Source: Styela clava
Taxonomy: Eukaryota; Chordata; Ascidiacea; Stolidobranchia; Styelidae
Direction of reading: 5' to 3'
Length of the DNA stretch: 64,000 nt
NCBI RefSeq assembly: GCF_964204865.1
Contig: NC_135250.1
Span: 10,106,001-10,170,000 of the forward strand
Each line of letters starts with the position of its first letter. Position 1 is the stretch's first letter. The position numbers and the translations under genes were made by a program. A model generated the notes under the pieces. The model ran no database searches. It was not told where the DNA came from and saw nothing but the letters and a program-made list of their open reading frames with translations. Positions 1-64,000 of this stretch are shown piece by piece.

Positions 1-1938
1 AAGCTTGCATAATACGTTCTTACTTGGAGGCATTTGACTTTTGTGAGATTGAAGTTTCGCAATAATGTTGCCAGTACAAAGTTACAGACGCAAATATAGT
101 TTTGTAATGTTGGATTCTTGTTTGACAATTTGGATAACAACAAATAAAATGCTTTTGTTTGAAGAATACTTTTCCGTTTTTTACTAGTGAGCGATTGGTC
201 CAGAAGTGAAACACAAAAGTACTTTGTGTCCCATCCACCACAGCGATTTTTTAAGCAATCCATAAATTTCTGGTGTAAACCAATATGAATGATAAAAAAT
301 ACCATCTTTTGAAGCAATTTGCATTGATAAGGCGACCATAGCAGTTCCTAAAGATTTTCCATGACTATTTAAGTTTCTGGTTAACCTTTTTTTCTGAAGA
401 CCCACTTTTTTAGGCTCAAGTCGGATTTTCCAATTCAAACTCGAATTCCGAACCTAAACCCCAAAACCGGAACACACCTTGTTCACTAATGATAATTAGC
501 TAAAATGCTAATTCAGGTCGAATACATAAGAGAAGGAACATTCTTATTTCTATTGACAAAGAGACAAGTACAATGGAAAATGTAACCGGAATATGAGTTT
601 GTTGAAATGATCTACGAACTAGCGTGACTGAGGCGATAAAAGTGTGACTAAGAAAAGAGTTTCGACAATTTGAAATAACTAAATTATGGCAAAATACCGA
701 ATCACGCTGAACTTAGGGGAGATTCGAAAAAAAATCCCAACTATATTTTAATACCGCAAATCGCATATACCATTATTTCGGGAGAAAAAAGTATTTTTTC
801 ACCATATCAACTTCAAAAATGAACCCAAGATTTACTAGAAATTTACAAAACAATTCGTAGGCCCATTTTGTGTGATGCACGCTTTATGTATAAGAGACAA
901 ACTTTGGTTTGGATAATTGGTTAACGAAAAATTCTCATTGAGCTTCAAGAAATGTATCATAAAAATCTTCCCTTAATCAGGCTATAAGCAAATGTTTTGT
1001 TGATAAGTAACTTTAGTAGTATCAGCAAAAGTAATAGCGAAAGATCAATGTGCCAAAACGTCCAATGCGGGGAGATTAGGCTTGAACCTGGATTGCGAGG
1101 GGGATTCTTTTAATAAACTTCAGATAGAAAAACGAACCCTACAAAAGTTTTGAAATAAATAAAAGTAATAGCCTTCTCGCGACAACAACCTCTTAAAGCC
1201 CTAAAAATTCGAAGCAATTGGCCCCGTAGGTATTGAGAGAAGCGATTATTTTCACAACGAGAAGAAGAAAAGAAATACCAACAAGATAGCGATGCTCAAA
1301 TATAAGGGCACGAAAGCCAAAGCGGAGTAGTAGTCTACCTTGCTTAATAGAATACCTTGCCTTAATTAGTCTACTGCACGGTACGGTCAAAAAACTTCCG
1401 ACTTTCGCGTATCACGCGAGAGATCGCTGAACCGCTCCAAATAATTTTTACTAATTTTGATAAGGTCATCACACAAAATTTCGAAGTGAAAAACGAATCA
1501 CATAGAGCCTACAAAAAATTTTGAAATAAATAAAAATAAATTCTTATAGCAAAAAAAAAATACAATCTTCAACCGCTGAAAATTTGAAACAATAGGTCCA
1601 GTAGTTGATTTTCTATAACAACAACAAGAAAAATACCAACAATAACATCAACATAACAAGAGAGCGAAGCTCAAATGTATGCATCCGGAGGAGGTACCGG
1701 TGTGCAATTTGATACAGTAGCCGGTACCGTACCACAGCAGACCACAAAAATATCAACTTAAGCGAAAGAGGAACCGCCACAGGAAGCGCAATTTTTAAAT
1801 TTTAATGACGTCATCCCAAAAAACGAAACCGATAGAGGGCACATAAATTTTTAAAATCAATAAATGTAATAGACTTTTAGCGAAATAATTAATGTTCAAC
1901 TATTGAAAATTTCAAAGCGATTGGTCCAGTAGGTGATG
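1..1938. repeat. Segmental duplication block alpha, copy 1
   Basis: This stretch matches 22099-24032 almost base for base by eye. In the second copy the matching sequence lies just downstream of a membrane-protein gene, so this is probably the 3' flank of another copy off the left edge. No open frame here looks coding: the short ones are shared by both copies but have no recognisable composition. The block holds copies of a dispersed repeat at about 1100-1345, 1440-1740 and 1800-1935. Homology with the second copy stops sharply at 1938. Confidence 0.85.
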
Positions 1939-1946
1939 GTCCAGCT

Positions 1947-3001
1947 ATAATGTTATTGTGCTCATCGTTACTCACGTTTGATTCGAGATTACTATTAGGA
2001 TTACTAAAATGAAAGAATACTATTCTAAAATAACATAAAATATGTGATAAACTGCCAACTGTAAATAAATTGAAGTCGTATTTTTGCGATCTTGGGATTT
2101 GTCAAACTTGATTTGTTCTTTCGCATTTGAGATTATTTTTAAGCACGATATCGCCGTGAAAATATCACAATGTCTGAGCAAAATACGAACATTTTATTGC
2201 ATTCGGCTCCGTTGGTAGTTTCAGAATGAGAAAAGGGTACATCGCGCGCACAATTGACTGTTTTTCGATTTCGCAGTTACTACGATGAAAACCTAACATA
2301 ACAACAAATTTTGTGATTTACAATGTCTACAAAAGCGTTTTCAATCCTATGTGAGTCTGCTGAAACCAAACGTGTGATCTTCCATTTTAAGTTTTAGTTT
2401 TAAAATTTTAGAATGTCGCTTTTCAATCAAGAAATTTGAGTTGCAGATTTACCTCTTTATTTATTACTATTTTTAGCATTTCGCCGCCGATGACTATAAT
2501 ATGGTAACATGTTTTTCACATTGAACTCATAATTCCCCACGAGAACAAAAAGCAATTAACGTCGTCATTGTGTAACAATACATGTATATGACGAGGGAAA
2601 TTTTTGATTTGGGGAGAATAAACACCGGCGTAAAGATGTTCAAAGGTTCAAAAACACGCCAAGCTGAGGAAATAATCGGCGATTGTAACAAAATGCAATC
2701 GCGCACATTATTAGCGGCCTTTTAAGTCTTCCAAAAATGTCAAAAAGTAAAAGATAGTATTTCTGTCAAGTGTCAAATTCATAGCTTTAGTATATATAAT
2801 TTATGTTTGGAATTAAGATTTATTTATGACTTGTATTAACCCTATTAAAAAAGGTTCAGCATTTAAATTGAGTAAAGTACTTTTAACTTGCTCAGGAATA
2901 TAAATCTGAAAGTAACAATTTAAACATTTATTTTGGGGCTCCGTGAATAATAGTCAACCCTTTCAAGGGCTCCGCGACACCAAAAGTTTGAGAACCCCTG
3001 G
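1947..3001. mobile_element. Truncated hAT-like element (right part only)
   Basis: This is the left-truncated sister of the element at 16788-18219. The right end is intact and ends with an inverted repeat containing TTTGAGAACCCCTG at about 2988-3001, followed by the same flanking sequence as the other copy. The left end is missing because the duplicated block starts inside the element at about 1947. No transposase frame remains. Confidence 0.7.
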
Positions 3002-3335
3002 GCCCTATTCCAACCAATAGACTGGCATTCCTGAATTCTCCCCCCCACGCCAACCCCCCCCCCCCCCAAAATGAAATTAAGGTCCAAATGTCACGTGCAG
3101 GGATGGCACAAAGAGAAATGTTGGATGGGAAATGGCGTTGCAAAACCAATGGGTAACACTTTTTTAGTGACGAGGCCCATATGGTATTTCGATATTTCGA
3201 TTTTTACTAGAAAATCAAATAACATCAAGGTACAACATGCAAAATGTTCTCAATCAATTTCTGTGTACATTAAAGTGAGTAAAGTTGTGCGATTATTACT
3301 TATCGATTTTAATCGGTAAGTATGTTGAAAGGTAT

Positions 3336-3359
3336 TTGTCTGTCTGTCTGTCTGTCTGT
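3336..3359. repeat. (TCTG)n microsatellite, short allele
   Basis: About six TCTG units. The paralogous position at 19025-19119 carries about 24 units, so the tract changed length after the block was duplicated. Confidence 0.9.
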
Positions 3360-4684
3360 TAGATGCACGCGATATCTCACGAAAACGAGATTGAATCTGC
3401 TCCAGATTTTTCGCCTAGATTCATCATATCTCGGACTAGAAGCTTATTGATTTTGCGAATTATGTCGTATAATTAATTAATTAGTGATGGGACACAAGGT
3501 GTCACTATGGAGTAAGAGCGCTGTTTTGGGGGATCCCCTAACTTTTGATCGACAAGTCCTCGGTCTCTGATTGATATTCTCGTCATATATGTCAGTGCAT
3601 ATTGAAAGTAAAATCCTATACACTATCATTTGGGGTGCGCAGTGTTTTATATTAATATTATTATTATTTCAAAAGCTCTATGAAGAAGGTGCGATTGTAC
3701 TTTTGACATCGAGTTACAACATAAAGCTGAATACTTATGAAGGTATTTCCAGCTTGCTAGAAGGGTGGATTAGCAATGCCTATTTGCTATTTTTGACGCG
3801 TCACTGTTTTCACATTTGTAGGAAGCACACGGGATTTAGTTAGCGTAAGAGTTTGTCGACTTTAGAATTAACTTAAATATCTGTTTATTGAATATTAAAT
3901 ATTATAGGACAAACAATAGTAAAAAAAAATTCAAAGCAAGAAAATCATCGCGAGAGATTTGCATTGCGTATGGAGTTTATATGTGGTCGTGTATTCTAGT
4001 TAGAGACTATGGAAAAAATGTTATAAAAACAAATTATTTTATTCTTCTTCCTACTTTTAATCTAATATAAGTTTTTTTTGGCCCGACCACTGTCAGATAG
4101 CTGTTGCATGTTTCGAAGGTTTCAGTCAGGTTAACAAATTGGTTTTTAATTGGGGAGTCATATCTATTTTACATAGACCCTTTGTGACACGATTTGACCC
4201 TGCCCTGGCGTGTCACTTTTTTTTTAATATGTATTCTCTTAAAGCTGACATTTGTTTTATTTATATTATCCAAAACACAATAGGTCACGTGAGAAGACAG
4301 CGACATGGTTGATGAGTTTGGTAGAAGTGTCCCATTATTAATCTTTCAAAGAAATCAAAAACGTCTGGGCGTAATTGAAGATGTTCCATTGGGAATAATA
4401 ATAAAAGACCGTCATAGATTGCTAATTAATGACATGGCTGCTACAAAGTAACAACCTATTTCAGGTCAGTCGTTCACGGATTTTGAATATTGGATGAAGA
4501 CTGAAATTTCTCAAAGGAGAAAATGAAGAGAGGTTATCTGATGCCTAAATTTATAGAAATCTACTTAAAATCTCTCGTAAGGACAAGTTGTACGGACGCA
4601 TTGGCTTTATAGATTATATGATATACTTACATACATGAATTTTACATATTTTATATCATAAATTTAGATATATCGGTATAGCAA

Positions 4685-5879
4685 ATGGCATTATTTACTC
4701 CGAATCAGTTTTCATTGCTTTTTGGACTTGCCTGCTTGGTGTTCAACTTTCTTATTAACTGGAAGACAAGACTTGATAATTTAAGATTTCGCGTCTTTAT
4801 CGTAGAAGATTTCAAGTGGAGCTCATTTGATGATGAATCAGTTTTTGACAAATTTTTATATATCAGTAATAACTATCTAAATGGGATAATTGAGTTTCGA
4901 ACTACGGTACTTGAAAACATATTATCATTTTTGGCATGTGTCGGCTTCATTTTATTTGTGATATTGGTTTTTAGAACAAGAGAGCTACGCCCAAATATAT
5001 GGACACGTCTGTTCGCAGTACAGTACGGTTTACCGTACCGTCAGATCACAGTCTACAAAAATATTCACACCAAGCGAAGCAGTACAGTAGGACACAAAAT
5101 GGCGTCCGATGGCCGCAAAATGTTGGGTGACGTCATAGCAAACAAAAACAAATCTAACAGAGCTAACAGAAATATTTGAAATAAATAAAAGTAATAGACT
5201 TCTGGAGAAAAATTTCATCTTGAACCACTAAAAATTTCAAAGCAATTGGTCCTGTGATCAAAAAGAAAAGCGGTTTTTTAATATTTCCACTAGATGTCCA
5301 AAAAGTGTCAAAGAACAACAAGAACAAGAACAACATAACAACAAAACGATCGTTATGTCCACTTAACGTGTACAATAATATATCTTATATATGTTGGAAC
5401 ACACAAAAACGATATTGAGGCTTTTAGCTTAAAATGTCTTTTTGTATTATACGAAACTGACCCAAATTTAGTTGTTAACTAATATATGGTACTTATTAGA
5501 AAGAGTGTTTCCTTGTTTGAATCCGGCTCAATTGTTATGTCAATGTTTAGCGTATGTTATACCGTATACCGCCTAATAAAATTTACAAAAGATCAGAGGA
5601 AACAAGTGCGAAATCGACTAGAAGGGTTTTTGACGTTAAGTATTATTTGTATTAAGCTTTGAAAAAACGCTTTTTGTTTATTCAGTTCTAACTATACTAG
5701 GTGTATGGCTCATTGGTAACTTCATCACATATAAAGATACATTTTCGCGGAATATTGCATTTTCAATTCAAATCTTTGGTTGTGCTGTATGCTACTATCT
5801 ACTTTTCAATAGAAGGTACCATATTGTTTTATCTATCAAAACAGAGCAGTGGCATGGGCTAGTACAAATAACGAAATAG
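4685..5879 (+). pseudogene. Dead copy of orphan multi-pass membrane protein (copy 1)
   Basis: The first 98 codons or so align closely with the copy at 20446 (start MALFT, an NWKTRLDN motif, then a hydrophobic segment). At about 4980 the frame runs into roughly 390 bases of foreign repeat sequence. Homology resumes at about 5375 with the residues following the second membrane segment. A TCA codon of copy 4 is TAA here at 5480-5482. At about 5640-5660 some 370 bases, covering the region of membrane segments 5-8, are missing. The tail is recognisable and runs to a TAG at 5877-5879. An N-terminal product of about 164 residues could in principle be translated through the insertion, but I see no reason to think it is functional. 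Disabled family member, high confidence; molecular function of the family unknown. Confidence 0.88.
4980..5374. mobile_element. Small repeat element inserted in copy 1
   Basis: About 390 bases interrupt the gene between positions equivalent to adjacent bases of the copies at 7559 and 20446. The insert belongs to the dispersed repeat family recognised by the phrase AATTGGTCC and a TGACGT box, related on the opposite strand to 11680-11930. ACAA occurs at both edges, possibly a remnant of a target duplication, but the ends are not clean and I cannot define terminal repeats. Confidence 0.6.
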
Positions 5880-7558
5880 ACACGGAAAAGAATGCGAAAA
5901 AATAAAAAATAAATGTTGTTTAATAACCCCCATACCACAATTGTTGTTGACATTTTTGAAGCAATGTAAATCGAGATTGATGTCGTTGTTACAATTGATT
6001 AAAATTCATCATCATTTATCATTGTTGCTCTTTTTCTTTTTTCTTTATATAAATGTCATAGAGCCTTTAAATCGCCAATTTAACAGCTGACTATGCTTCC
6101 TTGTGTTTTATTCTATATGCTTATAACATTTAATAATAATGTATGATTATAGTTATATAATTGTAGTTCATTTATTTTTGCACACAAATTTTTATTGAAT
6201 ATTCTAGATGTACTTATACATATTGCCTTGTCACATGTCCAACAATTTATAGAATATAAGTATTATTTTAACATTCGATTTGTGCTACCAACAAAATTAA
6301 ATATATATAGCAAGTACTGATTATTGAAGAATTACTAAGAAAATTTAATTCTTTCGTTTATTGGCTTGTTTCAAATCTTGCATAATTTGTTTATACTTGG
6401 ATTCTCGTGATAGAAATTAATTCATTTTTTTTTAATTTTGTAATATTATTGCGAGTCTTTTGTACACTGACGACTCTAGTAAATACTTGTGTTAATATAA
6501 GGTATATCAATAAACATGAGTTCCTATTGTCGAAGGACTATTCATTTGTTTGGTATCTATTGATACTACTTTTGTCAATGGCGACGAATTTCTCAACGAC
6601 GACTGTGGTACGCAATAACGAAAACCCAGGAGCATAGTTTGGAGATCGTACAGATTTACAACATTAGGATTACGCTCAACAATCGTTGTAGTGAGTATGA
6701 AGCAGGCGATTGAGATCCTCTATATATACGACGTCAGCACGTCATGTAAATATATTCCACAAGTTAGTTATAAGGCGTGGAAAAGCAAATTATTCTTATT
6801 TAGATTTGACCGCATCAGCAGTGCTGTGCATCAGCTGTTTATAGACTAATCTAATAAAAGGGTTTGGTGTTGCTTACTAAAGTTGTATCTTGTTGATCAG
6901 AATTACTCCAAATTCAAACTAGAGTTGGTATTTGATTCAAATCTAAACACAAAATTCCCAGTCAAACCCACGAGAACTCAGAACATTTACATCATTTAAA
7001 AGTAATGTACGTGGTACGCGGCTGCACAGTAGAAACTTACGAAAAGAATACTGAAGAGTTGACTGAGGAATTGAAGCGTTCGCAAAATATATATGTGGCT
7101 ACAGGTCAAACACAATGTGATCTCCGCTTCTTTCAAACTAGGATTTATGGACGTTAGAAGTGAAAGTCAATATTTGAAGCATCTTGTCTAATGATGTCAT
7201 TTGGTAATTGAATCTAGAAGTGTGCATATTCTGTTTTCGACTATTGGATCAAAACTGAGATTTCTCAAAAAGCAAATTGATAGGGAGTCTGTCTGATGTG
7301 TATCAGAAGTTTGAAAACAAACTTAAAAATAGTTTGAGCGCATTATTACGTTTGGATTGTTTCCTCGCGTTTAACTCGTAGATAGTATTTGTTGCAGAAC
7401 TTGCCTAAAAAAACTGGAAAAAGGCCAAGTGCTTTTTAAAGTATATATTTCTTTTTGCGATTCATCTAATTAGGTTTGTCGCGTTTTATATAATTATGAC
7501 TTTACGTGTTTTACTTTAACACCATAAATTTAGTTGAGAAATAGTAGCAATCATTTCT
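5880..7558. other. Intergenic: 3' flank of copy 1 and 5' flank of copy 2
   Basis: Sequence from 5880 to about 6400 is shared with the 3' flanks of copies 2 (8800-9300) and 4 (21600-22130). The last 350 bases before 7558 resemble the sequence just upstream of copies 1 and 4, including a stretch beginning near 7240 that matches about 4485 and 20235. This suggests a conserved proximal promoter, although I cannot name elements in it. The 6410-7000 part is unique in the window and may hold a solo LTR. No coding region is supported. Confidence 0.6.
6602..6912 (+). mobile_element. Possible solo LTR
   Basis: This unique stretch between duplicated blocks contains a TATA-like CTCTATATATAC near 6718 and an AATAAA near 6852, followed by a GT-rich tail, an order typical of an LTR. 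I cannot find convincing TG..CA ends or a target duplication, and no internal retroelement genes adjoin it. Weak call. Confidence 0.2.
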
Positions 7559-8797
7559 ATGAAAATGTCATCATTTACTCGGAATCGGCTTGTATTGCTC
7601 TTTGAACTAATATGGAGGTTGTTCAACTTTCTTCTCAACTGGGAGACGAGACGTGATAACTACAAATTACGCGTCTTTATTGTAGAAAATTTTGAGTGGA
7701 GCCCTTTTAATGACCGATCAATTCTCGACGTATTTTTGGATATCAGTATCAACTATTTAAATGGAAGAATTGATTTTCGCACTGCGGTACTTGGAACCAT
7801 ATCAACATTTTCGGAATGTTTCAGCTTCATAATATTGGTGATATTGATTTTTAGAACAATATATCTTATATATGTGGGGACAAAGCAAAACGATATCGAG
7901 GCTTTTGGTATAAAATGTCTTCTTGTATTAACCGAAACTGGCCCAAATTTAGTTGTTAACTGCTATATGATATTCATTACAAAGAGTGTTTCTTTGTTAG
8001 GACTCGGCTCAATTGTGATGTCAATGTTTACCGTATGTAATACCCTATACCGCCTAATAAAATCTACGGAACATCAGAGGAAACGAGTGCAAAATCGAAT
8101 GGAAGGGTTTTTGACGTTTCATATTGTTCTTTTCATATTCTTGGTTAATACTCTGAACATAATTTTACACGGGGATACGATAACTTTAATAGCATCTCAA
8201 AGATATGTGATACATTTAGTTTTCAGTGCATCGAGCGCGATAAACGCTACGGCTGAATTTTTTGCAACATCTTTTATTTATTATCTTTCACATAGGGCGT
8301 ACGTTGAAATTCCAAACGAAAACTATGAAATATCAGATTTCAGAACATTAATTGTAGTATGTATAACAATTTCAAATCTATCAACCTGGGCTTGTCTTGC
8401 GTTTTACGGCACTGTAACGACTTTTCTCGAGACTTCGTTTGCTATTTCGTTCATTGCTTTGCTGTGGGCATGCTCTTCAGAAAACATATTAATACAGCTT
8501 TGTGCTTTGAAAAGAACGCTTTTCGTTTATTTTGTTTTGTCTATACTGGCTGTAGAGTTCACTGGCAACTTTGTTAAATATAAAGATACAACTTCGCGAA
8601 ATATTGCATTTTCAATTCAAATCTTTGGTTGTGCTTTATGCTACTATCTACTTTTCCATAAAAGATACCATAATGCCTCATCTACCAAAACAGAGGAGTG
8701 GCAGGGGCTAGTACAAACACTCAAAAAGACACGGAAAATAAAGCGAAAAAAGAAAAAGATGTTGTTCAATAACTTAAAAAAACACAATTGGTATTGA
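7559..8797 (+). CDS. Orphan multi-pass membrane protein, copy 2 (XKR-like candidate)
   Basis: Intact single-exon frame of 412 codons. About ten hydrophobic stretches can be seen: near residues 11-27, 76-107, 116-140, 143-167, 185-203, 216-243, 260-282, 287-310, 325-345 and 352-376. The tail (382-412) is strongly basic, rich in lysine. Conserved across the local family are NW-x-TR-x-DN (27-34), the IYVG/IYMG turn (104-107), ET-x-P (126-129) and GSIVMS (150-155) followed by YRLIKS. The ET-x-P motif, the spacing of about 25 residues to SIV-MS and the following basic LYR segment recall XK-related proteins (phospholipid scramblase/transport family of the plasma membrane), but similarity is remote and this is inference. 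The second methionine (codon 3, base 7565) aligns with the start of copy 4 and may be the true start. It is the only copy with full length and the complete tail. Confidence 0.85.
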   Translation: MKMSSFTRNRLVLLFELIWRLFNFLLNWETRRDNYKLRVFIVENFEWSPFNDRSILDVFLDISINYLNGRIDFRTAVLGTISTFSECFSFIILVILIFRTIYLIYVGTKQNDIEAFGIKCLLVLTETGPNLVVNCYMIFITKSVSLLGLGSIVMSMFTVCNTLYRLIKSTEHQRKRVQNRMEGFLTFHIVLFIFLVNTLNIILHGDTITLIASQRYVIHLVFSASSAINATAEFFATSFIYYLSHRAYVEIPNENYEISDFRTLIVVCITISNLSTWACLAFYGTVTTFLETSFAISFIALLWACSSENILIQLCALKRTLFVYFVLSILAVEFTGNFVKYKDTTSRNIAFSIQIFGCALCYYLLFHKRYHNASSTKTEEWQGLVQTLKKTRKIKRKKKKMLFNNLKKHNWY

Positions 8798-10731
8798 CAT
8801 TTTTGAAGCAATCTAGAACGAGATTGATGCCGTCGATGGAATTGGTTAAAATTGACATAACCTGAGATCTACCATTGTTGCTTTCATTATTATTTTTTTG
8901 TTATATAATTAAATTATATGACGATAAATGTTATAGAGACTTTAAATCACGAATTAACAGCTGACTTTGCTTCATTGTGTGTTTTATTCTATATGTTTAC
9001 AACATTTATTAGTAGTGTATGGAGATGGTTATATAATTGTAGTTCATTTATGCACTAAAATTTTCATTTACTGTACACTCTACTCTTACTTAAACCTATT
9101 GCTTTGTCATGTGTCCAACAATTTATAGAATATAAGCAATGCTTTTTTGTTTCAATTGTGCTACCACCAAAGTTATTTATTTACAGCAAGTACTCATTTT
9201 TGAAGAATTGCTAAGAAAATTAAATTTTATAATATATTGGCTTGCTTGAAAGTTTGAATAATATGTTCTTATTGGATTCTCATGACCTTATTCATAGCGA
9301 AAGTACGAAATAGATAATATGTTTTAGAATCCAGATGCAATATTTCCAGCTATCTTACTACATTCTATATGAGGAATTACCTTTTGGAGAAATAGGGGGA
9401 ATTATATGAATCGCGGGGCAAGAATGACGAATATCAAAATATAAAAGAGTAAGAATACTAATAAATATTGAAAACTACGCTATTGAGGTATGAAGCTGCT
9501 ATAATTTACCCGATATAATCCGACAATGGAATGCACTTATTCATTATATTAATAATTTAGCTCGGCGAATTCAATGTTAGATTTACTGAAGCAAATGTTA
9601 CAGCCCAAATATCCAACCCCAAAACAAATTTCACAAAAAATTGAAAACTCCAATATATATGCGTATAAACGGCTTGCGTGATATTGAAGTTTCGCCATAA
9701 TTTTGCCAGTTCAAAGTTACTTCCAAATATATTCTTGTAATGTTGGATTCTTGTTTGACAGTTTGGTTAACAACAAATGAAATTCTTAAGCTTGATGCTG
9801 TTACATTTTTCACTTGTGAAAATTTGAAAAACGATTGGTGCGAAAGTTAAACACAAAAGTAATTTGTGTCCCAACAACCATAGCAATTTTTCAAAGCAAT
9901 TCATGAATTACTGATGTAAACTAATATGAACGATAAAAATACATTGAATTACAAGACGAAGAATTCGAAGAATTCATATTTCGAGGCAATTTGCTTTGAT
10001 AAGACGACCATATCAGTTTCTAAAGATTCTCGTTGACTATTAAACTTCCTGATCAAACTTTTTGTTTGATGACCTATACTTTTTTAGTCTTAAGTCGGAT
10101 TTTTCAACTCAAACCTAAATTCTGAACCCAAAACCAAAACACATGATCCGTCTACCTTGTTATCCAATGACAATGGGCTAAAAAGGCCGAATACATAAGA
10201 GAAAGAAACAATTTTCATTTATATTGACAAAGAGACAAGTACAATGGGAATTGTAAACGTAACTGGAAAACCCAAATAATGATGTATGAATACAAATCAT
10301 AATAGTTCTCAATTATAAATAGCACTGGTACCGACCGACAAGGATGATCACCGGGTTTATTGAAATGATCGACGAACTGGCTTGACGGTAAAGCGTGACA
10401 AAATAAAAGGGTGTATCGACAATTCGAAACTAAATTCCCACAGCACTTAAGAATATTTGAAAAAAGAAAACAGAAGTAAGAGCATTTTACCCCTCCCAAC
10501 CATATTTCAGTACCACACATCGCGTATACAATTATTTCGAAAAAAAAATATTTTTTCGTCAAAAATGAACCTACGATCAACTAGAAGTTTGCAAAACATC
10601 CACAGGTCTATTTTGCGACAGGAAGAAATGAAATACTAACAAGTGAGCGATGCTCAAATATAAGGACACGGAAGCTAAAGGGAAGCAGTAGTCTACCATG
10701 CCCTTTACGGTACCGTGCCTTTATGTGGTCC
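8798..10731. other. 3' flank of copy 2, part of a duplicated block
   Basis: From 8800 to about 9290 and again from about 9680 to 10720 this matches the 3' flank of copy 4 (21600-22960) and block alpha, at lower identity. About 390 bases near 9290-9680 are absent from the other copies. A dispersed repeat copy lies at about 10600-10700. No gene is supported; a 121-codon minus-strand frame at 10215-10580 has no features. Confidence 0.6.
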
Positions 10732-12764
10732 AGTGGTTCCCAAACACCGGTCCTGTCCGCGAAGCTTTTTTGGCGGTCTGCGAGAATATTTCGTTGTTTT
10801 GTTGTTTTTATGCCGTCTCAATCGCTTTACCGAAGACCAGGTTGAGTTGGTTTATTACGCAATTTCTCTTCCGCCGTCATATTGCGACGTTTTTCGCGAC
10901 ATCTTGGCGATGTCTTCCGCGACATCTTGGCACCGAGTAATCACACTTTTCGCTTTTTCGGCTCCGATTCATCGCGAATGCGCTCCATCAAATCTCGCAA
11001 GATTCAGAAACCTAAAAATCGGCACGCGTGCTTTTTCTGTTTTGCGTGCTTTTCCTGATTAATATGACCATCAATATAAAACGTTATGCATATTTTTCTG
11101 TTTAAACCAGAAAACAGTCAAGAACAGTATAATTTTCCAGTAAGCTATGAACTTGTTGCGACCCTGCAGGTGGTCACGAGACGCGCAAAAATCTATGGGC
11201 CGCAGAGATCTTTTCCAGTATTTTGAGCAAGCACAGTATGATTTTGAGTCAGGGGCCAAGTTACCAACGACATTGTCATTGTAATTTAAATTCATTTCGC
11301 TTGAGGCGTCGATCAACTGCAGAGAGAGTAATATGATAAACCCGATGGAAAAAAAGCTTGAAAAAATTTGTGATTCTACTTTACAGTCCAGATTTAAAAA
11401 AGAACCACTGTCACAATTTTGGATATCTCTTGATAACGAATTCCCATTGCTAACTAATCGAGCAATCAAACTGTTGTCCGTATTTTCAACCAGTTACTTA
11501 TGTGTTCTGCGAAAAAACATCCTCATAACTAGCTTTAATTGAAACGAAGCAAAGAAAACGGTGCACGCTGCTGCAGAGCTACGTGTTGCAGAAACTTCTT
11601 TGAGGCCTCGTTTGCAATCCTATATTGGAAACGAAACAGCAGAAAAATTCTCACTAGAGTTAATTGTGTTTGCACATGATTTGGCATGTACATGTTTTTG
11701 GACACGTCAGTGTACATAACTATCGTTTCAATGTTATGTTGTTGTTCTTGTTCATATTCTTCTTCTTCGTCATGATAAAATCGCCTTTCTCTTCGAATAC
11801 TGAACCAATTGCTTCGAAATTTTCAGTGGTTAAAGATGAAATTTTTCTCCAGAAGGCTATTACTTTTATTTATTCCAAATATTTCTGTTAGCTCTGTGAG
11901 ATTTGTTTTTGTTTGCTATGACGTCACCGAACGTTCTGCGGACGCATATGCTGGCACTCCTCTTCATGTTCTTTTGATCACGTGTCATCGAACGTCGGTG
12001 GTTCGTAACGAAATCCTTACTCTGCTAAGATTTGAGGAATGGCGAATGGCGAATAGTGCCGTACTTGGTGTTATATTACAGTAGTGACTCGGATCGTTGG
12101 TGTTACTACAGTTGTGAGTCGGACCATCTTGCAATTTCAATTCACGCTGTCACAAAACAGGAACTTCTAAAGATAGAGCAGTTCCGGTAACGCAACACTG
12201 CGCGGTGACACTGAACTAACTCGTAACTGTCTCGTAAAAGCGGAGCTTGCAGTCACTGTTATGACTGATGTCTTTAAATGTTAGTGCTTTTCTTGGAATC
12301 GGTAAACGTGTCCATACGTTTGAGCATAGCTCTCTTGATTTATTTGAGATGTTTTATGTGTGTCTTTTTTACGCATAATGAGTGCCCATTACGCAAATAT
12401 ATGGTTTTATTTTATGTTTCACTCATTTCAATTTTTGGCCGGCACATTATTTGATTTTTCTTCGTGTGAAATGTTTTTAAGTATGCCTTTTTTGGGACCT
12501 CCAGAAGTATGCGCACCAAGATGGCGCACAAACCGAACATGGTATGTGTGTACCGGTTAGGATTTAGGCTGTGCGACATCTTGGTGCGCATACTTCTGGA
12601 GCACCCTTTTTTGTCTAGAAGCATATTGAGTGCCCGACATTGCATTATATAACGCACATATATGTTATTCTTTTCTGTTCCGGTCATTTCAATTTTTGCC
12701 GGTCCGCGAGTACATTTGAGGTAATATTACCGGTCCGCCGGGGTAGAAAGGTTGGGAACCACTA
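10732..12764. mobile_element. hAT-like element with nested inserts
   Basis: The left end reads CAGTGGTTCCCAAAC and the right end (12751-12764) reads TTGGGAACCACT, inverted repeats typical of the hAT superfamily. The block interrupts a duplicated 3' flank: sequence left of 10732 and right of 12765 is continuous in block alpha near 1345-1380. A clear 8-bp target duplication is not preserved. Inside are a dispersed repeat on the opposite strand (11680-11930), two related segments about 250 bases apart (from about 12380 and about 12629) and a hairpin MITE. The left part (10760-10960) is related to 59838-60290. No intact transposase is seen, so it is probably non-autonomous or decayed. Confidence 0.7.
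12499..12601. mobile_element. Hairpin MITE with 31-bp inverted repeats
   Basis: The first 31 bases (from CTCCAGAAGTATGCGC) and the last 31 bases are reverse complements with one mismatch, around a 41-base centre. It lies inside the hAT-like element and between its two related internal segments. I associate this hairpin with ascidian genomes but cannot confirm that from sequence alone. Confidence 0.85.
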
Positions 12765-14438
12765 ATTATTCGAGTCTACTGCATGGTGCATACTCTACCG
12801 GTATGCATTATGCAATAGCGCAATTTCGATGACGTCATCCACCAGATAAACGAACCCCATGGAGGCCACAGAAATTTTCAAAATCAATAAAAGCAATGAA
12901 TAGCCTTCTAGCGAAAAATACAATGTTTAACCATTGAAAATTCAAAAGCGTCCAGTAGTTAACAAGAAACGCAATTTTTTTCACAACAAGAAAGGAAAAA
13001 TTTGAAAGAATGCTATCAACATGATCAACAACAGCATAATAAAAAAACAATCAATATAATAAATATCAATATAATCAAATAAGATTTTAACAGTTAGCTG
13101 CTTTGAAAAAATCGCTTTCTTCTGTTGTCTTGTTCTGTCAATACAGATATTGAGTTACTATTCGAGAAAATATAAATCCGGCAAAAGTATTTTAATACCT
13201 TTTATGCTATATCAGTGAGATTTCTGCTGTTGCATTACCGCTGACACAAATTTTACATCATTTACATATTATGTGACTCTCTGAAGAATGTGCTACTATA
13301 GCTTCTTCAGTCGGGCTACTCCTGTTTCGAGACTTTATAAACTGGAAACCGAGATTTGCAAGAATAATATGTAGATGGAAATAAGTAAAGTATAAGAAAG
13401 TAACGCAGTTGCGAGGTTTTTAAAACACAAAAACACGATTTTTTTAAAAATTTGCTAAAAAATGGAAAACGGTTTAAACTATACGGTATTTTTGAACACA
13501 ACCTAGGGTAAACCTACTTTTATTCATTTCGGAAGTATATTAATGTATCCCGTGAAGATCAGTTTTCGAATCTGGGGATTTTCGGGAGTCTAGGTAACAG
13601 CATATTATTCATTGTTGTGTTACAAAGGCGGCAGAATATTGTATTGTTCATATTGTTATAGGAACAATATATTATGTGAAGTATCATAGACGTGGGTGTG
13701 GTCGATGTGTTTGATGAACGTGAACGAAAAACTAAAAGTGATATGATTAAAAGTTATTGTTCTACGATGGTCGTTAGTTACAGTAGAAATCAGAAACACG
13801 TATTTCATACTTAATTTAATATAATGGGGTATAAGTTGGGAAAAAGAACTAGGCGGGTAATAACATCTAGTGTTTAGAACCATATGCGTTGTTCACTGTT
13901 CCGGACGAATCGCGTACTCACAAAAAAGATGTGTATGAGAGATCACCAGACAGAGTGGTGTAGCGTCTGAAAAGTTGACCATATGGTCATTGCATATTAT
14001 ATTTTTTTCACTCAATGACATCATTCCAAACTTTGCATCCTGTATGAGGTCATAAAGATCATGAATCTTGTCCCATCTAGAATATTGTCTTCAATGTAAG
14101 ATGGATATTAGTAGATATGTAGGGAATAAATAGTTGAAAGACAGAGAAGAAGAATGTTTTAGAATAATTTAATTTGAGTAGATCCAAAATCCCTGAAGTC
14201 ATACTTATTGACTCTTTGTGAACATACGGGGAAATAGATGTACGTCAGCCAGCGAATATAATCATTCGATTATCATATCATTGGTAAAATAGAAAATAAT
14301 TTGGTAGATTCTATAAACAATATATCTAACTTTTACAAACTTTGTACCGATGGTAAAAGAATGAAGGCCTTCTAACTAAATCATTTCTGTTTTTCATCTT
14401 TTTTTTACGTTTACAGCCTTGTGTGAAGGAAAGGAAAT
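12765..14438. other. Duplicated flank and upstream region of copy 3
   Basis: From 12765 to about 13900 the sequence matches about 23800-26330, with the hAT element of 25024-26053 absent here. A dispersed repeat copy spans about 12830-13045. The stretch 13900-14438 is unique and leads into copy 3. No gene is supported. Confidence 0.6.
13479..13486. other. Empty site paralogous to the hAT insertion at 25024
   Basis: CTATACGG here occupies the position of the target sequence CTCTACGG that is duplicated around the element at 25024-26053. The flanks on both sides align with the flanks of that element. Confidence 0.85.
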
Positions 14439-15700
14439 ATGTCAACTAAAACTTGCAATCGATTTTCATGGATTTATCAAACTGCAATTGTAGTTTTCAC
14501 CTTCGGCTTGAACTGGAATACAAACTTCTATCATTTTTCCTGGCAAGATTTCACAGTCGACGCTGTTCCTTTTTTTTTCGATGGCACAGTATCGTCAGTT
14601 TTTGCGGAAATAAGCTTCAACTATCAAATAGGGCGAATTGATATTAACACAGTCGTACTGGGTATAATATCATATATCACTGTCTTTTATGGGTTTGTTA
14701 TATTGAGTATACTTCTTCCCAGGCTTGTATACTTAATTTACATGGGATCCGAGCAGAAAGATATTGAAGCTTTTAGTATAAGATGTATGATGTTGATAAC
14801 AGAAACTATTCCTCTATTGTTTGTAAATTTATATTTTGAAATCAGAAACCAACGTCCATCATTGTTACGTGTTTGTTCAATTATAATGTCTACTTACAGC
14901 ACATTTTGCGCTATGAAGCGTTTCAAAACAAGTACAACATACCAAAAAAGGCGCGTAGAAAATCGAATTAAAGGATTTTCAATTTTTTTTTCCTTGTACT
15001 CTCGATATATTTAACCAATATGATGAGCGGGATTCTCAATGTGAATCCGAAACAATTAATACCTGAAAATAATTTTATTTTATATTTATTTTCCGTATTT
15101 TCTGATTTTACGAGTATTATGAGCGAACTATATTCACAACTACTTTTATATTTTATCTTGCTCATAAAGCTTACATTAATACTCAATATGGACATAATGA
15201 ATTATCTGAACTTGCACTATTATCTGTCGTATGCACGACCTCTAATGTTGTCCCATTTTACTTTTGTCTGTTGTACTACGGAAGGGTGTCGAGTTTAATG
15301 AATTGTTCATTGTTTATTTCGATTATTGGAATTTGGTGGACAACATTCTCAATAAATGTATTCGAGAAGCTTTATGCTTTTAAAACAACAATACTTTGGT
15401 ATTTTGTGTTGTCCATACCGTGCGGAGTTTTTTTTTGAGTATTCTGTAAATTCTAACGATAAAATTTCATTAGTAATTGGTTATTTATTTCAATTTCCCG
15501 GTTGTGCATTTTTCTATTACGTATTTTTTCATAGAAGACCTTGTAATACTTCAATTACTCGAATACAATCAGATAACAACAAACTGAAATCGGCATTTAT
15601 TAAAAAGGAAAAACGTAAACAACAGCAAAAAAAACCTAAAAATTTATATAAACATATGTATTCTCGAGAACAACGAAAATTTAGAAAACGTATTAAATAG
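14439..15700 (+). pseudogene. Frameshifted divergent orphan membrane protein (copy 3)
   Basis: The first 180 codons align with copies 2 and 4: an LNWNT motif, the QIGRIDINT segment matching LNGRIDFRT, IYMG, ET-x-P, SIIMS and VENRIKGF. After base 14981, in a run of nine T, the homology moves to a second frame (about 14990-15150). Near 15143-15160 it moves to a third, starting AHKAY and matching SHRAY of copy 2. At a second nine-T run (15428-15436) it returns to the second frame, ending in a basic Lys/Arg tail at 15700. Homology covers the full family length, with no large deletion. This is either a recent pseudogene or, since two shifts sit in homopolymers, partly sequencing error. It is the most divergent of the four copies and so useful for judging which residues are constrained. 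Confidence 0.8.
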
Positions 15701-16787
15701 ACATCAAATTTTGAAAGTATAGGTATTTTATATTATTCCCCGAAATTTCTAATAAGGATTTTCGTAGGAACAATTTATACAACTTTAGCATTCAGGAACA
15801 TGTTTCGTTCTGTCATTCATTGTCTCGGGTTATTCAATCACGGATTGAAATATTCAGATATTAATTTTCATTTTTACGACGTACATAATTACCTGTATAG
15901 AGTTAATAAGAGTTTCTGTTTACGACGTGAATCATGAGAACACCTATTCAATATTATTTTGTTGTTTGATAAACGTGTATATATATGTTCAATATCGTAT
16001 CACTGTTATCATAAGTCTTTAGAAGTTTTAATATTGTATTCTGGGTATCGTGGAAAACTATAAATAAAATCAAATATATTTCTTTTTACGTCTCATCATT
16101 AACGATCCAGCTTACGAGTCAGAGTTTATCAAACTTTGGTCACTCGATATACTGAGACATTTTATTTTATCTCTACATGCTTACTTCTACCTACGGATCT
16201 TAAAAATTGAATGCTTTTGCAAAAGTATATTAAACTTAATTTTATTATTTTACCCACCTCTGAAGTTTGTTTCGTTGATTTCAGCTCTTAGGACTGGGTG
16301 TTCAAAGTCTATGAGTCATGCTACATCGAAGGTGTATGATTATACAGTTGCAGTTTCTGATGGTTTTTGTAGGCAGACTCGACTATTATATTTTATTCGA
16401 AAAAGTATACACAGGTGCATTTATTTATCCGAGTTTCTAGAAACGACTATTGCTCAATTTCTATTGATGATTGAACAAATGCGTATAATAATGATAAATT
16501 TTCATTTTAATTGCTGTCGCATCTTCTGTAAGAAATTTTCCTTCATTTTAATTATGGACAATAGGCTGTGTTCTAAAAAAGTCTTTCGCAATTTCTACTT
16601 TTCACCGCCATGCAAGTCTTGCGATAATCATTCAATTTTATAAGCGTAGTACATTCATACTTAGTTAAATAAACTGATTTTCTGTCCAAAAGTTGATACT
16701 ATACTCAATTGCATGTATTTTTTTTTCATGCTTTATAACACACAAAGTCCCAATTATATTTAATCGAGCCAAATTGGTTGCCTATTC
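15701..16787. other. Intergenic, nothing supported
   Basis: A/T-rich 3' flank of copy 3. AATAAA-like sequences occur near 16060. A 122-codon frame at 16275-16643 has no recognisable domain and no sign of conservation elsewhere in the window, so I do not call it. Confidence 0.5.
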
Positions 16788-18219
16788 CATAGGTTCTCAA
16801 AGTGCTCCGTACGGAGCCCCAGGGCTCCGCGAGAGAACCCCTAGGGCTCCGCGAGGTATTCGATTACTTTTCAAAATAATGACTAATTTTGTGACTGTTC
16901 AAAGAGGCAATAACAGCTTTGATAAAATCTGACAATAATATAGCCTCGAAATATGGCAAAGAGACGGAATTAAAAAATGACATTATTTATAAGCAGGAGC
17001 GCAGTCAGGTTTCTTAAGAGGGAGGTGGTTCAAATTCAAAACTAAAATTGGAAATTTCCGCGAAACATTCTTCGCGATTAAAAAAACGTATGACGAAATT
17101 TCTGTTGCGTAAAATATTCAATTCATGACCGATGCGAGCATTTAACGTGTCTCGTCGTTATAATGTAATTGTGCTCATCGTTACTCAAGTTTGATTCGAG
17201 ATTACTATTAAGATTACTAAAATGAAAGAATACTATTTTAAAATAACATAAAATATGTGATAAACTGCCAACTGTAAATAAATTGGAGTCGTATTTTTGC
17301 GATCTTGGGATTTGTCAAACTTGATTTGTTCTTTCGCATTTGAGATTATTTTTAAGCACGATATCGCCGTTTAAAATATCACAATGTCTGAGCAAAATAC
17401 GAACATTTTATTGCATTCGGCTCCGTCGGGAGTTTCAGAATGAGAAAAAGGTACATCGCGCGCACAATTGACTGTGTTTCGATTTCGCAGTTACTACGAT
17501 GAAAACCTAACATAACACCAAATTTTGTGATTTACAATGTCCACAAAAGCGTTTTCAATCCTAGGTGAGTATGCTGAAACCAAACGTGTGATCTTCCATT
17601 TTAAGTTTTAGTTTTAAAATTTTAGAATGCCGCTTTTCAATCAAGAAATTTGAGTTGCAGATTTACCTCTTTATTAATTATTATTTTTAGCATTTCGCCG
17701 CCGATGACTATAATATGGTAACATCTTTTTCACATTGAACTCAAAATTCCCCAGGAGAACAAAAAAGCAATTAACGTCGTCATTGTGTAACAATACATGT
17801 ATATGACGAGGGAAATTTTTGATTTAGGAAGAATAAACACCGGCGTAAAGATGTTCAAAGGTTCAAAAACACGCCAAGCTGAGGAAAAAATCGGCAATTG
17901 TAACAAAATGCAATCGCGCACATTATTAGCGGCCTTTTAAGTCTTCCAAAAATGTCAAAAAGTAAAAGATAGTATTTCTGTCAAGTGTCAAATTTATAGC
18001 TTTAGTATATATAATTTATGTTTGAAATTAAGATTTATTTATGACTTGTATTAACCCTATTAAAAAAGGTTCAGCATTTAAATTGAGTAAAGTACTTTTA
18101 ACTTGCTCAGGAATATAAATCTGAAAGTAACAATTTTAACATTTATTTTGGGGCTCCGTGAATAATAGTCTATAGTAATAGTCAAGGGCTCCGCGACACC
18201 AAAAGTTTGAGAACCCCTG
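16788..18219. mobile_element. hAT-like non-autonomous element
   Basis: The left end is CATAGGTTCTCAAAG and the right end TTTGAGAACCCCTG, with GGGCTCCGCGA-type subterminal repeats near both ends. This is a hAT-type arrangement. Flanks read GCCTATTC on the left and GCCCTATTC just beyond the right end, so the target duplication is nearly but not exactly preserved. The interior has no transposase frame. Homology with the truncated copy at 1947-3001 starts at 17158. Confidence 0.75.
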
Positions 18220-19021
18220 GGCCCTATTCCAACTAATAGACTGGCATTCCTGAATTCTCCCCCCCCCCTCCCTCCTGTCGCTCCCTTGTTTCTGAGTTTT
18301 TAGTGAGCCCACCTCTGTCGTTGAGCTCCGGAATTTTGTTGGTTGTAGGTTTTATTTTCATGTCTGGGAAAAAAACTGACGCACTGATGTCCATTACTAC
18401 TGCAATACTGCAATAATGTCATAGCAACAAATGTTGGATCGTCTATTTGGGACCGGGCTTTTCAAGTATTTCTGGTGTTACTCGCACAATATCACTCCAT
18501 ATTCCTGGCTAGATGATAGCACCAGTTATTTTATTACCTACATCTTCAACAATCACAAAGGCGATGGTTGCATGTGTTACATATCTGACCAAACTTAAAC
18601 AAATAATACATAATGACAAAAGAGAAAACCGAATTTTTAATTTTTTAACATTTAGTAGTACGGCTAGGCAGATATATCCACGCGCTTATTGACTCCAGGA
18701 CTCAACTATGCAAGTGGCCCTAAGAGTACATATGATATTAGACAGCTTTTTATGGCAATAATCACCTTATAGGTTGAGCAATGCAAAATAAAACACCAAA
18801 ATGAAATTAAGGTCTAAATGTCACGTGCAGGGATGGCACAAAGAGAAATTTTGGATGGGAAATGGCGTTGCAAAACCAATGAGAAACACTTGTCCAGTGA
18901 CGATGCCCATATGTTATTTCGATGGAAAATGTTCTCAATCAATTTCTGTGTACATTAAACGGAGTAAACTTGTGCGATTATTACTTATCGATTTTGATCG
19001 GTAAGTATGTTGATAGGTATT

Positions 19022-19024
<3 letters not shown>

Positions 19025-19118
<94 letters not shown>

Positions 19119-19119
19119 G
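19025..19119. repeat. (TCTG)n microsatellite, long allele
   Basis: About 24 tandem TCTG units, against about six at the paralogous site 3336-3359. The long open frames through it on both strands are artefacts of the 4-base repeat. Confidence 0.95.
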
Positions 19120-20445
19120 CCTGTTAGTTAGATGCACGCGATATCTCACGAAAACATATCTCATCATATCTCGGACCAGAAGCCGATTGATTTTGTGATT
19201 TTGCGAATTATGTCGTATAATTAGCGAGTTATTAATTGATTAGTGATGGGACACAGGTGGTCACTATGGAGTAAGAGCGCTGTTTTAGGGATCCCCTAAC
19301 TTTTGATCGATAAGTCCTCGGTCTCTGACCGATATTCTCATCATATATGTCAGTGCATATTGAAACTAAAATCCTATACACAATCATTTAGGGTGCGCAG
19401 TGTTTTATAATAATATTATTATTATTTCAAAAGCTCTATGAAGAAGGTGCGATTGTACTTTTGACATCGAGTTACAACATGAAGCTGAATACTTATGAAG
19501 GTATTTCCAGCTTGCTAGAAAGGTGGATTAGCAATGCCTATTTGCTATTTTTGACGCGTCATTGTTTTCACATTTGTAGGAAACACACGGGATTTGGTTA
19601 GCGTAAGAGTTTGTCGACTTTAGAATTAACTTAAATATCTGTTTATTGAATATTAAATATTATAGGGCAAACAATAGTAAACAAAAAAATTCAAAGCAAG
19701 AAAATCATCGCGAGAGATTTGCATTGCGTATGGAATTTATACGTGGTCGTGTATTCTAGTTAGAGACTATGGAAAAAATGTTATAAAAACAAATTATTTT
19801 ATTCTTCTTCCTACTTTTGATCTAATATAAGTTTTTTTTTGCCCGACCACTGTCAGATAGCTGTTTCATGTTTCGAAGGTTTCAGTCAGGTTAACAAACT
19901 ACGAATCATATCTATTTCACATAGACCATTTGTGACACGATTTGACCCTGCCCTGGCGTAACAATGTCTTTAATATGTATTCTCTTAAAGCCGACATTTG
20001 TTTTATTTATATAATCCAAAACACAATAGGTCACGCAAGAAGACAGCGACATGGTTGATGTGTTTGGTAGACGTGTCCTATAATTAATCTATCAAAGGAA
20101 TTCAAAAACGTCTAAGCGTAATTGAAGATGTTCCATTGTGAATAACAATAAAAGATCGGCATCGATTTCTCATTAAAGACATGGCTGCTATAAAGTAACA
20201 ATCTATTTCGGGCCACTCGTTCACGGATTTCGAATATTGGATTAAGACTGGAATTTCTCAAAGGAGAAAATGAAGAGAGGTTATCTGATGCTTAAATTTA
20301 TAAAAACCTATTTAAAACCGCTCGTAAGGACAAGTTGCACGGACGCATTGGATTTATAGATTCTATGATATAGCCTGCATATATACTTACATAAATACAT
20401 TTTTCATAGTTTATATCATCAATTTTGATATAAAAGTGTTAGCAA

Positions 20446-21579
20446 ATGGCATTATTTACTCGGAATCGGTTGTCACTGCTTTGTGGACTTATATGCATGG
20501 TTGTTAACTTTATTCTCAACTGGAAGACAAGACTTGATAATTTGAGATATCGCGTCTTCATCGTAGAAGATATCAAGTGGAGCTCATTTGATGACGAATC
20601 GGTTATGGAAAAATTGTTACATATCAGTGTTAACTATCTAAATGGAAGAATTAACTTTCGCACTACGGTACTTGGATACATATCATCGTTTTCGGCATGT
20701 TTCGGCTTCATGTTATTGGTGATATTGATTTTTAGAAAAATATATCTTATATATGTGGGAACACGGGAAAACGATATTGAGGCTTTTAGCATGAGATGTC
20801 TTCTTTTATTATACGAAACTGGCCCAAATTTAGTTGTTAACTCATATATGGTATTTATTAGAAAGAGTGTTTCCTTGCTTGGACTCGGCTCAATTGTTAT
20901 GTCAATGTTTAGCGTATGTCAAATCGTATACCGCCTAATAAAATCTAATGGAAGTCAGAGGAAACAAGTGCAAAATCGAATAAAAGGGTTTTGGACGTTA
21001 AGTATTGTTTCCCCCATATTTTTGGTTAATACCCTAAACAGAATTTTACACGCGGAAACGATAGCTTCAATTGAAAACTCTGCTGTGATAGATTTAATTT
21101 TTTATACATCGGGCCCGATAAATGCTATGGCAGAACTTTTTTCAATATCATTTATTTGCTATCTTGCAGCTAGGGCGTACGCTGAAATTCCATACAAAAA
21201 CTATGAAATATCAGAGTTCAGAACATTAATTGTGATATGTACAACAATTTCAAATCTATCAACCTGTGCTTGTCTTGCGTTTTACGGCACTGTGACGACT
21301 TTCCTCGAGATTTCGTTTGCTATTTCGTTTATTGCTTTGCTGTGGGTATGCTCTTCAAAAAATGTATTAATGCAGTTATGGGCTTTGAAAAAAGCGCTTT
21401 TCGTTTATTTTGTTTTATCTAAACTGGCTGTATGGTTCGTTGGTAACTTTTACATATATGGAAATACAATTTCACGGAATATTGCATATTTACTGTCAAT
21501 CTTTGGTTGTGCTTTATTCTACTATCTACTTTTCCATAAAAGATACCATAATGTTTTATCTACCAAAACAGAGGAGTGA
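20446..21579 (+). CDS. Orphan multi-pass membrane protein, copy 4 (XKR-like candidate)
   Basis: Intact single-exon frame of 377 codons starting MALFTRNR, the start shared with copy 1. It has the same order of about ten hydrophobic stretches as copy 2 and the same markers: NWKTRLDN, IYVG, ET-x-P, GSIVMS, YRLIKS and the RAYAEIPYKNYE loop. It ends at TGA (21577-21579) where copy 2 has TGG, so it lacks the last 31 or so residues, the lysine-rich tail. The sequence after the stop still encodes a recognisable version of the tail, showing the stop is a recent nonsense change. By eye it is roughly 70-75% identical to copy 2 and closest to dead copy 1. As in copy 2, relation to XK-related membrane proteins is suggested by the ET-x-P / SIV-MS spacing only. 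Upstream sequence is shared with copies 1 and 2. Confidence 0.83.
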   Translation: MALFTRNRLSLLCGLICMVVNFILNWKTRLDNLRYRVFIVEDIKWSSFDDESVMEKLLHISVNYLNGRINFRTTVLGYISSFSACFGFMLLVILIFRKIYLIYVGTRENDIEAFSMRCLLLLYETGPNLVVNSYMVFIRKSVSLLGLGSIVMSMFSVCQIVYRLIKSNGSQRKQVQNRIKGFWTLSIVSPIFLVNTLNRILHAETIASIENSAVIDLIFYTSGPINAMAELFSISFICYLAARAYAEIPYKNYEISEFRTLIVICTTISNLSTCACLAFYGTVTTFLEISFAISFIALLWVCSSKNVLMQLWALKKALFVYFVLSKLAVWFVGNFYIYGNTISRNIAYLLSIFGCALFYYLLFHKRYHNVLSTKTEE

Positions 21580-22098
21580 CATGGGCTAGTACAAACACCC
21601 CAAAAGACACGGAAAAGAATGTGAAAAAAGGAAAAAATGTTGTTTATTAACTTAAAAAAATTGGTATTGACATTTTTGAAGCAATCTAGAACGAGGTTTA
21701 TGCCGTCGATCAAATTGATTAAAATTGACATGACCTGAGATCTATCATTGTTTCTTTCATTATTTTTTCTTTCCATAACTAAATTATATGACAATAAATG
21801 TCATAGAGTCTTTAAATTAACAGCTGACTTGTGCTTCATTCTATATGTTTCCAATAGTTATTGATAATGTATGAAGATGATTATATATTTATACAGTAGT
21901 TCATTTTTGCACTCCAATTTTTATTGAATACTTTACAGTCACTTAACCCTATTGCTTTGTCATATGTCCATCAATTTATAGACAATGAGCACTACTTTTT
22001 TTAATTAAATTGTGCTATCACCAAAATTAGTTTTATTCAGCAGGTACTCATTTCCGGAGAATTGATACGAAAATTTTCCATATATCGGCTTGTTTGAA
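21580..22098. other. 3' flank of copy 4
   Basis: Decayed tail codons followed by A/T-rich sequence shared with 5880-6400 and 8800-9240. No gene is supported. Confidence 0.6.
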
Positions 22099-24032
22099 AG
22101 CTTGCATAATACGTTCTTACTTGGAGGCATTTGACTTTTGTGAGATTGAAGTTTCGAGATAATTTTGCCAGTACAAAGTTACAGACGCAAATATACTTTT
22201 GTAATGTTGGATTCTTGTTTGACAATTTGGATAACAACAAATAAAATGCTTTTGTTTGAAGAATGCTTTTCCGTTTTTTACTAGTGAGCGATTGGTCCAG
22301 AAGTGAAACACAAAAGTACTTTGTGTCCCATCCACCACAGCGATTTTTTAAGCAATCCATAAATTTCGGGTGTAAACCAATATGAATGATAAAAAATACC
22401 ATCTTTTGAAGCAATTTGCATTGATAAGGCGACCGTAGCAGTTCCTGAAGATTTTCAATGACCATTTAAGTTTCTGGTTAACCTTTTTTTCTGAAGACCC
22501 ACTTTTTTAGGCTCAAGTCGGATTTTCCAATTCAAACTCGAATTCCGAACCTAAACCCCAAAACCGGAACACACCTTGTTCACTAATGATAATTAGCTAA
22601 AATGCTAATTCAGGTCGAATACATAAGAGAAGGAACATTCTTATTTCTATTGACAAAGAGACAAGTACAATGGAAAATGTAACCGGAATATGAGTTTGTT
22701 GAAATGATCTACGAACTAGCGTGACTGAGGCGATCAAGTGTGACTAAAAAAAGAGTTTCGACAATTTGAAATAACTAAATTATGGCAAAATACCGAATCA
22801 CGCTGAACATAGGGGAGATTCGAAAACAAATCCCAACTATATTTTAATACCGCAAATCGCATATACCATTATTTCGGGAGAAAAAAGTATTTTTTCACCA
22901 TATCAACTTCAAAAATGAACCCAAGATTTACTAGAAATTTACAAAACAATTCGTAGGCCCATTTTGTGTGATGCACGCTTTACGTATCAGGGATTAACCT
23001 TGGTTTGGATAATTGGTTAACGGAAAATTCTCATTGAGCTTCAAGAAATGTATCATAAAAATCTTCCCTTAATCAGGCTATAAGCAAATGTTTTGTTGAT
23101 AAGTAACTTTAGTAGTATCAGCAAAAGTAATAGCGAAAGATCAACGTGCCAAAACGTCCAATGCGGGGAGATTAGACTCAAACCTGGATTGCGAGGGGAA
23201 TTTTTTTAATAAAACTTCAGATATAGAAACGAACCCTACAAAAGTTTTAAAATAAATAAAAGTAATAGCCTTCTCGCGACAACAACCTTTTTAAGCCCTA
23301 AAAATTCGAAGCAATTGGCCCCGTAGGTATTGAGAAAAGCGATTATTTTCACAACGAGAAGAAGAAAAGAAATACCAACAAGATAGCGATGCTCAAATAT
23401 AAGGGCACGAAAGCCAAAGAGGAGTAGTAGTCTACCTTGCTTAATAGAATACCTTGCCTTAATTAGTCTACTGCACGGTACGGTCAAAAAACTTCCGACT
23501 TTCGCGTATTACGCGAGAAGTCGCTGAACCGCTCCAAATAATTTTTACTAATTTTGATAAGGTCATCACACAAAATTTCGAAGTGAAAAACGAATCACAT
23601 AGAGCCTACAAAAAATTTTGAAATAAATAAAAGTAAATTCTTATAGCAAAAAAAATACAATCTTCAACCGCTGAAAATTTGAAGCAATAGGTCCAGTAGT
23701 TGATTTTCTATAACAACAACAAGAAAAATACCAACAAGAACATCAACATAACATGACAGCGAAGCTCATATATATGCATCCGAAGGAGGTACCGGTGTGC
23801 AATCTGACACAGTAGCCGGTACCGAACTACAGCAGACCACCAAAATATCAACTTAAGCGAAAGAGGAACCGCCACAGCAAGCGCAATTTTCAAATTTGAA
23901 TGACGTCATCCCAAAAAAACGAAATAGAGGCCTCACAAAATTTTTTAAAATCAATAATGGTAATAGCCATTTAGCGAAATAATTAATGTTCAACTATTGA
24001 ATATTTCAAAGCGATTGGTCCAGTAGGTGATG
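22099..24032. repeat. Segmental duplication block alpha, copy 2
   Basis: Near-identical to bases 1-1938. It holds three adjacent copies of the dispersed repeat (about 23220-23480, 23570-23850 and 23890-24110). Beyond 24032 the sequence continues into material related to 12960-13900, whereas block alpha copy 1 switches to block beta. No gene is supported. Confidence 0.85.
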
Positions 24033-25015
24033 AGAAAAGCCATTTTTTGACGACAAAAAAAGGAAAAAATTAGAAAAATATTAACAACGTAATAACAAAA
24101 CGATCCATATGTACATTTCGTGTCCAACAAGAACAACAACAGCATAATAAAAAAAAAAAACGATTAATTGTTACATTCCGTTTCCAATAAGATTCTAACA
24201 GTTTACTGCTTTGAAAATATACTATACAAGGTTGTGTGGAAGAACCCCGAAGAAACGATAAGATTCCTTCAAAAAATGGAAACACAATATATCCAAAATT
24301 TAATTTGTTCACCTTAAAAACGATGGTTTGCTAATTTCAAAGAAAAACATGCTCAAACAAACAAATATTGAGTTACTTTTCGAGAAAAAATAAATCCGAC
24401 AAAAATATTTTATTATCTTTTATGATATATATATCAGTGAGACCTCAACTGTTGCATTATCGCTGACCGAAATTTTTAATCGGGTTTATATTTTGTGACC
24501 TTCTGAGGAATGCACTATGAGCTTCTTCAGTCAGGCTGCTCTTATTACGAGACCTTATAAATTTCATAACTGACAACGGAGATTTGCAAGCATAATATGT
24601 AGATGAAAACATGGAAAGTAATGGCAGTTGCAAGGTTTTTAAAGCACGAAATGACAATTTCGGAATGACAATTCAAGCTCGCAATATTTCGTTTTCCGTA
24701 CTTCTCCCTTGTATTCCCTTCTTTGACGGTAATTTTTCCATATTTTCTAACTCAAGTCAATAATTTTGTTTCCACAAAATTGAGCTACTGCATTCATACA
24801 GAAAAAAAAACGAACACCGACTATCAGATAATAACGAGACTTAAAAATTTCTGCGTGAAGGGGAAAGATGTTGTTTCTGAGGCGTCGCTCGCGTGTCAGG
24901 GGTGCCTAGTATAAAAACCAAAACCGCCACGAAAAGAATGCAATTGTGAAGACCAACATAATCAACTAAAAGTAAATTATTTTGAAATTTGCTAAGAAAT
25001 GGAAAACGGTTGATA
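24033..25015. other. Duplicated flank, no gene
   Basis: Related to 12960-13480 over most of its length. Only short open frames, none with recognisable features. Confidence 0.5.
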
Positions 25016-25023
25016 CTCTACGG

Positions 25024-26053
25024 CAGGGTCGTCCAACCCGTGGCCCGCGGACCACATGTGGCCCGACTAGAAGTTTTGAGTGGCCCGCGCTGCATTTTCG
25101 GAAATGAATATAAGAAAAAATATTAAGTAAAACTTCCATTTTTCAAGTGATGTAGTTATTATTGATATTATTATTGATACAAACAATTTGTTCATTTTCC
25201 TGAAATGCGCTCTGCTAGCCCTTTCAAACGAGCCATGAGTGCAATTTTGAATCGAAACCAACTGAAAGATATCGATATATAAATAGTCGCTTACACACTT
25301 GGGTTTTTTTATTCTCTTTAACGTTACCTCATCTGTCAGACAATCTTCTTTTATTTTATCACGTGGTCTCTCGTTCAAATGTAGCACCAACCAAATATTA
25401 CTAGATCAAACATGCTGGGGGCATAAATGATAATTGCCAATGCTGTGTGTTTAGGCGTGGTATGTACTATGTACATGCATAAAATCCTTGATGTTTTGGC
25501 AATCAGGTAAAATATTGATGAGTTGACAATTTTGGATTGCTTTGGCGCTTAAATAACGTACAATTGACAGTCCGATTTAAGGGAGAGGTTTAAAGACTTG
25601 CCATTACTCAATTTTACCGAAAATACGTCTCCAATGAAAGAATTTCAGAGGATTGACAGAATGGCTGTTTTAATGACCTCATTATTTGTCAGCACTTACT
25701 TGTACAAGCAAATGAGATCACTAATTTCTGACAGTCATATAAAAAATTGGCTTCGCATTGCTACATCGTCCATTTCAGCGAATATTGAAAACTTGTTAGC
25801 GAAAAACAGTGCCAAACTTCACACCAAAATATCTACGCGTAGAAATACCTTTGTTGACTTTACAGTATCTTCGTTCTTTTATTGTTCTTATTATTGAGAA
25901 AGTTTGATGCGAGGGTTGTTTGTTTTTACCTTTTTTGTCATTAACTTTTAGTCAGTGTAGCAAAACTAGAAAAATAATTACCATGATAAGTAGCCCGCGC
26001 AATTATTAGTAAACTAAATGTGGCCCGTCGGCCAAAAAGGTTGGCCGACCCTG
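25024..26053 (+). mobile_element. hAT element with decayed transposase, exact 8-bp TSD
   Basis: The ends are CAGGGTCGTCCAACC and GGTTGGCCGACCCTG, with GTGGCCCG just inside both. CTCTACGG flanks it at 25016-25023 and 26054-26061, the 8-bp target duplication of hAT elements. A plus-strand fragment at 25598-25897 contains LFVSTYL and, after decay, LRIATSSI, residues typical of the C-terminal dimerisation region of hAT transposases of the kind domesticated in GTF2IRD2-like proteins. The element is only 1030 bases, so most of the transposase is gone. The paralogous site at 13479-13486 is empty, so insertion followed duplication or was absent from that copy. Confidence 0.93.
25598..25897 (+). pseudogene. 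hAT transposase C-terminal remnant
   Basis: About 99 codons. Residues LFVSTYL followed by a short gap and LRIATSSISANIENLLAK fit the end of a hAT transposase, the region that packs on the RNase H-like catalytic core. The catalytic acidic residues and zinc-finger part are absent. It lies inside the element at 25024-26053 and cannot encode an active enzyme. Confidence 0.75.
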
Positions 26054-26488
26054 CTCTACGGTATTAGTGAAAATAACACTTTTGAACAAAACCTTGGGTA
26101 AATTTATCCTGCTTTTATTTAGTTCGGAAGTATATCAATGTATCTATCACACGACGATCAAATTTTAAATTATGGGCTTTTCGGGAGTCTGTGTAACATA
26201 TTATGCAGTGTTGTGTTACAAAAACTGCAGAATATTGCTCTGTTTGTATTTTCATAGGAACAATAGATTGATCATGTGAGAAATCATAGACGTGTCTGAG
26301 GTCGATGTTTTGCTCGACGTATCACATTTCTAATCAGTGGCAAGTCTTACTTAGGCCTTAGTGGAAGCTATTTGATATAAATATATTTTTATTAAATATA
26401 TATATTCAACATCAGACGCAATAGACTGTTCGAGCCGTGGCGATCGATGTGTTGGCCACCGCTGTACTGCATGATGCTTAGTGCTATG

Positions 26489-26496
26489 ATTTACGG
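26489..26496. other. Empty site paralogous to the hAT insertion at 34976
   Basis: ATTTACGG sits where ATTTATGA is duplicated around the element at 34976-36550. The flanking bases on both sides (a TTAGTG-TATG stretch left and GTTATATCCATA right) align with the flanks of that element. Confidence 0.75.
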
Positions 26497-29400
26497 TGTC
26501 TGTGTTATATCCATATTACACTGAAGCCACACCTGAACAGTGATGTGATATTACCAATAGGAAAAGAAATATGTATCGCATTTTTTCCCTGATCATGGGT
26601 AACACTATTTTGGAAAGATATTGTCGAAGAGCGGAATGGAAACCTTTACTCAGAAGATTTGCATATCTTTTGCATTGAAGTACAAATTTGTTTTCAATCA
26701 CAGTATCGTTTCTTACACTTTGGCTCACGTGCCTATTTATTCACTTTGTTACATTATGGTTCCATTACATTTACACCCACGACAATTGCACCTGCATACT
26801 ATGGAATTTTTTACGGATATTTGAACCCATACTAACCCTAACCCATGGATTTTAGCACCCTCATATAGATTGAACCCGCGGATATACGGGTGCAAATTTA
26901 TGGATTCAAATGTACGTGGGTTCAAATGTAAGGTCGTCTTACATTATGTATATATCCGTGGAAATTTTTTTCATATGACTACAGTTTCGGACTATCACCA
27001 GATATTTTTTGAAAGTTTAGGTTTTCTATACGCCGAGTGCCATCATTTATACCAATATTTTATTTAGCAAAGCGTATCACTTCTTCAATCTACATATCAC
27101 TTCTATGAATCATTCTGAAACATGTATCGTTGGTTAAAAATAGTTTCCAAACGGATTCGACAAAACGTGAATAGAGACGTGGAATTACAATAAAGTCAAA
27201 AGAACATTGGAACCGCCTTCGAAACTCACACAGTATTCGAAACATAAAAGAACGTTAGTTTCGATGAGAAAATGTAAGGAAAAACTAGAAAAATAATAAA
27301 ATGTGCAGTAACGCAAATGAATAGTGAATGGTGCATATTTGATTTATTCAAATAAATGCCTGACTGGCCAAAAATCATTATTGTTAAAACTGAATGGACA
27401 GAAGAACATGCAAATCATGCAACATCATTTGCATTGAGAAATCTGGCGAATCACATTTTGCAATCCCAGCATTTTCTCCCATTGTGCAAACAACCAAAAC
27501 GGATGAGGGTAAAAGTATCTTGGAATTGATAAAAAATATTCTGGTAATTTCTTTTCAAGGTGGTTTGCATTTATTTTTTGATCCGTATTGATATATATAT
27601 TTATATTTTCTGAAAATGATAAAATAAAGCAACAGTCAAATAGTAAACGCGCGTTGGGATTTTTTTTTTACAAAGTCCAAGTCATGCACAAAATGGGGAT
27701 TTGGAAAAAACACATTTTTCGTTTTAATTAACAAAGTAGTAAATAAATATACAGTTGGGATCAGGTTGTGAATGATTTAAAAAATTGAATTTTGAGCGCA
27801 ATCTGCATACCTAACTCAAACCCTAACCGGATAATAATTATTTTTATTTTTTTTTATTTTTATGAGAGTTGTTGTTTTTTGACGAGGGCTTTGTACAAAA
27901 AATCTTTCGAGTTGTGTTTAAACAGATTACTTACAATTGAATAATGTGATTTATGTGGATTGAGAGTCAGAATGAAACACTTAATCAAGTGAGAAACATA
28001 CATCAATAAATTGAATTTCTCATTAACTTTTCGACGTTTGTCGAAATATTTGTTCATTCGTAAGAAAATTTTTTTGTACAATTGATGCGTTTCCAGAACA
28101 TTACATTCTTGTAAAAGTCTGTTGAAACTAAATTCTCACCAAAGCCATTCTAGTGAATTTCTTCCCATATATTACTCACAAGAAAATAAAGTTTTGTCGC
28201 AATTTTTTTCTGATCAACGCCATTTCATGTAGTTACTGTAAAAGAATAGAATCGAAACTTTTACTCAGAAAATTTCCATATCTTTGCATTGAAGTATAAA
28301 TTTGTTTTCAATCATATTATCGTAGCTTGAGTATTGTTTCTTACACTTTGGCTCACGCGCCTATTTATCCTCTTTGTCACTTTATATATCTATGAAAATT
28401 TTTCATATGACTGCAGTTTCAGACCATAGTCAGATATTTTCAGTATTATTCAAAGGGTTCCGGATCGGTTTTCAAAACGTCGAATGCCAGCATTTATATC
28501 AAAATTTTATTTAGCAAGATGAATGTATTAAGTCATAAAAAACTGCATAAAACATAATATTCTACATATCGACTCCATGAACCACTCTGAAACATGTATC
28601 ACTTGTTACAAATTGTTTCCAATAGGATTTAACAAAACGTGAATAGAGAGATGAAATGATACAATAAAGCTAAAAGAAAAATGGATCTGCTTTCGAAACT
28701 CACACAGTATTCAAAACATAAAAAGAACATAAATTTGAATGAGAAAATCTACCAAAAATTAAAAAAAAACAAATGTGTAATAACGCAAATGAATAGTGAA
28801 TGGTGCTTATTTGACTTATTCAAATGAATGACTTACTGACTAAAAATCATTATTGTTAAAGTTGAATAGACAGAAGAACATGCAGATATTGCAACATCAT
28901 TTGCATTAAAATATCTGGCGAATCATATTTTTTAATCTCAGCATTTTCTTCGATTGTGCAAACAACCAAAGTAAATAAGGCTAAAAGTAGCTTAAAATTC
29001 ATGGGAAATGATCTGGCAATTTTTTTTTTCAATGTTGTTTGCATTTATTTTTCGTCTTAATTCCTAATGATAGATTTACATTTTTATGGAATTGATAAAA
29101 CAAAACAACCGTCAAACAACAGTCTTTTTTGTACAACTGTGCCGCCATTAATGCGAAAATGTGAGACTTGGGAAAAAAAATCACCACGTTTTTAATGACA
29201 AATTAGTAATAAATATACAGTTGGGGTGAGGGCTGGGAAGGATTTGAAATTTGAATTCCGAGCGCAACATGCATTTCTAATTCAAACCCTAACTGGATAA
29301 CTACTAGTTTTCATGTGATGAGCGTTGGTGGTGTTTCCGCCATGTTGTATTAGAACAGATTGCTTGCAATTGACCAGTGGTATTATATTATGTGGGTTGA

Positions 29401-29859
29401 AGCGAGCTGCCTCCCTACAGACTATTACAGACAGACTATATATATACGAATCTTCCCCAATGATTATTTTGTTTGTATTTCGTATTTGTATTGCGTGATT
29501 TTGCAAATGTTTCCCGAATCAGACAGATGTGAAGAGTCAAAATATAAAACCCAATTGAGTAAAAAACAGTCATCAGTACCTTGAATTTCACATTAACTTT
29601 ACGACGTTTGTAAAAACATTCCTCTTTTTCATTCGTAGGGAAAATTGTTGTACAATTGAATTTGTTAACTTCATTCATGACGAAGATTTAAAAGAAACAT
29701 CAATTTCTATTAACAATAGGAAAGTATTCCAGCATTGTAGGAAAATAGGCTCCCATTGCTCATATCCTTTTTTTTATCAAAGTCAATACAACGAATTGAA
29801 TTTTCTTAAATAATTTAAAGAGTTGACGACGACAGGAAAGTGTTTTTGTCAGCGAAGGG

Positions 29860-29866
29860 TATATAA
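29860..29866 (+). promoter_or_regulatory. Candidate TATA box, EF-hand gene I
   Basis: TATATAATAGGAGATAATGTTG is one of the best-conserved non-coding stretches, recurring at 38069, 42234, 46613 and 50979 upstream of genes II-V. It lies about 540 bases before the ATG. A leader exon ending at a CAG/GTAACC donor near 29958, with an acceptor (TTACAG) at about 30316, would fit gene I, but the donor is not conserved in the other copies. Confidence 0.45.
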
Positions 29867-30406
29867 TAGGAGATAATGTTGAAAAACAACGCATAACTGC
29901 TTGACGGCTCCAGAGAAACGGAGAAATAAGTTTGTGTGCTTTCCAAATGCCTCTGCAGGTAACCAGTGAAAATAGAGAATGGCAACCTAAGAATTTAAAA
30001 ATATCACAAATTTGAATTTTGTTTAATTTTCAGTAAATTCTGCAACATTTTAGCATATTTATAAATTGAATATGAAATTATTCAAACATTCAATTCAGAG
30101 ATAAAATTTAATTCAAGGATTTGGGTACAAAAACTATTTAGAAATGTGTCCGGAAATTCTGGTTTATTTATCATAATAGGCGTATTATGAGAAATGTCCC
30201 TGCACACCTATATTTATAACCATAAAAATATACCTCATCCAATAATGAAACGTTCGCAATTCTTCATAAAATATATCGAATAATCATTAATCGCTGAGTA
30301 GGCGAATATTTTACAGTCAGTGATTGCTAGTAACTCTGCTTTTGGCCAAAAGTACACTCAAAAAACATTCAAAGTATATGTTTTCCATGCAGTTTTAATC
30401 TTAAAC

Positions 30407-31977
30407 ATGTTGAGCTTCGTTACCAAGGGTGTTTTAATCTTGTTAGTCATTGGAATTTCGCAAACAAAGGGCGAGTGCTGCGGTCGTGGCAGAAATGGTA
30501 TGTATATTTTTATATTTGAATATTCAAATTTAATTTAATCAAACTTAATTAATTTTATTTAAAACTTAAAATGCGTAATGTTTCATTTCATACCTCACTG
30601 GTTCTCAACCTTTGAAGAACTAATTTAATTACGGTTATTATGGTTATGGGTTTATTCCATTTCCACCACAAATTTTTATCAAAATGATTGTAAATTACAG
30701 TTGTACTCGCATAAAAGATTCATGTTCAGTAAACCATATTTATTTTCATGATTCTATGCTTTTTACCGTATGACTTTTTCCTTTTCTCAGGATTTTGTAA
30801 AAATTGTGCGAGGGTGGGCTTTTGGAGATCACAAAAATGTTGTGGCCTAACAAGTGGAAACGAAAAGGGGGGATGCAATATATTTTGTTGCAATTGTATC
30901 TGTGCCCATGGACATCCTATTATCTCCTGTGAGTCTGCTTACATTTTTATTAGTTGGGAATCAAGTATTTTTCTGAGAATAAATAGAAAATTTCCTAAGT
31001 GTTATTTAGTTTTGGTAACTAGTTGTTCAATCTGATTCTCATTTTCACTGATTCATTTCTTCTTGAAAATGTGCAAAGACATTCTTGTCTGGCAATTTAT
31101 GTGATGTTATTGTGTTTCAACGAACCTTTATTTCAAAATTAATAATACTCACCGAAAAGAAAATTTTCACCTATATTCATTGATGACATTACAAATTATT
31201 GAAACGATTTTTAAAATTTACTTAGGGAGGAGATACTTGAAAGCGGGTGAATCAAGTCACTACACTTGCAAGCAAGACGTTCACACCGTTCCTCACGGTG
31301 ATGCTGAACGATACATCGACCTCGATTCCAAGAAAAACGCTTGGGACGTTTTCAACAGCCTCGATCAAGACCAGGATCTCAAAATCAACCGGAATGAGTT
31401 TTTCGACGCTATGAAAGCTCGCTTGTCAGTGAGTAGAAATAAAGAAATATACTTTACAATACTACTACATTAGCAAAAAGAGAAGTAAATATACATCATA
31501 TACTTCGGTTATATTTTGTCACATTCTGGTGAATTGAATGGAGAATAAGATGATTCGAAAACAATATGCAATTCTATGCGTTTGTTTGAATATTATCTGG
31601 CGCAATGCGTGATTTAATATAAAATTCAAGAATGTATTTTTTGGGTCGGGTTTAAGTTAAATATGAATAACGATATGGCCGGGTAAACGGCAACATGTAA
31701 AATCGTTATGGGCAGTACTTTCAGAATAAGGATTTTCATGTGTTCAATATGTTTCTACTGACAGGATGACCACGATGATGCTGACTTGTTCGCATCTCAT
31801 CTGCTGGATACCGATTTCCTCGACACAATTGCCGCATACTTGGATGCTGATGATGATATGATTCACGATACCGTGAAGGACCGTGCCATGGCTTCAATTT
31901 TCCAGGAGTTTAACAAAATGGATGTGGATGAAGACGGGTATATCCAGGCCGGCGAATTCGACAAAGATTTAAAATAA
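30407..31977 (+). CDS. Secreted Cys-rich EF-hand protein, gene I
   Basis: Four exons: 30407-30497, 30791-30928, 31226-31428 and 31765-31977, all with GT..AG introns, giving 214 residues. Residues 1-22 form a signal peptide (hydrophobic core GVLILLVIGI). Residues 24-68 form a compact cysteine-rich domain with eleven cysteines (C24, 25, 33, 36, 47, 48, 59, 63, 64, 66, 68), rich in Gly and ending GHP. Two canonical 12-residue EF-hand loops follow: DQDQDLKINRNE (123-134) and DVDEDGYIQAGE (197-208), each with acidic positions 1, 3, 5 and 12. The segment between them is very acidic. Likely role: extracellular calcium binding; I do not recognise a named family with this order of domains. Intron 2 is 297 bases, shorter than in genes II-V. 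AATAAA lies at 32091. First of a plus-strand array of five. Confidence 0.88.
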
Positions 31978-34284
31978 ACCGAAAGTTATATCCTATTGCC
32001 AGAAATTTGATTTTAAATTGAACTATAATATTGTGAACAGAAAATTTCATTTCCGTAACATATGATAGGTTTCTTTTTGTACATATACCAAATAAAAGTC
32101 ACAGACTGATTGTCAACTATTTGACTTATAAAATCTATTCCGGCCCCAATACTTAAAATAGGAAGTACACTGAAAGCCATCTCACGTGTAATTGATAGCA
32201 TTTTCTTTGTGAAATTTGACAAACGTTATTCCATTTTCCTTGAACTTTAGCATGTGTGATAATAGCAAGGTATTATATTTTATTATTATTTTATGTAGGC
32301 CTACTTATTATTTTTAGCTTGTCGATGTGATTCAGAACCATTTTGCGTCACAGACATTTAGGTTTGGGAAATGACTAAGATTTTTTGGCAGTATGGCAGT
32401 AACCACTGTCATGAATAGTGATATTTTTGACTTTTATTATAATATACTCATACTTGCATTCAAACTTTGTTTTATGATTGTAATGATAGAAAGGTTTCAG
32501 TGGTATCAGCATCGATTCATGTGTACAGTGAAAATATCGTTTCGTTCTTCTTCCGGTAAATACTGCATTCAATTTGAATGCGTGAAATATTTTGGTGCAA
32601 TTTTAATTGATAAAAGATTAAAGCGGATAAAAATTTTATGTTGTACAAATATGCTCTGTAAAATATTTCTATGGAAAAAATTTGTTGGGAAAAATTTCAT
32701 TCCAGTACTGACGAAATTTCCTTCGTATTAGCCACATATTGACGAATGTAAAGTGCAAATTGTGCCCTACTTTTAAATCATTCGAACCAATGATTTACCA
32801 ATTTTTGATTAATTAGCCCTGCCAAAGTCTAACGGTCTTACGCGAAGAAGTAGAAGCGACCGCCTAAACTCCAACAATACCAGGAATTGACGGTATAGCT
32901 CAAGCGTCGCACGTGTTGATCAGTGCTTAAACAAAAATCAGATTAAGGCTTGTTTCACCAAAACTTTGCCATTCTTGGATGCTTTTTCGTTGGATTTTTG
33001 AAATGAAAAGCTCCTACTACGTTCCGATGTCCGCCATCTTCAGGAAACTATGTACTAAGCAGGGAAGTTATAGTCATATTTCAATAATAGCTCATTGCAA
33101 CACTCAAAGGGCCACAGTGCCGACTGCAAGCCACAGTGAAAACTGAGGCTGCATATATGGTAAAACTGGAGTAATAATATAGCATTCACGTTAAAATGAG
33201 GCAACTCAGATTTTCTTTTTTCAAAAAATTTAGCTTAGAATATAATGGCTTAAGCGCCAATAAATTCAATTCTCTTTCGTATTTTAAGATTGAAATGTTA
33301 CCTCTTACCTATCATATATACATATTTCGAGCTCTCCATCCCTTCTACACGTTTTAAAAATAACACATATTCCATTGCTTATGCGAGTTAATATTTTTAC
33401 TTCATAATTAAAATGGAAATAAAATAAAATTAATATTGAAGCATAAAATAAATATTGAAATCTTCTTTTGAGTAAATTATGTAAATTTTAGCATCCAATA
33501 TCTACGATAGTTTTTAGTTAATCATGGCACAAGTAGGAAAAAGGATAAAATAATGATGTCTTGGAAACAGAATTTCGAAATGTATTTCTTCAGAATATTG
33601 ACGCTGTCTCTTAAAAAGTAACAACAGTATTATACTATTATACAACAGTATTATACAGTCCCATTGTTCTGAGTTTAGAAAAACATTTATTGCCGGAATG
33701 TTTAAAATAAACAAGTGAAGTGGAATTCAAGACTTTTCCAAATTTTTGCTTCCCCATCGGGAAGAATTTCCCCTTCATGGAGAATATGTAAATAGCTTAT
33801 GTGATTAACGCAGTATTTCATCACAACGATTCGTAACATTTAGACAGAGGAAGTTGTTCTATAGTTTTAACATGAGAGTGAAATAAAACAAAATAAAACT
33901 GTGTTAACGTTTTAAATATTTTTTCAAAAATTCTCTCAACTGCAAATTCGATTCGCAGAAAGTTGTTAACATTGTTAAAATGATTCTTAGGAGAATTCAC
34001 ATAAAATATTCAAATTATTTAAAATTTTGTCTAGATTCACTTGGTTTTGAGTTTTATACCCGGAACAAAAAATATTTAAAAAAAATAGCAAAGTTATAGA
34101 CCATTGCAATTCCCCACGGATTGTATCTATAGCGCGTACACCTTTCACAGGACCATCGTTTGCGAGAATACTTTTCACGAGATTGCAGTTTAGCAAGATA
34201 AAACATTTGCTCAAATATTGTTTTATACAAACGTGTTTTTGCAGGTAGAAACAGAAATTATTGAATATTTCATCACCGGAAAAT
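31978..34284. other. 3' flank of gene I
   Basis: The part to about 33500 is shared with the 3' flanks of genes II (about 40480-41500) and V. In particular, 32815-33500 matches about 54640-55640 beyond the end of the array. The rest to 34284 is A/T-rich and shows nothing I can name. Confidence 0.55.
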
Positions 34285-34700
34285 TGGTGGTTCCCCCCTC
34301 CGTTATGCTCCAGTGATTCCGGAAGGGGGCGCGTCTCAGAATGAGGGTATTAGAAATAAAGTATATAGAAATGATCGGAAAAATTAGTTAAATGCCTTTT
34401 TAAAAGTTATTTTTCCTGCTCCCCCAGTCACGGTCCAGTGATTTTGACTTATTAAAGACCTCTGAGATGTCTAATTAGGAATCTAAAAACATAGGCGTGG
34501 CTGTAAAAATTAGTTGAATCATTTTAAAAAAAAATTCTCCCACTCCCCGGTTACGCTCTAGTGATTTTATTTTATATCTCGAGAATCGTGGTAGATAGAG
34601 ATGCTATATCTGGGTTTTACATGGTAATGGAGGTAAAGTTTATGACGAACAATTGTCGTCACGGTCGAGTGATTGTCACGGTCGAGTGATCACAGACCTC
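34285..34700. repeat. Degenerate tandem repeat, period about 110-125 bp
   Basis: A C-rich phrase ending in TCCAGTGATT recurs with AGTGAT at 34312, 34437, 34560, 34669 and 34685. The spacings are 125, 123 and 109, then a local 16-base duplication. The units are A/T-rich between the phrases. Confidence 0.7.
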
Positions 34701-34975
34701 AAAAACTTATAAAACAGGACTTACTTACGATGTACAGGTTTATGATGTGTTATTCAAACTACACAACGGTCTAACTTGGTCGGGGCAGCGCGCAGGACGA
34801 ATTCCCACGATTCGCCCGGCGTTAACGACCACCGTGCACACACCCACTAACGAGCGTCCGCTTTTTACCGTGTTCAAAAAATTTTCCTACGGTTCTCCTC
34901 GAGGGTAGCGACCTCTTCTGGATGTCACCGTAGCGCTCTCTTCTCGTGCTGTACGTTTAGTGTTATGATTTATGA

Positions 34976-36550
34976 CAGTGCTTCTCCACCCCTTTTTTAT
35001 ATCGCGGTCCACTTGCACGGAGAATTTAACTTCGCGGACCCCCTTTATTAACGTTCCCTTTTTCAGAGTCTAAGATAAGTCGAGGCAGGGTTGTCCAAGA
35101 CAATTCGAATATTCGAATATCAAAGTATGATTATTTGTTATTTTTTGTGCGAACGTGCGACGCTTATGGTTGCGACAATTTTGCACGGTTGCGCGGTGGG
35201 CATTGCCGCCATTCTCTTGCAAACCTTCTAATTTACGCATCCATATCCAGTACGTAAAAAAATTACGTCAAAAGCCGTACATGTTACAATCCCCAAAAAT
35301 AATTTATACTTTTCCCGCTTTTTGGCAAATAAATAACCGAATTGCGTAAGTCATTTTCGGCGATTTTGAGTTTTTTTTATAAAATAGGTATTTATGTAAT
35401 GCTGCGCACCTATCTGTTAACTCAGATTTTATTTTAAGAATTCCGAAACGCATAAAAATGAAGATTTAGTATGACATGCACATTTGTGCAATTGTTTCAT
35501 CATAATTAATTATTATTGTTATCGCAGGACTATTGTGACGTCACAAAGTCAAAATAACCTCGGCGAATTATTTTCGAGTTTTTGCATCTCGGATTCTAGC
35601 TTAGCGCGTATTAATTTGAATTTATACTACAGTATAGGAAGGCGTGCACTTGTGATATTCACTGTCCGAGTCCAATTCACCTTGGTTGGCTTTTATATTG
35701 TGTGCATTGCTGTTTTATTCTTTATAATTAATCTTAGTCTTCTTTCGGTGGGTGTGCACAACGTGTTATATTGATGGAATATATATTTTTAAACATAAAA
35801 AATAATGTAATTGAAACTGATTAGGTATTTTAGGGATTAGACATTGTAGATACTGAGAATTACATTCGTTTTTGGAATGTCAAGTTTTTAGGACTGGTGC
35901 ATAAGAGTAAAATTGCAAAATTGCGTATGTCCCCAAGTCATAGACACATTTCGGCCTAAGTCACAGTGCGCCATTATGACGTCACTTAACTGCGTCGTAC
36001 AAATAAACTTAAATCCGGCTACGATCAAAAAATAGAACCATGGCAAATTATTGACTCTCAATGGCATAACAATATCATTAGGAAGTTTTTTACGTTTTTC
36101 TCAAAACTGCTAAAAATGACTTACGCGATTCGGTTATTAGCGTGACGATATGATAGTTAAAAGTATCGACTTTCATTAGGATGATTTCCTGTGACCGATA
36201 CCCATATTTAAAATTCCGTACCGTATATTAATTTAATGTTGTTCAACGTAATTCATGGTTGCGTCGACTTACAATAAAATAAAAGCCTTACTACTCTAAA
36301 CTACCACCATTGTGTAAATGACATGGATGGCTGTACATGACAGCAGGCGCATCCGATAGTCACGCCCGAGTGCCTAAGTTGATGGAATCTTCATGCGAAA
36401 AGAATTGCTATCTTAGTTACAGGTCAAAATAATTTCAATTCTAACACAAAATATACAAAAATACGAATAATTTGGCAACGAGTTCTTGGTCCACCAGGAG
36501 ATGCTTGGTGACACACCAGTGAACCGTAAACCACCAGTTTAGAAGCGCCA
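34976..36550. mobile_element. hAT-like element, exact 8-bp TSD
   Basis: The left end is CAGTGCTTCTCCACC and the right end AGAAGCGCCA, an imperfect inverted repeat of the hAT type with GCGGTCC / GCGGACC just inside the left end. ATTTATGA flanks both sides (34968-34975 and 36551-36558). The interior contains an inverted pair of about 37 bases (35334-35370 and 36100-36137) and no transposase frame. The paralogous empty site is at 26489-26496. Confidence 0.78.
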
Positions 36551-36558
36551 ATTTATGA

Positions 36559-38517
36559 TGTGTATGTTATATCCATAATAAACTCAAGCATTCAAGATAT
36601 GTATCGCAATCACAGAAACACCATTAGCGCAAAATTACACACAACATGACATATTGCGTTGTCAGAACGTTACAAATTCGTATAAGCTTGTTTTACAAGT
36701 TTGTTCTAATAAATTTTATTCCTATATTAATACATAATATAATATACTACATATTAATTCTATGAATCATTCTAAAACATGTATCACTTGTTACAAATAG
36801 TTTCCAATAGAGTTCTACAAAATGTGAATCAATAGATGGAATGATACAATGAAGTCAATAGCAAAATGAATCTGCTTTCGAAACTCACAAACACAATATT
36901 CAAAATATGAAAAGAATGTGAATTTGAATGAGAAAATCCAACGGAAAACTAGAAAACAATAAAATGTGAAGTAACACAAATGAATCGTGAATTGTGCTGA
37001 TTCGATTTATTCAAATAAATGACCAACTGACCATAAAATCATTATTGTTAAAATTGAATAGTCAGAAGAACATGAAAATCTTGCAACATCATTTGCAATA
37101 AAAAATTTGGTGGATCATATTTTTCAATCTCAGCATTTCCTCTGATCGTATGAATGACTGAATGGGATCATGCATAAAGTAGCATGAAATTCAAAAGAAA
37201 TATCCTGGCAATTTTTTTTTCGAGGTTGTTTGCATTTATTTTTCGTTCTGAATCTTCAATGATAAATTTATATTTTTATGGAACTGATAAAATAAAGCAA
37301 CCGTCAAACAGTAAACGCGAGTTGTGATCAGTGTCTTCCGTCACTGATGCAAAAATGTGAAATTAAAAAAAAAAAAAATTTACCACCTTGTAAAAACCAA
37401 TTATTAATATCCAGTTGGGGTTAGGGTTGGAAATGATTTGAAAATGATTTGAAAATTTGAATTTCGAGCGCAATCTGCATTCCTGATTCAAACCCTAACT
37501 GGATAATTACTAATTTTACTATTTTGAACGGTGGCAGTGTTTTTTTTTGCGAGCGCTTTGTACAAAAGATCCCTCGAGTTGTATTGGGACATATTGCTTG
37601 CAATTAATTATTGTTATTATATCCGTGTTGAGAGCGAGCTGTCTCTCTACAGACTGTTTTGTTTAAATTTGCATTTGGATTGTATGGTTTTACAAATGCT
37701 GTCCAAATGAGGCAGACGCAAAGAGTCAAAAAAGCACTTAAATGAGTAAAAAACAGACATCTATACCTGGAATTTCACATCAACTTTACGACGTTTGTTG
37801 GAATATTCCTCTTTTTCATTTGTAAGGAAAATTATTGTACAATTGATTTTGTTAACTTCATTCATGACGAAGATTTGAAAGAAACATCAATTTTTTATCA
37901 ACGACCGGAAAGTATTCCAGCATTGTAGGAAAATACGCTCCCATTGCTTATATCCTTTTTTTTTATCAATGCCAATGCAACAAATAGGATTCCGCATTTG
38001 CATTCTATTTTTTTTTCAAATAATACAAAGAGTTGACGGCAGTAAAGTGTTTTTTTGTCACCAAAAAGTATATAATAGGAGATAATGTTGAAAAACAAAG
38101 CACAACTGTTGGACGGGTCCAGAGAAACGAAGAACTAAGTTTGTGTGCTTTCCAAATGCCTTTGTAAATTCTGCAACATTCCATCATGTAAATTGAATAT
38201 GAAATTATTCAAAGAGACGAAATTCAAGAATTTGGATACAAAAACTATTTAGAAACGTGTACAAAAATTTAGTTATATTTAACATAATAGGCATTTTATG
38301 AGAAATTTCGCTGCACACTTATATTTATAACTCTAAAAATATAACTCATCTAATAATGAGACTTCCGCAATTCTTCATCAAATATATCGAATAATCATTA
38401 ATCTCTGAGTAGACAAACATTTCACAGTCAATGCTTGCAAGTAACTTTGTTTTTGGCCAAAAGTACACTAAAAAAACATTTAAAGTATATGTTTTCCATA
38501 CAGTATTAATCTTAAAC
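36559..38517. other. Upstream block of EF-hand gene II
   Basis: Shared with 26500-30400 and with the upstream parts of genes III-V. It contains the conserved TATA-like box at 38069-38075, about 450 bases before the ATG. No coding region is supported. Confidence 0.6.
38069..38075 (+). promoter_or_regulatory. Candidate TATA box, EF-hand gene II
   Basis: TATATAATAGGAGATAATG, matching the conserved box of genes I and III-V. Confidence 0.45.
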
Positions 38518-40468
38518 ATGTTGATGAACATCGCTACCAAAGGTGTTTTAATTTTGTTAGTAATTGGGATTTCGAAAACAAATGGCGCGTGCTGCGGTCG
38601 TGGCGATCATGGTATGTATATTTTTATATTTGAATATTTAAATTTTAATTCATCTAAATAAGAAACTAAAAATGCGTAGTTTTTTATTTAATATCTCACT
38701 GGTTTGCAACCTTTGAAGAACTAACTCAATTCAATATGTTTATGTTTACATTTCCACCACAAGTTTTCAGAAAAATGAATGTAAATTACATACAGTTCAG
38801 TTGTACACGCACAAAAATTTTATTTTCAGTAACTCATATTTCTTTTATGAATTCTATGCTTATTTCCGTACGAATTTGTTTTTTCGGTGCATCTCAGGAT
38901 TTTGTCAAGATTGTGCCAAGGTGAGCATTTGGGGAAGACAAAAATGTTGTGGCCTGACAAGTGGTAACAAAAGTGGAGGATGCAATATATTTTGTTGCAA
39001 TTGTATATGTGCTCATGGACATCCTATTATCACCTGTAAGTCTACTTACTTGTTATTATTCGTAGAAAAGCAACGCGGTATTTTTCCTATTCGAGTGATA
39101 ATATTAATTAGAAAAATCAAAATGTTATTTAGTTTTGGTAACAAGTTGTTCAATCTGGGCATTGATTCCATAATTAACAATAGCTAACAACAATTCAATC
39201 TGTTGGAAAAATTTTCTGTTTCGACCGACTCCGTGTCTACAGTGAAAGTATGTGGCTTTTGTCGTGTCGCGTCACCAGCATTCTCGGTTTCTTCTTCGGC
39301 AAGTTTATGTGCTTACTGCTTACAAGCTTAAAATGAGAAAAATCATATAAAAATGAGTCTGTCTGAAGTTGGTCAGATTTTTTCTTTCAGCATGTGTTTA
39401 TCGACTCTTTGCTCAGTTACTTTGGAGTTCATTATAAGTGAGAAATTTGGCGGAAATGATGACATTAATGATATATATTACAAATTTTTTGAAACGATTT
39501 TTCAATTTTACTTAGACAAGAGATACTTGAAAGAGGGCGAAACAAGCCGCTACACTTGTAAGCAAGACGTTCATACCGTTCCTCACGGTGATGTTGACAA
39601 ATACATCGACCACGATTCCAAGAAAAGCGCTTGGGAAGTTTTCAACAGCGTCGATCAAGACCAGGATCTCAAAATCAACCGGAATGAGTTTTTCGACGCT
39701 ATGAAAGCTCGCTTGTCAGTGAGTAGAAATGAAGAAATATCGTTTAATAAATTTACTATATTTAATACTACTACATTAGGTAAAAAGAGACGCAAATATT
39801 TACAAATTTCGGCTATATTTTGCCATATTCTGGGGAATTGGGTGGAAAATAAGATAATTCAAAAAGACGAGTTATCAAATGAAACGTGGAGAGTAAAGTA
39901 TTGGTAAAAGCATTCCCAAATCAACGATATTTTGCCTGAAATATTGCTATGCTTGTTATACATTTCAAACGATATTACTACCAATACCCAATAGTAAAAC
40001 ATCAAAATGATTGAATAGGATCTGGCACTGACTCGATATAGAATTTAGGAATTATTTTTTTGGTCAGGTATAAAAATATGAAAAACAACTCAATAAGAAA
40101 TGCTGAACTGACAAAATCTAAAAAAATTCGCAAAATTCATAAAAGCTTGTATTTGTACGTAGTGCTAACTACGATATGATCCGGTAAACGGTAACATTGT
40201 GTGCGGTACTCTTTGAATAAGAATTTCCATGTGTTCAATGTGTTTTTACTAACAGAATGACAACGATGATGCTGACTTATTCGCATCTCATCTGCTGGAT
40301 ACCGATTTCCTCGACACAATATCCGCCTATTTAGATGCTGATGATGAGGTGGTTCATGATACCGTGAAGGAACGTGCCATGCGTTCAATTTTCCAGGAGT
40401 TTGATAAAATGGATGTGGATGAAGACGGGTATATCCAGGCTGGCGAATTCGACAAGGATTTAAAATAA
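38518..40468 (+). CDS. Secreted Cys-rich EF-hand protein, gene II
   Basis: Exons 38518-38611, 38898-39035, 39516-39718 and 40256-40468 give 215 residues. The signal peptide has one more residue than gene I. The cysteine pattern is the same. EF-hand loops are DQDQDLKINRNE and DVDEDGYIQAGE. Differences from gene I include VSIWGR for VGFWRS in the Cys domain, a Y in place of W at the exon 2/3 junction, and N instead of D as the first residue of exon 4. Intron 2 is 480 bases and contains about 180 bases not present in gene I. Poly-A signal AATTAAA-like near 40613. Splice phases (1, 1, 0) match the other copies. Confidence 0.88.
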
Positions 40469-42661
40469 ACCAAAAGTTATATCCTATTGCCAGAAATTTC
40501 ATTTTAAATTGAACCAAATTTCATTTTAAATTGAATCATGAACAGAGAAAATTTCATTTCCATAATATAACATGATAGATTACTTTTTGTACATATATAC
40601 ACCAATTAAAAAGAATCTTAGAATGATTGATAAAAATCTTTTCCGGCCTTAATTCTTGAGAAAATTGTTTTCGTAGCTTGAAACGATTTTAGACCCTCGT
40701 TTTCAGGCCGTAACCGCTAGCTGTTATGATCTAACTTCAGATTTTTTCAAATTGCAGAACCCCTCCCTTTAAAAATTCATGGCTAACATTGGAAGTTAAC
40801 GATAATTTTAGTGCTATTTCAATATTATTTTATATAATGATTATTTTGAGCTTGTCGGTGTGATTTAGAACCAGTCCAATCATTCAATGATAGTTGGTCA
40901 CAGACCTTCAGATTATAGAGATTATAGAAAATCTTGAGATTTTTCTGACACTATGGCAGTAACCACTGTTAGGAAAGTGATATTTTTGACTTTCATTATA
41001 ATATACCCGAAGTTGCATTCAAACATTGTATGGTTGTATTGTATTGTATTTATGATTGTTGTGGCAGAAAGATTTCAGTGATATCTACGTCGATTCATAT
41101 TCACAATGAAAACCTTGTTTCGTTTACGTCCGGTAAATACCGCCTTCATCATCATCAAAGCACGCTATTCATATATGTACTGAAATGGTTTACAAAATTT
41201 CGCTCCACTGGAAAAACTTTTTCTAAAATATATACCGAGCAAATTTGGTGATTCAATTGGAAATTTGAATTTGTGAAATATTTTGCGGAAATTTTCATTG
41301 GCAATAGACAAAAGCGGGAAACAATTTGATGTTATACAAATACGCTCGGTAAAATATTTTTATAAAAAAAATTTTCACGGAAAAATATTCCTTCGAGACC
41401 TGACGAAATTTTCTTTCTATGAGCCACATTTTGACGAATGTAAAGTGCAATCCTGCCCTACGCAAATCATTTGAACTTATGATTTATCAATTTTGGATTA
41501 ATAAGTCCTTGTCAAAGTCCTACGCAACTTCATGAGAAAAGTATTGCTATCCTATTTAAAAGTCGAAATTATTTCAATTCTAACACAAAATATACAAAAA
41601 TACGAATATTTTGGCAAAATGAAACTGATTTCGAAACTCACCCAGTATTCAAAACATAAAAATTTAAATGGGAAAATCTGACAGAAAACTAAAAAAAAGG
41701 TGTAATACCGCAAATGAATAGTGAATGCATATTTGATTTATTCAAATAAATGACTAACTGATCAAAAATCATTAATGTTAAAACTGAATAGGCAGAAGAA
41801 CAAGAAGAACATGCAAATCTTGCAACTTCATTTGCACTGGAAAATTTTGCGAATCATATTTTTCAATCTCAGCATTTCCTCTAATTGTGCAAACAATTGA
41901 AAGAAATCACGCATAATGTAGCCTGAAATTTATAAAAAATATTCTGGAAATTTCATTTTCAAAATTGTTTGCATTTATCTTTTGTTTTGAATCCTCAATG
42001 TTAGATTTATATTTTATGAAATTGGTATATAAAAGCAACATTCAAAGATTCCAGAAAAACACACTCACCACGTTTTAAACGACAAATTAGTTATTATCCA
42101 GTTGGGGATAGGGTTAGGAATGACTTGGAAATTTGAATTTCCAGCGCTATATTATCTCAATCGTTGGTGGTGTTTTTATTTTCAAATAATACAAATTGTT
42201 AACGGTAGTGAAATTTATTTTTTCACCAAAAGGTATATAATAGAAGATAATGTTGAAAATGAACGCACAACTGTTGGCCGGACAGATAAACAAACTGCTA
42301 AATTTGTGCGATTTTTAAATGCCTTCGAAAATAATCAGAGAAAAATAGTGGATAGAAACCTAAATATTTAGAAACATTGTCTTGAATATTACAAATTTGA
42401 TTTTTGTTTTATGTTCAGTAAATTCGGCAAAAATTGGAGGAGTTGGGTATAAAAAAATTGAGAAATATGTACACAAATTCAATTATATTTAACTTAATAG
42501 GCCATTTTATCAAAATATTCCATGCTAATTTTTATTCATAACTCTACAAAAGGAAGACAAACATTTTCCAAACAATGCTTGCTAGTAATTTTGTCTTTGG
42601 CCCAAAATACACCTGAAAATGACATTTAAAATATGTCTTTTATACAGCATTAATCTTAAAC
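40469..42661. other. Intergenic between EF-hand genes II and III
   Basis: 3' flank of II and 5' flank of III, repeated between III/IV (44598-47040) and IV/V (48982-51406). Short open frames here recur only because the whole unit is duplicated. The TATA-like box for gene III is at 42234-42240. Confidence 0.6.
42234..42240 (+). promoter_or_regulatory. Candidate TATA box, EF-hand gene III
   Basis: TATATAATAGAAGATAATG, preceded by a conserved TTGTTAACGGTAGTGAAAT stretch. Equivalent boxes lie at 46613-46619 (IV) and 50979-50985 (V). Confidence 0.45.
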
Positions 42662-44597
42662 ATGTTGAGCTCCGTTACCAAGGGTGTTTTAATCCTATTA
42701 GTAATTGGAATTTTGAAAACAAATGGCGATTGCTGCGGTCGTGGTAAACACGGTATGTATATTTTTATACTTGTGTATTTTAAATCTCAACTTATCTGAA
42801 CAATAAATTTAAAATGCGCAATTTTTTCTGTAATATCTCACTGGTTCCCAACGTTTGAAAAACTAGTTCAATTCCCTGTTCTTATGGGCTTATACCATTT
42901 TCGCCACAAATTTTCAGAAAAATGATTGTGAATTACAGTTGTACACGCACAAAAATTTCATTTTCAGTAACCCATATTTATTTTTATGAATTGTATGTTT
43001 TACCGTCGACTTTGGTTTTTCGTTTATCTCAGGATTTTGTCAAAATTGTGCGAAGGTTAGCATTTGGGGAAGACAAAAATGTTGTGGCCTGACAAGTGGA
43101 AAGAAAGGTGGAGGATGCAATATATTTTGTTGCAATTGTATATGTGCTCATGGACATCCTATTATCACCTGTAAGTCTACTTACTTGGTATTATTCGTAG
43201 AAAAGCAACGAGGTATTTTTCCTATTCGTGTGATAATATTGATTATAAAAATCAAAATGTTATTTAGTTTTGGTAACAATCTGGGCATTGATTCCACAAT
43301 TAACAATAGCTATCAAAAATTCAATCCGTTGGATAAATTTTCTGTTTCGACCGACTCCGTGTCTACAGTGAAAGTATGTAGCTTTTGCCGTGTCGCGTCA
43401 CCAGCATCCTCGGTTTCTTCTTCGGCAAGTTTATGTGCTTACTGCTTACAAGCTTAAAATGAGAAAAATCATATAAAAATGAGTCTGTCTGAAGATGGTC
43501 AGATTTGTTCTTTCAGCATGTGTTTATCGACTCTTTGCTTAGTTACTTTGGAGTTCATTATAACTGAGAAATTCGGCGGAAATGATGACATTAATGATAT
43601 ATATTACAAATTTTTTAAAACGATTTTTCAATTTTACTTAGACAAGAGATACTTGAAAGAGGGCGAAAGAAGCCACTACACTTGTAAGCGAGACGTTCAT
43701 ACCGTTCCTCACGGTGATGTTGACAGATACATCGACCACGATTCCAAGAAAAGCGCTTGGGAAGTTTTCAACAGCGTCGATCAAGACCAGGATCTCAAAT
43801 CAACCGGAATGAGTTTTTCGACGCTATCAAAGCTCGCTTGTCAGTGAGTAGAAATGAAGAAATATACCTTACTAAATTTACTATATTTAATACTACTACA
43901 TTAGATAAAAAAGAGACGCAAATATGTATAAATTTCTGCTATATTTTGCCATATTCCGGGGAATTGAGTAGAAAATAAGATAATTTAAGAAGACGAGTTA
44001 TCAAGTGAAACGTGAAGAGTAAAGTATTTGTAAAAGCATTCCCAAATCAACGATATTTTGCCAGAAATATTGCTATGCTTGTTATACATTTCAAACGATA
44101 TCACCACTAATACCCAATAGTAAAACATCAAAATGATTGAATAGGATCTGGCACTGACTCGATATAGAATTTAGGAATTACTTTTTTGGTCAGGTATAAA
44201 AATAGGAGAAACAACTCAATACGAAATGCTGAACTGACGAAATTCCAAAAAAAATCGCAAAATTCGTAAAAGCTTGTATTCGTACGTAGTGCTAACTACG
44301 ATATGACCCGGTAAACGGTAACATTGTGTATACTCTTTGATTTGAATAAGAATTTCCATGTGTTCAATGTGTTTTTACTAACAGGATGACAACGATGATG
44401 CTGACTTATTCGCATCTCATCTGCTGGATACCGATTTCCTCGACACAATATCCGCCTATTTAGATGCTGATGATGAGGTGGTTCATGATACCGTGAAGGA
44501 ACGTGCCATGCGTTCAATTTTCCAGGAGTTTGATAAAATGGATGTGGATGAAGACGGGTATATCCAGGCTGGCGAATTCGACAAAGATTTAAAATAA
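42662..44597 (+). pseudogene. Cys-rich EF-hand gene III with 1-base deletion
   Basis: Exons by homology: 42662-42752, 43033-43170, 43642-43843 and 44385-44597. Signal peptide, cysteine domain and splice sites are intact and nearly identical to gene IV. At about 43797-43800 the sequence has CTCAAATC where genes I, II, IV and V have CTCAAAATC. This loses one base within the first EF-hand loop after DQDQDL. Exon 3 is therefore 202 rather than 203 bases and the frame shifts, ending soon after the loop; the second EF-hand would be lost. A truncated Cys-rich protein could still be secreted. A sequencing error in this one base is possible because the rest of the gene shows no decay. Confidence 0.65.
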
Positions 44598-47040
44598 ACC
44601 AAAAGTTATATCCTATTGCCAGAAATTTGATTTTAGATTGAACTATAATATCATGAACTGAGAAAATTTCATTTCCGTAACATATAATAGGTTGCTTTTT
44701 GTACATATACCAAATAAAAAGTCACAGACTGATTGTTAACTATTTGACTTTTAAAATCTTTTCCGGTCTCAATTTTTGAAGAAATATTTTGAAATAAGAA
44801 GTACACTGAAAAGCATCTCATGTGTTATTGACTGTTGTTTATTTGTGATAATTTACAAACCATATATTATATACCGCATTTTCTTGGACTTCATCATGTT
44901 TGGTATTAGCGGGGCATTAAGATTCTATAATATCGTGTCGTGAGCCAAGGACGTATATTCATGGGGTAATCCCATTTTGAAATGTGAACAAAGCAGTTTT
45001 CTGTATCAAACATAGCAATTTTTGAGCTTGAAACGCTCTTACACCCTCAAAACTCCCGAGAACTCTTGTTTTCCGACCAGACCCGCTAGATGTTATGATC
45101 TAACTTCAGATTTCTTCAAATTGCAGAACCCCTCCCTTTAAAGATTCCTGGCTAACATTGGAAGTTAACGATAATTTTAGTGCTATTTCAATATTATTTT
45201 ATATAATGATTATTTTGAGCTTGTCGGTGTGATTTAGAACCAGTCCAATCATTCAATGATAGTTGGTCACAGACCTTCCGATTATAGAAAATTCTACGAT
45301 TTAAGAATTGACTGAGATTTTTCTGACAATATGGCAGTAACCACTGTTAGGAAAGTGATATTTTTGACTTTTATATTATAATATACTCAAATTTGCATTC
45401 AAACATTGTATGGTTGTATTGTATTGTATTTATGATTGTGGTGGCAGAAAGATTTCAGTGATATCTGCATCGATTCATATTCACAATGGAAACCTTGTTT
45501 CGTTTACGTCCGGTAAATACCGCCTTCATCATCATCAAAGCACGCAATTCATATATGTACTGAAATGGTTTACAAAATTTCACTCCACTGGAAAAACTTT
45601 TTTTAAAATATATACCGAGCAAATTTGGTGATTCAATTGGAAATTTGAATTTGTGAAATATTTTGCGGAAATTTTCATTGGCAATAGACAAAAGCGGGAA
45701 GCAATTTGATGTTATACAAATACGCTTGGTAAAATATTTAAAAAAAAAAAATTTTCACGGAAAAATATTCCTTCGAGACCTGACGAAATTTTCTTTCTAT
45801 GAGCCACATTTTGACGAATGTAAAGTGCAATACTGCCCTACGCAAATCATTTGAACTTATGATTTATCAATTTTGGATTAATAAGTCCTTGTCAAAGTCC
45901 TGCGCAACTTCATGAGAAAAGTATTGCTATCCTATTTAAAATTCGAAATAATTTCAATTCTAACACAAAATATACAAAAATACGAATATTTTGGCAAAAT
46001 GAATCTGATTTCGAAACTCATCCAGTATTCAAAACACAAAAATTTAAATGGGAAAATCTGACAGAAAACTAAAAAAAGGTGTAATACCGCAAATGAATGG
46101 TGAATGCATATTTGATTTATTCAAATAAATGACTAACTGATCAAAAATCATTAATGTTAAAACTGAATAGGCAGAAGAACAAGAAGAACATGCACATCTT
46201 GCAACTTCATTTGCACAGGAAAATTTTGCGAATCATATTTTTCAATCTCAGCATTTCCTCTAATTGTGCAAACAATTGAAAGAAATCACGCATAATGTAG
46301 CCTGAAATTTATAAAAAATATTCTGGAAATTTCATTTTCAAAATTGTTTGCATTTATCTTTTGTTTTGAATCCTCAATGTTAGATTTATATTTTATGAAA
46401 TTGGTATATAAAAGCAACATTCAAAGATTCCAGAAAAACACACTCACCACGTTTTAAACGACAAATTAGTTATTATCCAGTTGGGGATAGGGTTAGGAAT
46501 GACTTGGAAATTTGAATTTCCAGCGCTATATTATCTCAATCGTTGGTGGTGTTTTTATTTTCAAATAATACAAATTGTTAACGGTAGTGAAATTTATTTT
46601 TTCACCAAAAGGTATATAATAGAAGATAATGTTGAAAATGAACGCACAACTGTTGGCCGGACAGATAAACAAACTGCTAAATTTGTGCGATTTTTAAATG
46701 CCTTCGAAAATAATCAGAGAAAAATAGTGGATAGAAACCTAAATATTTAGGAACATTGTCTTGAATATTACAAATTTGATTTTTGTTTTATGTTCAGTAA
46801 ATTCGGCAAAAATTGGAGGAGTTGGGTATAAAAAAATTGAGAAATATGTACACAAATTCAATTATATTTAACTTAATAGGCCATTTTATCAAAATATTCC
46901 ATGCTAATTTTTATTCATAACTCTACAAAAGGAAGACAAACATTTTCCAAACAATGCTTGCTAGTAATTTTGTCTTTGGCCCAAAATACACCTGAAAATG
47001 ACATTTAAAATATGTCTTTTATACAGCATTAATCTTAAAC

Positions 47041-48981
47041 ATGTTGAGCTCCGTTACCAAGGGTGTTTTAATCCTATTAGTAATTGGAATTTTGAAAACA
47101 AATGGCGATTGCTGCGGTCGTGGTAAACACGGTATGTATATTTTTATACTTGTGTATTTTAAATCTCAACTTATCTGAACAATAAATTTAAAATGCGCAA
47201 TTTTTTCTGTAATATCTCACTGGTTCCCAACGTTTGAAAAACTAGTTCAATTCCCTGTTCTTATAGGCTTATACCATTTTCGCCACAAATTTTCAGAAAA
47301 ATGATTGTGAATTACAGTTGTACACGCACAAAAATTTCATTTTCAGTAACCCATATATATTTATTTTTATGAATTGTATGTTTTACCGTCGACTTTGGTT
47401 TTTCGTTTATCTCAGGATTTTGTCAAAATTGTGCGAAGGTTAGCATTTGGGGAAGACAAAAATGTTGTGGCCTGACAAGTGGAAAGAAAGGTGGAGGATG
47501 CAATATATTTTGTTGCAATTGTATATGTGCTCATGGACATCCTATTATCACCTGTAAGTCTACTTACTTGGTATTATTCGTAGAAAAGCAACGAGGTATT
47601 TTTCCTATTCGTGTGATAATATTGATTATAAAAATCAAAATGTTATTTAGTTTTGGTAACAATCTGGGCATTGATTCCACAATTAACAATAGCTATCAAA
47701 AATTCAATCCGTTGGATAAATTTTCTGTTTCGACCGACTCCGTGTCTACAGTGAAAGTATGTAGCTTTTGCCGTGTCGCGTCACCAGCATCCTCGGTTTC
47801 TTCTTCGGCAAGTTTATGTGCTTACTGCTTACAAGCTTAAAATGAGAAAAATCATATAAAAATGAGTCTGTCTGAAGATGGTCAGATTTGTTCTTTCAGC
47901 ATGTGTTTATCGACTCTTTGCTTAGTTACTTTGGAGTTCATTATAACTGAGAAATTCGGCGGAAATGATGACATTAATGATATATATTACAAATTTTTTG
48001 AAACGATTTTTCAATTTTACTTAGACAAGAGATACTTGAAAGAGGGCGAAAGAAGCCACTACACTTGTAAGCGAGACGTTCATACCGTTCCTCACGGTGA
48101 TGTTGACAGATACATCGACCACGATTCCAAGAAAAGCGCTTGGGAAGTTTTCAACAGCGTCGATCAAGACCAGGATCTCAAAATCAACCGGAATGAGTTT
48201 TTCGACGCTATCAAAGCTCGCTTGTCAGTGAGTAGAAATGAAGAAATATACCTTACTAAATTTACTATATTTAATACTACTACATTAGATAAAAAAGAGA
48301 CGCAAATATGTATAAATTTCTGCTATATTTTGCCATATTCCGGGGAATTGAGTGGAAAATAAGATAATTTAAGAAGACGAGTTATCAAGTGAAACGTGAA
48401 GAGTAAAGTATTTGTAAAAGCATTCCCAAATCAACGATATTTTGCCAGAAATATTGCTATGCTTGTTATACATTTCAAACGATATCACCACTAATACCCA
48501 ATAGTAAAACATCAAAATGATTGAATAGGATCTGGCACTGACTCGATATAGAATTTAGGAATTACTTTTTTGGTCAGGTATAAAAATAGGAGAAACAACT
48601 CAATACGAAATGCTGAACTGACGAAATTCCAAAAAAAATCGCAAAATTCGTAAAAGCTTGTATTCGTACGTAGTGCTAACTACGATATGACCCGGTAAAC
48701 GGTAACATTGTGTACACTCTTTGATTTGAATAAGAATTTCCATGTGTTCAATGTGTTTTTACTAACAGGATGACAACGATGATGCTGACTTATTCGCATC
48801 TCATCTGCTGGATACCGATTTCCTCGACACAATATCCGCCTATTTAGATGCTGATGATGAGGTGGTTCATGATACCGTGAAGGAACGTGCCATGCGTTCA
48901 ATTTTCCAGGAGTTTGATAAAATGGATGTGGATGAAGACGGGTATATCCAGGCTGGCGAATTCGACAAAGATTTAAAATAA
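47041..48981 (+). CDS. Secreted Cys-rich EF-hand protein, gene IV
   Basis: Exons 47041-47131, 47416-47553, 48025-48227 and 48769-48981 give 214 residues. The signal peptide has the GVLILLVIGI core and the mature start is near DCCGRG. The cysteine domain has the same eleven-cysteine pattern, and both EF-hand loops are complete (DQDQDLKINRNE, DVDEDGYIQAGE). It differs from gene V by RS/KR for TS/KQ around the twelfth cysteine in exon 3 and by D for E in HLLDTDF. AATAAA at 49097. Very recent duplicate of gene III, without its deletion. Confidence 0.9.
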
Positions 48982-51406
48982 ACCAAAAGTTATATCCTAT
49001 TGCCAGAAATTTGATTTTAGATTGAACTATAATATCATGAACTGAGAAAATTTCATTTCCGTAACATATAATAGGTTGCTTTTTGTACATATACCAAATA
49101 AAAAGTCACAGACTGATTGTTAACTATTTGACTTTTAAAATCTTTTCCGGTCTCAATTTTTGAAGAAATATTTTGAAATAAGAAGTACACTGAAAAGCAT
49201 CTCATGTGTTATTGACTGTTGTTTATTTGTGATAATTTACAAACCATATATTATATACCGCATTTTCTTGGACTTCATCATGTTTGGTATTAGCGAGGCA
49301 TTAAGATTCTATAATATCGTGTCGTGAGCCAAGGACGTATATTCATGGGGTAATCCCATTTTGAAATGTGAACAAAGCAGTTTTCTGTATCAAACATAGC
49401 AATTTTTGAGCTTGAAACGCTCTTACACCCTCAAAACTCCCGAGAACTCTTGTTTTCCGACCAGACCCGCTAGATGTTATGATCTAACTTCAGATTTCTT
49501 CAAATTGCAGAACCCCTCCCTTTAAAGATTCCTGGCTAACATTGGAAGTTAACGATAATTTTAGTGCTATTTCAATATTATTTTATATAATGATTATTTT
49601 GAGCTTGTCGGTGTGATTTAGAACCAGTCCAATCATTCAATGATAGTTGGTCACAGACCTTCCGATTATAGAAAATTCTAAGATTTAAGAATTGACTGAG
49701 ATTTTTCTGACAATATGGCAGTAACCACTGTTAGGAAAGTGATATTTTTGACTTTTATATTATAATATACTCAAATTTGCATTCAAACATTGTATGGTTG
49801 TATTGTATTGTATTTATGATTGTGGTGGCAGAAAGATTTCAGTGATATCTGCATCGATTCATATTCACAATGGAAACCTTGTTTCGTTTACGTCCGGTAA
49901 ATACCGCCTTCATCATCATCAAAGCACGCAATTCATATATGTACTGAAATGGTTTACAAAATTTCACTCCACTGGAAAAACTTTTTTTAAAATATATACC
50001 GAGCAAATTTGGTGATTCAATTGGAAATTTGAATTTGTGAAATATTTTGCGGAAATTTTCATTGGCAATAGACAAAAGCGGGAAGCAATTTGATGTTATA
50101 CAAATACGCTTGGTAAAATATTTAAAAAAAAAAAATTTTCACGGAAAAATATTCCTTCGAGACCTGACGAAATTTTCTTTCTATGAGCCACATTTTGACG
50201 AATGTAAAGTGCAATACTGCCCTACGCAAATCATTTGAACTTATGATTTATCAATTTTGGATTAATAAGTCCTTGTCAAAGTCCTGCGCAACTTCATGAG
50301 AAAAGTATTGCTATCCTATTTAAAAGTCGAAATTATTTCAATTCTAACACAAAATATACAAAAATACGAATATTTTGGCAAAATGAATCTGATTTCGAAA
50401 CTCACCCAGTATTCAAAACATAAAAATTTAAATGAGAAAATCTGACAGAAAACTAAAAAAAAGGTGTAATACCGCAAATGAATAGTGAATGAATATTTGA
50501 TTTATTCAAATAAATGACTAACTGATCAAAAATCATTAATGTTAAAACTGAATAGGCAGAAGAACAAGAAGAACATGCAAATCTTGCAACTTCATTTGCA
50601 CTGGAAAATTTTGCGAATCATATTTTTCAATCTCAGCATTTCTTCTAATTGTGCAAACAATTGAAAGAAATCACGCATAATGTAGCCTGAAATTTATAAA
50701 AAATATTCTGGCAATTTCATTTTCTTTTGTTTCGAATCCTCAATGTTAGATTTATATTTTATGAAATTGGTATATAAAAGCAACATTCAAAGATTCCAGA
50801 AAAACACACTCACCACGTTCTAAATGACAAATAAGTTATTATCCAGTTGGGGATAGGGTTAGGAATGACTTGAAAATTTGAATTTCTAGCGCTATATTAT
50901 CTCAATCGTTGGTGGTGTTTTTATTTTCAAATAATACAAATTGTTAACGATGGTGAAATTTAATTTTTCACCAAAAGGTATATAATAGAAGATAATGTTG
51001 AAAATAAACGCACAACTGTTGGCCGGACAGATAAACAAACTGCTAAATTTGTGCGATTTTTAAATGACTTCGAAAATAATCAGAGAAAAATAGTGCATAG
51101 AAACCTAAAAATTTAAGAACATTGTCTTGAATATTACAAATTTGATTTTTGTTTTATGTTCAGTAAATTCGGCAAAAATTGGAGGAGTTGGGTATAAAAA
51201 TATTGAGAAATATGTACACAAATTCAATTATATTTAACTTAATAGGCCATTTTATCAAAATATTCCATGCTAATTTTTATTCATAACTCTACAAAAGGAA
51301 GACAAACATTTTCCAAGCAATGCTTGCTAGTAATTTTGTCTTTGGCCCAAAATACACCTGAAAATGACATTTAAAATATGTCTTTTATACAGCATTAATC
51401 TTAAAC

Positions 51407-53342
51407 ATGTTGAGCTCCGTTACCAAGGGTGTTTTAATCTTATTAGTAATTGGAATTTTGAAAACAAATGGCGATTGCTGCGGTCGTGGTAAACACGGTA
51501 TGTATATTTTTATACTTGTGTATTTTAAATCTCAACTTATCTGAACAATAAATTTAAAATGCGCAATTTTTCTGTAATATCTCACTGGTTCCCAACGTTT
51601 GAAAAACTAGTTCAATTCCCTGTTCTCATGGGCTTATACCATTTTCGCCACAAATTTTCAGCAAAATGATTGTGAATTACAGTTGTACACGCACAAAAAT
51701 TTCATTTTCAGAAACCCATATTTATTTTTATGAATTGTATGTTTTACCGTCGACTTTGGTTTTTCGTTTATCTCAGGATTTTGTCAAAATTGTGCGAAGG
51801 TTAGCATTTGGGGAAGACAAAAATGTTGTGGCCTGACAAGTGGAAAGAAAGGTGGAGGATGCAATATATTTTGTTGCAATTGTATATGTGCTCATGGACA
51901 TCCTATTATCACCTGTAAGTCTACTTACTTGGTATTATTCGTAGAAAAGCAACGAGGTATTTTTCCTATTCGTGTGATAATATTGATTATAAAAATCAAA
52001 ATGTTATTTAGTTTTGGTAACAATCTGGGCATTGATTCCACAATTAACAATAGCTATCAAAAATTCAATCCGTTGGATAAATTTTCTGTTTCGACCGACT
52101 CCGTGTCTACAGTGAAAGTATGTAGCTTTTGCCGTGTCGCGTCACCAGCATTCTCGGTTTCTTCTTCGGCAAGTTTATGTGCTTACTGCTTACAAGCTTA
52201 AAATGAGAAAAATCATATAAAAATGAGTCCGTCTGAAGATGGTCAGATTTGTTCTTTCAGCATGTGTTTATCGACTCTTTGCTTAGTTACTTTGGAGTTC
52301 ATTATAACTGAGAAATTCGGCGGAAATGATGACATTAATGATATATATTACAAATTTTTTGAAACGATTTTTCAATTTTACTTAGACAAGAGATACTTGA
52401 AAGAGGGCGAAACAAGCCACTACACTTGTAAGCAAGACGTTCATACCGTTCCTCACGGTGATGTTGACAGATACATCGACCACGATTCCAAGAAAAGCGC
52501 TTGGGAAGTTTTCAACAGCGTCGATCAAGACCAGGATCTCAAAATCAACCGGAATGAGTTTTTCGACGCTATCAAAGCTCGCTTGTCAGTGAGTAGAAAT
52601 GAAGAAATATACTTTACTAAATTTACTATATTTAATACTACTACATTAGATAAAAAAGAGACGCAAATATGTATAAATTTCGGGTATATTTTGCCATATT
52701 CCGGGGAATGGAGTGGAAAATAAGATAATTTAAAAAGACGAGTTATCAAGTGAAACGTGAAGAGTAAAGTATTTGTAAAAGCATTCCCAAATCAACGATA
52801 TTTTGCCAGAAATATTGCTATGCTTGTTATACATTTCAAACGATATCACCACTAATACCCAATAGTAAAACATCAAAATGATTGAATAGGATCTGGCACT
52901 GACTCGATATAGAATTTAGGAATTACTTTTTTGGTCAGGTATAAAAATATGAAAAACAACTCAATACGAAATGCTGAACTGACGAAATTCCAAAAAAAAT
53001 CGCAAAATTCGTAAAAGCTTGTATTCGTACGTAGTGCTAACTACGATATGACCCGGTAAACGGTAACATTGTGTATACTCTTCAATTTGAATAAGAATTT
53101 CCATGTGTTCAATGTGTTTTTACTAACAGGATGACAACGATGATGCTGACTTATTCGCATCTCATCTGCTGGAAACCGATTTCCTCGACACAATATCCGC
53201 CTATTTAGATGCTGATGATGAGGTGGTTCATGATACCGTGAAGGAACGTGCCATGCGTTCAATTTTCCAGGAGTTTGATAAAATGGATGTGGATGAAGAC
53301 GGGTATATCCAGGCTGGCGAATTCGACAAAGATTTAAAATAA
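51407..53342 (+). CDS. Secreted Cys-rich EF-hand protein, gene V
   Basis: Exons 51407-51497, 51777-51914, 52386-52588 and 53130-53342 give 214 residues. All features are as in gene IV: signal peptide, eleven-cysteine domain, twelfth cysteine before the EF pair, two canonical loops, acidic linker and a C-terminal DKDLK. Exon 3 keeps the ET-S and KQD residues also seen in gene II, so gene V may be closer to the parent of units III and IV. AATAAA at 53462. Last plus-strand copy. Confidence 0.9.
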
Positions 53343-56121
53343 ACCAAAAGTTATATCCTATTGCCAGAAATTTGATTTTAGATTGAACTATAATATCATG
53401 AACTGAGAAAATTTCATTTTCGTAACATATAATAGGTTGCTTTTTGTACATATATATACCAAATAAAAAGTCACCGACTGATTGTTAACTATTTGACTTT
53501 TAATAATCTTTTCCGGTCTCAATTTTTGAAGAAATATTTTGAAATAAGAAGTACACTGAAAAGCATCTCATGTGTTATTGACTGTTGTTTATTTGTGATA
53601 ATTTACAAACCATATAATATATACCACATTTTCTTGGACTTTATCATGTTTGGTATTAGCGAGGCATTAAGATTCTATAATATCGTGACGTGAGCCAAGG
53701 ACGTATATTCATGGGGTAATCCCATTTTGAAATGTGAACAAAGCAGTTTTCTGTATCAAACATAGCAATTTTTGAGCTTGAAACGCTCTTACACCCTCAA
53801 AACTCCCGAGAACTCTAGTTTTCCGACCAGACCCGCTAGATGTTATGGTCTAACTTCAGATTTCTTCAAATTGCAGAACCCCTCCCTTTAAAAATTCCTG
53901 GCTAACATTGGAAGTTAACGATAATTTTAGTGCTATTTCAATATTATTTTATATAATGATTATTTTGAGCTTGTCGGTGTGATTTAGAACCAGTCCAATC
54001 ATTCAATGATAGATAGACCTTTCGATTATAGAAAATTCTAAGATTTAAGAATTGACTGAGATTTTTCTGACAATATGGCAGTAACCACTGTTAGGAAAGT
54101 GATATTTTTGACTTTTATATTATAATATACTCAAATTTGCATTCAAACATTGTATGGTTGTATTGTATTGTATTTATGATTGTTGTGGCAGAAAGATTTC
54201 AGTGGTATCTACGTCGATTCATATTCACAATAAAAACCTTGTTTCGTTTACGTCCGGTAAATACTGCCTTCATCGTCATCAAAGCACGCTATTCATATAT
54301 GTACTGAAATGATTTATAAAATTTCACTCCACTGGAAAAAAAATTTCTGAAATATATACCGAGCAAATTTGGTGATTCAATTGGAAATTTGAATTCGGGA
54401 AATAATTTGCGGAAATTTTCATTGACAATAGTCAAAAGCGGGAAACAATTTGATGTTATACAAATACGCTCGGTAAAATATTTTTATGAAAAAAATTTTA
54501 CGGAAAAAAATTCCTTCGAGACCTGACGAAATTTTCTTTCTATGAGCCACATTTTGACGAATGTAAAGTGAAATCACGTCCCACGCAATTCATTTGAACT
54601 TATGATTTACCAATTTTGGATTAATGAGTCCTTGTCAAAGTCCTGCGCAAGGTCTTACGCGAAGAAGTAGGAGCGTTCGCTAAAACCCCAAATATACAAA
54701 GAAATGACGGTATCATTATAGCGCAAGCGTTTGCTCACAGGTGTTGATCAGTTTGGGGCTTAGGCCAATGCATTCATGTGTACTGAATACATTTAGGTAA
54801 AAAGTCACATAACTGAATTTTTTGAATCTCAAGTAACTTGCTAAAAAATATTCACTGGACAAAAACGGATGAGAGCTCATTGGCGAAGATCCGATTTACG
54901 ATAAATTTGTAATTTTAACCAGAAAAGCATTAGCGAGAATGGCAATAACGGTAGGTAGAAGGACATTGGGATATATTAGATTGAGACTTGCTTCACCAAA
55001 ACATTGTCATTATTTGATGCTTCTTGGTGCGAACCGTGCGATTTTCAAAAAAAAACCTTTGATTTTCCCCCAAAAAACATACTCCTTTTAGAAATAAATT
55101 TAAAAAGTGTGATTTTGAAATGCTGGAACAAAATTATGCATTAGATATGGAAGTGATAGTCATATTCCAATGATAGCTCATTGCAATAATCAGAAGGCCA
55201 CAATGCCGACTGCAAGCCACAATGACAACTGCTGCTGCTAATAATATAGCATTCACATTAAAATGAGGCAATTCAGATTTCTTTTCCTAATGAATTTAAT
55301 TGCCAATATCATAGTTTATGCGTCAACAAATTCATTTTTTTTAACTGCCTTATTTTAAGCTTGAAATTGTAAAAAAACTACCTATGTTACATCTTAGCTT
55401 ATCCTTTCCACCTGTATTAGGTTCTCCCCCACTCTACGTGTGTCAGAAATAAAGCGGATATTATGGGTTATGCGAATTCATATTTTTATCATTAATTAAT
55501 CATCATTAAAATAGATCATTAAAATAGAAATTAAATTCAAAGCATAAAATACTTGAACAGAAGGTTATTCTTGAATAATAAAATTCCTTTTTTGGGTAAA
55601 TTAAATGAAAATTAGCATCTAATAAATACGGACAAGCATAGATACCATTTGTTGTAACTCATTCACAGGACCCCAGAATCAAAATCCAGGTTATTTGGAA
55701 CATATTTTAGAAAAACATAACTTTTGTTCAAAGAGTCCTAGATTACTGAAACGATGGGTATAATCATACACAAACGGGTCAAGGGTCAATATATATATTT
55801 TTTTCATTTTTGTAAAAGTAATGTATGAGTTAGGTTCATTTCAGGCCACCATGTATATTTTATCGGAAAGTACATTATTCCGTATTCAATACATAATGAA
55901 AAGCATAATGTTTTAAAAAAAGTAAATATGAAGAACTGCGGTAAGTCTAATATATACGATAGATAACAGTTTATCATGGGGCAAGCAGATCTGTTAATCG
56001 AAACGATATTAAAATTTACGAGTTTAAACATCTCTATTTAAAAACTTGATATTCAATAAAATTTTACAGTTTTACAGGTACTGATTGTCTTCATTAGTTC
56101 TTCTACATATCCATAATTTAT
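53343..56121. other. 3' flank of the EF-hand array
   Basis: Bases to about 54640 repeat the inter-unit sequence. About 54640-55640 matches the far 3' flank of gene I (32815-33500), so the array expanded between these outer flanks. From 55640 to 56121 nothing is recognised. Confidence 0.6.
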
Positions 56122-57559
56122 TTATTCCAAATCGTGGTCGAATTCAGCAGCCTGAATCAAGCCATCTCCGTTGTCATCCATCATATTGAACTCTCGAGCA
56201 ATAATCGAGCCGAGATTGTTTTCGACATCTTCATCAGCATCTTCCATCAATTCTTCGTCGTTGATCGCATCGATAAAAGACAGAATTTCACCTTTATCAT
56301 TGGATTTCAGAAGATCGGAGGCCAAGAGATGGGCTTCGTTGTGCTGTATTTTTGGTATCAGAGAGTTAGACAGTTTAAGTTAAATATACCAATTTAAGCC
56401 TAGATTAGTGTATATATATATATATATATATAAGTATGGATTCATAAACAATGAAACTAACCAATCTAGTAATTTGATAAGTAATGTAATCTCGCACACT
56501 CAATGCGCAAAACTTACTGACGGCAACAAAAATGCCGAATCTATTCGTCATACAACAAAATTCCCGATTATGGTTTACACACTCACCGACAGACGATTCT
56601 TGATGGCTTTCAAAAACTCGCCAGGGTTAATGACCATGTCCCCATCATCATCGATGCTGTTAAAAGTCTCCCAAGTATCTTTCATCTCTTCAATATGAAT
56701 CTTGTCTTCGTCGCCTTCAGCGGTTTTGGTAGTGCATCGGTACTTGGCACTCAACCACCATCCGGCTAAAAAGAAACACAAACACAGTATAAGCAGTAGT
56801 ATTAGTGGATACGAATTTCTCGTTATTCTAATGGGGCGAAGCATAAGCGTTGGTTTCCTAGCTCAATGATTTTTCGTGATTGGTGCCAAACCAACCCAAG
56901 GCTTTACATGCAAGGCTTCATTCACATGTAGCCCGTATTGCGAATCTTTCATAATTTTCACGTCGATATCGCAATGAAAACATCATCACATGAAATGCCT
57001 GCAAATGTCGATAAAGCAAGGTATGAATATAAAATTGAAGAAACCTTATTAGCCATCTAGAGCGCTAACAACATTCATCAAAATATTCTACTCTGAAAAA
57101 ATAACTTAAAAATTACATACAGTTTACTACTTACAAAGTTTGACAAAGGTAGCATGGCCTTTTCTGCAGGAGCATGCACAGCAGAATACATTGCAGCCAT
57201 GCCCATGTCCACTCCCGGTGCCACAACATTTTCGATGATTGATAGCACCAACCTTACTACAGTCGTTGCAATATCCTGTATTATGTAAATATGTTTACAA
57301 TATCATAAAAAGTTCAACGGAATTTAAGTTAAGTTAAAGCTGAATGTATATATATACTGCACATTCTATGCAGATTATTTAAAAATTCGATTCTACACTA
57401 AATGGTTAAGAACTTTTGATCATACTATTTCCAAACGAAATTATATACATATATATATACATATGAATACTAACCCAATTTGCCATGTCCACAACATTTT
57501 GCTGAAGTTTCATAAATAGCCAGGCACGATAGAAATCCCAAAACCAACAGAATATTCAT
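56122..57559 (-). CDS. Secreted Cys-rich EF-hand protein, gene VI (divergent, minus strand)
   Basis: Reading on the minus strand, the exons are 57559-57475, 57275-57135, 56765-56587 and 56343-56122, total 208 residues. The intron phases (1, 1, 0) are the same as in genes I-V. It starts MNILLVLGFLSCLAIYETSA, a signal peptide, then the cysteine domain KCCGHG...GYCNDCSKVG...KCCGTGSGHGHGCNVFCC with the same spacing logic. Both EF loops are canonical (DDDGDMVINPGE and DDNGDGLIQAAE). The linker is shorter and the sequence outside motifs is only distantly similar. The stop codon overlaps AATAAATAAA. Convergent with gene V, it is probably an old paralogue left out of the recent amplification. It shows which parts of the family are under constraint: cysteines, EF loops and exon structure. 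Confidence 0.88.
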
Positions 57560-57800
57560 TTTGTTCAGTTAGAAATCACAATCTGAATACAAGATAGGAA
57601 GGATAAACGTTGTAACCCGAGTGCCAAGAGGTAGGTGAAGCTTTAGAGACGTTTTTTTACTATTATGGTGAAAACACTTTCTTCTGATCTTTTCTGTCCG
57701 ACATGGGATAATCATGACATCATAAGATGTTGAGCATGTCTCAACACGAAATAAACTTTTAGTTTATAGTTAGAAATCTAGGTAAGCGAACGAATTCAAA
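57560..57800. other. 5' flank of gene VI
   Basis: Short upstream region on the minus-strand side of gene VI. No confident TATA box could be assigned. Confidence 0.4.
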
Positions 57801-58448
57801 GTCAACAAACGAAAGCTATTTTGATTAGATTGCGAAGCTTATATACTCAGCTAAAGGCAGTTAAATTGTGTACATCATTAGCGGAGCACTGAGAGGAAGA
57901 CCTACACCTAGTTGGGAACGGTCTTGCATTTTATCGTGTGCCCATATTGTGAAAAAATGATCTACAAAAACATTTTTTCAAATGCAAAATACGTTTCCTG
58001 TTTTCTAGTCAAACAGAATTTTTTGAAGAATGCAAAATTTTTTTTGGAGTGTGATAAAGACCATATGCCAATGGGAACAGTATAGGTCAGCATCAAATAT
58101 TCAAGTTTTAGCGTGACACAAAGTCAAAGCGTGATTCGAAGTCAACAAACGAAAGCTATTTTGATTAGATTGCGAAGCTTATATACCCAGGTAAAGGCAG
58201 TTAAATTGCGTACATCATTAGCGAAGCACTGAGAGGAAGACCTACACCTAGTTGGGGACGGTCTTGCATTTTATCGTGTGCCCATATTGTGAAAAAATGA
58301 TCTACAAAAACATTTTTTTAAATGCAAAATACGTTTCCTGTTTACTAGTCAGACGGAATTTTTGAAGAATGCAAAATTTTTTTTGGTGTGTGATAAAGAC
58401 CAATGGGAACAGTATAGGTCAGCATCAAATATTCAAGTTTTAGCGTGA
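57801..58448. repeat. Direct tandem duplication, offset 340 bp
   Basis: Bases from 57801 (GTCAACAAACGAAAGC) repeat from 58141 with few differences, up to about 58125 and 58448. It lies 240-890 bases upstream of gene VI, so it may have doubled its regulatory region; that is inference. Confidence 0.9.
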
Positions 58449-59792
58449 CACTGTCAACGCCTTGAAAATTCACGAGTCGCGACATCCTTTCGAAGTTATT
58501 GTTTCAACGGTTCAAAACTGGCTGATCAAATGGCAATAATTTCCCCGATATGATACCATCGAGTAGAATATACCTTATTGGGAATTTTCGGAGGTATTTT
58601 TGACCGTTGGGACTTCTTATAACCCGATAACCGACTATTCAATTTGATGTCTGCATGCACAGTCTGGCTTGGAAAACATAACTCGAATCAAATAAAGCCA
58701 CATATCAGATCACGGTCAAATATACGATTTCGCGGCCAGACTAAGTTGAAAAAGCGACATTAGGCTTGCAGGTAATTGACAAAAATCAATTCCGTAATTA
58801 CGGCAAAATCAATTACGTAATGACCCCGTAATTGTGATATTTTTCCACGCATTTAAACCTATCATAACAACCAATTGAATCCACTTCTTTTCCGAATGGG
58901 ACATTGAAGTTGGGTTTTCATATTCTTGGCAGTACAACACGCCATCGGCAGATGTTAAAGACAAATATCAAGGAGTGAATTCAAATTAATTTTATTCTGA
59001 TTTTTATCTTTTGTGTTAGCTTTGATTTCCTTTATCACCTTCGCAAATTAACCGTCCCATTTTTATGCGATCAATTTTATTTTATCATTACCGACACTGG
59101 TATACGGTTATTTATGGAAACGATAGTTTTTTAAAACCACCTTAGTACTGAATAAAAATTAAGGGTTTCTAATTTATTAACCAACGACGAGCGTATTCAC
59201 TCATTTGATTATACTTGCGATTTCCTCGCGACGAAGACTTGTTTTTGCAGCGTCTTCTGCATTATTCGACATTACTGCCTTGTTAGCATTTTATAATAAT
59301 AATTATTGATGTCGACTTATTGACGATATTCCGATTACCATGCTTCATTTTACATTTAATCATTTCGCGGACTGAATGTTTAAAACATTATTTGCGATAA
59401 ATTTAGATTAAATATTATTTATTTGAGTATATTTTAAATATCGAACTTATATGATATGCCTTCTCCGAAAATACAAAAGTTATATCGCAAAACAATGCAT
59501 TTTGTGACATTTATTTTACACTCACGACATTAATTTGCTAACTCAAGTCGGCGATCCTATCGGCCAAGATTGACACAAGTTTGGTCGAGTGCCGGTGGTA
59601 TTCAAGTAGACGATAAATCAAAATAAGTTGCCGCATTTGGTAAGACAGTTAATCATACATGGCCGAAATATTGAGAGGAATTGTGAAAAACATCATGCGC
59701 AAGGCCAAGTCCGGACTGATATATAACGATAAAACCGTTAACAGAACATCAAGATTTTGTAATAGAAAATGGATCTCGCACAGAATAAACAC

Positions 59793-60290
59793 ACTGGCTC
59801 ATATTTGATTATGTATGATAGCAGTTAAATTTTTTTGCGGTCCGCGAGGAATCCGTCGTTTTGCTGTTTCTCTGCCGTCTCAATCGCTTTACCGATGCCG
59901 AGAAGACGAAGTTGCGTTGGTTCATTACGCAATCTCTCTTTTGTCGTCATACTGGCTCATATTTGATTATGTATGATAGCAGTTAAATTTTTTTGTGGTC
60001 CGCGAGGAATCCGTCGTCTTGCTGTTTCTCTGCCGTCTCAATCGCTTTACCGATGCCGAGAAGACGAAGTTGCGTTGGTTCATTACGCAATCTCTCTTTT
60101 GTCGTCATATTGCTATTTGATAAGCGCGACATTAATTATCACGGCGAGGTATTGGCGCGAGTGATCAATCGCTCTTTTGGCTTATTTGGTTCCAATTCGT
60201 CGCGAAAGCTCTTCGTTAAATTTCACAAAATCGTCGTGTTGAAAGGTTATGGATATTTTCCTGTCTATACCCTAAGTATGAAATAAAACA
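59793..60290. repeat. 158-bp tandem pair, fragment of the 10732-type element
   Basis: ACTGGCTCATATTTG recurs at 59793 and 59951 with the following 158 bases duplicated. The part from about 59838 onward (GCGGTCCGCGAGG and beyond) resembles 10765-10960 inside the other hAT-like element, so a fragment of one element was captured in another and then duplicated. The open frames here are not thought to be genes. Confidence 0.75.
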
Positions 60291-60563
60291 GCCAAAAACA
60301 GTATGATATTCCATGTTCATATATCAAGTGTTGATATTAACATTAAAGAATGATTAAGCATTGCTAATCCACACTTGGTGGGGAATTCCCACTATTTAAA
60401 CGCGTGACTATAAAATAAAATGAAATAGAAACGGAACATATATACCATAAGTAACGGAAAACTGGAACAAGTAAATAATAAACAAAAGTAAAATGGATAC
60501 AAATGTTTGATAGACCATGTTTGAAAGATTGATCTCCTGCGTTCATTAGTCATTTCACCCGAA

Positions 60564-60975
60564 GAAGTTGAAACCGGGCGTGTTAGCGTCCATCGGTCTT
60601 AACACAATTCTTCCCCCTATCTACGGTTATTATGTACATTGGCCATGGCCATGCTAGATAAGATGCGAGAGAAGTTGAAACCAGGTGTGTTGGCGTCAAT
60701 CGGTCTTAACGCAATTCTATCCCTTATCTACGGTTAAGTTACGGGAGAAGTTAAAACCAGGTGTGTTGGCGTCAAACGGTCTTAACGCAATTCTATCCCT
60801 TATCTACGGTTAAGTTACGGGAGAAGTTAAAACCAGGTGTGTTAGCGTCAATCGGTCTCAACGCAATTCTATCTCTTATCTACGGTTAAGTTACGGGAGA
60901 AGTTAAAACCAGGTGTGTTGGCGTCAAACGGCCCTACTCAGTTCTTCCCCCTTAACTGCGTTAATAATTTACATT
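60564..60975. repeat. 76-bp tandem repeat, about five units
   Basis: Units beginning GAAGTTAAAACCAGGTGTGT start at 60671, 60747, 60823 and 60899, exactly 76 apart. An older, longer unit starts at 60564. A partial unit follows to about 60975. Confidence 0.92.
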
Positions 60976-61247
60976 GGCCATGCCAGAGAAGTTGATAATA
61001 GGTTAGTGAATGGCAACGCGTCATGCCCTCCTTCACCTACGTAACAAGAGAGAGAAAAACGGCTGCGAATACCGGAACTCTAACTTCTACTTGTTGAGCT
61101 TTCATTTTTCGCAATCGACGAAATTGACTGCTTTGAAGAAAGCTCGTTTCAATGCAATAATTACGACTTTACGGAATTCGTAACTTCCCTTCCGTAACTC
61201 AAAATAATTACGTAATTCCGTAAATTACGTGCAAGCCTAAGCGACAT

Positions 61248-61827
61248 TAAATGATTTATTGCTGATTTTAAAATTGTAATATTCGTTCAAAAAAAAAAGG
61301 TCTCAGGATCAAACATCAAAATCAAACAAAGCGGTCGCGCAACATCGCTGTTACAAAACCAACCATAATGTTAATAAATTTTTCGTGATATTAAATAAAT
61401 AAAATAAATTAGCCGGTGTAAAATTTCTAAAATGTGTGTTGATGCATACATTCGTAACTTGTCACATAATGAATGGATTTTCTACCCTGGAAAGATCATC
61501 AGAGATTGAGGAATTTCTCCGATATCAGTAGGACGGAACTGCATATCGTAAAGCCACAAAACGCCACGCCAAATAGCTATTGGTAGTTTGGAAGGTATCC
61601 GAGAAACACGATTACGGGTTTTAATTAAGAACAATCTCTATTCGATACTTCGTGCCATTGAGTCTTTCCAGAGTTTGAAAAAATAAAATAGGTATTTTGA
61701 AAGGTGAGGTCCCGCCATTTCTTTTATTTTCGCATTTTACAAGAGAGATGCACATCCCAATGAGTTGATATATATATCCTCATTGCACATCCCGACGCCG
61801 CTCATTAACTTTTCGTAGCTACTAGTC
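61248..61827. other. Spacer between two hAT-like elements
   Basis: No gene, repeat or named signal seen. Confidence 0.4.
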
Positions 61828-63360
61828 CGGTGGTTCTTAAACTTTTTCTTCGCCATTCACTGTCGTATGCATAAAGCCATACTCAAATAGTTATCATCAG
61901 ACCTTCTCCGTTTTCCACTCAGTTTGCAGTAGCCTACCTGGTAAAGTTGAACTAGCTTTCACGTGAAACTAAGCACGAAACAAACGTATGCGTACGTACG
62001 TATCTATTTTCTGCTTGAACGTTCAGTTAAGACACGTAAGATTTCAATCAAATGTTTACTTCATCACTATTGAGCAATGCAAAAACTATCTATTGTGTGT
62101 TAAAAACAAACAATGATAACAGACTTCTTGGCTTGCCTAACGCCTCCAAAATTCACTACCAATACCTTTGGACAACCACCAGAATCAAAAATACAGTTTA
62201 CAAAATAGAGAAGTGTAAATGAATTTATGTACATTTTTAGCAAGAAGAAAAGAAGTTCTTTTTCTAAAAGGTATTATGCATGTGGACGATTCCCCGACCT
62301 TGACTGCTGAAAATATAGTAGCATGACGTTTACGATTGCATTTTGTTTATATATCGGATTGTTTTCGTCAGCCGCGACAGATTAAAAACACTTTCTTAAA
62401 CGTTGCAAATCTCATAAATCGCTTGTGCCCGCGGCGCACCTGTTATGTTCTTAAAACAACCGACTTGAAATAAAATAATTTCCTTGGGATTTTATCACAA
62501 ACTTGGGAATTTCTCTAACAATGATATCTGAAAATTAATCGAGTGGCAGCATTGCAACGGCGCGGAGTAAGAGTTGGACAAAAGCTCATATTTGTCTAAT
62601 TTGCAAGAATATGAATCAAAACAAAATGCAATCTGCAGTTTACAACACGTTTTATGTCCGCGGATTGCCGTGGTATTTTGGGGTAGGGGTGCTTTTATTT
62701 TATCAAAGCAATCGCAATTTAATTATTTACAATTAAATAAATAAAGCAACCATTTTAAATATGTATATCGGTAATGGATCTAATATTTTATACAACCTTC
62801 ACAAAATCCATTACATATCCGTTGAAAAAGTCGGCTCTTCTAACGAGTGGCGTAATCTCAACGACTGACCCTAGGGCCGTATCTTGGAATTTCAGGGAGA
62901 TAAATATATATTTTTGATTTACTAATCAACCTTCACATGTCTTTTCATTGTACTAAATTAAATATACTTTCTGGGATTTTACACCAGATCTTTCTAACGA
63001 CGATGACGAATTCGCATGAGCGCAATATATATCAAAACTAAATATAATCGAGCAATCGACTATTACTGATTGATTGATTATTATCATTATCACATTATTA
63101 TGTCCGCAAATTGGCGTGGTACAGTTTTTTGTCCTCGCCGCCACCGCAAGTTAACCTTGAACCCAAATGAAATAAAATAGAGAGACATTTTTAATTCTTG
63201 TAGTTGTCATAGATTGAATATTACGAGACAGAAAAATTTCTTTTTAATGTGAAAAAGCCGGCATTTTTAACACAATGCGGAGACCGTTTTTAGGAGCCGT
63301 TGCATGGAAATTTCCGATTTCATTTTGTGACCTCTCGCGCCCCCAGTTTAAGAATCACTG
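61828..63360. mobile_element. hAT-like element with 5-bp flanking repeat
   Basis: The left end is CGGTGGTTCTTAAAC and the right end GTTTAAGAATCACTG, a 15-base inverted repeat with two mismatches. TAGTC lies directly against both ends (61823-61827 and 63361-63365). Five bases is shorter than the usual 8-bp hAT target duplication and could be chance. The interior has two related segments (about 62490-62680 and 62970-63120), both carrying a GGGATTTTA phrase and a TATGTCCGC phrase, and no coding frame. Confidence 0.7.
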
Positions 63361-63365
63361 TAGTC

Positions 63366-64000
63366 AAATAACAGTCTCCGGTTTTTATTGACATTTTGTG
63401 TTAGATGCCAAACAGGGTCACGTGAAATTCATTACGATGTCATAGTAAAGACTTCGTTATTTGTGGAATTTTTTTTTCATGACATGAAGGGATTTTTAAA
63501 ATTTTGCATAAAGAACGAAATTTCAGTCACAGGCAGCATACGAATGCTAAGCCAAGTACGCAAGTATATTGGACAAGCTCGAGGCTGTAATAAAACCTAC
63601 ACTTCCGATCAAAAAATGCGGATAGGATATTCATTTCTATCTCGCGGGAGAAGAAAGTCAATAAGACGACTTGAATGAAGACGATCATATGGCAAACCAG
63701 GGCATCTTCAGATGCATGAACTTATGGCAAACAAACCTACGACAGCGAGTAGTCCAACAATCCCATCGCACTTCCACTGCTAGAATAATTCATCCAGTGA
63801 TGTCGAATAGGCATCACATGTTTAGGCTGTGAGGCGAGGCCCTGAAAACGCCTAGAAAGTGGGTTTCGTAGCGCACATCTGGGGACTATATGAATCATTT
63901 AGTTTTGTATGAAAATGAACATATTGAACGCATTACAGCATATTCCCAATAACGAAAGTAGCAAATTATCTGCAAAACATGCTTTAAAAATCTTGATGCA
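63366..64000. other. Right-edge sequence, nothing supported
   Basis: A 96-codon open frame at 63388-63678 has a basic C-terminus but no recognisable domain and no splice or homology support within the window. Confidence 0.4.

Follow-up and report, generated by a model that had tools for sequence, protein, structure and literature searches.

The locus described here raises the question of which kind of secreted protein has been copied repeatedly in the ascidian Styela clava and which function such a protein could exert. It lies in a window of 64,000 nucleotides, which is the whole stretch of DNA analysed (contig NC_135250.1, positions 10,106,001 to 10,170,000 of the forward strand; the coordinates below are counted within it). 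Six genes were modelled in the window, five on the plus and one on the minus strand, and each is composed of four coding exons separated by GT-AG introns of phases 1, 1 and 0. The identity of exon number and phases claimed in the initial annotation thus holds for 6/6 genes, with exon lengths varying among them (85-94, 138-141, 179-203 and 213-222 nt). Gene 1 (30407..31977, plus strand; exons 30407-30497, 30791-30928, 31226-31428 and 31765-31977) encodes 214 aa with 12 cysteines and two EF loops. The whole codons of its exon 2 (30793..30927, plus strand) supply 9/12 cysteines, and its exon 4 (31765..31977, plus strand) encodes the second calcium loop and the acidic end FDKDLK; in each of the other genes the latter corresponds to the last exon, and equivalents of exon 2 lie at 38900-39034, 43035-43169, 47418-47552 and 51779-51913 on the plus strand and at 57273-57136 on the minus strand. 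Genes 2 to 5 form a tandem array on the plus strand (38411..54573, limits approximate) with units of ~4.1-4.4 kb (start-to-start spacing 4129, 4384 and 4361). Gene 2 (38518..40468; exons 38518-38611, 38898-39035, 39516-39718 and 40256-40468) encodes 215 aa, and gene 4 (47041..48981; exons 47041-47131, 47416-47553, 48025-48227 and 48769-48981) and gene 5 (51407..53342; exons 51407-51497, 51777-51914, 52386-52588 and 53130-53342) encode 214 aa each. Gene 6 on the minus strand (56122..57559; exons 57559-57475, 57275-57135, 56765-56587 and 56343-56122) belongs to a divergent lineage and encodes 208 aa.

Gene 3 (42662..44597, plus strand; exons 42662-42752, 43033-43170, 43642-43843 and 44385-44597) has the same protein start as gene 4, and the repeat units of both genes are identical at 4328/4360 aligned bases, with 25 gap columns. 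Its exon 3 measures 202 instead of 203 nt, with AAA in place of the AAAA of genes 1, 2, 4 and 5, and following this frameshift the predicted product stops after 168 aa and contains no complete EF loop. Judged from the sequence, the one-base deletion would be either the mark of a damaged copy or an assembly error. Two EF loops had been claimed for all six genes, which is correct for 5/6 and fails for the truncated gene 3. Gene 5 differs from gene 4 at 4 of 636 nt, and gene 2 is separated from gene 1 by a dN of 0.098 and a dS of 0.217.

The family extends far beyond the window. A search of the 376.6-Mb genome, apparently 19 large contigs, revealed at least 20 exons encoding the Cys domain, of which 6 lie in the window, 13 on C4 and 1 on C6, this count being a lower bound. 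The initial description as a six-member family was therefore too small, and the window genes do not form a single clade: a tree grouping them as such was rejected (p-AU 0.00255, gene 3 left out), and gene 6 is the sister of C4_e (support 99/98) and does not group with genes 1-5. Sixteen genes look intact and 4/20 are damaged (g3, C4_a, C4_j and C6_a); the 16-gene alignment, the tree and the charge table do not include the latter, and an alignment of 12 members additionally omits the near-copies g4, C4_i, C4_k and C4_l. In the gene models on C4 the phases 1,1,0 were imposed and the sites were picked by similarity, so these models are a fit and not a discovery. The modelled chain of C4_j took a false donor, because the donor found in its twin C4_f is lost in C4_j. 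The possibility that exons 1-2 and exons 3-4 represent separate genes was rejected, as the four-exon order recurs in the 16 intact genes at two loci. A flanking block common to the window and the C4 DNA retrieved was also rejected: 28/29 DNA matches have positions below 27,000 or above 62,000 and probably represent dispersed repeats, and the single remaining match (72 bp) falls in exon 4 of gene 6. The proposed tandem amplification of a secreted calcium-binding family is supported by the analysis, and the sequences indicate that the family is old and numbers about 20 copies.

All 16 intact genes encode a hydrophobic leader with a small residue at position -1, if the cut is assumed one residue before the first CC. 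This is a heuristic assignment made without SignalP; by it, the signal peptide claimed initially is borne out by a hydrophobic leader and a small residue just before x-CC in the five intact window genes. A later hydrophobic stretch is absent in the 16 intact proteins (highest 19-residue mean 0.99). The leader is followed by a head with the pattern CC-x7-C-x2-C-x10-CC-x9/10-C-x3-CC-x-C-x-C, that is 11 cysteines, and exon 3 contributes a twelfth; the 11-Cys domain ending in CC-x-C-x-C and the additional cysteine were seen as described before. In 16/16 intact genes the cysteine order is CC-C-C-CC-C-CC-C-C-C, the head carries a charge of +5 to +12 and the tail one of -19 to -27, the span from Cys1 to Cys12 being 65-68 residues with 120-127 residues after Cys12. 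Synonymous sites are saturated between the deep lineages, yet none of these 16 genes has lost any of the 12 cysteines or either calcium loop; the conservation at two loci is therefore, as read from the sequences, not chance. The starts of the EF loops are 74 residues apart in the window genes (77 in gene 6) and 74-82 residues apart across the 16 intact genes. In a classical EF-hand pair the loops lie roughly 36 residues apart, and the spacing found here is about twice this distance. Moreover, loop 1 of the window genes has no usual Gly at position 6. All 16 intact proteins end in FDxDL[KE], and from this end a KDEL-like retention looks unlikely. A dibasic pair is located between Cys12 and loop 1 in 6/16 and between Cys11 and Cys12 in 16/16 genes.

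Database searches assigned the tail to the EF-hands. The Pfam model PF13405 exceeded its curated cut-off in both genes scanned, gene 1 and gene 6 (EF-hand_6 of gene 1, 5.6e-7), and an EF-hand match was obtained in 12/12 members scanned of the 16 intact ones. At the cut-off, Pfam matched neither the head of gene 1 nor that of gene 6; the latter had one chance match (DUF5320, E 3.3). The head of gene 1 had no match in the PDB; the tail matched calmodulins there (best E 0.0097 for gene 6 and 1.6e-8 for a profile of 12). With NCBIfam, only EF-hand models far below their cut-off (XopAW, 13.6 of 120 bits) and chance matches were obtained for the member shown, and over 12 members XopAW matched 12/12 (best 2e-7) and lanmodulin 5/12. 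Rfam returned 0 matches at the gathering threshold, a Ciona spliced-leader pattern likewise had 0 matches and COX1 gave none, and no relative was confirmed among viral contigs (60 and 75 pattern stretches), GTDB contigs (66) and phages. An AlphaFold model of exon 4 alone (helices 3-15, 17-27, 31-50 and 66-69) had a mean pLDDT of 58.8, too weak to use.

A named family with these domains in this order was not known to the initial annotation. That judgement is wrong on architecture, because the layout of mytimycin precursors and the cysteine order of their type III array match. As far as the published descriptions go, mytimycin precursors of mussels consist of a signal peptide, a cationic peptide with 12 cysteines and an acidic EF-hand extension (PMC8004829, PMC3210125, PMC6628016, PMC8719109), the same parts in the same order as here. 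Of five published mytimycin cysteine orders, type III reads CC-C-C-CC-C-CC-C-C-C (PMC8004829, Table 1) and is identical to the order found here, a match of order only and not of spacings. The change from a cationic head to an anionic tail in 16/16 genes resembles the published fall of the pI toward the C-terminus, and mytimycins are likewise multigene, with 18/106 interrupted, compared with 4/20 damaged copies in this recently duplicated family (PMC8004829). However, the tail described here contains two EF loops where the publications speak of "an EF-hand motif", 120-127 residues follow the last head cysteine compared with an extension of 75 aa, and the distance between Cys1 and Cys12 alone exceeds the 54 aa of the whole mature mytimycin peptide (PMC8004829). 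Moreover, four coding exons contrast with the 3 exons reported for mytimycin, the first of which is said to be non-coding (PMC3210125, PMC6628016, PMC8719109). Finally, the dibasic site between mytimycin peptide and extension is not conserved after the last cysteine here, which lowers the mytimycin claim. We do not count this site as strictly defining, because it is stated only that it might serve cleavage and one published sequence is devoid of it (PMC8004829, PMC3210125, PMC6628016, PMC8719109). The same sources describe the mytimycin fold as unsolved and the purpose of the EF-hand as unexplained, and they name the accession AET85056.1 and the genes FJ804478 and FJ804479. The authors consider mytimycins restricted to Mytilida, a view that speaks against a mytimycin reading in an ascidian (PMC8004829). 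Our literature search, to which most subscription journals were beyond reach, returned no paper on the family outside mussels among the matches listed.

Selection on the family is purifying overall. Pairwise dN/dS was computed for 12/16 intact genes. In three clades, one of which is a single pair, dN/dS is higher in the head (0.44, 0.51 and 0.69) than in exon 4 (0.25, 0.16 and 0.24), and this difference is in favour of defence. Against it stands that the linker and EF1 of genes 1-5 reach 0.82, above the head of that clade, and that mostly purifying selection is reported for the mature mytimycin peptide (PMC8004829). The dibasic pair between Cys11 and Cys12 also speaks against defence, as a cut there would part the head.

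Because the layout is that of antifungal mytimycin precursors, the genes most likely make defence peptides, and among the roles offered initially (matrix, mineral, mucus or defence) defence fits best and the others less well. We consider it probable that they encode host-defence precursors of a mytimycin-like type, in which the tail is longer and has two loops and a dibasic site behind the last cysteine is not conserved. The leader, itself observed in the sequence, would send the protein into the secretory path, where the head would fold with six disulfides. As in mytimycin, the cationic head may be the part active against microbes, above all fungi, and the acidic tail may hold it in a folded, inactive state within calcium-rich secretory granules until it is released by proteolysis or by altered calcium. 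A higher dose and variant heads could then result from the tandem duplications. A wider version of this idea, which we regard as tentative and rather doubtful, posits a calcium-gated defence precursor that arose before the mussels and extends beyond them. The tail would clamp the head by charge in the granules, and a calcium change outside, rather than dibasic cleavage behind the head, would free it. The mytimycin kind would then predate Mytilida, and its mussel forms would have dropped one loop and acquired a cleavage site.

It is unlikely that the family serves matrix, mucus, cuticle or mineral as a calcium-binding protein of a structural or regulatory kind, with the Cys head as a crosslinking or anchoring module, comparable to SPARC or shell EF-hand proteins. 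The secretory leader, the acidic tail and the two intact loops in 16/16 genes agree with such a role, as does a weak Pfam match to SPARC_Ca_bdg in 4/12 members scanned (best E 0.00083), and shell proteins that are secreted and carry EF-hands, for example Hdh-SMP5, are described; yet the Pfam results contain no matrix domain, be it follistatin, Kazal or another, and the opposite charges of head and tail together with duplicating and decaying copies fit a defence precursor better. SPARC contains a follistatin-like domain followed by an EF-hand pair, and membership was rejected despite the shared secreted, acidic, Cys-rich and EF-hand character, since a follistatin-like Pfam match is lacking and loops 74-82 residues apart are unlike the spacing of a pair. 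The CREC family (calumenin, reticulocalbin) comprises acidic proteins of the secretory path with a signal peptide, six or so EF-hands and an HDEL-type C-terminus; the family described here shares signal peptide, EF-hands and acidity and was not placed there, as it has two loops, a 12-Cys head and FDxDL[KE] as its end in 16/16 genes. Granulins possess 12 cysteines with CC pairs. Like the head they are Cys-rich secreted modules (PMC4527844), but they have no EF tail, their cysteine order differs from that found here and Pfam gave no granulin match, so that this assignment was rejected as well.

Two further explanations are less probable still. A component of venom or a predatory secretion, whose release would be modulated by the EF tail, has a parallel in the toxin-like CjTL3 of a sea anemone (93 aa), which was assigned to Cys framework 10a and the EF-hand superfamily (PMC5673964), a comparison by published classification; purifying selection overall speaks against this reading, which we judge improbable. 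The many cysteines with three CC pairs and the CC-x-C cluster would suit a metal-handling or redox protein whose head binds metal ions rather than forming disulfides, but the secretory leader and oxidising route would favour disulfides and an invariant set of 12 cysteines in a basic head would be unlike a cation store, so that we judge this very improbable.

With mytimycin-like defence precursors as the preferred reading, about 20 copies of the same layout, deeply diverged within one genome and with both loops in every intact copy, make the role of the EF-hands testable. If sequence homology to mytimycin holds, the range of this type of defence may widen.

All six genes of the window are built from four exons, and every intron is GT-AG with phases 1, 1, 0, so that the exon count and phases of the initial annotation stand. 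Five genes lie on the forward strand and one, gene 6, on the reverse strand. Genes 2–5 form a tandem array with a unit size of approximately 4.1–4.4 kb; the gene 3 and gene 4 units share 4328 of 4360 aligned bases, and their alignment has 25 gap columns. The view that the six genes are alike holds for five of them and fails for gene 3, in which an A run of exon 3 is one A shorter, leading to a frameshift and a product ending at 168 aa; this deletion may mean that the copy is damaged, or it may be an artefact of assembly within the near-identical repeat.

The encoded proteins start with a hydrophobic leader carrying a small residue one place ahead of x-CC (assigned heuristically, without SignalP), and a heuristic scan found no further hydrophobic stretch in the rest of the chain. 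The Cys-rich head follows the pattern CC-x7-C-x2-C-x10/12-CC-x7/10-C-x3-CC-x-C-x1/2-C, in which CC-x-C-x-C of the window genes becomes CC-x-C-x2-C in the relatives on contig C4, and exon 3 encodes the 12th cysteine 20–22 residues past the 11th. In the tail, the two EF loops start 74–82 residues apart and loop 2 ends six residues before the chain end; loop starts of a classical EF-hand pair are approximately 36 residues apart. A degenerate hand between both loops is possible, and the fold predicted for exon 4 alone (pLDDT 58.8) is too weak to judge its presence.

The initial annotation described a six-member family, which proved too small. A six-frame search through the whole genome, with gene 6's Cys head as query, (376,610,584 bases in 379 contigs, apparently 19 of them large, with C18 at 20.1 Mb and C19 at 18.7 Mb followed by C20 at 0.45 Mb) yielded at least 20 head copies, these counts being lower bounds: six in the window (C1:10106001-10170000), 13 in C4:4467753-4554833 and one on C6. 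Four-exon models were obtained for 12 of the 13 C4 copies, with phases imposed and splice sites picked by similarity. One modelled copy, C4_j, no longer has the exon-2 donor still present in its near twin C4_f, and exon 2 of the thirteenth copy, C4_a, contains an in-frame stop, which leaves 11 apparently intact C4 genes. The C6 copy has both EF loops damaged, and no exon 1 was found within 2.5 kb. Together with genes 1, 2, 4, 5, and 6, 16 of the 20 members are intact. A C4 block of four genes (f–i) is duplicated as j–m, with 92–98% identity in the longer colinear pieces and a mean of 90.5% over all 47 matches, including cross-matches of older copies. Behind C4_e, exon 4 is present a second time as an orphan (C4:4497078-4497293, L042), interrupted by an in-frame stop.

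All 12 cysteines are invariant across the 16 intact proteins, and loops 1 and 2 likewise retain the ligand motif D-x-[DN]-x-D-x-x-I-x-x-x-E in each of them. Synonymous sites are saturated in comparisons of deep lineages (dS at least 1.7 or not computable; dN approximately 0.3–0.7; 12 of the 16 genes compared), and this combination argues that the joined head and EF-loop architecture is old and maintained by selection. For the mature regions, whose limits are approximate, pooled dN/dS in young clades ranges from 0.16 to 0.82; the head exceeds exon 4 in each of the three clades, one being a single pair, the linker plus EF1 reaches 0.82 in the clade of genes 1–5, above the head, and the ratio rises to 1.10 in the signal region of the C4_b/C4_c pair. 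In the tree, gene 6 pairs with C4_e (support 99/98) and genes 1, 2, 4, and 5 fall elsewhere; a constrained clade of the five window genes was rejected (p-AU 0.00255). Judged from these relationships, the window genes are a sample of an older family and not a family of their own. The branches leading to C4_d, gene 6, and C4_e are flagged as long, and the grouping of C4_d with genes 1–5 (88/86) is flagged as possibly false.

Further features lie to the left of the array and beside the genes. A second local family of hydrophobic-rich proteins (4682-5849, 7538-8797, 14427-15700, 20443-21579) comprises four copies, two of them long and open (419 and 378 aa), the other two matching in pieces only; Pfam gave no hit to the 378-aa copy at E values up to 10. 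An element of approximately 1 kb at 25024-26053 has inverted ends (CAGGGTCG...) and an 8-base direct repeat (CTCTACGG) on its flanks, of the kind that hAT-type DNA transposons leave. An extra copy of the upstream segment of genes 1–5 is found at 27289-27555 (84% to the copy at 28761). It lies approximately 1.5 kb to the left of the copy belonging to gene 1, and no gene of its own follows it; no match to the family was obtained there. Right of gene 6, inspection by eye showed a stretch of a few hundred bases to be directly duplicated (approximately 57790-58040 and 58110-58400). A pyrimidine-rich stretch ending in AG stands 14 (genes 1–5) or 23 bases (gene 6) ahead of the ATG, e.g., at 30380-30406, and by eye several C4 genes have an AG approximately 30–40 bases ahead of it, which may point to an intron in the 5' UTR or to trans-splicing; a non-coding exon 1 is reported for mytimycin genes in PMC8004829.

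In all 16 intact genes a strongly basic head is joined to a strongly acidic tail, and this polarity motivated the comparison with mussel antimicrobial precursors. The N-terminus of mytimycins, antifungal peptides of mussels, carries CC-x7-C-x2-C plus an N-I-F stretch, both like the heads studied here. In PMC8004829, the mytimycin precursor consists of a 23-aa signal peptide, a 54-aa mature peptide with 12 Cys and an anionic 75-aa extension containing an EF-hand, 12 Cys and EF-hand being given likewise in PMC3210125 and PMC6628016. Expression in hemocytes, raised by Fusarium, five Cys arrays, and 106 variants from 16 mussel genomes, 18 of these variants being interrupted, are also described in PMC8004829, whose authors regard mytimycins as restricted to Mytilida. 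Leader, charge split, and EF-hand are all present in the Styela family, and its Cys order equals type III (CC-C-C-CC-C-CC-C-C-C). These precursors thus provide a known counterpart in layout, where the initial annotation knew of no named family (PMC8004829). We nevertheless call the family mytimycin-like and do not file it as mytimycins, because it has two EF loops and other region lengths, only six of the 16 intact genes encode a dibasic site beyond the last Cys, and the likeness is one of layout and Cys order. All 16 carry a dibasic pair in the segment from Cys11 to Cys12.

The leader, the cationic head, the acidic tail bearing both loops in complete form, and the gene amplification suggest that these genes probably serve host defence by a mytimycin-like design, in which the disulfide-capable cationic head would be the effector and the acidic tail a calcium-loaded partner holding it folded and neutral until release. 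The main rival, that the proteins act in matrix or mucus, appears unlikely to us. The family, for which we favor the defence role, is real, old, and expanded, and it has a known counterpart.
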